Assembly (NCBI RefSeq): GCF_030122805.1
Contig: NZ_CP126080.1
Location: 315,001-379,000 of the forward strand
DNA: 64,000 bases
Source: Mesobacillus sp. AQ2
Lineage (GTDB): Bacteria; Bacillota; Bacilli; Bacillales; Cytobacillaceae
Direction of reading: 5' to 3'
Below, in pieces: positions 1-64,000 of the stretch. Numbering within the stretch: the stretch's first letter is position 1; every line of letters begins with the position of its first letter. The position numbers and the translations under genes were made by a program. The notes beneath the pieces were generated by a model. It was not told where the DNA came from. It ran no database searches and saw nothing but the letters and a program-made list of their open reading frames with translations.

Positions 1-1206
1 ATTGGAATTCTTTACGTTGGTGCTTCAGAAAAGATCATCGTTCAAATTCTGAGTTCTTTTATGACGAAATTTTTAATCCAGATTGCAATCGTATTAATCA
101 TCGCATTTATCGGAATCTATTGGTTTACCCGGAATTTGAGAAGAAGGCTTGACGCCATATCGGCAGCCATGGTCAAAGCAGGAGCCGGGGACTTCACGGC
201 TGTTGTTGAAGACCGGAGTGGAGATGAGCTTAGTGACCTTGCGGATAGCTATAATCACATGAAAGAAAACTTGAGCACTATGTTGCATGATGTGCTTGAA
301 ACTTCAGAACAGGTTGCCGCTTCGTCTGAACAGCTGACTGCAGGTGCTGAACAGACAAGCAGGGCGACCGAGCAAATAACAGAAGCGATCCAGCAGGTTG
401 CCAGCGGTTCTGACACACAAACACAAGGGGTAGAAGAGAGTGCAAGGGCGTTGGAGGAACTGGCAAGGGGAGTGGCAGAGATTGCGGAAACTTCCTCATT
501 GATTGCTGAGTCAAGTTCAGAAGCAAGTGACCATGCCAAACAGGGTGGGGCGTTTGTCGAGGAAACTGCAAGTCAAATGAATATGATCCATGCTTCTGTA
601 GAAGAAACAGGAGAAGTTTTCAATCTGCTGAATGAAAGGTCCAGGGAAATCGACAATATCTCTAAGGTGATTACAGAGATTGCAGACCAGACCAATTTGC
701 TCGCCTTGAATGCGGCCATTGAAGCAGCGAGGGCAGGGGAACATGGCAAAGGATTTGCCGTTGTTGCGGCAGAGGTCAGGAAGCTGGCTGAACAATCACA
801 GAAATCCTCTTCCCAAATTTCCGATTTGATCGGACAGATACAAATGGATATGGAGCAGTCCAATGATTCGATTGAGACTGTAAAAAAAGAAGTATTAAGC
901 GGCCTGGGAATTGTTGAAGGGACCCAAAAGAGCTTCCAGGAAATCCTTCATTCCATGGAAAATATGAGTGCACGGATCGAAGAGATGGCAGCCACTGCGG
1001 AACAAATGTCTGCGAGCACAGAGGAAATCTCCGCAACCGTGAATGAGGTCTCGACGGTCTCAAAAGATTCTTCTGTCCATACTCAAAATGTCGCGGCTTC
1101 AGCTGAGGAACAATTAGCTTCCATGGAGGAAATAACAGCATCAGCCAATAACTTGTCTACAATGGCAGAAACGTTAAAAGATACAGTTAGCCGATTTAAA
1201 ATATAA
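1..1206 (+). CDS. Methyl-accepting chemotaxis protein, 3' part (5' end outside window)
   Basis: The frame is open from base 1 through the ATG at 61 with no stop, so this is the C-terminal part of a chemoreceptor whose start lies before the window; the ATG at 61 is internal. Visible parts are the end of an extracellular sensor, one transmembrane segment ([19 protein letters not shown]), a HAMP domain and the long coiled-coil signalling domain. Its hairpin tip carries the conserved [21 protein letters not shown], which contacts CheA and CheW. Glu/Gln pairs typical of methylation sites flank the tip. The ligand cannot be judged because the sensor is missing. Confidence 0.95.
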
Positions 1207-1211
1207 TGGAG

Positions 1212-1258
1212 AACCATCAAGCCCTTCCTGGAACGGATGCTGGCCTGATGGTTTTTTT
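1212..1258 (+). terminator. Rho-independent terminator of the chemoreceptor gene
   Basis: AACCATCA-GCC pairs with GGC-TGATGGTT across the loop and is followed by seven T residues, directly after the chemoreceptor stop codon. The following 190 bases to the next gene show no further clear structure. Confidence 0.85.
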
Positions 1259-1452
1259 ATGGCTTGTTCATTGCCGTGTCAATTGTGGAAAAGATTTATA
1301 AAAATAATTTTCAAATAGTTTCAAATGCTGTGCTTGAGGAAACCTTAAGATAAGAATTCCTTTCTCTCGTTATTTTGCAAGTTGCTTTACAAGTGATTTG
1401 ATTAATGCGAACATTAAGGCTTATTAGATGAGATGTCTGGAGGGGTTATTGA

Positions 1453-1995
1453 ATGCTGGAGAATAGTTTTGTCATGGTTGCCATCATCTTAATCATCAAT
1501 ATTGTGTATGTGTCTTTTTTTACAATCAGGATGATCCTGACGTTGAAGGGTCAGCGTTATCTGGCTGCAGGTCTGAGCATGATCGAAGTAGTGATTTATG
1601 TAGTCGGACTCGGGCTGGTACTTGAGAATTTGAATCAGATTCAGAACCTGGTTGCCTATGCTGTGGGCTATGGTATTGGTGTCATCGTTGGGATGAAAAT
1701 TGAAGAGAAGCTGGCGCTTGGATATATTACGATAAATGTCATTACAAAGGAATATGATCGAGATCTTCCTAAGGCATTACGGGATCAGGGGTATGGTGTG
1801 ACGGACTGGGCCGCTCACGGGCTTGAGGGTAACCGGATGGCTATGCAGATTCTGACTCCGAGGAAATATGAATTAAAGCTTTACCAGACAATCAAGGAGC
1901 TGGATCCAAAGGCTTTCATCATTGCGTATGAACCGAAAGCGATTCATGGCGGGTTCTGGGTAAAATCAGTTCGGAAAGGAAAGCTGTTCTCATGA
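1453..1995 (+). CDS. yebE: UPF0316/DUF2179 membrane protein YebE
   Basis: A 180-residue protein with about three N-terminal transmembrane segments (residues 5-80, ending with [21 protein letters not shown]) and a cytoplasmic C-terminal domain (about 95-175) of the DUF2179 kind, seen in YitT-like and UPF0316 proteins. The biochemical role is not established. The ATG follows the SD GGAGGGG. It overlaps the next gene by four bases (ATGA), so the two are co-translated. The pair yebE-yebG directly upstream of purE matches the B. subtilis arrangement. Confidence 0.88.
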
Positions 1996-2198
1996 GCAAG
2001 GTAAAAAAGAAACAGATGTATGAAGTCGGCGAGCATGAATCAATCGATGATTGCCTAAATAGAATGAAAAAGGACGGATTTGCCCCTGTCCGCAGGATGG
2101 AAAAGCCGATTTTCAAGGAAGTAGAAAAGAATGGCACCGTTGAATATGAGCCTGCTGGAAGGCAGATTATCTTTGAAGCAAAGCTGATTGAAAGCTAA
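1992..2198 (+). CDS. yebG: NETI-motif protein YebG
   Basis: A 68-residue soluble protein. The segment [21 protein letters not shown] is a version of the NETI motif (usually NETIDDCLxRM), followed by a basic region and the C-terminal [16 protein letters not shown] stretch typical of the family. The start codon overlaps the yebE stop, and the SD lies in the yebE 3' end. Function is unknown; constant linkage with yebE suggests the two work together. Confidence 0.85.
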
Positions 2199-2222
2199 AT
2201 TGCGTTAGTTATTTAAAGTCCT

Positions 2223-2266
2223 AAACACGAACGATTTAAAATGGAAATTATTTAACGTTCGATTAT
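2223..2266 (+). promoter_or_regulatory. PurBox pair, likely PurR operator of the pur operon
   Basis: Two CGAAC cores in inverted orientation: direct copy at 2228-2232 (AACACGAACGATTT context) and inverted copy GTTCG at 2257-2261 (AACGTTCGATT context). This fits the Bacillus PurR control region, where two inverted PurBoxes lie just upstream of or over the promoter and PRPP relieves repression. They sit immediately before the -35 element at 2270. Confidence 0.85.
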
Positions 2267-2269
2267 TGA

Positions 2270-2299
2270 TTGACAAAAAGTCTAAATGGTTGTTAAGAT
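2270..2299 (+). promoter_or_regulatory. SigA promoter of the pur operon
   Basis: The -35 TTGACA is at 2270-2275 and the -10 TAAGAT at 2294-2299, with an 18-bp spacer and an extended -10 TG at 2291-2292. Transcription would start near 2306, a short distance before the riboswitch aptamer. Confidence 0.8.
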
Positions 2300-2325
2300 G
2301 TAGTTGTCGAAAGTGAAATCAGTTA

Positions 2326-2400
2326 CTCCCTCGTATAATAATGGGGATATGGCCCATGAGTCTCTACCCGGTAACCGTAAATCGCCGGACTATGAGGGAA
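2326..2400 (+). promoter_or_regulatory. Purine (guanine-class) riboswitch aptamer
   Basis: All parts of the purine aptamer are visible. P1 is CCTCGTA (2329-2335) with TATGAGG (2391-2397), including one G-T pair. P2 has the loop GATATGG and P3 the loop AACCGTAAAT, with the GG/CC loop-loop contacts. The J1/2 TAAT and J2/3 TCTCTAC cores are present. The base just before the 3' strand of P1 is C (2390), equivalent to C74 of the xpt aptamer, which specifies guanine or hypoxanthine; adenine riboswitches have U there. Confidence 0.95.
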
Positions 2401-2463
2401 AGTAGTTTTTTTAAAGTGAAGGGAAAAGAAATCACATTTACTTGTGGGTTTCTTTGCGTTTGC

Positions 2464-2525
2464 ACCCGGACGGACTACTTTCTCTTCTATCAGAGGAAGC
2501 AGTCTATCCGGGTTTTTTGTTTTTA
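2464..2525 (+). terminator. Riboswitch expression platform: terminator with competing antiterminator
   Basis: ACCCGGA...GACTACTTTCTC pairs with the later GAGGAAGCAGTC...TCCGGGT and is followed by TTTTTTGTTTTT. The same ACTACTTTCTCTT arm (2474-2486) can instead pair with GAGGGAAAGTAGT (2394-2406), which overlaps the 3' strand of P1. Ligand binding would stabilise P1, release the terminator arm and stop transcription ahead of purE; without ligand the antiterminator forms. This is an OFF switch. Confidence 0.92.
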
Positions 2526-2550
2526 AAACTCCAAAGGGAGGTTTAGGTAT

Positions 2551-3033
2551 ATGACCGTTGCAGTTATTATGGGGAGCAAGTCGGATTGGGAAACGATGAA
2601 GCATGCGTGTGACATGCTGGATCGCTTAGAGATTTCTTATATAAAGAAGGTAGTTTCCGCTCATCGGACACCGGATTTAATGTTTGAGTTTGCCGAAAAT
2701 GCTAGAAATGAAGGAATTAAAGTCATCATCGCCGGAGCGGGCGGAGCAGCTCATTTGCCGGGGATGGTTGCAGCGAAAACGACGCTTCCGGTTATCGGCG
2801 TGCCTGTACAGTCGAGAGCGCTCAACGGCTTGGATTCATTGTTATCGATTGTCCAGATGCCTGGCGGCGTACCGGTTGCGACGGTGGCGATCGGAAAAGC
2901 TGGGGCAACGAACGCAGGATTGCTCGCTGCTCAGATTTTAGGTGCATTTGATGGTAAAGTAGCAGAAATGCTGGCGCGATTACGTGAAGAAACAAAAATG
3001 TCAGTGATGGAAAGCAGTGATGAGCTTGTCTAA
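2551..3033 (+). CDS. purE: N5-carboxyaminoimidazole ribonucleotide mutase PurE
   Basis: PurE moves the carboxyl group of N5-CAIR to give CAIR in de novo purine synthesis. The 160-residue length is normal for class I PurE. The family signatures are present: GSKSDWETM near the start (phosphate site), SAHRTP (catalytic His), [11 protein letters not shown] and the octamer-forming [20 protein letters not shown]. The ATG is preceded by the strong SD AAAGGGAGG (2533-2541). It is the first gene of the operon and partners PurK, whose product it consumes. Confidence 0.97.
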
Positions 3034-4180
3034 ATTGATTTTACCAGGAGAGACGATCGGAATCATTGGCGGCGGGCAGCTTGGCAAGATGATGGCACTG
3101 TCGGCAAAAGCGATGGGTTTCAGGGTGATTGTGCTTGACCCGACCGATGATTGCCCATGCGGCCAGATAGCTGACGAGCAGATTGTCGGCAGCTATGATG
3201 ATCTTGAAAAAATAAAGCAGCTATCTGAACAAAGTGATGTCATCACGTACGAGTTTGAGAACATTGATGCGGATGCTCTTGAATGGTTAAATAAATACGC
3301 TTATGTGCCGCAGGGGACCGAATTGCTTCGGGTCACTCAGGACAGGATAGAAGAGAAGCGCCATATCGAGGCTGCCGGGGTGAGAGTGGCCCCATATGTG
3401 GCAGTGACAAGTGTGGAAGATGTAAGGAATGGTGTTGAGGAGCTGGGTTTGCCGGCAGTATTGAAGACGGCACGGGGCGGTTATGATGGCAAAGGGCAGC
3501 TGGTCATCAGGTCTGTTGAAGACATCCCTTTGGCGGAAACATTGGTCAGCCAGGGCTCGTGTGTACTGGAAAAATGGATACCGTTTGAAAAAGAGATCTC
3601 TGTGATCATTACCCGCGGGACGAACGGTGAGACTGCTGTTTTTCCAGTCGGGGAAAATATCCATAAGGAAAATATCCTGCATCAAACCATTGTGCCGGCG
3701 AGAATCAGTTTTCAGGCTGAAGCAAAGGCAATAAGAGCTGCAAAGCAGATTGCCGAGGCGTTAGGTTTAATCGGGACGCTGGCGGTTGAGATGTTTTTAG
3801 GAGCGAATGATGAGCTTTACATAAATGAACTGGCACCGCGGCCGCATAACTCGGGACATTATACGATCGAGGCCTGTGAGACGTCGCAGTTTGAGCAGCA
3901 TGTCAGGGCAGTCTGCGGCTGGCCACTGGGCAGCACGAACTTGCTTAAGCCTGCTGTGATGGTGAATATCCTGGGTGAGCACCAGCAGCCACTGCTGGAA
4001 AAAATCGCAGAAGTGCAGGATTGGAAGATTCACTTATATGGCAAAAAAGAAGCAAAGCATAAACGGAAAATGGGGCATGTGACCCTTTTACGAGAGACAG
4101 TAGAGAGTGCGCTGGAGGAAGCAGAGCAAAGCGGCATCTGGGAAGGCGCAGCAGAAATGATCGGAGGACAAAAGAAATGA
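3020..4180 (+). CDS. purK: N5-carboxyaminoimidazole ribonucleotide synthase PurK
   Basis: PurK is an ATP-grasp ligase joining AIR, bicarbonate and ATP to N5-CAIR. At 386 residues it has the N-terminal [12 protein letters not shown] nucleotide-fold motif, the ATP-grasp [12 protein letters not shown] lid and the C-terminal [14 protein letters not shown] substrate loop. The reading frame could also start at GTG 3017, but ATG 3020 follows the GGAAAG SD at 3009-3014 with usual spacing and gives the family N-terminus. It overlaps the end of purE by 14 bases, implying translational coupling. Confidence 0.96.
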
Positions 4181-5469
4181 TAGATCGTTATACAAGACCG
4201 GAAATGGGAGCAATCTGGACGGAGGAGAATCGCTTCAAAGCGTGGCTTGAGGTCGAGATCCTCGCATGTGAAGCATGGGCAGAGCTTGGCGAGATTCCTA
4301 AAGAAGATGTGAAGAAGCTCAGGGAAAATGCTTCATTTGATATTAACCGGATCAAGGAAATCGAGGAAGAGACACGCCATGATGTCGTTGCTTTTACAAG
4401 AGCAGTATCTGAAACGCTTGGAGAGGAACGTAAATGGGTGCATTATGGCCTGACTTCGACGGATGTGGTCGATACAGCATTATCGTATGTGCTTAAACAG
4501 GCGAATGCGATTTTGCTGAAGGATATTGAGAACTTTGTTGAGATTTTGGCGAATAAGGCTAAAGAACATAAATACACAGTGATGATGGGACGTACGCATG
4601 GTGTCCATGCTGAACCGACGACTTTTGGCTTGAAGCTGGCGCTATGGCTTGAGGAAATGAAGCGCAATCTTGAGCGATTCAAAATGGCTTCCAGCGACGT
4701 AGAATTCGGCAAGATTTCCGGTGCGGTTGGAACGTACGCGAATATCGATCCATTCGTTGAATCGTATGTCTGTGAAAAATTAGGACTGCAGCCGGCACCG
4801 ATTTCCACTCAAACCTTGCAGCGGGACCGCCATGCGTTCTATATGGGGACACTTGCGTTAATTGCGACTTCCATTGAAAAATTCGCGGTGGAGATCCGCG
4901 GCTTGCAAAAAAGCGAAACTCGTGAAGTTGAGGAGTTCTTTGCGAAAGGACAGAAGGGTTCATCGGCGATGCCGCATAAGCGCAACCCGATTGGCTCTGA
5001 AAACATGACTGGGATGGCGAGGGTCATCCGCGGATACATGACAACAGCCTATGAGAATGTGCCACTGTGGCATGAGCGCGATATCTCACATTCATCTGCT
5101 GAGAGAATTATTTTACCCGACGCAACGATTGCTTTGAATTATATGCTGAATCGCTTTGGAAATATCGTCAAGAACCTGACGGTGTATCCGGAGAACATGA
5201 AGCGTAATATGGATCGGACACTTGGCTTGATTTACTCCCAGCGTGTGCTGCTTGCTTTGATCGACAAAGGGATGTCGCGTGAAGAAGCATATGATACGGT
5301 CCAGCCTCGCGCGATGGAAGCATGGGAAAAGCAGGTGCAGTTCCGCAGCCTGATCGAACAGGATGAAAAGATTGCCGGACTGCTGAGTGAAGCAGAAATC
5401 GATGACTGCTTTGATTACAACTACCATATCAAGCATGTGGATATGATTTTTGAAAGACTGGGACTTTAA
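4177..5469 (+). CDS. purB: Adenylosuccinate lyase PurB
   Basis: PurB cleaves fumarate from SAICAR and from adenylosuccinate, so it serves both IMP and AMP synthesis. The 430 residues belong to the fumarase/aspartase superfamily: [29 protein letters not shown] (catalytic His) and the signature loop [15 protein letters not shown] with the catalytic Ser. The ATG overlaps the purK stop as ATGA, with SD GGAGGA inside purK. The gap to purC holds a terminator-like hairpin. Confidence 0.97.
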
Positions 5470-5474
5470 TACAA

Positions 5475-5500
5475 AAGGGCAAGGTTTCTTGCCCTTCTTT
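5475..5500 (+). terminator. Intra-operon hairpin between purB and purC
   Basis: A perfect 9-bp stem, AAGGGCAAG (5475-5483) with CTTGCCCTT (5488-5496), has a 4-base loop and is followed by CTTTTAT. The U tract is short and broken, so it may act as a partial terminator or an mRNA-stabilising hairpin rather than a full stop. Confidence 0.6.
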
Positions 5501-5551
5501 TATCTCTAGGAGACTGAAGATTGCCAATTATCTCAATCGGAGGGCGTTGAA

Positions 5552-6265
5552 ATGGAAGAGCTGTTATACGAAGGGAAAGCGAAGCGGATTTACGCGACAG
5601 ATCAAGAGGATGTAGTAAGGGTTCAATACAAGGATTCTGCGACGGCATTTAATGGCGAGAAAAAGGCAGAGATTGTCGGCAAGGGCAGGCTGAATAACGA
5701 GATTACGAGTCTATTATTCTCAAAGCTTGGCAAAGCTGGTATCCAATCGCATTTTATCGAGAAAATTTCCGAGAATGAGCAGCTGGTGAAGCGTGTACAG
5801 ATCATCCCGCTCGAAGTGGTTGTCAGGAATTTCGCTGCGGGCAGTTTTTCAAAGCGCCTTGGCATTGAGGAAGGCAACAAGCTTTCAAGGCCAATCGTCG
5901 AGTTTTACCTGAAGGATGATGCGCTAGGCGACCCGCTGATTACCGATGAACATATTGATGTGCTGAATTTGGCAGCTGCAGAAGAAGTGGCTGAACTGAA
6001 GGCAGCGGCTTTGAAAATTAATGAAGTGCTTGGCGGATTTTTCGCTGAAATAGGTGTGAGATTAATAGATTTTAAGCTAGAGTTCGGCAAGGATACTGAC
6101 GGGAAGATCCTGCTGGCGGATGAGATTTCGCCTGATACATGCCGCCTCTGGGATATGGAGACGCAACAAAAGCTAGACAAAGATGTGTTCCGCCGCGATT
6201 TAGGGAATCTGACAGATGCTTACGAAACCATTTTAACGAGATTGGGAGGACAATTGCATGTATAA
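5552..6265 (+). CDS. purC: SAICAR synthetase PurC
   Basis: PurC ligates aspartate to CAIR with ATP to form SAICAR. The 237-residue single-domain protein starts with the typical [12 protein letters not shown] and carries the [22 protein letters not shown] and [12 protein letters not shown] signatures that form the nucleotide and CAIR sites. The ATG follows the SD GGAGGG. It overlaps purS by eight bases and begins the second tightly packed block of the operon. Confidence 0.97.
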
Positions 6266-6512
6266 AGTGAAGGTGTATGTCACGTTAAGGGAAAGTGTTT
6301 TGGATCCACAGGGGACGGCTGTTAAAAAATCGCTTGCGACTCATGGTTACGAAGGCATCCAGGATGTCCGAATCGGCAAGTATATGGAACTTACTTTGGA
6401 TGAGAGTGTAAAGGATGTTGACGGCGCTGTTATGGAAATGTGCGAGCGCCTGCTGGCGAATCCGGTGATTGAGGATTACAGGTATGAAGTCGAGGAGGTT
6501 GTTGCACAGTGA
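6258..6512 (+). CDS. purS: FGAM synthase subunit PurS
   Basis: An 84-residue protein ([19 protein letters not shown] start) matching PurS. The small dimer bridges PurQ and PurL in the three-part formylglycinamidine ribonucleotide synthase found in Bacillus, and is thought to help pass ammonia from PurQ to PurL. The SD GGGAGGA lies in the end of purC. Its stop overlaps the purQ start as GTGA. Confidence 0.95.
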
Positions 6513-7195
6513 AATTTGCGGTGATCGTTTTTCCGGGTTCAAACTGTGACATCGACATGTACCATGCGGTAAAAGATGAGCTTGGCGAAGAAGCAGAATA
6601 TGTCTGGCATGATGCTGAAAGCCTTGAAGACTATGATGCTGTGCTTTTGCCTGGCGGTTTCTCATATGGAGATTACTTGAGATCAGGCGCGATTGCGCAG
6701 TTCAGCAATGTGATGAAGGAAGTTGTCAAAGCGGCCGAAGCCGGAAAGCCTGTACTTGGCGTCTGCAACGGATTTCAGATTTTGCTTGAAGCAGGCCTTC
6801 TTCCAGGTGCAATGCGCAGAAATGACAGCCTGAAGTTCATCTGCAAGCAGGCCGAGCTGAAGGTGGAGAATAACGAAACAATGTTTTCAGCTGGCTATGA
6901 AAAAGGCGAGATCATCACGGTTCCGGTTGCGCATGGTGAAGGCAATTATTATTGCGATGAAAAGACGCTGGCTAATTTGAAGGCAAACAATCAAATCGTG
7001 TTCACATACGAAGGCGAGAACCCGAACGGAAGCCTTGGGAATATTGCCGGGATCATCAATGAACGAGGAAACGTCCTCGGGATGATGCCGCATCCGGAGC
7101 GTGCAGTCGATGAGCTGCTTGGCGGCGCGGACGGCCTGAAGCTTTTCAAATCAATCGTCAAACAATGGAGGGAAGCAAATGCGGTTAATGCTTGA
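6509..7195 (+). CDS. purQ: FGAM synthase glutaminase subunit PurQ
   Basis: PurQ hydrolyses glutamine to supply ammonia to PurL. It is a class I glutamine amidotransferase of 228 residues, with the nucleophile Cys86 in [13 protein letters not shown] and the His195/Glu197 pair in MMPHPER. It starts at GTG 6509, overlapping the purS stop, with the SD GAGGAGG upstream. The end overlaps purL by 17 bases, in line with the need for equal amounts of the subunits. Confidence 0.96.
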
Positions 7196-9395
7196 ACCAA
7201 GCCCAGAGCAAATTAAACAGGAAAAAATCTATCGTGAAATGGGACTTTCAGACAGCGAGTTTGCTTCTGCCGAACAGATCCTTGGACGTACTCCTAACTA
7301 TACAGAGACTGGCTTGTTCTCGGTTATGTGGTCAGAGCATTGCAGCTACAAGAACTCCAAGCCTGTCCTGAAAAAGTTCCCTGTCACAGGCGAGCGCGTG
7401 CTTCAGGGACCGGGCGAGGGTGCAGGAATCGTGGATATTGGGGATGGCCAGGCGGTCGTTTTCAAGATCGAGAGCCATAACCATCCTTCTGCGATCGAGC
7501 CATACCAGGGTGCTGCTACGGGTGTCGGCGGAATCATCCGCGATGTATTTTCGATGGGAGCAAGGCCAATTGCATTATTGAATTCCCTCCGTTTTGGCGA
7601 GTTGGAATCGCCACGGGTGAAATATTTGTTTGAACAAGTTGTTGCCGGTATTGCCGGTTACGGGAACTGCATCGGCATTCCAACGGTTGGCGGCGAGGTT
7701 CAGTTTGATGGTGCTTATGAGGGAAATCCGCTTGTTAACGCAATGTGCGTCGGTTTGATCAACCATGAGGACATTAAAAACGGCCAGGCGCATGGCGTTG
7801 GAAATACCGTCATGTACGTTGGCGCTAAGACTGGCCGTGACGGAATTCACGGTGCGACATTCGCGTCCGAGGAATTGAATGAGGCGTCAGAAGAAAAGCG
7901 TCCTGCCGTACAGGTCGGCGATCCATTCATGGAAAAATTGCTGTTGGAAGCTTGCCTTGAGCTTGTGAAAAATGACGCGCTTGTCGGCATCCAGGACATG
8001 GGCGCAGCCGGTTTGACAAGTTCTTCTGCTGAGATGGCGAGCAAGGCGGGCTCTGGGATCGAGATGAATCTTGACCTTGTGCCTCAGCGTGAAACAGGCA
8101 TGACGGCTTATGAAATGATGCTGTCAGAGTCCCAGGAGCGTATGCTGATCGTCGTGGAAAAAGGCCGCGAGCAGGAAATCATCGATCTTTTTTCAAAGTA
8201 TGAGCTTGAAGCCGTTGCAATCGGAAAAGTAACGGATGACAAGATGCTTCGCCTTTTACATAAAGGGGAAGTGGTTGCGGATGTTCCGGCAGATGCACTG
8301 GCTGAAGAGGCGCCTGTCTATTACAAGCCTTCCAGCGAACCTGCGTATTTCCGTGAGTTCCAGGCAATGGACAACAAAATTCCTAATGTAGAAAACTATG
8401 AAACTACTCTTTTGCAGCTGCTTCAGCAGCCGACCATTGCAAGCAAAGAGTGGGTTTATGATCAGTATGACCATATGGTACGCACAAGTACGGTCGTTTC
8501 GCCTGGGTCTGATGCTGCTGTCGTCAGAATCCGCGGTACGGAAAAAGGTCTGGCGATGACGACGGACTGTAACTCTCGGTATATCTATCTTGATCCGGAA
8601 ACGGGCGGGAAGATTGCTGTTGCCGAAGCGGCGCGCAACATCGTCTGCTCTGGCGGTGAGCCGCTGGCAATCACGGACTGCCTGAATTTCGGGAATCCGG
8701 AGAAGCCAGAGATTTTCTGGCAGTTTGAAAAAGTAGTCGATGGCATGAGTGAAGCGTGCCGGACATTGAGCACGCCAGTCATCGGCGGAAACGTGAGTTT
8801 GTATAACGAAACGAATGGAACAGCTATCTATCCGACACCAGTGGTCGGTATGGTTGGTCTGGTTGAAAATTTAAAGCATGTAATGACTCAGCATTTTAAA
8901 AAGGCCGGCGATTTGATTTATTTGTTGGGAGACACGAAGGATGAGTTTGGCGGCAGCGAGCTGCAGAAGCTTGTGTATGGCAAGATTTTCGGCAAGGCGC
9001 CTGAGCTCGATTTGGAAGTGGAAGCTAGCTATCAAGCGCAAATTTTAACAGTGATTAAAAATGGCCTTGTTGCCTCTGCTCATGATGTTGCCGAGGGCGG
9101 CGCAGCGGTTGCGCTTGCTGAATCCGTAATCGGAAGCAAGGGGCTCGGAGCAGCAGTTGAGCTCGAAGGCAACGCAGTATCAGCATTGTTCAGCGAATCG
9201 CAATCCCGCTTCATTTTATCGGTAAAACCTGAGAACCAGATTGAGTTTGAAAGTATAACAGACGCAGTGCTGATCGGGAAAGTCGTTGAAACGCCAGTCT
9301 TAAAAGTTGATGTCAACGGTGAGAATGTGATCAATCAAGATGCAGAGGGGCTGAAAAAGGCCTGGAAAGGAGCCATCCCATGCTTGCTGAATTAA
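7179..9395 (+). CDS. purL: FGAM synthase large subunit PurL
   Basis: PurL uses ATP and ammonia from PurQ to convert FGAR to FGAM. The 738-residue length is that of the small PurL type that needs separate PurQ and PurS. Signatures include [12 protein letters not shown] (catalytic His), [13 protein letters not shown] and [20 protein letters not shown], plus two repeated AIRS-like halves. The ATG at 7179 has the SD GGAGGG inside purQ; an ATG nine bases later is possible but worse placed. It overlaps purF by 16 bases. Confidence 0.97.
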
Positions 9396-10792
9396 AAGGC
9401 TTGAATGAGGAATGCGGCGTTTTTGGTATCTGGGGACATCCAGAGGCAGCACAAATTACTTACTACGGTCTCCATAGCCTGCAGCATCGCGGCCAGGAAG
9501 GCACAGGCATCGTTGTCAGTGACGGCCAGCAGCTTAAGGGCCGGAAAGGCGAAGGTCTTGTGACGGAAATTTTTACAGCAGATGCCATGGAAGATCTACA
9601 GGGTGTCGGCGCCATCGGTCATGTCCGCTATGCGACTGCAGGAGGAGGCGGCTACGAGAATGTTCAGCCGCTGCTGTTCCAATCACAGAGCGGCGGACTG
9701 GCCCTTGCACATAACGGCAATCTTGTTAATGCCGATGCGTTAAGGAATCAGCTTGAGGCACAGGGCAGCATTTTCCAGACAAGCTCAGACACTGAGGTGC
9801 TGGCACATTTGGTCAAGCGCGGCGGCTTCAGCCAGCTGAGGGATCGTGTGAAAAATGCCTTGCCAATGCTGAAGGGTGCTTACGCCTTTCTAATCATGAC
9901 CGAGACAGAATTCATGGTGGCGCTGGACCCGCATGGACTGCGACCTTTGTCATTGGGCAGACTTGGCGATGCGTATGTGGTTGCGTCTGAGACTTGTGCA
10001 TTCGATATCGTCGGGGCAGAGTTTATCAGGGACATCCTTCCTGGAGAGCTGCTCGTGATCGATGCAGACGGCCTTCATTCCGAGATGTATTCAATGAGCT
10101 CCTCAACGGCAATCTGCACGATGGAATATATTTATTTTTCCCGCCCAGACAGCAATATTCACGGCATCAACGTCCATGCGGCCCGCAAGAATCTCGGCAA
10201 GCAGCTGGCAAAAGAAGTACCGATTGAGGCTGATGTTGTCACAGGTGTACCTGATTCAAGTATTTCTGCGGCCATCGGCTATGCGGAGGAATCAGGCATT
10301 CCGTACGAAATGGGCTTGATCAAGAACCGTTATGTCGGCCGGACATTCATCCAGCCTTCCCAAAGCTTAAGGGAGCAGGGTGTGAAAATGAAGCTTTCGC
10401 CGGTGCGCGGTATTGTTGAAGGCAAGCGTGTCATTATGGTGGATGACTCGATCGTGCGCGGCACAACAAGCCGCCGGATTGTGAAAATGCTTAAGGATGC
10501 CGGTGCCACTGAGGTCCATGTCGTCATCAGCTCGCCGCCAATCCAGAACCCGTGCTTTTACGGGATCGATACATCTACTCGCGAAGAGCTGATTGCTTCT
10601 GAACATTCCGTCGAAGAGATTCGTGAGTTGATTGGCGCTGACTCGCTGACGTTTTTAAGTGTCGAGGGCATGCTGGAGGCAATCGGACGCAATGAACCTG
10701 GCGAAACGCGAGGCCAGTGCCTGGCATGTTTTACAGGTAAGTATCCGACGGAAATCTATCCGCAGGCAGTACCTGCCGGGCAGAAGTGCTGA
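9380..10792 (+). CDS. purF: Glutamine PRPP amidotransferase PurF
   Basis: PurF makes phosphoribosylamine from PRPP and glutamine, the committed step of the pathway, and is feedback-inhibited by nucleotides. The 470-residue protein has an 11-residue propeptide ending in NEE before the catalytic Cys12 (CGVFGIWGH), as in the self-processed B. subtilis enzyme. The PRPP loop is [17 protein letters not shown]-terminal cysteines including [11 protein letters not shown] fit the 4Fe-4S cluster that makes the Bacillus enzyme oxygen-labile. The 268 bases to purM are filled by a periodic repeat array. Confidence 0.97.
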
Positions 10793-10818
10793 TGGGTTTC
10801 ACCAAAATTAGGATGAAG

Positions 10819-10953
10819 GTGCAATTATATAAGGTTAACGCGCAATTATGCGATAGAACTGTGCAATTATAGTTTCTGTTGGTGCAATTAACCTGAATGA
10901 TCGTGCAATTATGAGTTCCATTCGTGCAATTAACTCGAATGACCGTCAATAGA
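10819..10953 (+). repeat. Phased array A: GTGCAATTA word every 21 bp between purF and purM
   Basis: The word GCAATTA starts at 10821, 10842, 10863, 10884, 10905 and 10926, an exact 21-base pitch, with a decayed seventh copy (CGTCAATAG, one base short) near 10946. Five copies extend to (C/G)TGCAATTA; the one at 10842 reads CGCAATTA. The roughly 12 bases between words are not conserved. The array starts 27 bases after the purF stop and would be transcribed with the operon. The same word in the other orientation and at the same pitch makes up array D at 31.35 kb. Confidence 0.9.
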
Positions 10954-11060
10954 AGGCTACTATTCGTAGAATTCTCCTGTAGTCTGGCGATGGAAAACAT
11001 GGTTGAGAAGAAATGTAGAAGTTGAATACTAGAAAAACAGCCAAATCGGAGGTAGTGAAC

Positions 11061-12104
11061 ATGGCAAATGCGTATAAGCAGGCTGGTGTGGATATAGAGG
11101 CCGGGTATGAGGCGGTCGAACGGATCAAAAAGCATGTGAATCGGACGGGCAGGCCGGGTGTGTTCGGGGCGCTGGGCGGATTCGGGGGGATGTTCGACCT
11201 TTCCAGTCTCGGACTGAAAGAACCGGTACTCGTTTCAGGTACGGATGGTGTCGGCACGAAGCTGATGCTGGCTTTCATGATGGACCGCCATGATACAATT
11301 GGCATTGATGCGGTCGCGATGTGCGTGAACGACATCGTTGTCCAGGGAGCAGAACCACTCTACTTCCTTGATTACATTGCTTGCGGCAAAGCCCAGCCTG
11401 AGAAAATCGAAGCGATTGTCAAAGGGATTGCCGATGGCTGCGAGCAGGCAGGCTGCGCCCTCGTAGGAGGGGAAACTGCGGAAATGCCAGGAATGTACTC
11501 TCCGGAAGAATACGATTTGGCTGGTTTTTCGGTGGGGGCCTGTGAAAAAACTGATATCATTACAGGCCAGCAAATCAAGGAAGGCGACGTGCTGATCGGG
11601 CTGGCTTCAAGCGGGATCCACAGCAATGGATACTCGCTTGTTCGCAAAGTGTTTCTTGAGCAGGCCGGCTGGAAGCTTGACCGACATGTGGAGGAGTTCG
11701 GCTGTACACTTGGCGAAGAGCTGCTGAAGCCGACCCGCATTTATGTAAAATCAGTACTTGCCGCTATGAAGCAATTTGAGCTTAAAGGGCTTGCCCACAT
11801 CACAGGAGGCGGCTTTATTGAAAACATCCCGAGGATGCTGCCGGAAGGACTTGGCGCTGAGATCGAAGAAGGCAGCTGGGAAATACCTCATGTGTTCAAG
11901 ACACTGGAATCATTAGCACAACTCGACCGCCAGGACATGTATAATACTTTTAATATGGGCGTTGGCATGGTTGTGGCTGTTGATCCGAAAATCGCACCAG
12001 AACTTGTTGGGTTTTTTAACGAAAATGGTGAGCGAGCTTCAGTGATTGGTACAGTCACTGTTTCTGAAGGAATTAAGGTAAAGACGGCTGGTGAAGCAAT
12101 ATGA
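11061..12104 (+). CDS. purM: AIR synthetase PurM
   Basis: PurM closes the imidazole ring, converting FGAM to AIR with ATP. It is 347 residues from ATG 11061, which follows the SD CGGAGGT; an upstream in-frame start at 11022 would add 13 residues not seen in the family. Signatures are [25 protein letters not shown], the ATP-binding [14 protein letters not shown], and [13 protein letters not shown]. It overlaps purN by four bases (ATGA). Confidence 0.96.
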
Positions 12105-12703
12105 AGAAAATCGCGGTGTTTGCATCTGGAAGCGGGAGCAATTTCCAGGCGATTGCGGTTGCTGCCCAGTCTGGAAGCCTGAATGCTGAAATCAGCCTGC
12201 TTGTATGCGACAAGCCGGGTGCGTTTGCAGTTGACCGTGCTGAAATGCTGGGGATTCCTGCCCTGGTCATCAGCCCGAAAAGCTATCTATCCAAGATAGA
12301 ATATGAGGAAGAAATTTTACAAAAACTAACCAGCCTGGAAGTAGACATGATTGTTCTTGCAGGCTATATGCGCCTGATTGGGTCGACATTGCTGAATGCG
12401 TTTGAGGGGAAAATCATCAATATCCATCCGTCGTTGCTGCCAGCTTTTCCCGGCAAGGATGCAATCGGCCAGGCGCTGGCAGCGGGAGTCAAGACAACGG
12501 GAGTGACGATTCACTATGTCGATGAAGGGATGGATACGGGCCCGGTCATTGCAAGCGCGGCAGTGAACATCATTGCTGGTGAGACACACGAGTCACTCCA
12601 GAAGAAAATACAGCGGATCGAACACAGCTTATATCCAGAGGTTCTGGTGGAGCTGCTGAACGGAAAAGAGGAGGCAGTACAATGGGAAAAAAGCGTGCAC
12701 TGA
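12101..12703 (+). CDS. purN: GAR transformylase PurN
   Basis: PurN transfers the formyl group of 10-formyl-tetrahydrofolate to GAR. The 200-residue protein shows [12 protein letters not shown] (phosphate loop), the catalytic [12 protein letters not shown] (Asn, His) and [10 protein letters not shown] (Asp). The order purM-purN-purH and the overlapping ends match B. subtilis. The SD lies in the end of purM. Confidence 0.96.
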
Positions 12704-14220
12704 TCAGTGTTTCGAATAAAGAAGGAATAGTTGAATTAGCAAAGGAGCTTGTTGAGCTTGGATTTGAAATCATCTCGACTGGCGGTACGAAGAATGCCTT
12801 GAAAGAAGGCGGAGTTCCTGTCATCGGCATCAGCGACGTAACCGGATTCCCGGAAATTCTCGAAGGCCGGGTCAAGACGCTCCATCCAAAAATACATGGC
12901 GGATTGCTGGCAAAGCATGATGATCCCTCCCATCAGGCTCAGCTGTCTGAGAATGAAATTGGAAAAATCGAACTTGTCTGCGTCAACTTGTATCCTTTCA
13001 AAGAAACCATTTCAAAGCCAGACGTGACACCGGAAGATGCGATCGAGAATATCGATATTGGCGGTCCGGCTATGCTGCGCGCCTCAGCGAAAAACCATCA
13101 ATACATAACCGTGCTCGTCGATCCTGCCGACTACCAGCAGGTCATCGAAGAATACAAAAATAACAATGAAACCACTCTGGAAACCCGCCGCACCCTTGCA
13201 TCGAAGGTGTTCCGCCATACGGCAGCCTACGATGCGCTGATTGCAGAATACATGACGAATCTCGCAGGCGTGGAACAGCCGGAAAAAATGACGGTTACTT
13301 ACGAGTTGAAGCAAAGCCTTCGATATGGCGAGAACCCACATCAGAAAGCTGCTTTTTATCAGAAGCCGCTTGGTTCAGCATTTTCGGTTGCGGCTGCTGC
13401 ACAGCTTCATGGGAAAGAGCTGTCTTACAATAATATCAATGATGCCAATGCGGCTTTGCAGATTGTAAAAGAATTCTCTGAGCCTGCTGCGGTTGCCGTC
13501 AAGCATATGAACCCATGTGGTGTCGGCACTGGAAAAGATGTTTTTGATGCTTTTGGAAAAGCGTTTGAAGCGGATCCTGTCTCAATCTTTGGAGGCATCA
13601 TCGCGCTGAATCGCGAGGTCGATGGAGAGACGGCACGCAAGCTGTATGAAATCTTCCTGGAAATCATCATTGCGCCTTCTTTTAGCGACGAAGCTCTTGA
13701 GATTTTAACAGCTAAGAAGAATCTGCGCTTGTTGAAGGTTGGATTTGATGGGAATGAAGCCAGGGAAAATACCCTTTCCTCGATCGAGGGCGGCTTGCTT
13801 GTCCAGGAGCAGGATGCATTTGGATTCGAAGACGCTGAAATTTCTGTGCCGACGAAACGCGAACCGACGGATGCTGAGTGGGAAGCGCTGAAACTGGGCT
13901 GGAAGGTTGTTAAGCATGTTAAATCCAACGCAATAGTCGTAACCGATAAGGATATGACACTGGGGATCGGTGCCGGGCAGATGAACCGTGTCGGAGCTGC
14001 GAAAATCGCCCTTGAACAGGCTGGTTCAAAAGCGGAGGGAGCGGCGCTTGCATCTGATGCGTTCTTCCCGATGGATGACACTGTCGAAGCGGCGGCAAAA
14101 GCAGGGATCACCGCCATCATTCAGCCGGGTGGATCAGTCCGTGACGAGGATTCAATTAAAAAGGCGGATGAATACGGTATTGCGATGGTATTTACCGGAG
14201 TAAGACATTTCAGGCATTAA
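12682..14220 (+). CDS. purH: Bifunctional AICAR transformylase / IMP cyclohydrolase PurH
   Basis: PurH performs the last two steps to IMP. The 512 residues divide into an N-terminal cyclohydrolase domain ([29 protein letters not shown]) and a C-terminal formyltransferase domain with the catalytic KHMNPCGVG. The ATG follows an AAAGAGGAGG SD and overlaps purN by 22 bases. The 66 bases before purD include a small TCAGAA/TTCTGA hairpin. Confidence 0.97.
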
Positions 14221-14235
14221 TTTTGTGTGAATTGA

Positions 14236-15640
<1,405 letters not shown>

Positions 15641-15660
15641 TGAATCATCTCCTTTTTGGA

Positions 15661-15690
15661 AGCCCCCGGGTCTGGGGGCTTTATTTTATT
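15661..15690 (+). terminator. Terminator after the pur operon
   Basis: AGCCCCC (15661-15667) pairs with GGGGGCT (15674-15680), followed by TTATTTTATT. It lies 110 bases beyond the purD stop and past the small opposite-strand gene, so pur transcripts would run antisense through that gene before stopping. Confidence 0.8.
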
Positions 15691-15748
15691 GTATAGGAAA
15701 TTATAAAAGCATTTTTGTGTGGATAACTGAATATGGGTGTCTTAATCC

Positions 15749-15862
15749 AGCTCCAGCGCCTAGCCCCTCGAGACGCTTCGGTCCTGCCAATGAAGTCAAA
15801 GAACGACTTCACTGTCAGGCCCTCCAGCGCTTGTCGGGGCTGAACAAGGCGCTTGCGCTTTT
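15749..15862. repeat. 114-bp palindromic Bacillaceae repeat, copy 1
   Basis: The sequence from AGCTCCAGCGCCTAGCCCCT to the CTTGCGCTTTT end recurs at 24817-24930 with only a few substitutions and identical length. It folds on itself: GAAGTC/GACTTC at the centre, extended by imperfect pairing of the flanks, and AGCGCC near the left end with GGCGCT near the right. I know this type of intergenic repeat as frequent in Bacillus-related genomes; it encodes nothing. Confidence 0.9.
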
Positions 15863-15888
15863 TGTTCTTGCTTTGAACCATACAACAG

Positions 15889-16161
15889 TCAACTAGGGTT
15901 ATACTGGATCCATCCTTCAGAGTCCTCATCCTCAGAATTCTTTTGCTCCATCATGTCCTGGCCTTTTTCATAGGCAGCAGTGAGCGGACAGTAGCGGACA
16001 ATTCCTTCCCCGACTTTCATCGCGCCAAGCATCGCAATGAAAAGGTAGGAATCCTTCCAAGGACGCTTCACCATTTTGGAAGTCGACCATGCCAGGATCG
16101 TCAGCCCCGCCGTAATTCTCACAAGTGCATTGATGATACCGATATTCGGACGTACCTTCAT
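15889..16161 (-). CDS. DUF2892 (YgaP-like transmembrane) family protein
   Basis: A 90-residue protein matching the DUF2892 pattern: KVRPNIGIINALVRITAGLTILAW at the N-terminus, and GAMKVGEGIVRYCPLTA with the conserved Cys-Pro. It has two short transmembrane segments (about 10-30 and 40-58) and an acidic tail. Related domains occur alone or fused to rhodanese domains, so a link to sulfur or redox chemistry has been suggested, but the role is not known. SD AAAGGAG lies nine bases upstream. Confidence 0.85.
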   Translation of the reverse strand: MKVRPNIGIINALVRITAGLTILAWSTSKMVKRPWKDSYLFIAMLGAMKVGEGIVRYCPLTAAYEKGQDMMEQKNSEDEDSEGWIQYNPS

Positions 16162-16294
16162 TTTCCATCGCTCCTTTATACAGCTATTTACAATAAATTT
16201 GAAATTCTTTAATGCGTTAAACAGTGAAATATGTTACGATAGTACAATAATGTAAGGGCTTTCTTTTTGGTAAAGAATTTGAATTTAAATATAA

Positions 16295-16538
16295 GGCTCT
16301 GTTCAATCCGCATCTTGTCTAATCACCCTGTTGATTGTAGTGGAAGGCGCGTAGACTCCTCGGAAAATGCTGACGCAATTTCCTCGTGCGTGGGTCAATT
16401 CGCAGAAGCATTTCAGTGTCCTGCGGGATCAGCCGGGAGGTGAGACCCCGCAGGAGCTTGCGACGAGGAGGCTCAGCGCCGGCCCCGCGGAAAGCGAAGC
16501 GCCTGGAACGAAAATCAACAGCCAAGTATAACAGAGCC
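16295..16538. mobile_element. MITE-like element with 9-10 bp terminal inverted repeats
   Basis: The ends GGCTCTGTT (16295-16303) and AACAGAGCC (16530-16538) are perfect inverted repeats. Inside are further arms: GTTGATT...GGCGC with GCGCC...AATCAAC, CCTGCGGG with CCCGCAGG, and AAATGCT with AGCATTT, so nearly the whole 244 bp can fold. No ORF of its own. Flanking octamers AAATATAA and TAACATAG match at only five of eight positions, so a target duplication is at best decayed. The interior resembles a GC-rich repeat common in Bacillaceae. It ends 26 bases before yerA, just outside the SD. Confidence 0.8.
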
Positions 16539-16564
16539 TAACATAGAGAAAAGGGGAACATGGT

Positions 16565-18304
16565 ATGGAACAACGTTATCGATGGAAAAACAAACAATTG
16601 CGCAACCATGCTGCTGTTTTGGACGGCACCCTTTCACCGACGATCTTATTGAAAAATGCAACGTATTTGAACCAGACATTCCGCAAGTGGATGACTGCGA
16701 ACATATGGATTTACAATGACAGGATTGTGTATGTTGGTGAAAACCTGCCGGAAAACACGAAGCGGTGCGAAATAGTGGATTGCGCTGGAATGAAACTGGT
16801 GCCAGGTTATATTGAACCTCACGCCCACCCATTTCAACTTTATAATCCCCATTCTTTCGCTGCCTATGCATCACAGACGGGGACGACCACACTGATCAAT
16901 GATAATATGGTGCTTGCTTTACAATTGGGTAAAAAGAAAGCGTTTTCCTTTATAAATGAACTGAATGACAACCCGGTCACCATGTACTGGTGGAGCCGTT
17001 TTGACGCTCAGACGGAAATCCAGCATGAGGAGGAGGTATTCTCCAACAGCAATGTCAGGTCATGGCTTGAGCATGAGAATGTTGTCCAGGGCGGCGAGTT
17101 GACTTGCTGGCCGAAGCTGATGAATGGCGATGACATGATCCTTCACTGGATGCAGGAAACGAAGCGGATGCACAAGAAAATCGAAGGGCATTTCCCGGGT
17201 GCATCAGAGAAAACGCTGGCAAAAATGATGCTGTTCGGCGCGGATTGCGACCATGAGGCGATGACAGGCGAGGAAGTCAGAAGGAGGTTGATGCAGGGAT
17301 ATATGGTTTCGCTGCGGCATTCCTCAATCCGTCCTGATTTACCGAAGCTGCTTGATGAAATCCATGAGCTGGACATCGCAGTGTATGACCGGTTTATGAT
17401 GACAACGGACGGGGCATCGACGGCGTTTTACGAAAATGGTGTCATCGATGAATTGATCCGGATTGCCATCGATCATGGCGTACCGGTTATTGATGCCTAC
17501 AATATGGCGACAATCAATGTGGCGCGTTATTATAATTTCGAGCATCTGCACGGGAACATCGCCACCGGACGAATCGCGAATATCAATATCCTGAGCGATG
17601 AACTGAATCCGACACCTGTTTCGGTGCTGGCGAAGGGCCAGTGGGTGAAGCGCGACGGTGAGACAATTGATGCAGCGAAAGAATTGAATTGGCCCGAGAT
17701 GGGTTTCGCTCCGCTAGAAATGGACTGGGATTTAACGATGGACGATCTGCAGTTTTCAATGCCATTTGGAATCAAGATGGAGAATTCGGTGATCACGAAA
17801 CCTTATTCCATCTCGATCGATGTGTCTGAAGATCAATTGTCCTCAAAACATGATGAATGTTTTTTCACTCTGATCGACCGCCATGGGAACTGGCGCATCA
17901 ATACAGTCCTAAAGGGCTTCGCCACCGGTTTGCAGGGGCTTGCGAGCTCGTTCTCAAATACCGGTGACATCATTTTAATCGGTAAAGATAAACAGGATAT
18001 GATGGCTGCTTTTAACAGGATGAAAGAGCTTGGAGGCGGAATTGTTGCCTGTGAAAATGGGGTTCCTGTCAGGGAAATCCCACTGAGACTTCAGGGGATC
18101 ATGTCGAGCCATCCTGTGACGGAGCTGATGGCGGAGGAAAAGCATTTGCTGGAATATCTGAAGGATAAGGGCTACAAATTTGCTGATCCGATCTATTCCC
18201 TGCTATTCTTCTCATCAACGCACTTGCCATACATCCGCATCACCCAGCAGGGCATCTATGACGTGATGAAAAAAACGGTACTCTTTCCAACGATAATGCG
18301 TTAA
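16565..18304 (+). CDS. yerA: Adenine deaminase family protein YerA
   Basis: A 579-residue amidohydrolase of the adenine deaminase family. The HxH metal site is H86/H88 in IEPHAHP. GHFPGAS, GADCDHEAMTGEE and the metal-binding Asp in MTTDGAS follow, and the C-terminal AdeC domain ends with the short substrate-binding part. Adenine deaminase turns adenine to hypoxanthine and would feed salvage into the IMP pool made upstream. YerA is a divergent paralogue of AdeC in B. subtilis, so the true substrate is uncertain. Its 5' region is occupied by the MITE-like element. Confidence 0.85.
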   Translation: MEQRYRWKNKQLRNHAAVLDGTLSPTILLKNATYLNQTFRKWMTANIWIYNDRIVYVGENLPENTKRCEIVDCAGMKLVPGYIEPHAHPFQLYNPHSFAAYASQTGTTTLINDNMVLALQLGKKKAFSFINELNDNPVTMYWWSRFDAQTEIQHEEEVFSNSNVRSWLEHENVVQGGELTCWPKLMNGDDMILHWMQETKRMHKKIEGHFPGASEKTLAKMMLFGADCDHEAMTGEEVRRRLMQGYMVSLRHSSIRPDLPKLLDEIHELDIAVYDRFMMTTDGASTAFYENGVIDELIRIAIDHGVPVIDAYNMATINVARYYNFEHLHGNIATGRIANINILSDELNPTPVSVLAKGQWVKRDGETIDAAKELNWPEMGFAPLEMDWDLTMDDLQFSMPFGIKMENSVITKPYSISIDVSEDQLSSKHDECFFTLIDRHGNWRINTVLKGFATGLQGLASSFSNTGDIILIGKDKQDMMAAFNRMKELGGGIVACENGVPVREIPLRLQGIMSSHPVTELMAEEKHLLEYLKDKGYKFADPIYSLLFFSSTHLPYIRITQQGIYDVMKKTVLFPTIMR

Positions 18305-18366
18305 AATATAAAAGTGCATCTAGAGATAGACAGCCATGAATGAACTGGGTTCAAGGGGTGGCGAAA

Positions 18367-19407
18367 ATGAGAAAAACATGGATCGCTGTGCTGATTGCAG
18401 CAATCGTGCTTGCAGGCGGGTGCAGCAGTAAAGAGACAGAGAAAAAAGAAACAGTTAAAGAACATAAAGAAAAAGAAGTGGAAACTGTTGGCAAGGAAGC
18501 AGAAGAGTTTCAGTTCAAATTTCCGCTTACTGGAGTGGGCACCAAAGAAGAATCCTCAGATAGGGCAGTAGCAGTGGTTGTCAATAACCACCCGAAAGCA
18601 AGACCACAATCCGGGCTTAATAAAGCAGACGTTGTTCACGAAGTTTTGGCTGAAGGCGGCGTAACAAGATTCGTGGCGATTTTCCAGAGCGAGAAGCCTG
18701 AAAAGATTGGACCGGTACGCAGTGCGCGTGAATACTTCATCGGACTGGCATCCGGGTTTGACAGCTTTTTCGTCGCCCATGGATATAGTCCTGAAGCGAA
18801 GGAAATGCTTGAACATGGCGAAATTGATAACATCAACGGAATGCAATATGACGGAACATTGTTCAAGCGTGCTGATTTCCGTAAGGCACCTCATAATTCG
18901 TATATCACTTATAAGAATATCGTGAAGGGTGCGGAAATGAAAGGCTACGGAATGGACAAAGCTCCTGAACCTGCTGTATTCTTGAGCGGTGAGGAAGCCG
19001 ATCAGCTGGAGGGAACTTCGGCGGAAGATTTCATGGTATCTTATGGTTCGCCGTCGTTCGATGTAATTTACGAGTATGATGCTGACAAGCAGAAATACCA
19101 CCGTTTCAATGGAAGCGAAGAAACAGTGGATCTTGAATCGAAGGAATCTGTTCTGCTCGACAACATCCTTGTCGTGCAAATGAACCACAAGATCGTTGAT
19201 GATGCCGGGCGCAGGGTAATCGACATGAATTCCGGCGGCAAGGGATATTTGTTCCAAAAAGGCAAAGTGAATGAGATACAATGGAAAAATGAAGCTGGCA
19301 GGATCGTCCCTTATAAGGATGGAGCAAAAGCTGGTTTCGTTCCCGGGAAAACATGGATCAACATTGTCCCATCAATCAGCGATGTCTCATTCGACTCTCA
19401 ACAATAA
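18367..19407 (+). CDS. yerB: YerB lipoprotein, DUF3048
   Basis: A 346-residue secreted lipoprotein. The chosen ATG 18367 gives MRKTWIAVLIAAIVLAGGCSS with a lipobox (LAGGC) and has the SD GGGGTGG; the in-frame ATG at 18340 would place an odd nine-residue extension before the signal peptide. A charged linker follows, then the DUF3048 domains, with VVVNNHPKARPQSGLNKADVV, FVAIFQSEKPEKIGPVRSAR and GKTWINIVP. The family has a reported link to cell surface functions, but no proven activity. Confidence 0.88.
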   Translation: MRKTWIAVLIAAIVLAGGCSSKETEKKETVKEHKEKEVETVGKEAEEFQFKFPLTGVGTKEESSDRAVAVVVNNHPKARPQSGLNKADVVHEVLAEGGVTRFVAIFQSEKPEKIGPVRSAREYFIGLASGFDSFFVAHGYSPEAKEMLEHGEIDNINGMQYDGTLFKRADFRKAPHNSYITYKNIVKGAEMKGYGMDKAPEPAVFLSGEEADQLEGTSAEDFMVSYGSPSFDVIYEYDADKQKYHRFNGSEETVDLESKESVLLDNILVVQMNHKIVDDAGRRVIDMNSGGKGYLFQKGKVNEIQWKNEAGRIVPYKDGAKAGFVPGKTWINIVPSISDVSFDSQQ

Positions 19408-19436
19408 AATTCTGAGTGAATTAAGGGGTAGAATAT

Positions 19437-19751
19437 ATGCAAATTGATAAATTAAGAGGCAAGGAACTAGACCAATTGTTCAAGGCGATTTTATCGCTGA
19501 AGGACCTTGATGAAGCGTACCGATTCTTCGATGACCTGGCAACGGTGAATGAAATCCAGTCACTCGCACAGCGTCTTGAAGTAGCCCGCATGCTTCGCGA
19601 AGGCAAGACATACCATAAAATCGAAACAGAAACAGGCGCAAGCACGGCAACGATTTCCCGTGTCAAGCGCTGCCTGAACTATGGAAACGACGCCTACGAA
19701 ATGGCGCTCGAAAGATTGAAAGAACAGGAAAATGCTGAAAAAGCGAATTAG
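19437..19751 (+). CDS. yerC: YerC/YecD family TrpR-like DNA-binding protein
   Basis: A 104-residue helical protein of the TrpR-like YerC family. The DLATVNEIQSLAQRLEVARMLREGKTY stretch and the helix-turn-helix ETGASTATISRVKRCLNYGND are conserved. The protein probably binds DNA as a dimer; the regulon is not known. It follows yerB by 29 bases and is closed by a strong terminator. Confidence 0.9.
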   Translation: MQIDKLRGKELDQLFKAILSLKDLDEAYRFFDDLATVNEIQSLAQRLEVARMLREGKTYHKIETETGASTATISRVKRCLNYGNDAYEMALERLKEQENAEKAN

Positions 19752-19765
19752 TTTATGACATGGGA

Positions 19766-19796
19766 CGGAACCAGATCTGGTTCTGTTCTTTTTTTG
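19766..19796 (+). terminator. Terminator after yerC
   Basis: The palindrome GAACCAGATCTGGTTC (19768-19783), extended by flanking ACG/TGT pairs, is followed by TGTTC and seven T residues. Confidence 0.88.
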
Positions 19797-19839
19797 GGGC
19801 TGGCTGGTAAATTGGTAAAAACTACGGATAATTCCCAAT

Positions 19840-20092
19840 TCGCTATAAAAATGAAAAAGTCGCTATATAAATGAACTTTTCGCTATAAAAATCAGAAAGT
19901 CGCTATAAAAATGGATTTTTCGCTATATAAAGAAATTGTCGCTAAATAAGATGGAAAAAAACCAGGTTATTTTCCAGTTCGCCAATAAAATCTGATTATC
20001 GCCAAAAAAGCAGGTATTTTCGCCAAAAAAATGAAAAATCGCCAAAAAACAGGGTGAAATCGCCAATAAAAATCTAAAATCGCCAATAAACC
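19840..20092 (+). repeat. Phased array B: TCGCTATAAA then TCGCCAATAAA words every 20 bp
   Basis: CGCTA words start at 19841, 19861, 19881, 19901, 19921 and 19940; after one empty step at about 19960, CGCCA words start at 19980, 20000, 20021, 20040, 20061 and 20081. The mean pitch over twelve steps is 20.0 bases. The first six share CGCTATAWAA and the last six CGCCAAWAAA, so the word changes mid-array while the register holds. It lies between the yerC terminator and the symporter gene. Confidence 0.9.
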
Positions 20093-20153
20093 AGGTTACC
20101 AGTTATTTTAAAAGGGTAGGGGGTAGGTAAAATATAAACTTTGGAGTGAGTTG

Positions 20154-21581
20154 ATGGGGGCAAGCTTGACGGTCATTGCGATTGTGATTATTTATTTAGG
20201 TATTATGATCATGATTGGGTACATATCTTCGAAAAAAATCAATGATAATGAGGACTTTTTGGTTGCGGGCCGTAAGATGGGTCCGTGGCTGCTGGCGGGA
20301 AGCCTTGCAGCGACTGAGGTTGGCGGCGGGTCGTCACTCGGGGTGGTTGAAAAAGCTTATGGAGATTGGGGGCTGTCGGCAGTCTGGTATGTCATCACAA
20401 TGGCGATTGCCTTCGTCGTGCTGGCGTTCCTCGCGCCTATGCTGCGGGAAGCTGCTGTAAAAACGGTACCTGAATACTTTCGCAGGCGGTACGGGAAAGC
20501 GAATTCACTGGTAACATCCATTATCATGCTGCTGCCGATGGTCGGTCTGACGGCGGTTCAGTTCATCGCATCGGCGACGATCCTGTCAGTCATGACCGGC
20601 TGGAGCTACACTGTTTCTGTCATCATCGTCACCGTTGTTGTTACGTTATATAGTGTGATGGGCGGCATGTACAGTGTTGTTTACACCGATGTGGTCCAGT
20701 GGATCTTCATCATCGTCGGGATGGGGCTGATCATTCCATTCACGCTTCAGGCAGGCGGTGGTTTCGAGCAAGTGACGGCCAATATACCGGATGCGAAGTG
20801 GAGTCTCGTGGATGGTGCTGGCTGGGGGACGATTCTTGCACTGGTCGTTATGTATATCGCTTCCTTCACGGTTGGCCAGGAGGCGGTCCAGCGCTATTAT
20901 TCCGCCAAGGACGGCAAGGCAGCGAAGCAAGCTTCCTATATTACTTCTTTCGTCTACGTGCTGTTCGCATTCATCCCTGCGATGATCGGTCTATTCATGT
21001 ACGGAATGGTCGAGAACGGCCAGATTGACGGGGCGATGCTGATGGAAAGAGGTGCGCAGTACGCATTGCCAGTGTTGGCGATGGAGGTGCTGCCGGATGT
21101 CGTGACCGGTATCCTGTTCGCCGCACTGATTTCGGCGACGATGTCGAGCGCATCTAGTAATCTATTGGCGGCTGGATCCATTTTCACAAATGATATTTAC
21201 CATCAATATATCAACAAGGATGCAGCGGATGGTAAGCTGTTAAAAATGGTCCGCTACACGATGTATGTGGTTTCCGGCTTCGCCTTGCTGACAGCAATCT
21301 GGAATGTTTCGGATATTATCACGCTATTAATGTTCTCTTTTACATTGAGAGCGGGAGGCGCGTTCATTCCTTATGTGCTCGGGCATGTCTGGGAAAAAGC
21401 GACCCCGGCAGGCAGCCTGGCGTCCTTGTTCCTTGGGAGTCTCGCAGTCTATCTTGGCGAAAAGGAGTTCATCAGCTTCTTCGGGCTTGATCCTATTTAT
21501 CTCGCATTGGTTGTGAGCGGAATCAGTTTCTATGTTTTTTCAAAATTGTTCAAAGAGCAATACGAACACCGTGATTTGTAA
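20154..21581 (+). CDS. Sodium:solute symporter family (SSS) transporter
   Basis: A 475-residue protein with about 13 transmembrane segments and the SSS signatures (DNEDFLVAGRKMGPW; AGSLAATEVGGGSS; the late TMSSASSNLLAAGSIFTNDIY, near the sodium site). It imports an organic solute with sodium. The substrate cannot be read from sequence; it is clearly distinct from the PutP-type copy at 43893. ATG 20154 is preferred over TTG 20151 because GGAGTGA is eight bases upstream. Confidence 0.88.
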   Translation: MGASLTVIAIVIIYLGIMIMIGYISSKKINDNEDFLVAGRKMGPWLLAGSLAATEVGGGSSLGVVEKAYGDWGLSAVWYVITMAIAFVVLAFLAPMLREAAVKTVPEYFRRRYGKANSLVTSIIMLLPMVGLTAVQFIASATILSVMTGWSYTVSVIIVTVVVTLYSVMGGMYSVVYTDVVQWIFIIVGMGLIIPFTLQAGGGFEQVTANIPDAKWSLVDGAGWGTILALVVMYIASFTVGQEAVQRYYSAKDGKAAKQASYITSFVYVLFAFIPAMIGLFMYGMVENGQIDGAMLMERGAQYALPVLAMEVLPDVVTGILFAALISATMSSASSNLLAAGSIFTNDIYHQYINKDAADGKLLKMVRYTMYVVSGFALLTAIWNVSDIITLLMFSFTLRAGGAFIPYVLGHVWEKATPAGSLASLFLGSLAVYLGEKEFISFFGLDPIYLALVVSGISFYVFSKLFKEQYEHRDL

Positions 21582-21591
21582 AAAATTGCTG

Positions 21592-21621
21592 AAAGCGTTC
21601 CGGAAGGCGGGACGCTTTTTT
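21592..21621 (+). terminator. Terminator after the SSS symporter
   Basis: AAAGCGTTCC pairs with GGGACGCTTT (one G-T pair) and is followed by a run of T. Confidence 0.85.
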
Positions 21622-21734
21622 GCGCATATTTAGGAGCATTCATCTATTTTTCGCTTTGAAAAAAGCCTGGCGTCAGCGCTTGCGGATTTCTCGCAAACAA
21701 CCTTATGTTTCCTTTTTTATATACCGGCAACAAA

Positions 21735-21743
21735 TGCTATAAT
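21735..21743 (+). promoter_or_regulatory. Extended -10 promoter element ahead of pcrB
   Basis: TGCTATAAT (21735-21743) is a consensus extended -10 lying 37 bases before the pcrB start. The -35 region is only T-rich. It is the likely start of the pcrB-pcrA-ligA-camS transcript. Confidence 0.65.
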
Positions 21744-21779
21744 GGTGGAATGGATAGATAGAATGGGGGCAATTCTGGG

Positions 21780-22466
21780 ATGTACGATGTTCGCGAGTGG
21801 AGACATGTGTTCAAACTCGATCCAAATAAAGAGATCACTGATGAAGAATTAGAAAGAATTTGCGAGTCTGGAACCGACGCAATCCTGGTTGGGGGAACGG
21901 ATGGAGTCACGCTAGAAGGCGTCCTCGATTTAATGGCCCGCGTCCGCCGCTATACGGTTCCGTGCATTCTCGAGGTTTCGACAATCGACTCGATTACGCC
22001 GGGTTTTGATTTTTATTTTATCCCGACGGTGCTGAACAGCGGCAATCCGGAGTGGATTACCGGGCTGCATCATAAAGCAGTCAAGGAATATGGCGATCTG
22101 ATGGATTGGGACGAGCTAAAAATGGAAGGCTATTGCATCCTCAATCCGGATTGCAAGGCAGCCAGATTGACCGAGGCGAAGACCGAGCTTTCAGTCGAAG
22201 ATGTACAAGCCTACGCGATGATGGCGGAAAAAATGTTCAACCTGCCAATTTTCTATTTGGAATACAGCGGCACGTACGGCAATCCTGAATATGTAAAAGC
22301 TGCAAAAGAAGTTCTCGATCAAACCGTCCTCTTTTACGGTGGTGGGATCGAAACGGCGCAGCAGTCAGCGGAAATGGCTGCACATGCCGATGTCATCGTT
22401 GTTGGGAATGTAATCTACAGCAACCTGGACGAGGCATTGAAGACAGTTGCTTCAGTAAAGCAATAA
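21780..22466 (+). CDS. pcrB: Heptaprenylglyceryl phosphate synthase PcrB
   Basis: PcrB joins heptaprenyl diphosphate to glycerol-1-phosphate, making an archaeal-type ether lipid that Bacillus dephosphorylates and acetylates. The 228-residue TIM barrel shows [17 protein letters not shown], the [15 protein letters not shown] substrate loop and [11 protein letters not shown] for phosphate binding. The start has a nearby GGGGG SD. Its place before pcrA is constant in Bacilli. Confidence 0.95.
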
Positions 22467-22531
22467 TCCAGTTGTATGGAAATATATTATAAGATAAAAT
22501 AAGAACAAATGTTTGTATGGTGGTGAAGAGT

Positions 22532-24784
22532 GTGCAATTTTTAACGGATAAATTATTGAACGGCCTAAATCCGGAGCAGCAGAAGGCTGTCAAGACAGTC
22601 GACGGACCGCTGCTTCTGATGGCAGGGGCAGGCTCTGGTAAAACAAGAGTTTTGACACACAGGATTGCGTATTTAATGGTGGAAAAAGGGGTAAATCCTT
22701 ATAACATCCTGGCGATCACGTTTACGAATAAAGCGGCGCGCGAGATGCGCGAGAGGATTCAGAAAATGATGGGCGGAGCGGCAGATGATATCTGGATTTC
22801 AACGTTCCACTCGATGTGTGTGCGGATTTTGCGCAGAGACATTGACCGTCTCGGCTATAACCGGAACTTCACGATCCTTGACTCAACAGACCAGCAATCG
22901 GTCATTAAGTCGATCTTGAAGGACAAAAATATGGATCCGAAAAAGTTCGACCCGCGTGCGATTCTGGGAACGATCAGCTCGGCGAAAAACGAATTGATCA
23001 CGCCGGAAGAGTATGCAAAAACAGCCGGGGATTATTTTTCACAGAAGGTAAGCGATGTGTACGAAGAGTATCAGCGCAGGCTTCGCAAAAATAACGCGCT
23101 TGATTTCGATGACTTGATTATGTCGACAATCACGCTGTTCATCCGCGTTCCTGAAGTGCTTGAGTACTATCAGCGCAAGTTCCAGTACATCCACGTCGAT
23201 GAGTACCAGGATACGAACAGGGCACAATACATGCTGGTAAAACTGCTTGCGCAGCGCTTCCAGAACCTTTGTGTCGTCGGGGACTCCGATCAGTCGATCT
23301 ATCGCTGGCGCGGTGCTGACATAGCGAATATCCTTTCTTTTGAAAAGGACTACCCAAGAGCGAGTGTGATTTTGCTGGAGCAGAATTACCGCTCAACAAA
23401 GAAGATTTTGCTGGCGGCTAATATGGTCATCCAGAACAATATGAACCGTAAGCCGAAGAACCTATGGACTGAAAATGCCGACGGCAACAAAATAATGTAT
23501 TATCGTGCGGATAGCGAGCAGGGCGAAGCTCAGTTCGTGATCGGCAAAATCCAGGAGCTCATGCGCCAGGGCCGCAAGTTGTCTGATATCGCAATCCTGT
23601 ACCGGACAAACGCCCAGTCGCGTGTGATCGAGGAATCTTTCCTGAAGTCGAACATCGATTACTCGATTGTCGGCGGCATCAAGTTCTATGACAGAAAAGA
23701 AATTAAGGACATCCTGGCCTATCTGCGCCTGATTTCCAATCCGGATGATGATATCAGCTTGCAGAGGATTATCAATGTTCCGAAGCGAGCGATCGGTTCA
23801 ACTTCGATTGATAAAATCGCCAACTTCGCGACGATGCATGACCTGTCGATGTTCCAGGCGCTAGAGACGATTGAAATGATCGGACTCAGCCCAAAGGCGG
23901 AAAAAGCAGCAGCCGAGTTCCGCAACCTGATCAGCAATTACACACACCAACAGGAATACCTGTCGGTGACCGAGCTTGTGGAAGAAGTGCTTGATAAGAC
24001 GGGCTACCGCGATATGCTGAAGGCGGAAAAATCGCTGGAATCACAGAGCAGGCTTGAAAATATAGATGAATTTTTAACCGTAACAAAAAGCTTTGAAGAA
24101 AGCAGTGAAGATAAGAGCCTCGTTGCATTCCTGACGGATTTGGCTCTTGTTGCCGATATCGACCGTCTTGACGATGATGGCGAACAAAAAACCGATTTTG
24201 TCACACTGATGACCCTGCACTCAGCCAAGGGACTTGAGTTCCCGGTTGTCTTCCTGATCGGTATGGAAGAAGGAGTCTTCCCGCATAGCCGCTCCTTGAT
24301 GGAAGAGGATGAGATGGAGGAAGAGCGCCGTCTTGCCTACGTGGGAATCACCCGTGCTGAAGAAGAGTTATTCATCACGAATGCACAGATGCGTACGCTT
24401 TTCGGCCGCACGAATATGAACCCGGAATCACGTTTTATCAAAGAAATTCCTGGTGATTTAATTGAAGATGCCGTGCCGAAAGTCAGAAGGCCTGCTCCAA
24501 CAAGCGGCGGCAGACCAGCATCAGCCAGCGGCGGCAGACCAGGCGCTTCTGCAAGACCGTCCATGCCAGCCCGCGGCGCTGTTACCCGTCCAGTCGCAGC
24601 TGCAAGCGGCGGTGAAGGCATTGACTGGAAGGTTGGAGACAAAGCGCAGCATGGCAAGTGGGGAACAGGAACGGTAGTCAGCGTGAAAGGCTCCGGTGAA
24701 GGAACCGAGCTGGATATAGCCTTCCCAAGCCCAACAGGAATCAAGCGATTGCTGGCCAAGTTCGCGCCGATTACTAAGGCTTAA
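22532..24784 (+). CDS. pcrA: ATP-dependent DNA helicase PcrA
   Basis: PcrA is the essential UvrD-type superfamily 1A 3'-5' helicase, acting in repair, rolling-circle replication and removal of RecA and RNA polymerase. About 750 residues: Walker [12 protein letters not shown], motif [24 protein letters not shown], motif [16 protein letters not shown] and [10 protein letters not shown], and the C-terminal Tudor-like [20 protein letters not shown] Gly/Ser/Ala/Arg-rich linker (about 655-695) precedes the tail. GTG 22532 is chosen because GGTGGTGA is five bases upstream and gives the family N-terminus; ATG 22517 lies within that SD and has none of its own. Confidence 0.95.
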
Positions 24785-26959
<2,175 letters not shown>

Positions 26960-26973
26960 GAGGTGTACACGCC

Positions 26974-28191
26974 ATGAGAAAACTCTCAATGGTCGCTCTC
27001 TCTCTTGTCCTTTTGCTGACGGCCTGCGCCCCTAATTTTCAAAAACAGGAAGAGGTCGTCCAGAAAAAGGATGATGATACAAAAGAAAAAGCGATTATCC
27101 CGAAATATAAAATTTCGGAAAAATATTACCGTACCATCATGCCATTCGAGCCAGGGGAAGCCAGAGGCATGGTCGTCAATAATTTGAATACGCGCTACGA
27201 CATCACAGAGTTCGAAACGGGACTGATGCGGATTGCGCAAAACTCTTTTCCAACCGACAAGTATGTGTTCAAGGAAGGCCAGTACCTTGATGGAGGCACT
27301 GTGTCAGCCTGGCTGGAACGTGAAATGACTCCGGCGCAGGTAAAGGCAAAGGAAGAAGAGCTGCAGGCAAAGGCTAAAAAAGAAAAAAGCAATAAGAAGG
27401 TCACAGTAAAGAATCTTGGACTGAACCCAATCGACACAGGCAAGGGAGATGTCCACAAACGGAACGAAAAGAATCCTATTTATCTGGCTCATATTATCGA
27501 GCATGATTATCTCGTCCAATCCGGGAAAAAGGATACGTACCAGCTTGGCGGCATCGCCATTGGCCTGGCCTTGAATTCCGTCCACTATTATCGTGAAGAA
27601 GCATTTGGGGCTGTGTTCGAGAAAAACATTCCCCGTTCCGTCCTTGAGGCAGAAGGGAAGAAAATCGCCAAACAAGTCGTAAGCAGGCTCCGGAACATTG
27701 ACGAGTTGAAGAATGTGCCGATCACCGTCGGATTGTTTGAGCAGGAAAGCCGTTCTTCGGTTGTACCAGGGAATTTTTTCGCATATACCGAAGTTTCCCA
27801 GGGCAGCAACGATATCGGCAGCTGGAAAGATGTTAAAGAAGAGTATATTCTATTCCCATCCGGCAAAGCCGAGAAGGAACACAGGGATGACCTGACATTC
27901 TTCGAGAACTTCAAACAGGATGTCGAAGAATATTTCCCTAACTTCAACGGCGTCATCGGCAAAGGCTTTTATGTCGATGGCCAGCTGCAGGAACTGAACA
28001 TTGAGATCCCTATCCAATTTTACGGAAAAGCAGAAGCAATCGGGTTCACCCAGTACGTAACCGGTCTCGTCATGGAGCATTTCCCTAACTATATCTCCGT
28101 GCAGGTCAGCGTCTCCTCCGTTCTTGGCCAGGAAGCGCTGATTGTCAAGAAGCCGGATCAGGATGAACCATTTGTCCATATTTATGAGTAA
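26974..28191 (+). CDS. camS: CamS family sex pheromone lipoprotein (YerH)
   Basis: A 405-residue lipoprotein with the signal MRKLSMVALSLVLLLTAC (lipobox LLTAC), a Lys/Glu-rich linker and a CamS domain. In enterococci and staphylococci the cleaved signal peptides of this family act as pheromones for conjugative plasmids; in Bacillus the role of the mature protein is not known. It follows ligA by 14 bases with its own SD AGAGGTG, as in B. subtilis ligA-yerH. Confidence 0.92.
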   Translation: MRKLSMVALSLVLLLTACAPNFQKQEEVVQKKDDDTKEKAIIPKYKISEKYYRTIMPFEPGEARGMVVNNLNTRYDITEFETGLMRIAQNSFPTDKYVFKEGQYLDGGTVSAWLEREMTPAQVKAKEEELQAKAKKEKSNKKVTVKNLGLNPIDTGKGDVHKRNEKNPIYLAHIIEHDYLVQSGKKDTYQLGGIAIGLALNSVHYYREEAFGAVFEKNIPRSVLEAEGKKIAKQVVSRLRNIDELKNVPITVGLFEQESRSSVVPGNFFAYTEVSQGSNDIGSWKDVKEEYILFPSGKAEKEHRDDLTFFENFKQDVEEYFPNFNGVIGKGFYVDGQLQELNIEIPIQFYGKAEAIGFTQYVTGLVMEHFPNYISVQVSVSSVLGQEALIVKKPDQDEPFVHIYE

Positions 28192-28197
28192 AAGCGA

Positions 28198-28228
28198 AGC
28201 AAAGAGCATACTGGCTCTTTGCTTTTTT
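28198..28228 (+). terminator. Terminator after camS
   Basis: AGCAAAGAGC (28198-28207) pairs perfectly with GCTCTTTGCT (28214-28223), then TTTTT. Almost the same stem recurs at 28854-28883 after the next gene. Confidence 0.92.
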
Positions 28229-28371
28229 GCATTCTTCATCAGCTGTGTGGAGTTATTAAAGTGCCTTGCAGTTTCGTGAAACCTAGGTGTTTCAAAAATT
28301 ACCGAAAAAAAAGTTGTATCTATCAGTCTCTGATTATCGTCTTAATGAGAAACACTTTGGGGAGGAAATAC

Positions 28372-28851
28372 ATGGTGAGGCTATGGGTTGTGGGAGGACT
28401 GCTCCTTATTTTAGTATTGGCGGGCTATGCGAGGTCGTCCGGTTCAATCTCTTTCACTGCGGAAAGTCAACAGGAGATTGAAAAGTACATCCGGGAAGAA
28501 GTGATGTCGCCAAACTTCAGGGGTGAGATTTTTAGTGCACATGAGATACTGGGATCTAACGAGAAGAAAGGTGAATTATACATCTGGGCGTTAATCGAGG
28601 AGTACTATAAGGAAGATTCCAAAATAGAGCAGGGCACAGGTATGTCAGTTCCGATGGTTCTCAAGGTGGATCAGACAGAAGATTCCCTGCAAGTCATCAG
28701 CCACTCAATTCCAAGGGATGGAAGCTATTATGCGAATGATATAAAAGACATGTTTCCTTACTTTGCTGAGATAAAAGCCCTTGATTATCCCTCAATCTAT
28801 GTAGATAAATTGATTAAGAAAATTGAAGCAGAGGTAGCTGGAGAGTGGTGA
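28372..28851 (+). CDS. Uncharacterised membrane-anchored protein
   Basis: A 159-residue protein. ATG 28372 is preceded by GGGGAGG at ideal spacing; an upstream frame extension to 28219 lies in the camS terminator and is not used. Residues 4-20 (LWVVGGLLLILVLAGYA) form a signal anchor or signal peptide without a lipobox Cys. The rest is a soluble domain of mixed charge, probably outside the cell. I do not recognise the family. It is framed by two near-identical terminators, so it is a separate single-gene unit. Confidence 0.7.
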   Translation: MVRLWVVGGLLLILVLAGYARSSGSISFTAESQQEIEKYIREEVMSPNFRGEIFSAHEILGSNEKKGELYIWALIEEYYKEDSKIEQGTGMSVPMVLKVDQTEDSLQVISHSIPRDGSYYANDIKDMFPYFAEIKALDYPSIYVDKLIKKIEAEVAGEW

Positions 28852-28853
28852 GG

Positions 28854-28883
28854 AAAAAGCAAAGAGGCAGCTCTTTGCTTTTT
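28854..28883. terminator. Bidirectional terminator between convergent genes
   Basis: A perfect 13-bp stem, AAAAAGCAAAGAG (28854-28866) with CTCTTTGCTTTTT (28871-28883), and a GCAG loop. The A and T ends make it work for both the gene to the left and the DinB gene to the right. Confidence 0.9.
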
Positions 28884-29340
28884 ACATGTATTTCTTTAGA
28901 TCAAGTATCGTTTGAAGATGCATTCCTTCATGGAAAATCGTCCGGATGAGTACCTGTTCGATGGTGTGCATGCCCATCTCGGTTTGCGGGAATTCCTCTT
29001 CAAGACGCTCGCCATATGTTTCTTTAATGCTTGCAGGCTGTATTCTGAGCAATTTTTTCAGCTCAGTGACGGAAGGTGTCTCTTCGGTAAAATTGGCTGG
29101 TGAGGTGCCATAGCCGAACCACTTATTGAAGTTTTCCGGAACATCAGCTGTCTCCTTTGTCACTGCCTGAATCCATAAATATTGGTCAAGGTAGATATGT
29201 CCGAGGTTCCAGCGGATATTATTTTTGAATCCAGCGGGAATTTTCTCCGCATCTTCTATAGAAACGGCATCCACCACGCTTAAAATCTCGCTGCGATAGG
29301 ATTCGAGTTGATTGAACAACACTTCATGACGTTTTTTCAT
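28882..29340 (-). CDS. DinB superfamily protein
   Basis: A 152-residue four-helix DinB-like protein. The three His of the usual metal site are visible: NLGHIYLD near residue 47 and FHEGMHLQT near the C-terminus. Members include bacillithiol transferases and other metal-dependent transferases, but substrates of most are unknown. It ends in the bidirectional terminator and starts after an AAAGGGG SD. Confidence 0.85.
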   Translation of the reverse strand: MKKRHEVLFNQLESYRSEILSVVDAVSIEDAEKIPAGFKNNIRWNLGHIYLDQYLWIQAVTKETADVPENFNKWFGYGTSPANFTEETPSVTELKKLLRIQPASIKETYGERLEEEFPQTEMGMHTIEQVLIRTIFHEGMHLQTILDLKKYM

Positions 29341-29429
29341 GTAAAATAGACCCCTTTTTTGAAAGATAGATAATTATTCGCTAGATTTTGGGGATTCCCT
29401 GCTGGGAGTTAGTGTAGTTAATCCTTTTT

Positions 29430-29543
29430 ATTGGCGGAAATCAGATTATATCGACCGCATTTTTGAATATATCAGCGGAAAATGAGATATATCGACCACA
29501 TTTACGATTATATCGACCACTTTCCAAAATATATCGACCAAGT
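29430..29543 (+). repeat. Phased array C: TATATCGACCA word every 20-21 bp upstream of pruA
   Basis: Words of the form TATATCGACC(A/G) have their TCGACC core at 29451, 29472 (variant TCAGCG), 29492, 29513 and 29534, giving steps of 21, 20, 21 and 21. A weaker copy (TTATTGGCGG) lies about 20 bases before the first. The intervening bases are mostly A/T-rich and not conserved. The array lies in the divergent gap between the DinB gene and pruA, about 80 bases before the pruA promoter. Confidence 0.85.
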
Positions 29544-29624
29544 CCGTAAATCTACCCAAATTACAATATTGCCATAATAAATATCAAGAAAATTCGCAAT
29601 CCAATACTTGCTAGTACGTTGGCA

Positions 29625-29654
29625 TTGAACACTATGAGATTCTCATGATAGAAT
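29625..29654 (+). promoter_or_regulatory. SigA promoter of pruA
   Basis: TTGAAC (29625-29630) and TAGAAT (29649-29654) are 18 bp apart, with the extended -10 TG at 29646-29647. Confidence 0.75.
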
Positions 29655-29664
29655 GGGAAAGGAA

Positions 29665-29678
29665 TGAAAACGTTTTAA
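29665..29678 (+). promoter_or_regulatory. Putative cre (CcpA) site downstream of the pruA start
   Basis: TGAAAACGTTTTAA matches the cre consensus TGWAANCGNTNWCA at all but one fixed position. It lies at about +5 to +18 from the predicted transcript start, where CcpA would block elongation. Carbon catabolite repression of proline use would make sense; binding is inferred. Confidence 0.55.
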
Positions 29679-29696
29679 TACATAGGAGGGGATAGA

Positions 29697-31244
29697 ATGG
29701 TTCAGGCATACAAACACGAGCCTTTCACGAATTTTAAAGTTAATGAAAACCGTGAAGGATACTTAACAGGACTAAAAACTGTAGAGGGCTATCTTGGCCA
29801 GGATTACGATTTGGTAATTGGCGGAGAGAGGATCTCAACTGAAGACAAGATTGTATCTTATAACCCATCCAATAAAGAAGAAGTTATTGGTCGCGTTTCA
29901 AAGGCAAACCGCGATTTAGCTGAAAAAGCGATGCAGGCTGCTGTTGAAGCGTTCAAAACTTGGAAGAAAGTAAAGCCTGAAACACGTGCAGATGTATTAT
30001 TCAAAGCTGCAGCGATCATTCGCCGCCGCAAGCATGAGTTCTCAGCACTCTTAACCAAAGAAGCAGGCAAGCCTTGGAACGAAGCAGATGCTGATACAGC
30101 AGAAGCAATCGACTTCCTTGAGTTCTATGCTCGCCAAATGCTGCGAATCAAAGACGGTGTACCAGTAGAAAGCCGTCCAAATGAATATAACCGTTATGAC
30201 TATATTCCTCTTGGAGTTGGTATCATCATCTCTCCATGGAACTTCCCGTTAGCAATCATGGCTGGTACAACGGTAGCAGCAATCGTAACAGGGAACACAG
30301 TTCTATTGAAGCCAGCTTCAACTACTCCAGTAGTTGCAGCTAAGTTCGTCGAAGTTATGGAAGAAGCAGGTCTTCCTGCAGGTGTTCTTAACTTCGTGCC
30401 AGGAAGCGGCGCAGAAGTGGGCGACTACCTTGTTGACCACAAGGACACTCGCTTCGTAAGCTTCACAGGTTCACGTGACGTGGGTCTGCGCATTTACGAG
30501 CGCGCTTCAAAATTGAGCGAAGGCCAAATCTGGCTAAAGCGTGTAATCGCTGAAATGGGCGGAAAAGATACTATGGTTGTCGACAAAGATGCTGATCTTG
30601 AGTTAGCAGCCCAAGCGATCACTGCTTCAGCTTTCGGTTTCTCTGGACAAAAATGCTCTGCATGTTCACGTGCAGTAATCGTTGAAGATGTTTATGATCA
30701 AGTTCTTAACCGTGTCGTTGAACTTACAAATGAGCTTAAGCTTGATGATCCTACAGATCAGAGCACATTCATGGGTCCTGTTAATGACCAGGGTGCTTTC
30801 GACAAGATCATGAGCTACATCGAAATCGGCAAGGAAGAAGGCCGTTTGATGACTGGCGGCGAAGGAGACAGCTCTAAAGGCTACTTCATCAAGCCGACCA
30901 TCTTCGCTGATGTCGATCCAAAGGCTCGCATCATGCAGGAAGAAATCTTCGGACCAGTTGTCGCATTCGCAAAAGCGAAGGACTTCGACCATGCGCTTGA
31001 AATCGCAAACAACACTGAATACGGCCTGACTGGAGCTGTTATCACGCGCAACCGTGAAAACATCCAGAAGGCACGCGAAGATTTCCATGTCGGAAACCTT
31101 TACTTCAACCGCGGCTGCACAGGCGCAATCGTCGGCTACCAGCCATTCGGCGGCTTCAACATGTCAGGAACAGATTCAAAAGCTGGCGGACCTGACTATC
31201 TAACGCTTCACGTGCAAGCAAAGACTACTTCTGAGATGTACTAA
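29697..31244 (+). CDS. pruA: 1-pyrroline-5-carboxylate dehydrogenase (RocA/PruA type)
   Basis: Oxidises pyrroline-5-carboxylate (glutamate semialdehyde) to glutamate with NAD+, the last step of proline and arginine breakdown. At 515 residues it equals B. subtilis RocA. Aldehyde dehydrogenase features: SPWNFPLAI (NAD site), FTGSRDVGL, the catalytic Glu in VIAEMGGKD and the catalytic Cys in [10 protein letters not shown]. Start ATG with SD AGGAGGGG. No proline dehydrogenase gene is adjacent. It has its own promoter and terminator and is flanked by phased arrays on both sides. Confidence 0.95.
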
Positions 31245-31255
31245 TACAGATTTGG

Positions 31256-31289
31256 AATCCCCTTCTCGTTGAGAGAGGGGGATTTTTTG
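31256..31289 (+). terminator. Terminator after pruA
   Basis: AATCCCC-TTCTC pairs with GAGA-GGGGGATT and is followed by TTTTTT. Confidence 0.88.
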
Positions 31290-31300
31290 TGTTGGAAACA

Positions 31301-31415
31301 TTAATTGCACGGTAAAGACCAGGAATTGCACTATCCCCGCTATTAATTGCACCGAAAAGAGGACGAATTGCACGATAAGACTACATAATCGCACGCTTCA
31401 TAAGCAAAATTGCAC
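31301..31415 (+). repeat. Phased array D: AATTGCAC word every 21 bp between pruA and aceB
   Basis: ATTGCAC starts at 31304, 31325, 31346, 31367, 31388 (variant ATCGCAC) and 31409: six copies with a perfect 21-base pitch and unconserved 12-14-base spacers. The word TAATTGCAC is the reverse complement of GTGCAATTA, the word of array A in the purine operon. Confidence 0.92.
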
Positions 31416-31485
31416 TGTTTACCTATTTATGGATAAGGACTATAGACCTATTTTAAAAATTTTTCAGAAAAATCCCGCAAAATAG

Positions 31486-31513
31486 TTGCAATCTTAAAAG
31501 TCTGTTATATAAT
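31486..31513 (+). promoter_or_regulatory. SigA promoter of aceB-aceA
   Basis: TTGCAA (31486-31491), a 16-bp spacer, and the perfect -10 TATAAT (31508-31513), about 54 bases before the aceB start. Confidence 0.75.
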
Positions 31514-31566
31514 ACATATTAGAGATATTGATACTGTACTATAACAAAAAGGGGTGAAGACAGTAA

Positions 31567-33162
31567 ATGCCGACACAAACTACAGGGATTGAAATTGTTG
31601 GCACCATGAAAAGCGGATACGAAGAAATTTTGACACCAGAGGCTCTTGATTTTGCAGAGCGGCTTGAACGGCACTTCGGTGAACGTCGGGTGGACCTTCT
31701 GGCGGCACGGCAAAAGCGCCAGGTAGAAATCAATTCCGGCAAGCTTCCGGATTTCCTGCCAGAAACAAAGCATATTCGGGAAAGCGGGTGGACAATCGCG
31801 CCGCTGCCGAAAGACCTGCAGGACCGGCGGGTAGAAATCACAGGCCCAACTGACAGAAAGATGGTCATCAACGCACTTAATTCCGGAGCAAAAATTTTCA
31901 TGGCAGACTGTGAAGATTCAACTTCGCCGACATGGGAAGCGATTGTGGAAGGCCAGATCAATCTAAGAGATGCAGTCAACCGGACAATCTCTTTTGAAAA
32001 TCCCAACGGAAAAAAGTATCAACTGAACGAAAAAACAGCTGTTTTAATGGTTCGCCCAAGAGGTTGGCACCTGGAGGAAAAACATGTATTGCTCGATGGC
32101 AACCCGATTTCCGGCGGATTATTCGATTTCGCGATGTACTTTTTCCATAATGCGAAAATGCTGGTGAAGCAGGGCACAGGCCCATACTTTTACCTTCCTA
32201 AGATGGAGAGCCACCTTGAAGCGCGCCTATGGAATGATGTGTTCGTTTATGCACAGAATCACCTCGGCATTCCACAGGGAACGATTAAAGCAACTGTTTT
32301 GATCGAAACGATCTTGGCTTCATTCGAAATGAATGAGATTTTATATGAACTGAAAGAGCACTCCGCTGGTTTGAACTGCGGACGATGGGATTATATTTTC
32401 AGCTATCTGAAAAAACTGCGTTCACAAGATGATGTGATTTTACCGGACCGCTCACAGGTCACGATGACAGTACCATTCATGAGGTCGTATTCCTTGCTGA
32501 CCATCCAGACTTGCCACCGCCGCAAGGCACCGGCAATGGGCGGCATGGCGGCGCAAATCCCGATTAAAAACGATGAGGAAGCAAATGCTGAAGCATTCGC
32601 AAAGGTACAGGCCGACAAAGAACGCGAAGCCCGCGACGGTCATGATGGCACATGGGTCGCACATCCAGGGCTGGTACCTGTAGCCAAGGATGCTTTCAAT
32701 AAAGAGATGCCACAGCCGAACCAGATTGATTCTGGAAAGCAAATGGATGTTGAGGTAAAAGGAGCTGACCTGCTTGCTGTACCAGAAGGCACGATAACAG
32801 AAGCGGGCGTGCGCATGAATATCAATGTCGGCATCCAATATGTAGCCTCCTGGCTGAATGGAAGAGGCGCAGCTCCAATCCATAACCTCATGGAGGACGC
32901 AGCTACAGCAGAAATCTCCAGGGCCCAGCTATGGCAATGGATCCGTCATCCAAAAGGCGTTCTCGACGATGGGCGCAAAGTGACAGTTGAAATGTACCAT
33001 GAACTAAAGGAAGAAGAACTTGAAAAAATTAAGCTGGAAGTCGGCGAAGCGGTATTTGCGAACGGAAAATTCGAGCAGGCAGCAGAGCTGTTTGATCAGC
33101 TGATTTTAAATGATGACTTTGTTGAGTTTTTAACATTGCCTGGCTATCAGGCTTTAGCTTAA
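31567..33162 (+). CDS. aceB: Malate synthase A
   Basis: Condenses glyoxylate with acetyl-CoA to malate, the second reaction of the glyoxylate shunt. The 531-residue length and motifs are those of the A isoform: [13 protein letters not shown] (metal and catalytic acid region), [31 protein letters not shown], and [16 protein letters not shown] with the catalytic Asp nearby. SD AAGGGGTG. It forms an operon with isocitrate lyase 45 bases downstream. B. subtilis 168 lacks this shunt, so the pair sets this organism apart from it. Confidence 0.95.
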
Positions 33163-33207
33163 TAGATTGATAGATTCATATAAAACAACCATTAGGAGGA
33201 ACAAAAA

Positions 33208-34488
33208 ATGACTCAAGATCGTGTAAAGCAATTACAGGAAAGCTGGGAAATGGATAACAGATGGGCTGGAGTAGAGAGAACGTATTCAGCGGAGGATGTC
33301 ATTAAGCTTCGCGGTTCGATTGATATTGAATATACACTGGCACGCCGCGGCGCAGAGAAGCTTTGGAAGCTTGTAAATGAAGAAGACTTCGTCAATGCAC
33401 TTGGAGCGTTAACTGGGAATCAGGCAGTCCAGCAGGTAAAAGCAGGCTTGAAGGCAATCTACCTGAGTGGATGGCAGGTTGCAGCGGATGCGAACCTTTC
33501 TGGGAATATGTATCCTGACCAGAGTTTGTACCCTGCGAATAGTGTTCCGGCGGTAGTTAAGCGCATCAACCAAGCTTTGCAGCGTGCTGACCAGATCACT
33601 CATGGTGAGGGAGACGATTCAATCGACTGGTTCGCACCGATCGTGGCAGATGCAGAAGCAGGCTTCGGCGGCCAGCTGAACGTGTTCGAACTAATGAAGG
33701 GCATGATTGAAGCTGGAGCAGCAGGCGTACACTTTGAGGACCAGCTTTCTTCTGAAAAGAAATGCGGACACCTTGGCGGAAAAGTACTTCTTCCGACACA
33801 GACAGCTGTACGTAACCTGATTGCCGCCCGACTTGCGGCAGATGTCATGGGTACGCCAACCCTGATAGTTGCCCGTACTGATGCGAATGCAGCAGATTTG
33901 ATCACAAGCGATGTCGATCCATATGATGCACCGTTCATCACAGGTGACCGGACGCCTGAAGGTTTCTTCCGCGTGAAGGCTGGCCTTGACCAGGCAATCG
34001 CCCGCGGCCTTGCTTATGCTCCATATGCTGACCTTGTCTGGTGTGAAACGTCCGAGCCTGATCTAGAAGAAGCTCGCCGCTTTGCAGAAGCTATCCATGA
34101 AAAGTTCCCTGGCAAGCTGCTTGCATACAACTGCTCACCATCATTCAACTGGAAAAAGAAGCTGGATGACGAAACCATCGCAAAGTTCCAGGTCGAGCTT
34201 GGCAAAATGGGCTACAAGTTCCAATTCGTTACACTTGCAGGCTTCCATGCACTGAACCACAGCATGTTCGAACTGGCTCGCGGCTACAAAGAGCGCGGCA
34301 TGGCTGCATACTCCGAGCTTCAGCAAGCTGAGTTCGCAAGCGAGCAGCACGGCTACACAGCAACAAGACACCAGCGTGAAGTCGGAACAGGCTATTTCGA
34401 TGATGTATCAATGGTCATTTCCGGAGGAACTTCCTCAACTACTGCCCTGAAAGGATCTACGGAAGAAGCACAGTTTACCGCTTCTTAA
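33208..34488 (+). CDS. aceA: Isocitrate lyase
   Basis: Splits isocitrate into succinate and glyoxylate, feeding AceB and allowing growth on acetate or fatty acids. The 426-residue protein contains the family signature [11 protein letters not shown] with the catalytic Cys, plus [11 protein letters not shown] and the [11 protein letters not shown] substrate loop. A strong SD, AGGAGG, precedes the ATG. The transcript ends in the hairpin at 34616; the 127 bases between hold no clear gene. Confidence 0.96.
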
Positions 34489-34615
34489 ACTAGTCTGTCA
34501 GCCAGGTCCATCGGCTGAGCTTAACGGGTTTTCTCCATGCCTGGGCCCTCCAACTCAGGCGTGGATTTACCATATTAGTTTTTGATTTTTTTACCTTGCA
34601 TTCTCCTATTTGTGT

Positions 34616-34648
34616 CCTTCTCTTCGCTGCGAAGAGAAGGTTTTTTTT
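34616..34648 (+). terminator. Terminator after aceB-aceA
   Basis: Perfect 11-bp stem, CCTTCTCTTCG with CGAAGAGAAGG, loop CTG, followed by eight T residues. The 130 bases beyond it hold nothing I can assign before array E begins. Confidence 0.93.
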
Positions 34649-34782
34649 GCTCAAAATAGGTTAACCTTAAACTAGCACAGACAAATGGGCGGGAACATAC
34701 ATAGTATTAGTGGAAAGATGCCGCTGTTTTTTGCCATCATAGACAGAAAATGAAGGATCAGCATGGTTTTATGGTTTTTGAG

Positions 34783-35212
34783 TGTCATTGAGGTAATGAC
34801 GGACAAAAAAACTGTGGAAAAAGAAATATGTGTCCGTCACCAAGGCTATGACGGACAAAAATAGTACTGAAAACGAAAGAACTGTCCGTCAACAAGGCAA
34901 TGATGGACAAAAATCGAAGGAAAAGTGAAAAAACTGTCCGTCATCAAAGCTATGATGGACAAAAATCCAAGGAAACACGAAAAAAGTGTCCGTCATCAAG
35001 GTTATGACGGACAAAAATCGAAGGAAAATCGAAAAAAGTGTCCGTCACCGAGGCTATGATGGACAAAAATCGAAGGAAAATCGAAAAAAGTGTCCGTCAA
35101 CAAGGCTATGCGGACAAAAATCGAAGGAAATACGAAAAAAGTGTCCGTCATCGAGCCTATGATGGACAAAAATTGAGGGAAAAGCGAAAGAACTGTCCAT
35201 CATCGATGCTTG
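34783..35212 (+). repeat. Phased array E: nine 52-bp units each carrying a TGTCCGTCA / TGACGGACA hairpin
   Basis: TGTCCGTCA starts at 34831, 34883, 34935, 34987, 35039, 35091, 35142 and 35194 (last variant TGTCCATCA): steps of 52, 52, 52, 52, 52, 51 and 52. An earlier unit with a 4-base deletion starts at 34783. Each complete unit is a 27-base inverted repeat (left arm, about 9-base loop such as TCAAGGCTA, right arm) and a 25-base A-rich linker (AAAATCGAAGGAAAATCG type). Arm changes from TGACGG to TGATGG keep a G-T pair. The last unit lacks its right arm. Confidence 0.93.
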
Positions 35213-35309
35213 GGAAGGTAGAAGGTTAGCCCAAGTGAGGACGAAGGAGTAATATAAAGGATACCATGAAAAGTTAAACGGAAGTTACAATAAGTTAGGG
35301 GTGAACCGA

Positions 35310-35753
35310 TTGAGCAACAGCAAGTTGGACGATTATTTGCAGCAGGGGATCCATGGTGCGAAGCAGACGAAGCCTGATGAAAGAAGAAGGTTCCTGACGA
35401 CTTTGCGTGAAAGGGTTGTTATCGCGCTTACACAGGGAGAGGTCATGAGGAAAGGCGTTGAACCGGAAGTTGAGCAGCTGATGGATGAAAATCGCAATGC
35501 CCATCTTTTTTTAAATGGCAATATATCATATCGATATTTATCAGAATACATTAAAGCAGCAGAAAAACGGGGTATCGAGTTTACAATCGTGACCAATAAA
35601 GATTATGATTCCGAGTTGGGACTTGTTTTAGCGCATGACCATGCAATCGATAAGGAGGAAATTTATCTCGGTAAAAAGAAACCTGTTATCCAAGCGGCAC
35701 CGGCCAAGAAAAAGGGTTTCTTATCTGGATTTGGTAAGTTATTTAGGAAATGA
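35310..35753 (+). CDS. yueI: YueI family protein, DUF1694
   Basis: A 147-residue soluble protein of the DUF1694 family, matching B. subtilis YueI: KLDDYLQQGIHGAKQTKPDERRRFLTTLRERVVIALTQGEV and the C-terminal EIYLGKKK, then a basic tail (AKKKGFLSGFGKLFRK). Fold and role suggest an RNA or nucleotide-related function, but none is proven. TTG 35310 is preferred because AGGGGTGA (35297-35304) is five bases upstream; GTG 35301 lies within that SD. In B. subtilis yueI sits beside pncA-pncB, which here are 12 kb away. Confidence 0.82.
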   Translation: MSNSKLDDYLQQGIHGAKQTKPDERRRFLTTLRERVVIALTQGEVMRKGVEPEVEQLMDENRNAHLFLNGNISYRYLSEYIKAAEKRGIEFTIVTNKDYDSELGLVLAHDHAIDKEEIYLGKKKPVIQAAPAKKKGFLSGFGKLFRK

Positions 35754-35782
35754 GCAGCCCTGCAGGGTTAGCTCATTTTTTT
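35751..35782 (+). terminator. Terminator after yueI
   Basis: TGAGC-AGCCCTGC pairs with GCAGGGTTA-GCTCA, followed by seven T residues; it begins at the yueI stop codon. Confidence 0.82.
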
Positions 35783-35821
35783 ATGACCATCATACTTTTC
35801 AAAAAATTCACAAAAATAACA

Positions 35822-35882
35822 TTGAAAAACGACAATGTTGTCGTTATAATAAAAACAAGTAAAACGACACCGATGTCGTTTT
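35822..35882 (+). promoter_or_regulatory. Promoter with two palindromic TetR-type operators
   Basis: TTGAAA (35822-35827), a 17-bp spacer and TATAAT (35845-35850) form a near-consensus promoter. Two copies of a 9-4-9 palindrome, AAAACGACA-N4-TGTCGTTTT, lie at 35826-35847 (in the spacer; last two bases differ) and 35861-35882 (over the transcript start and leader), 35 bp apart. The downstream operon encodes a TetR regulator, so autorepression released by the exporter's substrate is the natural reading. Confidence 0.88.
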
Positions 35883-35899
35883 AATTCGGAGGGATGACA

Positions 35900-37162
35900 A
35901 TGGACGGTCTTTTAAAAAATAAAGGCTTTATCACATTAATGGTGGCACAGTTAATTTCTAGCATTGGTGACTGGTTAAGTGTTGTGGCGATCATCACGAT
36001 GGTTGGATTGAAGTGGGAAGCATCGCCGATGGAGGTTTCTCTTATCATTCTGTGTTTGGCAGTCCCGATGGCGCTTCTTGGGCCATTTACTGGAACGATT
36101 GCTGATAGGTTTAACAGAAAGTCATTAATGATATTTTCGGATTTGATTAGGGCCGGACTTATTCTTGCGCTTGCCTTTGCTGAGTCTTTATGGACTGTTT
36201 ATACATGCTTGTTCATCGTCGGCATGCTCTCGGCGGTATTTGTACCGGCAAAGAATGGCAAGCTTAAAGAACTGGTCGACCAGGAAAATATGAAAAGCGC
36301 AATGTCCATCACCTCCATGATTGATTCCGGGACGAAGGTGTTGGGCCCATTGTTAAGCGGCCTGCTGGTCTCGGCTTTTGGAACACAGCTAGTGTTTTTT
36401 ATCGATTCAGGTACCTTTATCATTTCGGCGCTGCTGCTGTTTGCTTTGCCAAAGTCAATCGCAAAGCCGACTGAATCGGAAACTAAGGAAGCTTCTACAT
36501 TTAAAGAGGATTTCATGGAAGGAATCAGGTTCATCAAAGGAAGTCGTTACTTAATCGTTGGTATGATTGTTTTAGGGGTCAGCCTCTTGATTTTGCAACT
36601 GTCTGACTCTCAAATCATCGTTTTATTGAGGGAATTACCGAATGCCTCTCCCGATTTGTTTGGTTATATTGTTACAGCATCTGGGGTCGGGATGTTTTTA
36701 ACCGGACTGCTTTTGGCTAAAAAAACGGACTATAATGCGCTAATCCTGTTGTTTATTGGGGTTTGCGGAATTGGCGTCAGTTTTAGTATGATGGCTGTAT
36801 TGACACGATTTGATTTAGCACTGCCAGCTTTATGGGGATCAGGGCTGGGGTTGTTAGCGGGGTTTTCAGCCGGTTTCGTCTTTATTCCGTTTCAGGCTGC
36901 TGTCCAGACTGAAACTCCTGTCCACATGACAGGCAGGGTATTCGGCGTTATGAATAGCGTGACCACAACGGCAACGATCATTGGCCCATTGGCTGGAGGC
37001 TTGCTTGCAACGGTGCTCGGAGTTGTCCCGACATTTGTGATTACCGCCCTTTTGCTGATTGCAGTCTCAATCGTTGGGTTAATCTTTAAAAGCAGCATAG
37101 AACGGGGGAGAACGAATGTCTCCGAAAGTAAGTCAGGAGCACATGAAACAGCGTCGAGCTGA
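35900..37162 (+). CDS. MFS family exporter
   Basis: A 420-residue, 12-segment major facilitator of the MFS_3 (macrolide efflux/EntS-like) type: ISSIGDWLSVVAIITMVG in helix 1, GTIADRFNRKSLMIFSDLIRA as the motif A loop, and GRVFGVMNSVTTTATIIGPLAGG in the second half. Likely a drug or metabolite exporter; the substrate is unknown. ATG 35900 is preferred to ATG 35894, since GGAGGG is seven bases upstream. It overlaps the TetR gene by 47 bases, so exporter and sensor are made from one mRNA. Confidence 0.88.
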   Translation: MDGLLKNKGFITLMVAQLISSIGDWLSVVAIITMVGLKWEASPMEVSLIILCLAVPMALLGPFTGTIADRFNRKSLMIFSDLIRAGLILALAFAESLWTVYTCLFIVGMLSAVFVPAKNGKLKELVDQENMKSAMSITSMIDSGTKVLGPLLSGLLVSAFGTQLVFFIDSGTFIISALLLFALPKSIAKPTESETKEASTFKEDFMEGIRFIKGSRYLIVGMIVLGVSLLILQLSDSQIIVLLRELPNASPDLFGYIVTASGVGMFLTGLLLAKKTDYNALILLFIGVCGIGVSFSMMAVLTRFDLALPALWGSGLGLLAGFSAGFVFIPFQAAVQTETPVHMTGRVFGVMNSVTTTATIIGPLAGGLLATVLGVVPTFVITALLLIAVSIVGLIFKSSIERGRTNVSESKSGAHETASS

Positions 37163-37742
37163 GATACTGCAGGCGGCTAAGGAGGTGTTCATTGAGCATG
37201 GTTACGAGCGGGCCACGATGAAGCACATCATGGATGCTGCGAGTGTCAGCAGAGGCGGTCTGTATCAATATTTTTCTAGTAAAGAAGATGTGTTTGAAAC
37301 AATCCTTGAAGAAGCTTTAGATATAGAATTAGAGGTAACGCTGGATATGGTAAAACAACATGCTACCTCTTATTGGAATATGCTGATGAAAACCATGTTT
37401 GGGAACGATGGGGAGCCTGATGATGAAATGGATCCTTTAGCGCCGGCAAAACTTGAGTATTTTATTATTGGAAGAAATGATGAACACAGGAGAGAATACG
37501 GCTCGACCCGATATGGTAATGGTGTGAAGATATTTGCGAACATTATTGAACAAGGCCAAAAAAGCGGTGAATTCAGCTCGAGGTTTGGTCATGAAATTAT
37601 TGCGCGTTCAATCATTACGTTTATCGATGGCTTAGCTGTAGACGATGCCATGTTATCGAGGGCAGACCTGAAAATCAAGGAGCAATCGATATTGTTTGTG
37701 GACTATTTAAAAATGGCACTTGGAATTGATTGCCGAGGATAG
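37116..37742 (+). CDS. TetR/AcrR family repressor
   Basis: A 208-residue regulator. The N-terminal helix-turn-helix (RRAEILQAAKEVFIEHGYERATMKHIMDAASVSRGGLYQYFSSKEDVFETI, about residues 12-60) is typical of TetR, and the C-terminal domain is the variable ligand pocket and dimer interface. Its own SD, GGGGGAG, lies in the exporter gene. It most likely binds the two AAAACGACA palindromes upstream of the exporter, which also control its own synthesis. Confidence 0.92.
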   Translation: MSPKVSQEHMKQRRAEILQAAKEVFIEHGYERATMKHIMDAASVSRGGLYQYFSSKEDVFETILEEALDIELEVTLDMVKQHATSYWNMLMKTMFGNDGEPDDEMDPLAPAKLEYFIIGRNDEHRREYGSTRYGNGVKIFANIIEQGQKSGEFSSRFGHEIIARSIITFIDGLAVDDAMLSRADLKIKEQSILFVDYLKMALGIDCRG

Positions 37743-37791
37743 AAAATAACGCATTTTAGAGGGCTTCTGGCTTTATGGAATTATAAAAGAT

Positions 37792-37822
37792 AAACGGGGT
37801 GGAGATGGATTCCATCCCGTTT
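37792..37822 (+). terminator. Hairpin after the exporter-TetR operon
   Basis: AAACGGGGTGGA (37792-37803) pairs with TCCATCCCGTTT (37811-37822), with one G-T pair. It lacks a strong T tract, so termination may be inefficient; the next gene converges on it. Confidence 0.55.
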
Positions 37823-37866
37823 GTTGTGTGGACGCTGGATGATGCGGCAGCAATAATCAAAAAGTT

Positions 37867-38565
37867 TTAAATAAAAATGAACAATAATGTAGAAATGCCA
37901 ACTCCTAAAATAAACGGAAGCAGCTTGCTTTTGCGTTCTTTTGGCAGTTCTTCCTTAACGGTGTTTAATAAGATGCCTCCTGCGAGCCAACTGAACCAAA
38001 GAGCAAACAAGGTGGTAGGGAGTGTGACGAAGAAGCCGAGCAGCCAACCCGCAAAAACAGAAAGAGCCAGTAGCAGCGAACCCCATGGGTCATATCGCTT
38101 TTGATGGTCCAGCCGAAGCCCCACATCATTAACCATCAGGTGTAGAATGAAAGCGACCGTGAAAATGATTAAGGATTTAGGCTCCTGCTTCAACCCTTTA
38201 ATCAGGTAATAGCCTATAAATGAGTTATAGAGAACGAAGGCTCCTATATGAAAAGTAAAGACGGTTGTATCCGGTTTTGATGATTTCACAAAATGATTTA
38301 TAGAATAAAAGGCAATAAAGCCAACAGTCGCAACTAAGTACAAACTATAATCTTCAAATTTTTTTGGGATGGGGATAAGGATATTGAACTCCTTCTGGAT
38401 CTTTTGGAATTCAGGTAAAAGATGAATGATGACATAGGCAACGGATGCACCGCCGGCAAAGCTTAGAATTGGTTTTCGCGGCTGCTCCATCAATTTGGAG
38501 TAGTATTTTACAGATAGATGGACTCCTGCTAACAGGATTACCAGAAAAAAAGTCAAAATAGCCAA
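37867..38565 (-). CDS. Polytopic membrane protein, ZIP-like
   Basis: A 232-residue protein with about seven or eight transmembrane segments. The N-terminal part (SFAGGASVAYVIIHLLPEFQ), the middle (FHIGAFVLYN; LHLMVNDVGLRLDH) and the end (SWLAGGILLNTVKEELPKER) carry His/Glu/Asp in membrane helices in the manner of ZIP metal transporters, but the match is remote. TTG 38565 is chosen because AAGGAGGG stands ten bases upstream; the open frame continues to 38742, but that stretch is not membrane-like and contains no better SD. Substrate unknown. Confidence 0.65.
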   Translation of the reverse strand: MAILTFFLVILLAGVHLSVKYYSKLMEQPRKPILSFAGGASVAYVIIHLLPEFQKIQKEFNILIPIPKKFEDYSLYLVATVGFIAFYSINHFVKSSKPDTTVFTFHIGAFVLYNSFIGYYLIKGLKQEPKSLIIFTVAFILHLMVNDVGLRLDHQKRYDPWGSLLLALSVFAGWLLGFFVTLPTTLFALWFSWLAGGILLNTVKEELPKERKSKLLPFILGVGISTLLFIFI

Positions 38566-38709
38566 GTTTTTTTTACCCTCCTTAGGCTTTTCCTTCCCTC
38601 TGTAAATCAGCCGCAAACTATGAAAAGAAGAACACATTTGCAAAATGACATTATATATCTGCGATCTTCCTTCACTTCTGTTAAAATAGTACAAAAAGCA
38701 AGGCTTGTA

Positions 38710-38739
38710 TTGCTTTAACGCGGAAAACTTTGCTATGAT
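38710..38739 (+). promoter_or_regulatory. SigA promoter of gatCAB
   Basis: TTGCTT (38710-38715), an 18-bp spacer and the extended -10 TGC-TATGAT (38731-38739), about 40 bases before the gatC start. Confidence 0.65.
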
Positions 38740-38779
38740 CATTATTATTGTCTGACGATTTAAAAATGGAGGTGCTATT

Positions 38780-39070
38780 ATGTCAAGGATTTCAGAAGAT
38801 CAGGTGAAGCATGTCGCACACCTGGCGAGACTGGCGATTACTGAGGAAGAGGCGCAAATGCTGACAGACCAGCTGGATAAAATCATTACATATGCAGAAC
38901 AGTTGAATGAACTGAATACGGATAATGTTGAGCCGACTGCTCATGTGCTTGAAATAAAGAATGTTATGCGCGAGGACCGTGCCGAAAAGGGCCTTCCGCG
39001 CGAAGAAGTTTTAAAGAATGCGCCTGAACACCAGGGTGGGCAGATCAAAGTACCTGGAATTATGGAGTAG
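38780..39070 (+). CDS. gatC: Glu-tRNA(Gln)/Asp-tRNA(Asn) amidotransferase subunit GatC
   Basis: The small 96-residue subunit that holds GatA and GatB together. [21 protein letters not shown] and the C-terminal [25 protein letters not shown] are conserved. The complex amidates misacylated Glu-tRNA(Gln), needed in bacteria that lack GlnRS. SD GGAGGTG. It leads the operon. Confidence 0.95.
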
Positions 39071-39081
39071 GAGGATCGGCG

Positions 39082-40539
39082 ATGGGTTTATTTGAACATA
39101 AGATTTCGGAGCTTCATGAGCTTTTACATAAGAGAGACCTGAGTGTTTCCGACCTGGTCGATGAATCATTCAAGCGGATTGGCGAGGTTGAAGGCAAGGT
39201 ACAGTCGTTCTTGACATTGGATGAAGACAATGCAAGGGCAACAGCGAAGGCATTGGATGAGAAAGCCGTGAAAAACGCTCCAGCCAATAAATTATACGGC
39301 TTGCCAATCGGCATTAAAGATAATATCGTCACGAACGGATTGCGCACGACGGCAGCGAGCAAGATTCTCGAAAACTTCAATCCTATTTACGATGCAACTG
39401 TCATCCAGAAGCTGAAGCAGGCTGAAACGGTGACTATCGGCAAGCTGAACATGGACGAGTTCGCGATGGGATCATCCAATGAAAACTCTGGCTTCCAAAA
39501 AACGCTCAACCCTTGGGACCTTGAGCGTGTTCCAGGTGGATCTTCAGGCGGTTCCGCTGCTTCGGTTGCAGCAGGTGAAGTGCTGTTCTCTTTGGGTTCT
39601 GATACAGGCGGATCTATCCGGCAGCCGGCATCATTCTGTGGTGTGGTCGGCATGAAGCCTACATATGGCCTTGTATCCCGTTTCGGATTGATTGCGTTCG
39701 CGTCATCTTTGGACCAAATTGGCCCAATCACCCGAAATGTTGAAGACAATGCCTTTCTGTTAAAAGCGATCGCGGGTCACGACCAGATGGATTCAACTTC
39801 TGCAAAAGTAGATATCCCGGACTATATCGGTTCCCTGACTGGCGATATAAAAGGATTGAAGATCGCCGTTCCAAAGGAATATCTCGGCGAGGGAGTAAAT
39901 GAAGAGGTGCGCAAATCTGTCATGGACGCACTTAAAGTACTTGAACGCCTTGGAGCTACATGGGAAGAGGTTTCCCTGCCGCACTCCAAGTATGCTCTAG
40001 CTACTTATTATCTTTTATCTTCATCCGAAGCGTCCGCTAACCTGGCGCGCTTTGATGGTGTCCGCTATGGCTATCGTACACCGAATGCGGAGAATCTGAT
40101 CGAAATGTATAAAAAGACTCGTGCAGAAGGCTTCGGTGAGGAAGTAAAACGCCGGATTATGCTTGGTACTTTTGCGCTAAGCTCTGGTTATTATGATGCT
40201 TACTATAAAAAGGCCCAGAAGGTCCGTACGCTGATCAAGCAGGACTTTGAAAAAGTATTCGAACAATATGATGTCATTGTTGGACCAACAACACCAACGC
40301 CAGCCTTCAAACTTGGCGAGAATACAAGAGACCCGATGACAATGTACGTAAATGATATTTTAACGATCCCGGTCAACCTGGCAGGTGTGCCGGCCATTTC
40401 GGTTCCGTGCGGACTTGATAAAGGTCTCCCGCTAGGTTTGCAAATCATCGGACGCCATTTTGATGAAAGCACAGTATATAAAGTTGCCCATGCATTCGAG
40501 CAGGCAACAGAATTCCATAAACAACAACCTGAATTGTAA
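39082..40539 (+). CDS. gatA: Amidotransferase subunit GatA
   Basis: GatA is the glutamine-hydrolysing subunit, an amidase-signature enzyme of 485 residues. The Ser-cisSer-Lys triad is visible: Lys in [10 protein letters not shown], Ser in [13 protein letters not shown] and Ser in [15 protein letters not shown]. Ammonia is channelled to GatB. It follows gatC by 11 bases with SD AGGAGGA. Confidence 0.97.
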
Positions 40540-40552
40540 AGGGGTGAAAACG

Positions 40553-41980
40553 ATGAAGTTTGAAACGGTAATTGGGCTTGAGGTCCATGTTGAATTAAAA
40601 ACAGATTCGAAAATCTTTTCGGCGAGTCCGAACCATTTTGGTGCCGAGCCGAATACAAATACAACCGTGATCGACCTTGGCTATCCAGGAGTACTGCCGG
40701 TCGTGAATAAGAAAGCAGTCGATTACGCTATGAAAGCCGCTATGGCTCTGAATTGTGAAATTGCAGAGCACACGAAATTCGACCGCAAAAACTATTTTTA
40801 CCCGGATAACCCGAAGGCCTACCAGATTTCCCAGTTCGATAAGCCAATCGGTGAGAACGGCTGGATTGAGATTGAGGTAAATGGCTATAAAAAGAAAATC
40901 GGCATCACCCGCATCCATATGGAAGAGGATGCCGGCAAATTGACACACGGCAATGGCTATTCACTAGTGGACTACAACCGCCAGGGAACGCCGCTCGTGG
41001 AGATCGTATCGGAGCCCGATATACGCACTCCGGATGAGGCATATGCTTATCTTGAAAAGCTTAAGTCCATCATCCAGTATACGGGCGTATCGGATTGCAA
41101 GATGGAAGAAGGTTCACTCCGCTGTGATGCGAATATTTCCATCAGGCCGGTTGGCCAGGAGGAATTCGGCACGAAAACCGAGCTGAAGAACCTGAACTCC
41201 TTCAACTTCGTTCGCAGGGGCCTCGAGTATGAAGAAAAGCGTCAGGAAGAGGAAATCCTTGCTGGACGTGAAATTCAGCAGGAAACAAGGCGATATGATG
41301 AGTCAACAAACACTACGATCTTAATGCGTGTAAAAGAAGGGTCGGATGACTATCGTTATTTCCCTGAACCGGACCTGCCTGACCTTTACATTGATGAAGA
41401 GTGGAAAGCAAGAGTCCGTGCGGAGATTCCAGAACTACCGGACGAGCGCAAGAAGCGATATGTTGAAGAGATGGGACTGCCAGCTTATGATGCTGAAGTG
41501 TTAACTGTTTCTAAGGAAATGGCTGATTTCTTTGAATCGGCTGTGAAGGCAGGAGCAGACCCTAAACAGGCGTCAAACTGGCTTATGGGTGAATTCTCTG
41601 CCTACCTGAAGGCTGAATCGAAAGAGCTGCATGAAACAGCATTGACTCCTGAAGGGCTTGCCGGGTTGATCAAGCTGATTGAGAACGGCACAATCTCTTC
41701 CAAGATCGCCAAGCAGGTATTCAAGGAATTGGTTGAAAAAGGCGGCGACCCTGAGAAAGTCGTCAAGGAAAAGGGACTCGTCCAAATTTCCGACGAAGGT
41801 GCACTGCTAAAAATCATCACCGAAATTATCGACGCCAACCCGCAATCCGTCGAAGACTTCAAGGGCGGGAAGGACAAGGCAAAGGGCTTCCTTGTCGGCC
41901 AGATCATGAAAGCAACCAAAGGCCAGGCGAATCCGCCGTTAGTAAACAAATTGCTTGTTGAGGAATTGAATAAGAGATAA
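40553..41980 (+). CDS. gatB: Amidotransferase subunit GatB
   Basis: GatB binds the misacylated tRNA, phosphorylates the glutamate side chain and amidates it. It is 475 residues from ATG 40553, which has SD AAAGGGGTG; upstream in-frame starts lie within gatA and are not used. Signatures: [55 protein letters not shown] and the C-terminal YqeY-like tail with [14 protein letters not shown] strong terminator follows. Confidence 0.97.
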
Positions 41981-41985
41981 TAGCG

Positions 41986-42016
41986 AAAGCTGGCGAACCA
42001 ATCGCCAGCTTTTTTG
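41986..42016 (+). terminator. Terminator after gatCAB
   Basis: AAAGCTGGCGA pairs perfectly with TCGCCAGCTTT, followed by TTT. Confidence 0.9.
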
Positions 42017-42098
42017 TCGATATTTCCCGGGAAAAAGGGAAATGTACACCGAAAAATAGTCCTATAAATACACTGATGCTAATATTAGTATAAGAACG

Positions 42099-42364
42099 CA
42101 ACAGGTGCTGGCCGTTATTTTATTAAGAGATATTGACCTTGATCTGCCTTACATAAAAAAAGAAAAGATTACTAATGTTGAGCTGGATCAAAGACCATCC
42201 TGAAGAAGGTAAAAGAAGTCGTAATCGAATTTAACAGGCTCAACGACGAATACGATCATTTCATAGAAACACTGGAACGTGAAGAATTATTCGAGTTCAT
42301 TGATGATAAAACGTGGGAAGCCGGTCTGGTGCTTGACGATGATATTACAGAAGATTTTGGTTGA
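42099..42364 (+). pseudogene. Frameshifted remnant of an unrecognised small gene
   Basis: Two protein-like stretches follow each other in different frames. The first (42099-42203) reads QQVLAVILLRDIDLDLPYIK and on to a stop. The second (open from 42182, ending at the stop at 42364) reads through KKVKEVVIEFNRLNDEYDHF to VLDDDITEDFG. They appear to join near 42180-42203, so one indel would restore a single 85-90-residue product. No start codon with an SD is evident, and the family is not recognised. Gene debris next to a broken SMI1/KNR4 gene fits loss of a toxin-immunity or similar accessory locus. Confidence 0.5.
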
Positions 42365-42468
42365 AGAGGTTCCGAATGAAGTGGTCTATGGAATATTTTA
42401 AGAAAAGCAGTCTGGAAAAGTCATTGGGCCGGTTCAATAACGTTGATTAAAATTCAGGAGTTGTGCTC

Positions 42469-42998
42469 ATGTATAAGGGATTTCTGCAAAAAATAGACAA
42501 GCTTTATAATGATGACCGGAAAAAACTCTGGACTGGCACGATTCTGTATGAAGACTGGTGGCAAACAAATATCCAAAAGCCTTTGAATCTTGAAGAATTA
42601 CATTCACTCGAAGACGAAATAGGCAATATGCCGAATCACTTTAAAGAATTCCTGTTAACGTCGAATGGATGCTACTTGTTTGATATTTTAAGGGTCGCTG
42701 GTAAACAGAATGGTTATAGAGGTATGACCATTGAGGAACAGATTCATCAGCCAATCTCATTTCGGAATATTTCGCCTTACTCACGCAATACAAAACACCT
42801 GGATGGCTTATTTGTATTTGCGGATTCGATGCTCACAGGCACATTTTTCGCATTAACGAAGAAGGTCAGATACTTCAATTAGAATTAAGGAACTTTAAGC
42901 CTATTAATACCTATCAAACTCTGATGGAATTGCTTGAAGCAGTATACGAGGCAGGCGAGAGGCTGGTTATTAACAAAGAATATCTGGATTTTGAATAA
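42469..42998 (+). pseudogene. SMI1/KNR4 family gene broken by a one-base frameshift
   Basis: From ATG 42469 (SD AGGAG) the frame encodes an SMI1/KNR4-type domain: LNLEELHSLEDEIGNMPNHF, FLLTSNGCYLF and HLDGLFVFADSM. Near 42842, after MLTG, it runs out of frame to a stop at 42882. The other frame continues HIFRINEEGQILQLELRNF through INKEYLDFE to a stop at 42998, exactly the expected C-terminus. A single deleted base near 42842 explains this. SMI1/KNR4 proteins are often immunity proteins against contact toxins. A sequencing error is the alternative. Confidence 0.75.
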
Positions 42999-43000
42999 GA

Positions 43001-43026
43001 AAACAAAAGGCCCTTCAATCAGGGCC
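43001..43026 (-). terminator. Terminator of the leftward gene at 43036
   Basis: On the minus strand AGGCCCT and AGGGCCT form a stem followed by TTTGTTTTC, just beyond the stop codon of the leftward gene. Confidence 0.8.
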
Positions 43027-43035
43027 TGATTTAGA

Positions 43036-43773
43036 TTATTGCCGGTCACCATGCGTCAATATTCTGATCAAAGATTCCTTATCCTCGACTGTCTGCTGAA
43101 GAAATTCTGTATTAAAGATCAAGTATATTGGTGCTGTATATATTCGAAGCTCTGGATAATGTGTCTTTTTCAATTCCTCCATATTATCTGATATCTGAAA
43201 GGAATCAAGCTTTTCCTTTACCTCTTCAGGAATGTCGAACTTTTCTGACTCTCCACGTGGAACAATTGCAAGGACAGCAAGTTTTTCAGGATCCTTTGAT
43301 AAAAAATCATATAGGGGTGGAAGTTCTTCGATATCTAGCTTCACATAGTAAGTACTAAATTCCTTTCTCCATATTGCTTTTATCTTAAAATAGGTTCTTT
43401 CCATGTACGGGTTTTTTGGAATGGGAATGCTGGTCCCTTTAACAATCTTCTTTTCCATGCCTGGTAATGTAATTATCTGGCTGATTAAAATAGAATCAGG
43501 CTCTATTTCTGGAGGAAATGAGACTTCGAGTGTTTCTCTTTCCTTGACCTTTGATGGATTCATGCCAGCCATGGCTTTGAGCGGATCCATTTTCTCCGTC
43601 TTGGTGCCATGCCAATCATATTGGCCGAGAATTTGTGGAATCTCCTGTCCATTCACCGTTACGATTGGTACAGGCGGCTTTTCCTCTTTATATAATTTGT
43701 AGCGGTCCATGGCGATCAATACGGTCAAAAGCAATATGGTTGATGTTCCATAGAATAGCAGCTTTCTCTTCAT
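43036..43773 (-). CDS. Uncharacterised signal-anchored protein
   Basis: A 245-residue protein with one N-terminal transmembrane segment (KLLFYGTSTILLLTVLIAM) and a long soluble domain predicted to be outside the cell. It has Pro-rich elements (EEKPPVPIVTVNGQEIPQILGQYDW) and otherwise mixed alpha/beta character. I do not recognise the family. Two adjacent ATG codons are possible (43776, 43773); the second is better spaced from GAGGGG. It is a single-gene unit with its own terminator. Confidence 0.7.
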   Translation of the reverse strand: MKRKLLFYGTSTILLLTVLIAMDRYKLYKEEKPPVPIVTVNGQEIPQILGQYDWHGTKTEKMDPLKAMAGMNPSKVKERETLEVSFPPEIEPDSILISQIITLPGMEKKIVKGTSIPIPKNPYMERTYFKIKAIWRKEFSTYYVKLDIEELPPLYDFLSKDPEKLAVLAIVPRGESEKFDIPEEVKEKLDSFQISDNMEELKKTHYPELRIYTAPIYLIFNTEFLQQTVEDKESLIRILTHGDRQ

Positions 43774-43854
43774 CATTTTCCCCTCACGCTTAAGTGGTCA
43801 CTATATGAATTCTATTAAGAATATGTAATTTCCTGTAAGATTTTATCGGAATGT

Positions 43855-43883
43855 AAAAAAACCACAGAGAAAGATCTCTGTGG
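43855..43883 (-). terminator. Terminator of the proline symporter gene
   Basis: On the minus strand CCACAGAGA pairs with TCTCTGTGG, followed by TTTTTT. Confidence 0.9.
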
Positions 43884-43892
43884 TACCAGATT

Positions 43893-45368
43893 TTACGATT
43901 TTAAATTTTTAACACTCATATCGAATTCTTTTTCGATTTCAGGGTTTGGTCTATAAGTAACAAGGCTGATGACTACGGAAATAACCAGGTTGATGATAAA
44001 GCCCGGTACGATTTCGTACATGACATCGCTCAGGCCGAGATTACTCCAGATAACTACTGTTGCTGCACCGGCAACCATACCGAAGATCGCGCCCCAGTTG
44101 GTCATCTTTTTCCAGTAGAGGCTTAGCAAGATGATCGGTCCGAACGCTGCACCGAAGCCTGCCCATGCGTATGCAACAAGTCCAAGGATTGTATCGTTCT
44201 GAACCCAGGCAAGGGCAGCAGCGATAATCGCTACAACCAGTACCGCGATACGTCCGAAAAATACGTATTGTTTATCAGATTTTTCTTTTTTGAATAAAAT
44301 CTTGTATAAATCCTCCGTCAGTGCGCTGGAAGTAACGATCAGCTGGGACGAAATCGTGCTCATGATTGCGGCAAGGACGGCTGCGAGCATAAGTCCGGCA
44401 AACAATGGATGGAAGAAGATTTGCCCTAGCACGATGAAGACTGCCTCAGGGTTATCAAGCTTGACATCCGGATTCTGCGTGAAATAAGCAAGACCGATCA
44501 ACGCTGTCAACACCGCTCCGATCAAGGAGAAGATCATCCAGCCCATTCCGATTCTTCTCGCACTTGTTGTTTCTTTTATTGATGTGATTGCCATGAAACG
44601 GGTGATGATATGTGGCTGACCAAAATAACCAAGCCCCCATGCTGCCGTTGAAATGATGCCCAGCACAGTTGTACCTTTAAATAAATCAAGCAATGCAGGG
44701 TCGATCGATCGGATTGTATCGAACGTTTCTGCAGGTCCCCCTGTTTTCGTGAAACCGATAATCGGCACTAGCAGCAGGGCGAGAAGCATCATCATACCCT
44801 GGATGAAATCTGTGTAACTTACAGCCAGGAATCCGCCGAATAGTGTGTACGCCACAACTACCGCAGAAACAAGCAATAAGCCGGTATGATAATTAAGGCC
44901 GAACGAACTCTCGAAGAAAACAGCCCCGGCGACCATTCCGGAGGAAACGTAGAAAGTAAAGAATAGAAGAATAACAATACCGGATACAATTCTTAAAAGC
45001 TTTGTATCATCTTTAAAACGGTTTTCAAGGAAGCTTGGAATCGTGATGGAGTCATTCGCAACATGTGTGTATGAGCGGAGTCGAGGTGCTACATAAAGCC
45101 AGTTGAGATACGCGCCTACGGTCAATCCGATGGCAATCCATGCACTTGCTAAACCGCTTACATAAATTCCCCCAGGAAGGCCCATCAAAAGCCAGCCGCT
45201 CATATCAGCCGCACCGGCGCTTAGCGCTGTGACTGCCGGACCGAGCGATCTGCCGCCAAGCATGTAATCAGTCAGATTGCTTGTCTTTTTGTAGGAATAC
45301 CAGCCGATATAAAGCATCGCGGCCATGTAGATTCCGATGGCAATGATTTGATACATTTCATTGGACAT
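43893..45368 (-). CDS. putP: Sodium/proline symporter (PutP/OpuE type)
   Basis: A 491-residue SSS-family symporter with 13 transmembrane segments. The sequence follows PutP closely: SNLTDYMLGGRSLGPAVTALSAGAADMSGWLLMGLPG (substrate and sodium sites in helix 2), GYFGQPHIITRFMAI and IMSTISSQLIVTSSALTEDLY. It could serve either proline catabolism (PutP) or osmoprotection (OpuE); B. subtilis opuE stands beside gatCAB, as here, which favours the osmotic role. pruA, 12 kb away, would use imported proline. SD AAGGGGG. Confidence 0.93.
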   Translation of the reverse strand: MSNEMYQIIAIGIYMAAMLYIGWYSYKKTSNLTDYMLGGRSLGPAVTALSAGAADMSGWLLMGLPGGIYVSGLASAWIAIGLTVGAYLNWLYVAPRLRSYTHVANDSITIPSFLENRFKDDTKLLRIVSGIVILLFFTFYVSSGMVAGAVFFESSFGLNYHTGLLLVSAVVVAYTLFGGFLAVSYTDFIQGMMMLLALLLVPIIGFTKTGGPAETFDTIRSIDPALLDLFKGTTVLGIISTAAWGLGYFGQPHIITRFMAITSIKETTSARRIGMGWMIFSLIGAVLTALIGLAYFTQNPDVKLDNPEAVFIVLGQIFFHPLFAGLMLAAVLAAIMSTISSQLIVTSSALTEDLYKILFKKEKSDKQYVFFGRIAVLVVAIIAAALAWVQNDTILGLVAYAWAGFGAAFGPIILLSLYWKKMTNWGAIFGMVAGAATVVIWSNLGLSDVMYEIVPGFIINLVISVVISLVTYRPNPEIEKEFDMSVKNLKS

Positions 45369-45428
45369 AGTCTTTCCCCCTTTGTTATTGTGAAAAAATA
45401 TTAAAAAAATATTGCTAATACAATTAAT

Positions 45429-45458
45429 ATTCTATCATTTTACGTAAATGATTAACAA
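45429..45458 (-). promoter_or_regulatory. SigA promoter of the proline symporter
   Basis: On the minus strand TTGTTA (45453-45458), an 18-bp spacer and TGA-TAGAAT (-10 at 45429-45434) lie about 60 bases before the gene. Confidence 0.65.
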
Positions 45459-45523
45459 TCTATTTTTTCGCTAAAAAAGTTATTCCATAAATAGTAATTT
45501 ACTTTATTAATATATTTATAAAA

Positions 45524-45553
45524 ATAAGAGACCATGGTTGGGCAACCATGGCC
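45524..45553 (-). terminator. Terminator of plsY
   Basis: On the minus strand GGCCATGGTT pairs with AACCATGGTC across a GCCC loop, followed by TCTTATTTTT. Confidence 0.8.
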
Positions 45554-45558
45554 TTTCG

Positions 45559-46173
45559 TCAAAAGTTCTTAGGGGGAATGCGGTCTCCCTTCACTTTTTT
45601 ATCATTGATCTTTGGTTCTATGCCGTTAAAGAAGTTCTGCAAGTTTGAACGGTGCAGGAAAATTAATAAAATAATAAAAGCAGTGAAAAGAAGCGGCTCA
45701 TTGATATCGGGAGAGAAGAACGAATAAATCAGCATCGCGATTCCAACTGAAATAGAGCCCATAAATACATATTTGGTAAGGAAAATAACGGCAAAAAATG
45801 TCACATAGACGGCCAGGAACATCCCGATATTAACAATCAGCAGGGCACCAGCTGTCGTGGCGATTGCCTTGCCACCGCGGAATCCGGCGAAGATGGGGAA
45901 ACAGTGGCCAACGACCGCAATCAATCCCGCATACAAAGGTTCAAGCGGTACATTGAAAGTTAGCGGAAGTGAGGCCGCCAGCATTCCTTTTGCCACATCA
46001 ATCAACAGGACAATGATTGCAGCTCTTTTGCCCATTACCCGCAGTGTATTGGTGGCGCCGGGATTTTTGCTGCCGTGATCCCTGATATCCACATGGAAAA
46101 AGTATTTGCCGACCAATAATGCGGTCGGAATCGAGCCAATTAAATAAGCAGCCAGGAGAATCAGCCAGATCAT
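45559..46173 (-). CDS. plsY: Acyl-phosphate:glycerol-3-phosphate acyltransferase PlsY
   Basis: PlsY starts phospholipid synthesis by moving the acyl group from acyl-phosphate to glycerol-3-phosphate at the membrane. The 204-residue, five-segment protein has all three cytoplasmic motifs: GSIPTALLVGK, GSKNPGATNTLRVMG (glycerol-3-phosphate loop) and GHCFPIFAGFRGGKAIAT. The tail is basic. SD AAAGGGTGA. It diverges from dgkB, another phospholipid gene, 280 bases away. Confidence 0.96.
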   Translation of the reverse strand: MIWLILLAAYLIGSIPTALLVGKYFFHVDIRDHGSKNPGATNTLRVMGKRAAIIVLLIDVAKGMLAASLPLTFNVPLEPLYAGLIAVVGHCFPIFAGFRGGKAIATTAGALLIVNIGMFLAVYVTFFAVIFLTKYVFMGSISVGIAMLIYSFFSPDINEPLLFTAFIILLIFLHRSNLQNFFNGIEPKINDKKVKGDRIPPKNF

Positions 46174-46379
46174 AAAAAGTCACCCTTTTAGTCAAGATTA
46201 GAGGTTCTGGTGTATTGTAAAATTATGTAACCATCCTTTCTGTATTGTAAAAAATAAATGGTATGATTGAAAGAGTTTTTCTGAAAAATACGATAGTTAA
46301 CACTTTGATTAAATACTGAGTTTCTTTTTGGCAAATAGGTGTAAAGTAGTTTATGATATATCCGGTAGTATCCGGGAGA

Positions 46380-46408
46380 TTGCCTGGATGAGAAATATGA
46401 GCTATGAT
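46380..46408 (+). promoter_or_regulatory. SigA promoter of dgkB
   Basis: TTGCCT (46380-46385), a 17-bp spacer and TATGAT (46403-46408), about 45 bases before the dgkB start. Confidence 0.6.
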
Positions 46409-46452
46409 GTAAAATGATGGAATCAAAAACCATATTAAGTAGGATGATGGGT

Positions 46453-47394
46453 ATGAAAAGAGCAAGAATCATTTATAATCCGACTTCGGGCCGTGAAGTT
46501 TTTAAAAAGCATCTTGCGGAAGTTCTGGTGAAGCTGGAGAATGCCGGCTATGAAACATCATGCCATGCAACGACATGCGAGGGTGATGCGACGCAGGCTG
46601 CCAGGATTGCAGTCGAGCGGAAATATGACCTCGTGATTGCGGCTGGTGGCGATGGAACGATCAATGAAGTGGTCAATGGAATCGCCGAGCAGGAATACCG
46701 CCCGAAAATTGGCGTCATTCCAGTTGGCACAACGAACGACTTTGCCCGCGCACTGCATATTCCGCGGGATATCGAGGCAGCGGTCGACATCATTGTAAAA
46801 GGCGAAACGATCCCGGTCGACGTTGGCCGGATCAACGATAAATATTTCATAAATATCGCAGGCGGCGGCAGGCTGACTGAGCTGACATACGAAGTTCCAA
46901 GCAAGCTCAAGACGATGCTCGGCCAGCTCGCATACTATTTAAAAGGAATCGAGATGCTGCCATCGATCAGAGCATCTGAAGTGACAATTGAGTATGATGG
47001 CAAGCTGTATGAAGGCGAGGTCATGATGTTCCTCGTCGGGCTGACGAACTCTGTCGGCGGATTTGAGCGTCTGGCACCGAACTCATCAATCAATGACGGG
47101 ATGTTCTCGCTGTTGATTTTGAAAAAGACTAACCTGGCTGATTTTATCAGGATTGCTTCACTTGCAGTCCGTGGCGAGCACATCAATGACCCGGGTGTAA
47201 TATACACACAAGCCAACCGGATCAAGGTGCATTCGAAGGAAACAGTCCAGCTGAATCTCGACGGAGAATACGGCGGAAACCTTCCAGCCGAATTCGAAAA
47301 CCTGTTCAGGCACATCGAAGTCTACGTGCCGCTCGACGAAATCCGTCCAGAAGACCGTCCGGAGAACCTGGAATTGAACTTTAAAGCAGAATGA
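46453..47394 (+). CDS. dgkB: Diacylglycerol kinase DgkB
   Basis: A soluble lipid kinase that recycles diacylglycerol, left over from lipoteichoic acid synthesis, to phosphatidic acid. From ATG 46453 it is 313 residues and begins MKRARIIYNPTSGRE as in B. subtilis DgkB (YerQ); the in-frame start at 46414 adds 13 residues over the promoter region. Signatures: AAGGDGTINEVVNG (nucleotide site), GVIPVGTTNDFARAL, and LNLDGEYGG near the C-terminus. Confidence 0.95.
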   Translation: MKRARIIYNPTSGREVFKKHLAEVLVKLENAGYETSCHATTCEGDATQAARIAVERKYDLVIAAGGDGTINEVVNGIAEQEYRPKIGVIPVGTTNDFARALHIPRDIEAAVDIIVKGETIPVDVGRINDKYFINIAGGGRLTELTYEVPSKLKTMLGQLAYYLKGIEMLPSIRASEVTIEYDGKLYEGEVMMFLVGLTNSVGGFERLAPNSSINDGMFSLLILKKTNLADFIRIASLAVRGEHINDPGVIYTQANRIKVHSKETVQLNLDGEYGGNLPAEFENLFRHIEVYVPLDEIRPEDRPENLELNFKAE

Positions 47395-47398
47395 TTGG

Positions 47399-47427
47399 AA
47401 ACCACTCCTGGTTGGAGTGGTTTTTTT
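47399..47427 (+). terminator. Terminator after dgkB
   Basis: ACCACTCC pairs with GGAGTGGT and is followed by TTTTTT. Confidence 0.9.
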
Positions 47428-47452
47428 GTGGTTTGGAGTAGGGTATAGGAGG

Positions 47453-47566
47453 ATATTCCTTGGAAAATGATTATATTCCTTAAAAATGAAAATATATTCC
47501 TTAAACCTATCGATTTATTCCTGAGAAAGCAGGATATATTCCTTAGATTTTGGTTTTATTCCTATA
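47453..47566 (+). repeat. Phased array F: TATATTCCTTA word every 20-21 bp downstream of dgkB
   Basis: ATTCCT occurs at 47455, 47475, 47496, 47517, 47538 and 47558 (steps 20, 21, 21, 21, 20); the one at 47517 reads ATTCCTG and the last ATTCCTA. The fuller word is TATATTCCTTA. The array begins 26 bases after the dgkB terminator. A separate inverted repeat, TCAGGCAA (47644-47651) with TTGCCTGA (47696-47703), lies between the array and pncA. Confidence 0.87.
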
Positions 47567-47757
47567 TCAAAATAAATCGATGTATGCTGATCAATATTTA
47601 GCTGTGATCAACCATTTTTACTGACAACCTCTGATAACTAAATCAGGCAAGCCAATATAGATGTACCAAAAGCCCGCCATTCGAAATGAAAAATTTGCCT
47701 GAAAATCATATTTGGATGAAAATAAAAGATAATAAGATAAAAGGATGTGGATACATA

Positions 47758-48309
47758 ATGGGGAAGAAAGCGTTGATCAATATCGACTATACGTATGACT
47801 TCGTGGCGGATGATGGGCGGCTGACTTGCGGTGTGCCTGGCCAGGCAATTGAAGAGAATCTGGTTGGCGTGACGCAGGAATTCATCAAGAATGGCGATTA
47901 TGTTGTTTTCGCGATTGATGTCCATGATGAGGGGGACGAGTTCCATCCGGAAACAAAATTGTACCCGCCACATAATATCCGCGGCACAAAGGGCAGAGAT
48001 TTGTTCGGCAGCCTTCAAGAAGTTTATGACGAGAACAAACATCTGGACCATGTGTATTTTATCGACAAGACAAGGTATTCTGCGTTTGCCGGTACGGACC
48101 TGGAAATAAAGCTGCGCGAGCGGGGCATCACGGAAGTCCATCTTGTCGGGGTATGTACGGATATTTGCGTGCTGCATACAGCGGTCGATGCTTACAATAA
48201 GGGATTTAAGGTTATTGTGTATAAGAATGCGGTGGCTTCTTTTGACCAGGTCGGGCATGAATGGTCACTTCGTCATTTTGAGAACACGATTGGGGCAGAG
48301 GTCAGGTAG
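47758..48309 (+). CDS. pncA: Nicotinamidase PncA
   Basis: A cysteine hydrolase of the isochorismatase-like fold that deamidates nicotinamide to nicotinate for NAD salvage. It is 183 residues from ATG 47758 (SD AAAGGATGTGG). The triad is visible as Asp in NIDYTYDF, Lys in IDKTRYSAFAGTDLE and Cys in GVCTDICVLHTA; the metal ligands are in AIDVHDEGDEFHPE. It sits before pncB, which uses its product, matching yueJ-yueK in B. subtilis. Confidence 0.93.
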   Translation: MGKKALINIDYTYDFVADDGRLTCGVPGQAIEENLVGVTQEFIKNGDYVVFAIDVHDEGDEFHPETKLYPPHNIRGTKGRDLFGSLQEVYDENKHLDHVYFIDKTRYSAFAGTDLEIKLRERGITEVHLVGVCTDICVLHTAVDAYNKGFKVIVYKNAVASFDQVGHEWSLRHFENTIGAEVR

Positions 48310-48334
48310 GATATTGAATACGTGGTTTTGGCAG

Positions 48335-48375
48335 GGAAAACGGTAAAAAGGTAAGTCGGTTTTCCGTGTTTTTAA
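48335..48375 (+). terminator. Hairpin between pncA and pncB
   Basis: GGAAAAC (48335-48341) pairs with GTTTTCC (48359-48365) over a 17-base loop, followed by GTGTTTTT. The stem is short and the loop long, so it may be a weak attenuator between the two genes rather than a true end. Confidence 0.4.
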
Positions 48376-48431
48376 AAGCATCCGTGCAATATCCATGATG
48401 AATTAGATGCAGTTAATTTGGAGGTTTTTTG

Positions 48432-49907
48432 ATGAGTACGAAATTCACAGATGATAGTTTAATGCTCCATACGGACTTATATCAGTTAAATATGATGGAA
48501 ACTTACTGGCGTGACGGCGTCCATAATCGCCGCGCGGTGTTTGATTTGTTTTTCCGCAAGCTTCCTTTCGGCAATGGATATGCCGTTTTTGCAGGCCTAG
48601 AAAAAATCATCCAGTACATCGAGAACTTTGGCTTCACAGAGGATGATATTCAGTATTTAAGAGAGGAAGGAAAGTTCGGAGAAGATTTCCTTGCTTTTTT
48701 ACAAGATATGAAATTCACTGGCTCGATCCGTTCTATGCAGGAGGGGGAGATTGTTTTTGCCAATGAGCCGCTGATTCGGGTGGATGCTCCGCTTGCTGAA
48801 GCGCAGCTGATTGAAACTGCGCTGCTGAACATTGTCAACTACCAGACATTGATCGCGACAAAGGCTTCCCGTATCAAGCAGGTGGTGAAGGATGAAGTGG
48901 CGATGGAGTTCGGTACGCGCCGGGCGCATGAACTGGATGCGGCGCTCTGGGGCACTCGCGCTGCCTATATCGGAGGTTTTGATTCGACCAGTAACGTACG
49001 TGCCGGCAAGCTGTTTGGAATTCCAACCGCTGGGACTCATGCGCATTCCATGGTTCAGGCTTACAAGGATGACTATACCGCTTTTAAAAAATACGCCGAA
49101 ACGCATAAGGACTGCGTATTCCTTGTTGATACGTATGATACTCTAAGGTCCGGTGTGCCAAACGCAATTAAGGTTGCCAGGGAATTTGGCGACAAAATCA
49201 ACTTTATCGGGATCCGCCTCGACAGCGGTGACCTTGCGTATCTTTCCAAGGAAGCACGCAAATTGCTGGATGAAGCAGGATTTAAGGATGCAAAAATCGT
49301 GGCCTCCAGCGATTTGGATGAATACACAATCATGAACCTGAAAGCCCAGGGCGCAAAAATTGATATTTGGGGAGTGGGCACAAAGCTCATTACCGCCTAT
49401 GAACAAGCTGCGCTCGGCGCTGTTTATAAAATCGTTTCAGTCGAGCAGTCTGATGGAAGAATGGAGGACACCATCAAGATTTCCTCGAATCCTGAAAAAG
49501 TGACAACGCCTGGAATCAAAAATGTGTACAGAATCATCAACAAAGCCAATAATCGTTCTGAGGGGGACTACATCACACTTGAAGGCGAAAATCCGCAGCA
49601 GGAAAAGCGCTTGAAGATGTTCCACCCGGTCCACACGTTCATCAGTAAGTTTGTCACCAATTTTGATGCAAGAGATTTGCATCATGATATTTTTAAGGAG
49701 GGCAAGCTTGTGTATGAACAGCCAAGCCTGGATGAAGTCCGCAAGCATTCAACATACTGCCTCGGCGTTCTTTGGGAAGAATACACACGCATGCTTAATC
49801 CAGAAGAATACCCAGTGGACCTCAGCCAGAAATGCTGGGACAACAAGATGCGCAATATAGAAGAAGTGAGAGAAAAGGTCATGGAGATGACTGGCGAGAA
49901 AATGTAA
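48432..49907 (+). CDS. pncB: Nicotinate phosphoribosyltransferase PncB
   Basis: Joins nicotinate and PRPP to nicotinate mononucleotide, the second salvage step after PncA. The 491-residue protein starts at ATG 48432 (SD GGAGG; the TTG just before is in frame but badly spaced). Signatures: LHTDLYQLNMMETYW, EFGTRRAHELDAALWG, the phosphorylated His region GIPTAGTHAHSMVQAY, and RLDSGDLAYLS. The pair pncA-pncB gives a complete nicotinamide salvage route. Confidence 0.95.
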   Translation: MSTKFTDDSLMLHTDLYQLNMMETYWRDGVHNRRAVFDLFFRKLPFGNGYAVFAGLEKIIQYIENFGFTEDDIQYLREEGKFGEDFLAFLQDMKFTGSIRSMQEGEIVFANEPLIRVDAPLAEAQLIETALLNIVNYQTLIATKASRIKQVVKDEVAMEFGTRRAHELDAALWGTRAAYIGGFDSTSNVRAGKLFGIPTAGTHAHSMVQAYKDDYTAFKKYAETHKDCVFLVDTYDTLRSGVPNAIKVAREFGDKINFIGIRLDSGDLAYLSKEARKLLDEAGFKDAKIVASSDLDEYTIMNLKAQGAKIDIWGVGTKLITAYEQAALGAVYKIVSVEQSDGRMEDTIKISSNPEKVTTPGIKNVYRIINKANNRSEGDYITLEGENPQQEKRLKMFHPVHTFISKFVTNFDARDLHHDIFKEGKLVYEQPSLDEVRKHSTYCLGVLWEEYTRMLNPEEYPVDLSQKCWDNKMRNIEEVREKVMEMTGEKM

Positions 49908-49914
49908 TGGTGAG

Positions 49915-49944
49915 GGCTGCTTCCTGAGGGGGAGGCAGCTTTTT
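49915..49944 (+). terminator. Terminator after pncB
   Basis: GCTGCTTCC pairs with GGAGGCAGC (one G-T pair), followed by TTTTT. Confidence 0.85.
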
Positions 49945-50027
49945 AAATATATCCTGCGAATATGAAGGATTTCCCCTAGGAATAAAGAATTATTAGAGAA
50001 CGAATCTTCTGCTAAGGGTGTTGCCGT

Positions 50028-51086
50028 GTGAATGACCAGAAGTGCAAGGTGGATTACGAACAGTTCATTCCAAGAGAAACGGGCTTTATTTTCAAGTTCG
50101 AAAAGAAAGACAATACCTTCATTCATACGTTTATTGAAGGCAAACTTCTCGGAAAAATGGGTCTTTGCCCAGAATTAATTGAGGGAAAAACTTTATTTGA
50201 GTTCCTTCCGGCTGAACATGCTCTCCGTAAGGCAGCTTTTTATGAAAAAGCTTGGAACGGGGAGCATGTCAACTATGAAGGGAGCATAGGAGGAATCCAC
50301 TACTTGGCTGTCTTGAATCCTGTCCTGCAAAACGGAGTGACGGTGGAGGTAATCGGGACGTCGATCGACATTACCAAGGAAAAAACGAGAGAAAAGCAGG
50401 TCCAGCAGATGGAGAAGCTTTCCGTAGTTGGTGAATTGGCGGCAGGCATAGCACATGAAATCCGGAATCCTCTAACATCACTTAAAGGTTTTGCGAAAAT
50501 CATCAAAGAAAGTGTGTCGGACCAAACTTTATTGCCGTACCTGGACATTATGCTGGATGAGATGGACAGGATCAATGAAATCGTCAATGAGTTCATGTTC
50601 ATTGCGAAACCAAGTGAACATGTCAATTTTCAGCAAACAAATTTTAATAAGCTATTACAGGAATGCATTCACTTTATGGCACCTCAGGCCAACCTTAAAA
50701 GTATTGAAATAGAGCTGAATTCCGATTCCGAAGTTTTCTTGAATTGCGACCGCAAGCAAATGAAACAGGTGCTGATTAATTTGCTGCAAAACTCAATCGA
50801 GGCGACAGAGGACAACGGACATTTTATCGAAGTAAGGCTCGAAGAAATGGGCACGGATTCTGTTTCGGTAACAATCATCGATAAGGGCTGCGGAATTGAA
50901 AATTCAAGGTTCAACCGGTTGTTCGAACCGTTTTATTCAACAAAAGAAAAAGGGACTGGGCTAGGGCTGATTACCTGCAAGAGAATCATCGACCTCCACC
51001 AGGGCCGTATTGATATCAAGAGCAAGCTTGGCGAAGGAACAACCATCAGGATTTGTTTACCAAGGTTACTGGATGGAAAATCGTAA
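50028..51086 (+). CDS. Soluble PAS-domain sensor histidine kinase
   Basis: A 352-residue kinase without transmembrane segments. Residues about 10-120 form a PAS-like sensor (FEKKDNTFIHTFIEGKLLGK; EVIGTSIDITKEK). The phosphorylated His lies in AAGIAHEIRNPLTSLKGF, followed by the catalytic domain: NLLQNSIEAT (N box), DKGCGIENSRF (G1), YSTKEKGTGLGL (F and G2). The HEIRNPLTxxKGF box is of the KinA/KinB type that feeds Spo0F, and no response regulator is adjacent, so a role in the sporulation phosphorelay is likely but inferred. GTG start with SD AAGGGTG. Confidence 0.9.
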   Translation: MNDQKCKVDYEQFIPRETGFIFKFEKKDNTFIHTFIEGKLLGKMGLCPELIEGKTLFEFLPAEHALRKAAFYEKAWNGEHVNYEGSIGGIHYLAVLNPVLQNGVTVEVIGTSIDITKEKTREKQVQQMEKLSVVGELAAGIAHEIRNPLTSLKGFAKIIKESVSDQTLLPYLDIMLDEMDRINEIVNEFMFIAKPSEHVNFQQTNFNKLLQECIHFMAPQANLKSIEIELNSDSEVFLNCDRKQMKQVLINLLQNSIEATEDNGHFIEVRLEEMGTDSVSVTIIDKGCGIENSRFNRLFEPFYSTKEKGTGLGLITCKRIIDLHQGRIDIKSKLGEGTTIRICLPRLLDGKS

Positions 51087-51090
51087 AATA

Positions 51091-51128
51091 AAAAGTGCTT
51101 TGCTCCTATTCGGGGCAGGGCACTTTTG
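51091..51128 (+). terminator. Terminator after the histidine kinase
   Basis: AAAAGTGC pairs with GCACTTTT, with inner pairs TGCTCC/GGGGCA. The U tract is contributed by the stem end. Confidence 0.7.
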
Positions 51129-51202
51129 CTGTATATCTGTTACAATGAAAGAGTATTTCCCCATCATTCCCCCACTTTTTTTCACTGAAAGGAGCCCGCA
51201 AA

Positions 51203-53335
51203 ATGCTGCAAAAAGCCCATGAATTATTGCAAAACCATTTTGGCTATTCCTCATTCCGCCGAGGGCAGGACCAGGCAATCACCTCGGTGCTGGAAGGGAA
51301 CAATACGGTCTGCGTCATGCCGACCGGCGGAGGCAAGTCGATCGTCTATCAAATCCCGGCACTCGTGCTGCCAGGAACGACCATTGTCATCTCTCCGTTG
51401 ATTTCTTTGATGAAGGACCAGGTGGACACACTCATCCAGCACGGAATTCCGGCGACGTATATCAACAGTTCGCTGACTGCCGGCGAAGCCGCCAGCCGGA
51501 TGGATGACGCCAGGAACGGAAAGTACAAGCTGTTATATATCGCTCCCGAGCGGCTTGGATCCTGGGAGTTCATCGATGACTTGCAGGACATGGAAATCCC
51601 GCTGATCGCTGTCGACGAAGCGCACTGTATTTCCCAGTGGGGACACGATTTCCGACCGAGCTATCTGCAGATTTCCGGCCTGGCTGACCGCCTGCCTAGA
51701 AAACCGATTGTGCTCGCCTTGACGGCAACCGCGACACCAAAGGTAAGGGAAGACATTTGCGCCTCGCTGAAAATAAACCCTGAGAATACAGTGATTACAG
51801 GGTTCGAGCGCAGCAACCTGAGTTTTTCTGTCGTAAAGGGCCAGGACCGACAGGCCTATTTAAGAGATTTTATCAAAAAAAATGAGAAGGAAGCAGGCAT
51901 CATCTATGCGGCGACACGGAAGAATGTCGACCAGCTATATGAGTGGCTGCAGAAGGAAGGCTTCAATGCCGCCCGCTATCACGCAGGAATGAATGATGAT
52001 GACCGGAACCGCGAACAGGAGCGTTTTTTACAGGACGAAGCCACTGTGATGGTCGCGACGTCGGCATTCGGGATGGGCATCGACAAAAGCAATATTCGCT
52101 ATGTCCTCCATTTTCAGCTCCCTAAAAATATGGAGAGCTACTATCAGGAGGCTGGCCGTGCCGGTCGTGATGGCCTGGACAGTGAATGTGTGGTGCTGTA
52201 TTCGTCCCAGGATGTCCAAGTGCAACGCTTTTTGATTGACCAGTCTGCGGATCGTGAACGGATTGCGCCTGAACTGGAAAAACTGCAGCAAATGGTCGGC
52301 TACTGCCATACGGAGGAATGTCTGCAATCCTATATCCTCCATTACTTTGGCGAGAGTGATGCGGAGCCGTGCGGTCGCTGCGGCAATTGTACCGACTCCC
52401 GTGAAACGGAGGATGTCACGAAGGATGCGCAAATGGTGCTGTCGTGCATCATCCGGATGGGCCAGAAATACGGCAAGGCAATGACGGCGAATGTTTTGAC
52501 CGGTTCGCGAAATAAGAAGGTGCTCGAATTCCGGCTAGATAAACTGCCGACGTACGGATTGATGAAGAATAAGAGCACGAAGCAGGCGAATGACCTGATC
52601 GAGTTCCTGATTTCGCAGGAACTGATTGGTGTAGAGCACGGAACTTATCCGACGATTTATGTCCCGGAAAAGGGGAAGGATGTTTTGCTCGGCAAGACCA
52701 AGGTGTTCAGGAAGGAAGCGGTCCGGGTCAAGCAGGTTTCAAATGATGATCCGTTATTTGAAGAACTGCGGGAATTGCGGCGAGAGATTGCTTCTGCTGA
52801 AAAAGTGCCGCCATTTGTGATTTTCTCAGATTCCTCACTGAAGGATATGTGCCTGAAGCTGCCGCTGACGGATGGAGAATTCCTTGGTGTGGCTGGAGTT
52901 GGAGAGCATAAGCTGCAGAAGTATGGCGCACCATTCATTCAGCGGATCATCGAGTTCTGCGAGGAGCACCCAGAGCGTCAGCCCGTGATGAATGCAGTAG
53001 CTGAGCCGGTGAAGAAACCGGCGAAAAAAGCTGTTGGCGATTCTCATCTCGAAACCTACAAGCTGCATCAGGAGAAACTGTCAGTGGCTGAAATTGCCGC
53101 CAAGCGTGAATTGGTGGAAAGCACGGTCGAAAATCACTTGATTCAATGCATCCAGCAGGGAATGGAAGTCGACTATGACGTGCTGATTCCTGCTGAGTTT
53201 ATAGCTGACCTGGAGCAAGCCGTGGCAGAAGCCGGCCGCGACAGGTTAAAGCCAATCAAGGAACTGCTGCCAGAAGAGGTCAGTTATTTTATGATCAAGG
53301 CATTTTTGTATATGTCAAAAAAGAAGGTACATTAA
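51203..53335 (+). CDS. recQ: ATP-dependent DNA helicase RecQ
   Basis: A superfamily 2 3'-5' helicase for recombination and fork repair. 710 residues: Walker A MPTGGGKSIVYQ, DEAH box VDEAHCISQWGHDFRPSY, motif VI QEAGRAGRDGLDSECV, the zinc-binding Cys set CHTEECLQSYILHYFGE with CGRCGNC, an RQC winged helix, an HRDC domain (about 520-590) and a helix-turn-helix tail (LSVAEIAAKRELVESTVENHL). A good SD, AAAGGAG, precedes the ATG. The full domain set indicates a working RecQ. Confidence 0.95.
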   Translation: MLQKAHELLQNHFGYSSFRRGQDQAITSVLEGNNTVCVMPTGGGKSIVYQIPALVLPGTTIVISPLISLMKDQVDTLIQHGIPATYINSSLTAGEAASRMDDARNGKYKLLYIAPERLGSWEFIDDLQDMEIPLIAVDEAHCISQWGHDFRPSYLQISGLADRLPRKPIVLALTATATPKVREDICASLKINPENTVITGFERSNLSFSVVKGQDRQAYLRDFIKKNEKEAGIIYAATRKNVDQLYEWLQKEGFNAARYHAGMNDDDRNREQERFLQDEATVMVATSAFGMGIDKSNIRYVLHFQLPKNMESYYQEAGRAGRDGLDSECVVLYSSQDVQVQRFLIDQSADRERIAPELEKLQQMVGYCHTEECLQSYILHYFGESDAEPCGRCGNCTDSRETEDVTKDAQMVLSCIIRMGQKYGKAMTANVLTGSRNKKVLEFRLDKLPTYGLMKNKSTKQANDLIEFLISQELIGVEHGTYPTIYVPEKGKDVLLGKTKVFRKEAVRVKQVSNDDPLFEELRELRREIASAEKVPPFVIFSDSSLKDMCLKLPLTDGEFLGVAGVGEHKLQKYGAPFIQRIIEFCEEHPERQPVMNAVAEPVKKPAKKAVGDSHLETYKLHQEKLSVAEIAAKRELVESTVENHLIQCIQQGMEVDYDVLIPAEFIADLEQAVAEAGRDRLKPIKELLPEEVSYFMIKAFLYMSKKKVH

Positions 53336-53340
53336 GATGA

Positions 53341-53368
53341 GACGAAGCCAGGGGGCTTCGTCTTTTTT
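53341..53368 (+). terminator. Terminator after recQ
   Basis: GACGAAGCC pairs with GGCTTCGTC and is followed by TTTTTT. Confidence 0.92.
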
Positions 53369-53410
53369 CATGTTATCCACTTTATCCAGGGGTTTTGTTG
53401 TCAGTTCGGT

Positions 53411-53700
53411 AACATAAAGAAGTGAAATGTTCCCCGTTAATTGAGGAGAATAGGAAACGGGTCACATAAAAAGAAGATATGTGCCCGGTCAGGGGAGGAA
53501 AGGGAGAAACGGGTCATATAAATGCCGGATATGTGCTCGGTCAGGGGAGGAAAAGGGAAAACGGGGCACATAAATGCTGGATATGTGCCCGGTCAGGAGC
53601 GGAAAGGGGAAAACGGAGCACATAAATGCCGGATATGTGCCCGGTTAGGTGTGGAAAGGAGAAACGGGGCACATAAAGAAACGATATGTGTTCATTTAGG
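53411..53700 (+). repeat. Phased array G: six 52-bp units with GGGCACATA / TATGTGCCC hairpins
   Basis: ATATGTGC or its variants start at 53425 (AAATGTTC), 53477, 53529, 53581, 53633 and 53684, steps of 52, 52, 52, 52 and 51. The arm CACATA precedes each by about 15 bases, so a unit is GGGCACATA, a loop of about nine bases (AATGCCGGA), TATGTGCCC, then a purine-rich linker (GGTCAGGGGAGGAAAGGG type). In the unit with CATATA the arm still pairs with TATGTG through a G-T pair. The pitch and layout equal array E, but the sequence is unrelated. About 165 bases without clear features follow. Confidence 0.9.
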
Positions 53701-53873
53701 TGAAGAAAAACAGGTCAAAATAATGCAAATAAAATACAGTTGATTTCCAGTCAAACCTACTCTCCAACAGCAAGAATCCTATTACTCTAACAAGGTCAAA
53801 AGAAAATAACACTTTTCAGAAAAATTAAAAATGGTAAAATATAACTGATGACTAATATAGGGCTGGTGTGAGA

Positions 53874-54296
53874 ATGCATCCGATTACTGTTATTGAGATT
53901 TTGTTGGCATTGGGTCTGCTTTTGCTGATTTTAGGTGTAGGTTATTTTTTGCCGCGGAACAGGAGAAAAACTGTAATCAAGATTGTCTTGATTGTAATAG
54001 TGCTAGAGCTGGCCTTTTTTGGAGTCCGTCCATTATGGATTGACTATCATCGTGAGATCAAGACGGAGCAGCTGTCTGAATATCTAAACAAAAGGTATCC
54101 GGGGGAAAAGTTCGAGATCAGTTATCCGACCAGCAGGAGCTATAGTCCATATCAGATGCAAGTCAGGTTCGCCAATGAGCCAGGCTGGATTTACTCTTAT
54201 TTTGTCAATAAGGATGAAATCAAGCAGGTGGATATTGGGGTTCCCGATGTGGAGCTGCCGGAAGAAGGCGATCATTATGAGGATTTGGGAGATTGA
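53874..54296 (+). CDS. Uncharacterised small membrane protein
   Basis: A 140-residue protein with two N-terminal transmembrane segments (about 5-25 and 35-55: EILLALGLLLLILGVGYFL; VIKIVLIVIVLELAFFGV) and a C-terminal soluble part ending in an acidic stretch (DVELPEEGDHYEDLGD). The family is not recognised. ATG 53874 is used; GTG 53868 overlaps the presumed SD GGTGTGA. It lies 48 bases before the ABC permease pair and may be co-transcribed with it. Confidence 0.65.
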   Translation: MHPITVIEILLALGLLLLILGVGYFLPRNRRKTVIKIVLIVIVLELAFFGVRPLWIDYHREIKTEQLSEYLNKRYPGEKFEISYPTSRSYSPYQMQVRFANEPGWIYSYFVNKDEIKQVDIGVPDVELPEEGDHYEDLGD

Positions 54297-54344
54297 GAGA
54301 AAGATAGTTGGAATATATTAAAATTAAGTCCATCAGGAGGCTTC

Positions 54345-55298
54345 ATGGTTTATTTTAAAAAGGCAATCGAGCAGTTTGTATTGTGGATTGTCTGTGTATT
54401 TTTGTTCATCGGGATTTTGTTTTTGCCGGTTACGACGGAATACCAGACTGGTCAGGGCGGACAGTTTGAATCCGCAAGCTATCAGTATGAATTGGACAAG
54501 CACATTGCTAATATCAAAGGTTTCTTTACGTATATAAAAGAAAACCCTGACCTTGGAGAGTTTGTCCCTGGCGAATCGTATGGCCACCGGATTGCGGGCA
54601 AGGCCTGGAAAAGCCTGCTTTTGATTGTTCCGACTTTGATTTTTGCTTATATTTTTGGCATCCTAAAAGGGATTTTTGATTTCCGGATGCAAAAAAAGAA
54701 GCTGAACTTCCTTGGGAATGGGACGACTTGGCTGTTCATCTCCATGCCGGATCTCTTTTTCATCATCATCATCCAGATTGGATTGATGTTTTTATATGAA
54801 AAAGGTCTGTTTTTCCATGTAACGTTATATGGAAGTGAAAAGCTGGAAACCTATATTGTTGGCATTCTATTTTTGCTCATTTATCCTGTATTCTACCTTG
54901 CGAATATCACGAATGTGAGCCTACAGGAGCAGTCGGGGAATGATTATATCCGGACTGCGAGATCCAAAGGGACATCCGGCGTGAAAATATTGTTCATACA
55001 TATTCTGAAAAATTCGTTTCCAAGGATTCTGGCGCATGCGAATACGATTACACTCTATGTATTATCGAATCTATTTATTGTAGAAAAATTGATGGATTTT
55101 CAAGGGGCGGCGGATGGCCTGTTTAATGCTGTCCTGAGGGGCACAGGCTTCAAGGTCGGGATGGAAATCATGGTGGACGGGATCTCGGCAGCAGGTTACA
55201 CAGTCTTTTTTGCCTCCATCATTTTGGTCTCGAATCTGGTAACCCAGATCTTTAAAAGTCTGGTCACTCCGGTTTCGCAAGAGGTGGACCATGAATAG
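54345..55298 (+). CDS. ABC transporter permease, DppB/OppB type
   Basis: A 317-residue permease with about six transmembrane segments and the binding-protein-dependent transport signature (EAA loop) in NDYIRTARSKGTSGVKILFIHILKN. The large loop after helix 1 is usual for DppB. Dipeptide/oligopeptide/nickel type by fold. SD AGGAGG. Its stop overlaps the next permease gene by eight bases. No ATPase or substrate-binding protein gene is nearby, so it must borrow these or work differently. Confidence 0.85.
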   Translation: MVYFKKAIEQFVLWIVCVFLFIGILFLPVTTEYQTGQGGQFESASYQYELDKHIANIKGFFTYIKENPDLGEFVPGESYGHRIAGKAWKSLLLIVPTLIFAYIFGILKGIFDFRMQKKKLNFLGNGTTWLFISMPDLFFIIIIQIGLMFLYEKGLFFHVTLYGSEKLETYIVGILFLLIYPVFYLANITNVSLQEQSGNDYIRTARSKGTSGVKILFIHILKNSFPRILAHANTITLYVLSNLFIVEKLMDFQGAADGLFNAVLRGTGFKVGMEIMVDGISAAGYTVFFASIILVSNLVTQIFKSLVTPVSQEVDHE

Positions 55299-56181
55299 AT
55301 CACTACTTTTTGGCTTATTCATTTTGTCTTTTCTAGTGGTCATTTCATTTATCGCTCCATATCTTCCGTTCGTGGATACCTCGTTAAAGGAAACAGTGAT
55401 GAGGCAGAAGGAAGGAGGAGGGTTTGAGCTTCCTCCGTTCGCGCCATCTGAGGATCATCCAATCGGCTCGGATGCGAATGGCGTGGATTTATTGAGCAGG
55501 GTGCTGCTGGGTACGAAAGAAACGCTGTTAACGATCCTGGCGATTGTCTTGATTCGCTATATCATCGCGGTTCCGCTGGCGATGGCGAGTTTTTATTCGC
55601 GGTTTTTCCGGAGGGTCCTGATTCTTTGGAATCGGTTATTCTCCTTCATGCCGCCGATTTTCTTTGTGATTCTTATTCTCGGCACTCCGTTCATTGTGTT
55701 TTCAGGTAATCGATATCTTTGGATCTTGCTCGTTCTCGCGGTAATTGAAGTAGGGCGGGTTGCGGATATTTTTTATCAGGGCATGGTGGATATCTCGAAG
55801 AAACCTTATGTCGAAGCGGGGATCGTCTCGGGCTCTTCACCGTTGACGATGCTGAAAAAATACTACTGGCCGCCGTTAAGACCATTTTTTATCGTCCAGT
55901 TTTTCTCTGACCTTGGAAGAACATTGTTTCTCATCGGCCAGCTGGGCATCGTCGGAATTTTTCTTAGTGTCAAATTCGTTTCCCAGCTCGATGGTGCCTA
56001 TCAGGCGGTGAACACGTCCAATGTCTGGCCAACCTACTTCGTGAACATTACCAACCATATCTGGTCACATCCATGGCTGCCGATTACCGGAACTGTTGCC
56101 ATCGGGATTACCATTTTTGCATTCTCCATGACCAGCAGCGGGCTCCAGAAGTATTTTGACAAAAAGTATAAGAGAGGTTAA
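55291..56181 (+). CDS. ABC transporter permease, DppC/OppC type
   Basis: A 296-residue partner permease. The N-terminal APSEDHPIGSDANGVDLLSRVLLGTKETL is the DppC hallmark, and the coupling loop PYVEAGIVSGSSPLTMLKKYYWPP is a degenerate EAA motif. About six transmembrane segments. The gene is translationally coupled to the first permease. The imported substrate is unknown; peptides are the default guess from the family. Confidence 0.85.
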   Translation: MNRSLLFGLFILSFLVVISFIAPYLPFVDTSLKETVMRQKEGGGFELPPFAPSEDHPIGSDANGVDLLSRVLLGTKETLLTILAIVLIRYIIAVPLAMASFYSRFFRRVLILWNRLFSFMPPIFFVILILGTPFIVFSGNRYLWILLVLAVIEVGRVADIFYQGMVDISKKPYVEAGIVSGSSPLTMLKKYYWPPLRPFFIVQFFSDLGRTLFLIGQLGIVGIFLSVKFVSQLDGAYQAVNTSNVWPTYFVNITNHIWSHPWLPITGTVAIGITIFAFSMTSSGLQKYFDKKYKRG

Positions 56182-56183
56182 AC

Positions 56184-56216
56184 GAGGGAGAGGTGCAAAT
56201 GCACTTCTCTTTTTGT
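56184..56216 (+). terminator. Terminator after the permease pair
   Basis: GAGAGGTGC pairs with GCACTTCTC (one G-T pair), followed by TTTTTG. Its T-rich tail is the left target site of the MITE that follows. Confidence 0.8.
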
Positions 56217-56412
56217 TTAAGGCTGTTTTCGTAATGATTGTTGTTAAAATCCTAAAGCCGATTTTAACGTGAGAATAAGTCATTTTGTAGTTCGGAATTA
56301 AGTGTGCAGGCTCTTTTCTCTTAATCGGTTTTAATTTTGTGAAGAAATATATATCATTCAATCCAATTTTGCAGCCAAGAACAACAAAGTTTGAGAAAAG
56401 AGCCTTGTTTAA
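56213..56412. mobile_element. 184-bp MITE with perfect 8-bp target site duplication
   Basis: The element proper is 56221-56404. Its ends are GGCTGTTTTC and, read inward from the right, GGCTCTTTTC (9 of 10 matching). It is flanked on both sides by the exact octamer TTGTTTAA (56213-56220 and 56405-56412). There is no ORF. An internal copy of GGCTCTTTTCTC lies near 56311. Ends starting GGCTCTTT and an 8-bp duplication are what ISL3-family transposases make, so mobilisation by such an enzyme is inferred. It fills most of the 323-base gap before the next gene. Confidence 0.85.
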
Positions 56413-56504
56413 AAAGGATTCATTAAGTTAATCAAAGAGTGTAACCTTTTTAACCGTTCTCCTGACAAATAAATAAAGAGTTTCATCAACAGGAGGATCG
56501 GACA

Positions 56505-56957
56505 ATGAGAAAGTTATGGATAATATTGCTGATGGGTTTGCTGGTGACCGGCTGTGGTACAGGAAACCAGGTATCGAATAACAATAATGAAGAAAAAGGA
56601 GGTGCCGGAATCGTGGCGGGAGAAATGGCTGCAAGTATAAAAGAGGATAGTCCGCTGGTTTTTCAATATGAAGTGAAAAATCAGACGGAACAGGAAGTGA
56701 CCCTGGAATTTACGAGTTCCCAACGTTACGATTATTCGGTCGAGACAAAGGATGGAAAGGAAATCTTCCTATTCTCAAGTGTCGCCAACTTCTTACAGGC
56801 TTTAGGAGAAGAAAAAGTAAAGCAGGGGGAGACGTTGAGCTATGAAATCGACCTTCATGAGCTATCCCTGGATAAAGGTGACTATATCCTTTCTGTCTGG
56901 ATGACGCCGAAGGAAGGAAAAAAGTTCAGGGTGACAAAGGAATTTTCTGTTGAGTGA
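56505..56957 (+). CDS. Lipoprotein with BsuPI-type proteinase inhibitor domain
   Basis: A 150-residue lipoprotein: the signal MRKLWIILLMGLLVTGCG (lipobox VTGC), an Asn-rich linker, then a beta-sandwich like the intracellular proteinase inhibitor BsuPI. The family pattern is FQYEVKNQTEQEVTLEFTSS, QRYDY, ALGEEKVKQGETLSYEIDL and KFRVTKEFSV. Unlike B. subtilis IpI it is exported, so protease inhibition is uncertain. SD AGGAGGATC. Confidence 0.82.
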   Translation: MRKLWIILLMGLLVTGCGTGNQVSNNNNEEKGGAGIVAGEMAASIKEDSPLVFQYEVKNQTEQEVTLEFTSSQRYDYSVETKDGKEIFLFSSVANFLQALGEEKVKQGETLSYEIDLHELSLDKGDYILSVWMTPKEGKKFRVTKEFSVE

Positions 56958-56969
56958 TGAATCTCCAAG

Positions 56970-57245
56970 TTACATTAAAAATTGAATCATGGCGAATGTG
57001 ATGGAGATGATGCTAATTCCAGTTCCAACAATCCATTTGATCAATTGGATCTGGTTTTGGCTCAGTCTTTTTTCAAGGTCTGCAGCGGCTACGACTTCTT
57101 TATCAGCCAGGATCTGGTTTACCAGGGCCCGAACATCATCATGATCCAATTGTGGTTGTGAGGAGTCTTGAATATGATCGATCAAGGCTTCCAGTTCCTC
57201 TATTTTTAACTCTAGTTCTTTTATTTTAAGCTTTAAATTATCCAT
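56970..57245 (-). CDS. Small coiled-coil protein with C-terminal membrane anchor
   Basis: 91 residues from ATG 57245 (SD AAAGGATGA; the ATG at 57254 lies in the SD). Residues 2-30 form a Leu/Glu/Lys coiled coil (LKLKIKELELKIEELEALI), the middle is acidic (DHDDVRALVNQILADKEVV), and the C-terminus is a single hydrophobic helix (IVGTGISIISITFAMIQFLM). The build resembles haemolysin XhlA-like or Bdr-like tail-anchored proteins, but no family is certain. Confidence 0.65.
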   Translation of the reverse strand: MDNLKLKIKELELKIEELEALIDHIQDSSQPQLDHDDVRALVNQILADKEVVAAADLEKRLSQNQIQLIKWIVGTGISIISITFAMIQFLM

Positions 57246-57369
57246 AGTATTCATCCTTTGCTTTTTCCATATTCTATTCGTAAAAAGAGATAAAGACGGG
57301 GCTTGTACCTAATCGAACCGTTTTAGAAATGCCCAAACTGCGGCCTTCAGATAAAAAGGGAGAATCGAA

Positions 57370-57705
57370 ATGAGAACAATAAAAAAGGGGATTCTAATGC
57401 TGTTTCTGCTGGCTTTAAGCCTTGCAGCCTGCTCGAATGAGCTGATATCTGGCGAGGGTTATATTTTAGAGGTAAGCGATGAGGCAATTCTAGTCGTAAA
57501 AAACATAAATCAGGAAAGATATAATGAAATCAAAGATGTTCCCGGTGACTCATTAATCGACCAAGGAGGATTGGAGTTAATCTGGCTGGAATATGAGGCA
57601 GCGGATAGGTTACAAAAAGGCGACCATATTGAGTTCTGGATTGAAGGCAGTATCAGGAAAAGTTATCCAGAGCAAGCCACTGCAAAGAAAATAGAACATA
57701 AATAA
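57370..57705 (+). CDS. DUF3221 lipoprotein
   Basis: A 111-residue lipoprotein (signal ending LSLAAC) with a small DUF3221-type barrel: GEGYILEVSDEAILVV, WLEYEAADRLQKGDHIEFWI and SYPEQATAKKI. This domain is common in Bacillus lipoproteins such as YobA; function unknown. SD AAAGGGAG. Confidence 0.85.
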   Translation: MRTIKKGILMLFLLALSLAACSNELISGEGYILEVSDEAILVVKNINQERYNEIKDVPGDSLIDQGGLELIWLEYEAADRLQKGDHIEFWIEGSIRKSYPEQATAKKIEHK

Positions 57706-57713
57706 GATGTGAA

Positions 57714-57751
57714 ATCGAAAGCTGATCAAAAAGTTGGCTTTCTTTTTTTAT
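57714..57751 (+). terminator. Terminator after the DUF3221 gene
   Basis: GAAAGCTGAT pairs with GTTGGCTTTC (two G-T pairs), followed by seven T residues. Confidence 0.78.
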
Positions 57752-58098
57752 GGAATGAAAGATTCCGTTGTTTTTGTCAGGACTTTGATTCCGCCCGCTC
57801 CTTCTATTGCTGCACCGATGGATTGTATAAAGTCCGAAGAGATGATGATTTTCTGCAATTCTCTCAGTTCATCCTGATTGAAGGTAGACAGTTCTTTGCT
57901 GACAGCTAAAGCTTCGATTGTCTGGCCGATTGATTGGATCCATACACCAGCAACAATTTCGCTTTCTCCATCTCTGTCGTCTTTCAGGGCATATAACCTG
58001 GAAAATAAAACCGCTTCTGTAATTTGGGCTGCTGCCTGAATGCAGAGGGAGATAGAAATCTGCTTTTCAATTTGGGCAATCAACTCCTCTTTGCTCAA
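57748..58098 (-). CDS. Small helical protein with repeated IQ-x-I-G-x-x-IEA motif
   Basis: A 116-residue protein with three similar segments: CIQAAAQITEAV, WIQSIGQTIEAL and FIQSIGAAIEGA, spaced 35-45 residues apart. They look like repeated amphipathic helices, as in the Bacillus DUF6944-type repetitive proteins; this match is from memory and tentative. It starts at TTG 58098 with only a purine-rich GAGAAGAG as SD, so expression may be weak. Not secreted by sequence. Function unknown. Confidence 0.6.
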   Translation of the reverse strand: MSKEELIAQIEKQISISLCIQAAAQITEAVLFSRLYALKDDRDGESEIVAGVWIQSIGQTIEALAVSKELSTFNQDELRELQKIIISSDFIQSIGAAIEGAGGIKVLTKTTESFIP

Positions 58099-58260
58099 AT
58101 CGCTCTTCTCTTAATAAAAGTAATCCATTTTGCATTTCCTCCAGTCCATCGTGCGGATACTCAATTATATTCATATGAAGGAAATCGGCTATATAGGGAA
58201 GTGCCTAAAAGGTAATGCGTGTTCAGTAAGGAGCAGGAAGAAAGCAAATTCATAATTACA

Positions 58261-58316
58261 ACATAGTGCCCAATTTCAACAAATTTAGGCGATTGCACTA
58301 TGTGATTTGCCTAAAT
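58261..58316 (+). promoter_or_regulatory. Two interleaved perfect inverted repeats upstream of the Gly/His-rich gene
   Basis: ACATAGTGC (58261-58269) pairs with GCACTATGT (58295-58303), and ATTTAGGC (58283-58290) pairs with GCCTAAAT (58309-58316). The order 1-2-1'-2' allows either of two exclusive hairpins or a pseudoknot. A further GCCTAAA lies at 58203-58209. It stands 54 bases before the next start codon. Function is unproven. No other gene is visible between 58099 and 58369. Confidence 0.55.
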
Positions 58317-58369
58317 CAACATAAGGTGTTAAGGGAACATATTTAAGACCCATTGAGAGGAGTGCTTGC

Positions 58370-58696
58370 ATGTATACAGATACAATGAATGCCCATTTTG
58401 TACCAGAAGTGAGAACCTTCGTAGCTGGTGGTGGACTGGGATCGTTAACTGGGTTAATGCAGCCTGGAGGATACGGTTACCAAGGAGGACCAGGCTATGG
58501 TGGCGGATTCGGCTATCCGGGATATGGCCAATATGGAGGATTGGGTCCATACCATGGAATGCCGTGGCACGGCGGATTTGGACACCATCACCATTGGCAT
58601 GGAGGACCATGGCATGGAGGAGGTCCCGGATACCCTGGAGGACCATGGCATGGGGACCAGCCGTGGTTTGGCGGCCATTGGTATGGCCGATATTGA
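58370..58696 (+). CDS. Gly/His/Tyr/Trp-rich small protein
   Basis: A 108-residue protein: a normal N-terminus (MYTDTMNAHFVPEVRTFVAG) followed by low-complexity sequence rich in Gly, Tyr, Pro, His and Trp, with GYGYQGGPGYGGGFGYPGYG, an HHHH run and repeated WHGGP units. No signal peptide. The composition resembles spore-coat or surface structural proteins, and the His clusters could bind metals; both are inferences. SD GAGAGGAG. It has its own terminator. Confidence 0.75.
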   Translation: MYTDTMNAHFVPEVRTFVAGGGLGSLTGLMQPGGYGYQGGPGYGGGFGYPGYGQYGGLGPYHGMPWHGGFGHHHHWHGGPWHGGGPGYPGGPWHGDQPWFGGHWYGRY

Positions 58697-58737
58697 TTTT
58701 AAAACTTTCGAATAGAGATTAAGTTGAAAACCCTGAA

Positions 58738-58778
58738 GAAAAGCACAGCGAATCTATTCCCATTCGTTGTGCTTTTTT
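58738..58778 (+). terminator. Terminator after the Gly/His-rich gene
   Basis: AAAAGCACAGCGAAT pairs with ATTCGTTGTGCTTTT (one G-T pair), followed by TT. Confidence 0.9.
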
Positions 58779-58922
58779 ACTTAGGTGTTAAAGTAGATAT
58801 CTATGAGTGACTAATGGGTCTTGGTATAAATGCAAAGTATGAAAGTTGCGGGCCGGCGTTTCGCAATCACACCAGCAATATGATAAAATCTGACTAAGCT
58901 AATTCACAGCAAAGGACTTGAA

Positions 58923-60305
58923 ATGATGAGCAAAACAATTCCTGTTAAAAAAAATGATTATATAGATGTAGAATTTGAAGATTTGACGCATGAAGGAGCG
59001 GGTGTGGCCAAGGTCGATGGCTACCCGATTTTTGTCCAGGGCGGACTCCCTGGCGAAAAGGCAACAATCAAAGTGACCAAGGTGAACAAGGGCTACGGTT
59101 TTGGGCGCCTGATGGAGATTCTTGTAAGAAGCACCTTCCGTGTTGAGTGTCCGGCAGAGGATGCCCATAAATATGGAGGCTGCCAGCTGCAGCATATCAG
59201 CTATGAAGGCCAGCTGAAGTATAAGGAAAACCAGGTGAAACAGGTACTAATGCGGATCGGCAAGCTTGAGGATGTTGTAGTTCATCCGATTCTTGGAATG
59301 GACAACCCGTGGCATTATCGGAATAAAGCACAGGTTCCAGTTGGCGAGAAAGATGGCAAGCTGATCGCAGGCTTCTTCAAGCCGCGCAGCCATGAAATTG
59401 TCGATACGAATGAAAGCCTACTGCATCTCCATGAAATTAACGAAGCTGTCCAGGCAGTAAAAGAAATCGCCAGCGATTTGGGAATCCAGCCATATAATGA
59501 GGAAAATCATAAAGGTGTGCTTCGCCACATCATGACGAGATATGGACGCCAAACTGGTGAGTTGATGGTTGTTATTGTGACGAGGACCAATGAAATCCCG
59601 CATAAAAACCAGCTAATTGAAAAGATTATCGCAAAGCTGCCTAAGGTAAAATCAATCGTCCATAACATCAACTCGATGAAAACGAATGTAATTATGGGAG
59701 ATCAAACGAACTTATTATGGGGCAGTGAAGTTATCTACGACTATATCGGTGACATAAAATTCGCGATCTCAGCGCGATCATTCTATCAGGTGAACCCTGA
59801 GCAGACAAAGGTGCTTTACGACAAAGCGCTCGAATACGCCGAGTTGACAGGGGAAGAATCTGTCATCGACGCCTACTGCGGCATTGGCACAATTTCGTTA
59901 TTTTTAGCGCAAAAAGCAAAAAAAGTATTCGGCGTGGAAATCGTTCCCGAAGCCATCGAAGACGCAAAACGCAATGCCCAGCTGAACGGCATCACAAACG
60001 CTGAATTCGCAGTCGGAGAAGCCGAAAAAGTCATCCCGGCATGGTACGAAGAAGGCAACTCTGCAGATGTATTAGTAGTTGACCCGCCACGCAAAGGCTG
60101 CGATGAAGCACTGCTGCAGACCATCATCGACATGAAACCGAAGAAAGTAGTTTATGTGTCATGTAACCCAGCCACCCTCGCGAGAGACTTGCGAATCCTC
60201 GAAGATGGCGGGTACATGACGGTTGAAGTCCAGCCAGTTGATATGTTTCCACAGACGACGCACTGTGAAGCTGTTGCGAAAATAATTTTGAAAGAAGGCA
60301 ACTAA
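58923..60305 (+). CDS. rlmCD: 23S rRNA (uracil-5-)-methyltransferase, RlmCD/TrmA family
   Basis: A 460-residue SAM-dependent RNA m5U methyltransferase with an N-terminal TRAM domain ([22 protein letters not shown]) and catalytic domain: [12 protein letters not shown] (SAM site), [13 protein letters not shown], the nucleophile in [12 protein letters not shown] and a C-terminal catalytic-base region. B. subtilis RlmCD methylates U747 and U1939. Here the N-terminal 4Fe-4S Cys set is incomplete: only [13 protein letters not shown] remains, where relatives have an additional Cys before GGC and one further downstream. SD AAAGGAC; ATG 58926 is also possible. Confidence 0.9.
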
Positions 60306-60326
60306 CCCTCTGGGCGTTGTCTTTTT
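60295..60326 (+). terminator. Terminator overlapping the rlmCD stop
   Basis: AAGGCAAC (60295-60302) pairs with GTTGTCTT (60316-60323), followed by TTT. The AAGGCAACTAACCCT part recurs at 63449. Confidence 0.7.
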
Positions 60327-60391
60327 GTTTGTTGAATGGAATTCCGACTAAGAAATTTTCGTTTTTAGATCTTAGGCTTTATAAGCTGGAA

Positions 60392-60424
60392 AAAACTCGG
60401 CCGTTTTTTATAGAGCCGAGTTAA
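60392..60424 (-). terminator. Terminator of the ABC exporter gene
   Basis: On the minus strand AACTCGGC pairs with GCCGAGTT over an A-rich loop, followed by TTTT. Confidence 0.8.
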
Positions 60425-60432
60425 CAAGAAAA

Positions 60433-62175
60433 TTACCATATCGATTCAAACTGTTTGGAGTAGAGGTTTGAATATGCTCCATGCTTTTCAAGCAGCACAT
60501 CATGTGTTCCTTCTTCGACAATACCCTCCTCAGTCAAAACGATAATCCGCTGTGCGTTCCGAATTGTTGAAAGGCGATGAGCAATAACGAGGGTTGTTCG
60601 CCCTTTTGCGAGCAATTCCAGTGAGTCCTTAATGATGCTTTCGCTTTCGTTATCTAGTGCACTCGTTGCTTCATCCAAGATAAGGATTGGGGGATTCTTA
60701 AGGAACACGCGGGCAATGCTAAGCCGCTGCTTTTGTCCGCCCGAAAGCCTGACCCCCCGCTGACCAATTTCAGATTGGTAACCGTTCGGCAGCTTCATGA
60801 TAAAGTCATGTGCATTAGCGGACTGGGCCGCAAAGATAATTTCCTCATCACTTGCATTGGGATTCCCGTATCGGATATTTTCCATTACCGTTCCTGCAAA
60901 CAGGTACATATCCTGTTGAACGATACCGATGTTTTTTCTTAATGAATAAAGATCGATTTCACGGATATCAATTCCGTCCAGCATTACCTTGCCGTCAGTG
61001 ACATCATAAAAGCGGGGGATAAGAGAGCAGAAAGTCGTTTTTCCTGCACCCGAAGGGCCGACCAAGGCAACATATTCTCCCGGTTTTATTTTAAGCGACA
61101 TATTTTCCAAAACATGATCCAAATGGTCTTCATAACGGAATTGAACATGCCTGAATTCAATTTCACCAAGGACTTTCTGGAGGCTCACGGCATTCGGTTT
61201 GCTTTCGATTGCGGGCTTTAGATTCATAATTTCCATAAAGCGCTGAAAGCCGGTGATGCCTTCCTGGAGTTGTGTGCTCATATGAACCATTTTTTGAATC
61301 GGTTCCAGCATAAAATTTATATACAACAAAAAAGTAAGTAAATCTGCTAAATCAAGTGTGTTTTTTACAATACTGGCACTGCCGAAAATAATAACTGCAA
61401 TCGTAATCAGCTGGATAAATGTTTGTACCCCATTGTAAAAAATCGCTTCTGCTTTATAGAAGGCTATCCTGCTTTCAAGGAAGAGGTTATTTTCACGAGT
61501 AAACTTCTTAATTTCCACCTTTTCATTGGTGAACGATTTTACAACGCGGATGCCAGCCAGACTATCCTCCACCTGAGCGTTTACGTCGGCAATCCTTTCT
61601 TTGTTTCTTCTTAATATCCTGTTTTCAATCTTGTTGAGCTGAAAAATAAAAAAACCCAAGAACGGCAAAAAGCAAAATACAATAATCGTCAAGGGGGCAT
61701 TAATGAAGAACAAGATGACAAACGCCCCGACTAAACGAACCAGGTATTTTAGATAATCTTCAGGTGCATGATGGTATAGCTCTGAAAGCATCAACAGGTC
61801 GTTCGTAATCCTCGACATGAGCTTGCCGATTTTTTCTTTATCGTAAAAACTGAAAGAGAGTTTTTGCATGTGCTCAAACAGTTCGCTGCGCAGGTCGCTT
61901 TCCATGCGAGCGCCTAATTCATGTCCTTTAAAGTCAACAAAGTAATTCGCAAGATTTTGGATTGCGGTTAGAACAAGCATCAGCCCGCCAATCCAAAACA
62001 CTTTATTTAATGCGATTGATAGGTTCCCTTCAAGGACGTCCTTTGTAATATACCTTACGAGAAGTGGAAACAACAAAGACAAGGCGGAGACGATAAAGGC
62101 ACATGCCAATACGGACAAAAACAATTTTTGATAAGGTTTATAATAAGAGAAAAATTTTTTGACTGAAGAATCCAT
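60433..62175 (-). CDS. ABC transporter, fused permease/ATPase (multidrug exporter type)
   Basis: A 580-residue type IV ABC exporter half. Six transmembrane segments fill residues 15-310. The ATPase has Walker A GPSGAGKTTF, Q-loop VQQDMYLF, signature LSGGQKQR, Walker B ILILDEATSALD and H-loop IAHRLST, all intact. It probably works as a homodimer, since no partner gene is adjacent. SD AAAGGGG. Upstream is a short leader ORF and paired RNA segments covering this SD, which suggests control by translation of the leader, as for drug-induced exporters. Substrate unknown. Confidence 0.92.
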   Translation of the reverse strand: MDSSVKKFFSYYKPYQKLFLSVLACAFIVSALSLLFPLLVRYITKDVLEGNLSIALNKVFWIGGLMLVLTAIQNLANYFVDFKGHELGARMESDLRSELFEHMQKLSFSFYDKEKIGKLMSRITNDLLMLSELYHHAPEDYLKYLVRLVGAFVILFFINAPLTIIVFCFLPFLGFFIFQLNKIENRILRRNKERIADVNAQVEDSLAGIRVVKSFTNEKVEIKKFTRENNLFLESRIAFYKAEAIFYNGVQTFIQLITIAVIIFGSASIVKNTLDLADLLTFLLYINFMLEPIQKMVHMSTQLQEGITGFQRFMEIMNLKPAIESKPNAVSLQKVLGEIEFRHVQFRYEDHLDHVLENMSLKIKPGEYVALVGPSGAGKTTFCSLIPRFYDVTDGKVMLDGIDIREIDLYSLRKNIGIVQQDMYLFAGTVMENIRYGNPNASDEEIIFAAQSANAHDFIMKLPNGYQSEIGQRGVRLSGGQKQRLSIARVFLKNPPILILDEATSALDNESESIIKDSLELLAKGRTTLVIAHRLSTIRNAQRIIVLTEEGIVEEGTHDVLLEKHGAYSNLYSKQFESIW

Positions 62176-62260
62176 GAGTTACCCCTTTATGTGTTATTTA
62201 AATAAACACATATAAGGGAGTACACCGTAACAATTAAAGAAGTGTTTCCCCCTTATATGT
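62176..62260 (-). promoter_or_regulatory. Alternative RNA pairings covering the ABC exporter SD
   Basis: Transcribed leftward. Segment A, ACATATAAGGG (62250-62260), lies in the leader ORF; segment B, CCCTTATATGT (62208-62218), follows the leader stop. They pair perfectly over 11 bp. Segment B extended (CCCTTATATGTGTT) can instead pair with AACACATAAAGGGG, which contains the exporter SD, at 12 of 14 positions. ACCGTA in the leader can also pair with TACGGT after it. Mutually exclusive pairings that expose or hide an SD are typical of ribosome-controlled attenuators. Confidence 0.6.
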
Positions 62261-62290
62261 TTGTACGGTTTTGTTCATGATGTTTCTCAT
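62234..62290 (-). CDS. 18-residue leader peptide of the ABC exporter
   Basis: ORF encoding MRNIMNKTVQTYKGETLL. It has a near-perfect SD, AAGGAGG (62298-62304), seven bases before the ATG and a TATAAT -10 (62321-62326, minus strand) 31 bases before the start, though the -35 is weak. Codons 11-14 contain segment A of the attenuator. A strong SD on so short an ORF directly before a drug-exporter-type gene points to a regulatory leader, as bmrB is for bmrCD in B. subtilis. The inducer is unknown. Confidence 0.65.
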   Translation of the reverse strand: MRNIMNKTVQTYKGETLL

Positions 62291-62504
62291 TGAAATTCCT
62301 CCTTAATGGTTGATAAGAAAATTATAATCTAATTATTTGAAATAAGTACAGAATATTCTTAAAATTATTGATGAAATGTCCCTATGTCACCTAATCTCAG
62401 ATTGGCTCTTGACCAGGCAAAACTGTTTTAATAGAGTCTGCAGCCACATTTTAGAAGTCAGAACAAATAAAGGTCAGACACACCCAAAGAGGAGGAGTTG
62501 AATT

Positions 62505-63173
62505 GTGAAATTTTTGCTTACATCTGCAGGCATTAATAACAAAAGTATACATGAAGCGTTGGTTGACATGCTGGACAAGCCGATCGCCGACTCTAACGCC
62601 CTGTGCATCCCCACCGCGATGTACGGACACCCCTGGGTTGGCCCCGGCGTCAAAGCTTGGGAGTTCATCAGCGGGAAAGAAGATAATCCTATGGTCGACC
62701 TGGGCTGGAAATCTGTCGGCATTCTGGAACTCACAGCACTACCAAGTATTAGTGAAGACCGCTGGGTGCCGTTGTTACAGGAGACGGACGTCCTGCTGGT
62801 CGCGGGAGGCGACGCCCTCTACCTGGGTTACTGGATGAAGCAGTCCGGATTGGCGGACCTCTTGCCGTCACTCAACGCAGTCTATGTGGGGATGAGCGCC
62901 GGTAGCATGGTGATGGCACCTAGAATTGGGGACTTCTTCGTTAGCTGGACTTCGCCGAGCGGTGGCGATGAAACGCTGAGTATGGTCGATTTTGCAATGT
63001 TCCCGCATCTGGATCACGAGATGCTGCCGTATAACACGATGGCTGCTGCAGAGAGATGGGCCGCTGGGATGCAGGGGCCGGCATATGCAATTGATGATCA
63101 AACCGCCATCAAAGTGATTGACGGAGAGGTCGAAGTTGTCACTGAAGGGAATTGGATACTTTTTACGCCATAA
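62505..63173 (+). CDS. Peptidase S51 family protein (peptidase E-like)
   Basis: A 222-residue protein with the S51 fold: LLTSAGINNKSIHEAL at the start, VLLVAGGDALYLGYWM and the nucleophile Ser in YVGMSAGSMVMAPR. S51 enzymes include aspartyl dipeptidase (PepE) and cyanophycinase. GTG start with SD GGAGGAG. The first 400 bases use GC-rich codons (CTG, GTC, GCC, GAC) more than neighbouring genes, hinting at recent acquisition. It is followed by gene debris. Confidence 0.85.
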   Translation: MKFLLTSAGINNKSIHEALVDMLDKPIADSNALCIPTAMYGHPWVGPGVKAWEFISGKEDNPMVDLGWKSVGILELTALPSISEDRWVPLLQETDVLLVAGGDALYLGYWMKQSGLADLLPSLNAVYVGMSAGSMVMAPRIGDFFVSWTSPSGGDETLSMVDFAMFPHLDHEMLPYNTMAAAERWAAGMQGPAYAIDDQTAIKVIDGEVEVVTEGNWILFTP

Positions 63174-63392
63174 TCTTACTACGCTGCTAGCATCTGGGAT
63201 GCACCCCCAAATTCACCGAGTACTACAGTTCAATAATGAGGTATTCATCGAGATTCCGTGCAAGTACAGTTGCGGAGAATAGAAGACTTCGGTTTTTGTT
63301 GATACTTGATCGACTTGAATGGTGACAACCTAGCAGTGATGTATTCGGAGATCATATTCGTAAAATATTAAAAAACTCACCAGGCACCTCAA

Positions 63393-63459
63393 CTGTTGCC
63401 ACATACACTCAACGCATGTGGAGTGTGTGGCGCAACTCATTTTACAAGAAGGCAACTAA
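63393..63459 (+). pseudogene. 3' remnant of an RlmD/RlmCD-like methyltransferase gene
   Basis: In one frame the sequence ends THVECVAQLILQEGN-stop; the intact rlmCD here ends [20 protein letters not shown], and many family members have HVECVA. Just upstream in another frame is LLPHT, like the family MFPHT, so a frameshift lies between. The following terminator also copies that of rlmCD. No earlier part of the gene is recognisable in the 219 bases after the S51 gene. Confidence 0.5.
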
Positions 63460-63480
63460 CCCTTACTGGAGTTGCCTTTA
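63449..63480 (+). terminator. Terminator copy after the methyltransferase remnant
   Basis: AAGGCAAC (63449-63456) pairs with GTTGCCTT (63471-63478). The T tract is weak. AAGGCAACTAACCCT is shared with 60295. Confidence 0.55.
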
Positions 63481-63547
63481 CATGTCCTGTAAAGGATTAA
63501 CGAGGCTTTAATGGATATGAATATCGCCGTCTTTATTGGAAGTTATT

Positions 63548-63640
63548 ATTGTCGTTATTACAGGTGCAGGCAGCGGGCTAGGTGCTTCGCTGACTAGAAA
63601 GTATTCTGAACTGGGCTGCCGAGTGTGTGTTTTTTTATGA
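63548..63640 (+). pseudogene. Fragment of a short-chain dehydrogenase gene
   Basis: The frame reads IVVITGAGSGLGASLTRKYS and ELGCRVCVFL then a stop. TGAGSGLG is the SDR cofactor motif TGxxxGxG, followed by the usual helix. Only the first 30 residues or so remain; no SD or proper start is present and the catalytic YxxxK part is missing. Confidence 0.65.
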
Positions 63641-63674
63641 AATGTTACTGAGAATCCTACCATCATTATACTTG

Positions 63675-63704
63675 TTGACAATTTTACTTGGCTGATTATA
63701 TACT
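63675..63704 (+). promoter_or_regulatory. SigA promoter of the DMT transporter gene
   Basis: Consensus -35 TTGACA (63675-63680), an 18-bp spacer and TATACT (63699-63704). It predicts a 5' leader of about 120 bases before the start codon. Confidence 0.75.
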
Positions 63705-63768
63705 TTTACTGAATTGAATAATAAAACTTTTTTTAGTTTGTGGATTTTTCTAGAGAAACTCTATTTTC

Positions 63769-63806
63769 GCCACACAATTGCCTTTTTGGCAGTTGTGTGG
63801 CTTTTT
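63769..63806 (+). terminator. Terminator hairpin inside the DMT transporter leader (possible attenuator)
   Basis: GCCACACAATTGCC pairs with GGCAGTTGTGTGGC (one mismatch-like G-T pair), followed by TTTTTATTT, ten bases before the SD of the downstream gene. Two small hairpins precede it (AAACT/AGTTT and TAGAG/CTCTA). Position between promoter and gene suggests regulated read-through. Confidence 0.7.
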
Positions 63807-63831
63807 ATTTGTAAAAAAGGAGGGGAAGATT

Positions 63832-64000
63832 TTGAAACATTGGCATTATGCATTAATTGTTTTTATAGGAGGAAGTTGTTATGGAGTATTATCAACATTT
63901 GTCAAATTTGCATACTCAGCTAACCTTTCAGCACCTGAGGTTACAGGTGGACAATATTTTTTTGGAGCAGTATTGATTTGGATCATTTTCCTATTTACTA
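63832..64000 (+). CDS. EamA/DMT family transporter, 5' part (runs off the window)
   Basis: From TTG 63832, with SD AAAGGAGGGG, the frame is open to the window end: MKHWHYALIVFIGGSCYGVL, then FVKFAYSANLSAPEVTGGQYFF and a second hydrophobic stretch. This matches the first two segments of a drug/metabolite transporter (EamA) protein, where SYGxxS and the Glu in the following helix are usual. Substrate unknown. Confidence 0.78.
   Translation, partial: MKHWHYALIVFIGGSCYGVLSTFVKFAYSANLSAPEVTGGQYFFGAVLIWIIFLFT

Follow-up and report, generated by a model that had tools for sequence, protein, structure and literature searches.

Intergenic arrays with two fixed repeat pitches in Mesobacillus point to phased sites for a putative DNA-binding protein

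Introduction

Several described systems place short repeated words on bacterial DNA. REP/BIME elements with RAYT are intergenic, alternating inverted repeats present in many copies, with a GTAG or CGTC tag at the foot of the palindrome, and the REPs usually lie on both sides of the RAYT gene. Plasmid centromeres and iterons lie next to a rep or par gene and are direct repeats spaced near two helical turns, which seat a row of partition or replication proteins, while the Noc-type sites of Bacillus subtilis are single palindromes of one sequence, dispersed over the chromosome and absent near the terminus. In CRISPR loci, repeats some 23-47 nt long alternate with unique spacers, and cas genes lie nearby.

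The arrays described here belong to a class already known from the literature, where it stands as an enigma. In the parts of their paper cited here, Subirana and Messeguer (2021, PMC8161180) describe Bacillus repeats of constant size, 20-21 and 52 nt (a 51-53 class), and variable sequence, non-coding, with several families per genome, species-specific sequences, and characteristic short words that also occur reversed within the same repeat; such repeats are few in the B. subtilis group, and their function is left unexplained. The same parts note the two helical turns, suggest either small RNAs or a protein polymerising on DNA, and, drawing on published RNA-seq, report transcription of the 52-nt repeats in B. 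coagulans. A sequence-only reading of our DNA had known no named element of this kind, a statement that gives way to this description of the class, albeit one without a known function.

As in the cited parts of that paper, the genome studied here has main repeat distances of 20-21 and 51-53 and their multiples with small bumps elsewhere, several sequence families in one genome, and a short word with its reverse inside the 52-nt repeat (in 22 of 30 period-52 arrays with the cores used). Beyond those parts, we describe unit order, exact 22/30 inverted spacing, a leader dyad, avoidance of the terminus, and exchange of one class for the other at a syntenic gap. The long arrays resemble REP/BIME in being intergenic, alternating inverted repeats in many copies, but differ in their fixed 52-bp pitch, in their several word families, and in having no arrays beside the Y1 gene of this genome at the places examined. 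Unlike centromeres or iterons, 87 called arrays with many word families lie in 35% of the chromosome. Like Noc sites, the arrays are dispersed and those of short pitch largely avoid the terminus, but they are arrays rather than single palindromes of one sequence. Their geometry, words of 7-12 nt at a pitch of 20-21 or units of 52 bp, is not that of CRISPR.

Results

Seven arrays in one window

The window, a stretch of 64,000 nucleotides of the chromosome of the soil bacterium Mesobacillus sp. AQ2, had been said to hold seven intergenic arrays (A to G), and direct inspection found all seven. An array is indeed present at about 19.9 kb, although it proved to be two, B1 and B2, rather than one. 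The features are as follows.

10819-10944, + strand: array A, six GTGCAATT/GCGCAATT words at pitch 21, between purF and the gene that follows it
19811-19839, + strand: B1 leader, dyad ATTGG...CCAAT adjoining the first word, with similar leaders at TCGC arrays elsewhere in the genome
19840-19949, + strand: array B1, TCGCTATA words at pitch 20 (19840-19920, all 20 bp) and one variant word 19 bp further, downstream of yerC and a terminator-like hairpin
19951-19978, + strand: B2 leader, dyad TGGAAAA...TTTTCCA
19979-20090, + strand: array B2, TCGCCAATAAA-type words at pitch 19-21 (TCGCCAA words at 19979-20080; steps 20, 21, 19, 21, 20)
29428-29541, - strand: array C, in phase throughout (20/21) and made of TGGTCGATATA words, a single CCGCTGATATA unit and, at the end, a CCGCCAATAA word (words at 29429, 29449, 29470, 29490, 29511 and 29532; steps 20, 21, 20, 21, 21)
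31303-31415, - strand: array D, six GTGCAATT/GTGCGATT words at pitch 21 (positions 31303-31408, 21 bp each), after a P5C dehydrogenase gene and a terminator-like hairpin
34801-35216, no strand assigned: array E, eight 52-bp units (one of 51; start 34801) with inverted half-sites ATGAYGGACA / TGTCCGTCAT at 22/30 bp spacing, after the isocitrate lyase gene
47453-47564, - strand: array F, AAGGAATA words (ATTCCT on +) at pitch 20-21 (ATTCCT at 47455-47558; steps 20, 21, 21, 21, 20), after a diacylglycerol kinase gene
53453-53690, no strand assigned: array G, about five 52-bp units (from 53476; one of 51, the last decayed) with inverted half-sites GGGCACATA / TATGTGCCC, after recQ

Here purF and purN were assigned by NCBIfam and the gene after array A is purM by position. 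The words had been described as unlike between arrays except in A and D; these two do share GTGCAATT, but array C ends in a B-like CGCCAAT word, in phase with the rest. Within the window, the only Rfam match was a purine riboswitch.

Two pitch classes across the genome

The arrays are real and spread over the whole genome. In 1.66 Mb of the source genome (G000), 44 short-pitch and 43 long-pitch intergenic arrays were called; one set of extra stretches, partly placed on known arrays, serves for anatomy, pitch and orientation counts, not density. Gene models were ORFs of at least 100 aa, so small genes are missed. Over the first 864 kb the caller returned 23 short and 23 long arrays; with every gap shuffled once it returned 0, and when set to six other pitch ranges it returned 3, 0, 0, 0, 0 and 3. 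Another 80 loci yielded eight arrays with other pitches, in seven loci.

Within 436 ORF-free gaps totalling 155.6 kb, identical 8-mers recurred 217 and 115 times at 20 and 21 bp, and 2354 and 1239 times at 52 and 53 bp, where shuffled sequence gives about 4-6. Further peaks fall at the multiples 40-42, 60, 80 and 104-106, and the remaining distances have small bumps of about 25 or fewer (for example at 11, 65 and 85). This genome scan, proposed in the sequence-only reading, thus gave a sharply peaked distribution and not the broad one that neutral duplication would predict, but its peaks do not center on 20.8: pitch is a property of the word family (20, 21, 52 or 53), with no smear around that value. 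Several of these families recur at many loci.

Short-pitch arrays keep length while spacers drift

Among neighboring words 15-27 bp apart in the source genome, 31/31 TGGTCGA pairs lie at 21, 75/75 TCGCTATA pairs at 20, and 7/7 GTGCAATT pairs at 21. No one exact pitch holds for TCGCCAA (1, 16 and 8 pairs at 19, 20 and 21) or CGCGG (2, 2, 6 and 1 at 15, 20, 21 and 22). With 19-22 allowed, TGGTCGA pairs fall at 21 in 40 of 40 cases genome-wide (1 match for the reversed-pattern control) and in 76 of 79 in four congeners (controls 1, 2, 1 and 2); TTGGCCG pairs in C. oceanisediminis do so in 18 of 20 (control 0). The earlier suggestion that such pitches are close to two and five helical turns, with words on one face of the helix, agrees with these results.

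Between neighboring units, the number of spacer bases that differ is 4.6 of 14 for TGGTCGA (17 pairs), 4.8 of 12 for TCGCTATA (62 pairs) and 10 of 13 for GTGCAATT (4 pairs), so spacer length is kept while spacer sequence drifts. Spacers had been called not conserved; they are variable, but in two of the three families tested they are not free, since TGGTCGA and TCGCTATA, with unlike cores, have in common a fixed A at +10, free positions at 12-15 and an A-rich stretch at 16-18. This layout is absent from the GTGCAATT family, judged on 4 pairs only.

Many short arrays also share a larger plan. By eye, a leader dyad precedes 20 of 23 TCGCYA/TTGCGA arrays, a NTTGTGAA spacer occurs in 9 of 10 TCGCCA arrays, and 6 of 12 TGGTCGA arrays follow a common order of TGGTCGA(n), a CCGC unit, a GGTCGA or GGCCGA word, and a terminal CGCCAA word. 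Locus L015 and array B contain 40-bp dimers, and genome G015 has a repeated 42-bp dimer.

Long-pitch arrays alternate inverted half-sites

Half-sites were counted in 38 of the 43 long arrays, those with at least 4 copies and at least 3 units of modal length: 30 of period 52 (8 without cores in both orientations) and 8 of period 53 (1 without). In the 22 testable period-52 arrays, oriented GACA-type half-sites are exactly 30 bp apart in 19, exactly 22 in 2 and neither in 1, where random offset predicts 0.96 of 22 at 22/30 spacing; the cores were picked after inspection of the arrays. The strictly oriented cores are GGACA, TGACA, GGGCA, GGTCA and their inverses, and their count gives the same 21/22 as a looser pattern, which cannot separate TGACA from its inverse. 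In the 53-bp arrays, ATAAGG is spaced 29/24 in all seven testable of eight (0.29 expected). Among the period-52 arrays, unlike words have the same 22/30 geometry. The longest perfect arm exceeds the 95th percentile of the array's own shuffles in only 21 of 38 long arrays, and at locus L005 the 52-bp units are nearly identical.

Placement on the chromosome and among genes

Short arrays in the source genome largely avoid the replication terminus, and long arrays do not. The ratio of short to long arrays was 20:3 on the near side of 1.2 Mb versus 16:20 on the far side (p = 0.0012, window included), 14:3 versus 14:20 without the window (p = 0.007), and 12:3 versus 14:19 by distinct gaps without the window (p = 0.027), with the stretches spaced through 1.68-3.38 Mb having been selected after word searches had revealed a gap there. 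The genome-wide word search used for the B arrays and the terminus bias gave 138 matches, of which those listed, by position, reach 3.76 Mb. Taken alone, the bias is not significant in genome G009 (6:1, p 0.125) or in C. oceanisediminis (9:2, p 0.065, a count that includes two chance-looking matches in coding sequence). The bias could reflect the location of old core genes.

Gene orientation was considered as a siting rule and set aside as weak context: short and long arrays occupy 12 and 25 of 291 tandem gaps, 4 and 4 of 53 convergent gaps, 4 and 2 of 92 divergent gaps, and 0 and 4 of 44 gaps at stretch edges. In tandem gaps, the upstream stop is the nearer end for 19 of 25 short arrays but for just 16 of the 31 long ones, so the impression that arrays follow a terminator is partial. 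Relative to replication, TCGC arrays run 15 with and 6 against, and TGGTCGA arrays 2 with and 10 against.

Exchange and conservation among relatives

The same gene gaps in relatives hold other words or the other array class, in line with the expectation that words would change between orthologous loci, and among close relatives the same gaps are filled in some and empty in others. Words differ between genera, but within the genus each of the five genomes in which TGGTCGA arrays were sought has them. Counting a gap as occupied when it holds at least two words with a 21-bp spacing, 17 of the 21 genomes of the genus keep array C in the same place; among its orthologues in four genomes, identity is 0.80-1.00 in words and 0.65-0.91 in spacers, with the unaligned flank giving no fair baseline. 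In most units compared, words are better conserved than spacers; in one of the five array C units the two are equal (0.80 each). In genome G061, arrays C and D seemed to have traded places, but this came only from the strand on which unoriented loci were read; loci were oriented for the comparisons of the C, D and G gaps.

Discussion

Fixed geometry and chromosomal placement together point to landing strips to which a DNA-binding protein would attach. The reading we prefer, to which we give an even chance, is that the arrays are double-stranded DNA platforms on which many copies of a putative protein that recognises specific DNA sequences, or of a small group of related paralogues, would sit in fixed register. 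Each word of a short-pitch array would be one candidate site with its neighbors two helical turns away, and in long-pitch arrays two inverted half-sites would alternate at 22 and 30 bp, so that the 52-bp unit spans five turns. Neighboring proteins may then touch and form a continuous nucleoprotein stretch. Tandem duplication would re-amplify the arrays, with selection afterwards holding words and length while spacers drift, which may be why words are alike within an array. The idea of phased binding sites had been raised from the window, and pitch and helical phasing fit it. The role is probably in chromosome organisation or insulation: the arrays might organise the nucleoid or insulate transcription units from each other, with the short-pitch type perhaps serving origin-proximal arms. 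The many unlike cores of a single genome do not sit easily with one protein common to all arrays, and tandem duplication could have passed on some of the exact pitches, as with the 40-bp dimers of L015 and array B or the near-identical 52-bp units of L005. A bolder and rather doubtful extension is a sequence-flexible address system, in which related proteins would read two geometries (direct words at two turns, inverted sites at 22/30), words would be free to change between species provided the geometry holds, and the short class would mark origin-proximal arms and the long class the whole chromosome.

Mobile DNA offers several other accounts. The arrays could be dispersed selfish repeats, small non-autonomous elements whose words are sites for a transposase or other mobilising enzyme and whose leader and unit order descend from master copies. 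The shared leader, NTTGTGAA spacer and unit order, the word families at many loci, and the gaps filled or empty in close relatives are all expected on this account; however, array C is kept at one gap through most of the genus with words mostly better conserved than spacers, blastn with the low-complexity filter on matched neither E nor B to plasmids and did not match B to phages, and a passive repeat needs no exact pitch, which together make it unlikely. Palindromes of REP/BIME type spread by a RAYT (Y1) transposase would account for long arrays as alternating inverted repeats between genes, as in BIMEs, and a single longer Y1_Tnp frame, of 333 aa, is present in the source genome (4459758-4460096), with longer frames in congeners. 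We nevertheless rejected this origin as very improbable, because no called array lies in the 16 kb around that genome's Y1 gene (L288; 3 of its 7 Y1 places examined), an array occurs in only 2 of 30 Y1_Tnp loci in all (1.7-3.4 kb), and short arrays are direct repeats. Sites of a Tn7-like (TnsB-family) transposase, left as end relics or target-immunity decoys, would match the layout of both kinds of words, GC cores and then A-rich stretches. Three of 20 TnsB/TniA neighborhoods (from 62 matches) have direct repeats of 20-bp pitch at most 10 kb from the transposase gene, possibly an element end, and a fourth (L167) has a 52-bp array. Yet Mu-transpos_C (PF09299, TnsB/TniA) has 0 matches in the source genome, with 24 of 61 genomes having matches, and the repeated 9-mers of three loci, the possible ends compared, share with 169-173 arrays only A- or T-rich words (at L039, L047, L248 and L257; GAGTTTTTT in L227 and CAGATAAAA in L010) and not the GC cores. 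This origin too was set aside as very improbable.

Like these two, accounts based on RNA or on neutral decay fit worse. Transcribed rows of hairpins or sRNA sponges would be in keeping with long units that can fold into hairpins and with the transcription of 52-nt repeats in B. coagulans (cited parts of PMC8161180). Among stem mismatches in long arrays, G-U does not outnumber A-C on the sense strand (145 vs 184), with 13 arrays going one way and 11 the other; without this wobble signature, the RNA structures once proposed are not supported for the long-pitch arrays. Arrays also lie in mixed orientation to genes, and short arrays lack a hairpin per unit, so we regard an RNA role as highly unlikely. 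Tandem amplification clearly occurs, as the 40-bp dimers and the 42-bp dimer attest, but neutral slippage duplications now decaying would hardly leave almost only two pitch classes, spacers that drift without length change in three families, or the same 22/30 geometry with unlike words, and this we consider the faintest prospect.

The reading of the arrays as protein platforms gives a published but unexplained repeat class a testable anatomy, with fixed and free bases, an inverted spacing, and a chromosomal place for each class. If a protein binds them, a set of soil Bacillaceae would have a chromosome-organising or insulating layer that is absent from the Bacillus subtilis model, and the changes of words would be a record of how that layer evolved.

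Short and long arrays in the genome

The seven intergenic arrays (A to G) listed in the sequence-only reading are all present as described, except that array B, downstream of yerC, is two arrays with different words. A scan of recurrence spacing, which that reading had proposed, gave sharp peaks at 20-21 and 52-53 bp and at their multiples in the genome holding the window (G000; 4.80 Mb, one contig): in the ORF-free gaps of 864 kb, identical 8-mers recur strongly at 20-21, 40-42, 52-53, 60, 80, and 104-106 bp, with small bumps only at other spacings. Over the same 864 kb, the array caller detected 23 arrays of each class, short and long, 0-3 arrays in each of six other pitch ranges, and none in shuffled sequence (one shuffle per gap). 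Adding further stretches, some of them placed on already known arrays, brings the count to 44 short and 43 long in 1.664 Mb. One called short array (locus L008, 15413-15470, about 255.4 kb in G000) has two TGTGGATAA words and one TCTGGATAA at 22 and 21 bp pitch, DnaA-box-like words that we take to be, probably, a DnaA-box cluster.

Organization of the units

Pitch is a property of the word family. Among neighbors 15-27 bp apart, TGGTCGA words lie at 21 bp in 31/31 cases, TCGCTATA at 20 bp in 75/75, and GTGCAATT at 21 bp in 7/7; TCGCCAA neighbors fall at 19, 20, and 21 bp (1, 16, and 8 cases) and CGCGG neighbors at 15, 20, 21, and 22 bp (2, 2, 6, and 1). With 19-22 bp allowed across whole genomes, all 40 TGGTCGA pairs in G000 are at 21 bp (reversed-pattern control, 1 match), as are 76 of the 79 in the congeners G009, G016, G018, and G019 (controls 1, 2, 1, and 2) and 18 of 20 TTGGCCG pairs in Cytobacillus oceanisediminis 2691 (control 0), where two of the matches resemble chance matches in coding sequence.

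The way the search is built holds the core positions constant. In 17 neighboring pairs of TGGTCGA units, positions 11-15 vary freely, +10 never, and 16-18 seldom; in 62 pairs of TCGCTATA units, +10 and +11 are fixed or almost so, 12-15 are free, and 16 is almost fixed. Two unlike words thus share one constraint layout, and the third differs, GTGCAATT units being without this plan in the 4 pairs compared. Counted by eye, 20 of 23 TCGCYA/TTGCGA arrays open with a dyad leader, (C)TGGAAAA...TTTTCCA(A/G) or some variant of it, and a unit with the NTTGTGAA spacer occurs in 9 of 10 TCGCCA arrays, at or near the array end in 8. An in-phase CCGC unit is found in 7 of 12 TGGTCGA arrays, six of which follow the order TGGTCGA words, CCGC unit, one GGTCGA/GGCCGA word, and terminal CGCCAA word.

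The long units contain inverted half-sites. Across 38 long-array consensus units, perfect inverted arms reach a mean maximum length of 7.3 bp, compared with 4.5 bp for shuffled units; in 21 units the longest arm lies above the 95th percentile for shuffles of that same unit. When the cores (GGACA, TGACA, GGGCA, GGTCA, and inverses) are strictly oriented, 22 of 30 period-52 arrays are testable: core and inverse are exactly 30 bp apart in 19 and exactly 22 bp in two, against 0.96 arrays expected by chance at either spacing, and one (L230) shows neither. Both 22-bp arrays are of the GGGCA/GGTCA type, in which the order of the two spacings is reversed. ATAAGG occurs together with its inverse in seven of eight 53-bp arrays, in each case with 29/24 spacing (0.29 arrays expected). 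One spacing is kept under words as unlike as GGACAGCTTTT, TTGACAGCTTT, ATGAYGGACA, and GGACATTT.

A 21-copy 52-bp array (CTCGTCGCCAAAA / TTTTGGTGACGAG; L167 1100-2300) in G057, of the same order but another family, lies about 8 kb or less from a TnsB-like gene. Y1 transposase frames lie at seven places in G000: six are IS200-like and 161-176 aa long, and one, at 4459758-4460096, is longer (333 aa); longer Y1 frames are present in congeners too.

The same gaps in relatives

Short arrays occur in 28 and long arrays in 10 of 80 named loci (up to 20.3 kb), with eight other-pitch arrays in seven of them. By YerC, the closest named loci are a record titled C. oceanisediminis DE0166 (100%) and Mesobacillus subterraneus (98%). 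The former (L044, titled C. oceanisediminis 2691 strain DE0166) matches the window's genus in YerC (100%) and PurM (96%), is unlike the C. oceanisediminis chromosome L064, and is probably mislabeled.

Words change at orthologous gaps, which the sequence-only reading had listed as an outcome that would support it. Between purF and purM, the word of the 21-bp arrays is GTGCAATT in G000, ACGCAATT in M. subterraneus DSM 13966, TGGGAGAAT in Bacillus sp. REN3, and TTGGCCGATAAA in Cytobacillus, and the Sutcliffiella arrays use different words again. A second M. subterraneus strain (L045) lacks an array in this gap, and the close relative L044 (96% PurM identity) retains a remnant only. The class changes at yerC, where species have short arrays, long arrays, or none. 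The L046 purF-purM gap (929 bp) contains duplicated blocks of TGGGAGAAT arrays at 21-bp pitch; in L053, L055, L056, L058, L061, L064, and L079, the last TTGGCCGATAA word is one arm of a terminator-like hairpin, an inverted copy being the other, and a T-rich run comes after it.

With the loci oriented, 17 of the 21 genomes of the genus have array C (at least two TGGTCGA-type words at a distance of 21 bp), whole arrays changing from TGGTCGATATA to TGGTCGAATTA among genomes. Per-unit identity across four genomes with the same layout is 0.80-1.00 for words and 0.65-0.91 for spacers, the two being equal in one of five units. In the gap after the P5C dehydrogenase gene (array D), 4 of the 21 genomes have a short array, 5 a long array (in one case read over 259 bp), and 12 no array (one of these gaps being cut at 47 bp). 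The gap after recQ (array G) has long arrays, some with other words, in 12 of 20 genomes; the remaining 8 have no array there, and in two of these the gap is truncated. Units there are GGGCACATA in the window and CGGACAAAAATC in L208 (G002), the latter resembling the array E word; in G015 (L214, L216), the recQ frame is split over two matches, one with a stop codon.

Chromosomal placement

In G000, dnaA (TIGR00362) begins at position 1 and skew switches sign between 2.54 and 2.70 Mb. TGGTCGA pairs are absent between 1.50 and 3.66 Mb, and TCGCYA pairs between 2.134 and 3.416 Mb. TGGTCGA loci divide between origin and terminus halves 18:1 in G000 (p 8e-5), 6:1 in G009 (p 0.125), 10:2 in G016 (p 0.039), 11:1 in G018 (p 0.006; origin position from synteny), and 12:2 in G019 (p 0.013), and TTGGCCG loci 9:2 in C. 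oceanisediminis (p 0.065), counts that are non-independent since the genomes are related. G016 and G019 each have a single TGGTCGA locus near 2.4-2.5 Mb. For arrays of any word, in stretches not selected for arrays and with the window included, bins from origin to terminus hold 9, 3, 8, 1, 2, and 0 short arrays and 5, 5, 6, 6, 4, and 10 long arrays; with the window left out, the short:long contrast in G000 is 14:3 versus 14:20 (p = 0.007).

Discussion

The sequence-only reading knew of no named element of this kind; the class had already been cataloged. Subirana and Messeguer (2021; PMC8161180) surveyed 176 Bacillus genomes and list 781 repeats in the 20-21 nt class and 1886 in the 51-53 nt class; they report words together with their reverse inside one repeat, point out that 20-21 nt equals two helical turns, and propose either small RNAs or a protein polymerizing along the DNA. 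An earlier survey of theirs, from 2019 (PMC6749651), provides background. The class is thus known without an explanation, and the protein idea is theirs. Literature searches, none aimed at exactly these features, gave no pointer to unit order, the 22/30 spacing, or terminus bias, which may have been published earlier.

Stems maintained as RNA predict more G-U than A-C at mismatched stem positions on the transcribed strand. The long arrays show no such excess (145 G-U versus 184 A-C; 13 arrays versus 11), which counts, for this class, against the RNA structures that were one of the original ideas. An Rfam search of the window placed no RNA family on the arrays; its sole match was a purine riboswitch (RF00167, 2311-2412, 87.9 bits) upstream of the pur cluster.

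Spacers drift while their length stays constant, many words share one spacing, unit orders recur, and the arrays have their placement on the chromosome; these are the features expected of a row of protein sites. New copies arise by tandem duplication, of which 40-bp dimers, and 42-bp dimers in G015, are traces; words would be alike within an array because duplication makes the copies, and selection would then hold words and length. Proteins may bind the words and contact their bound neighbors, and the arrays may serve in nucleoid organization or insulation.
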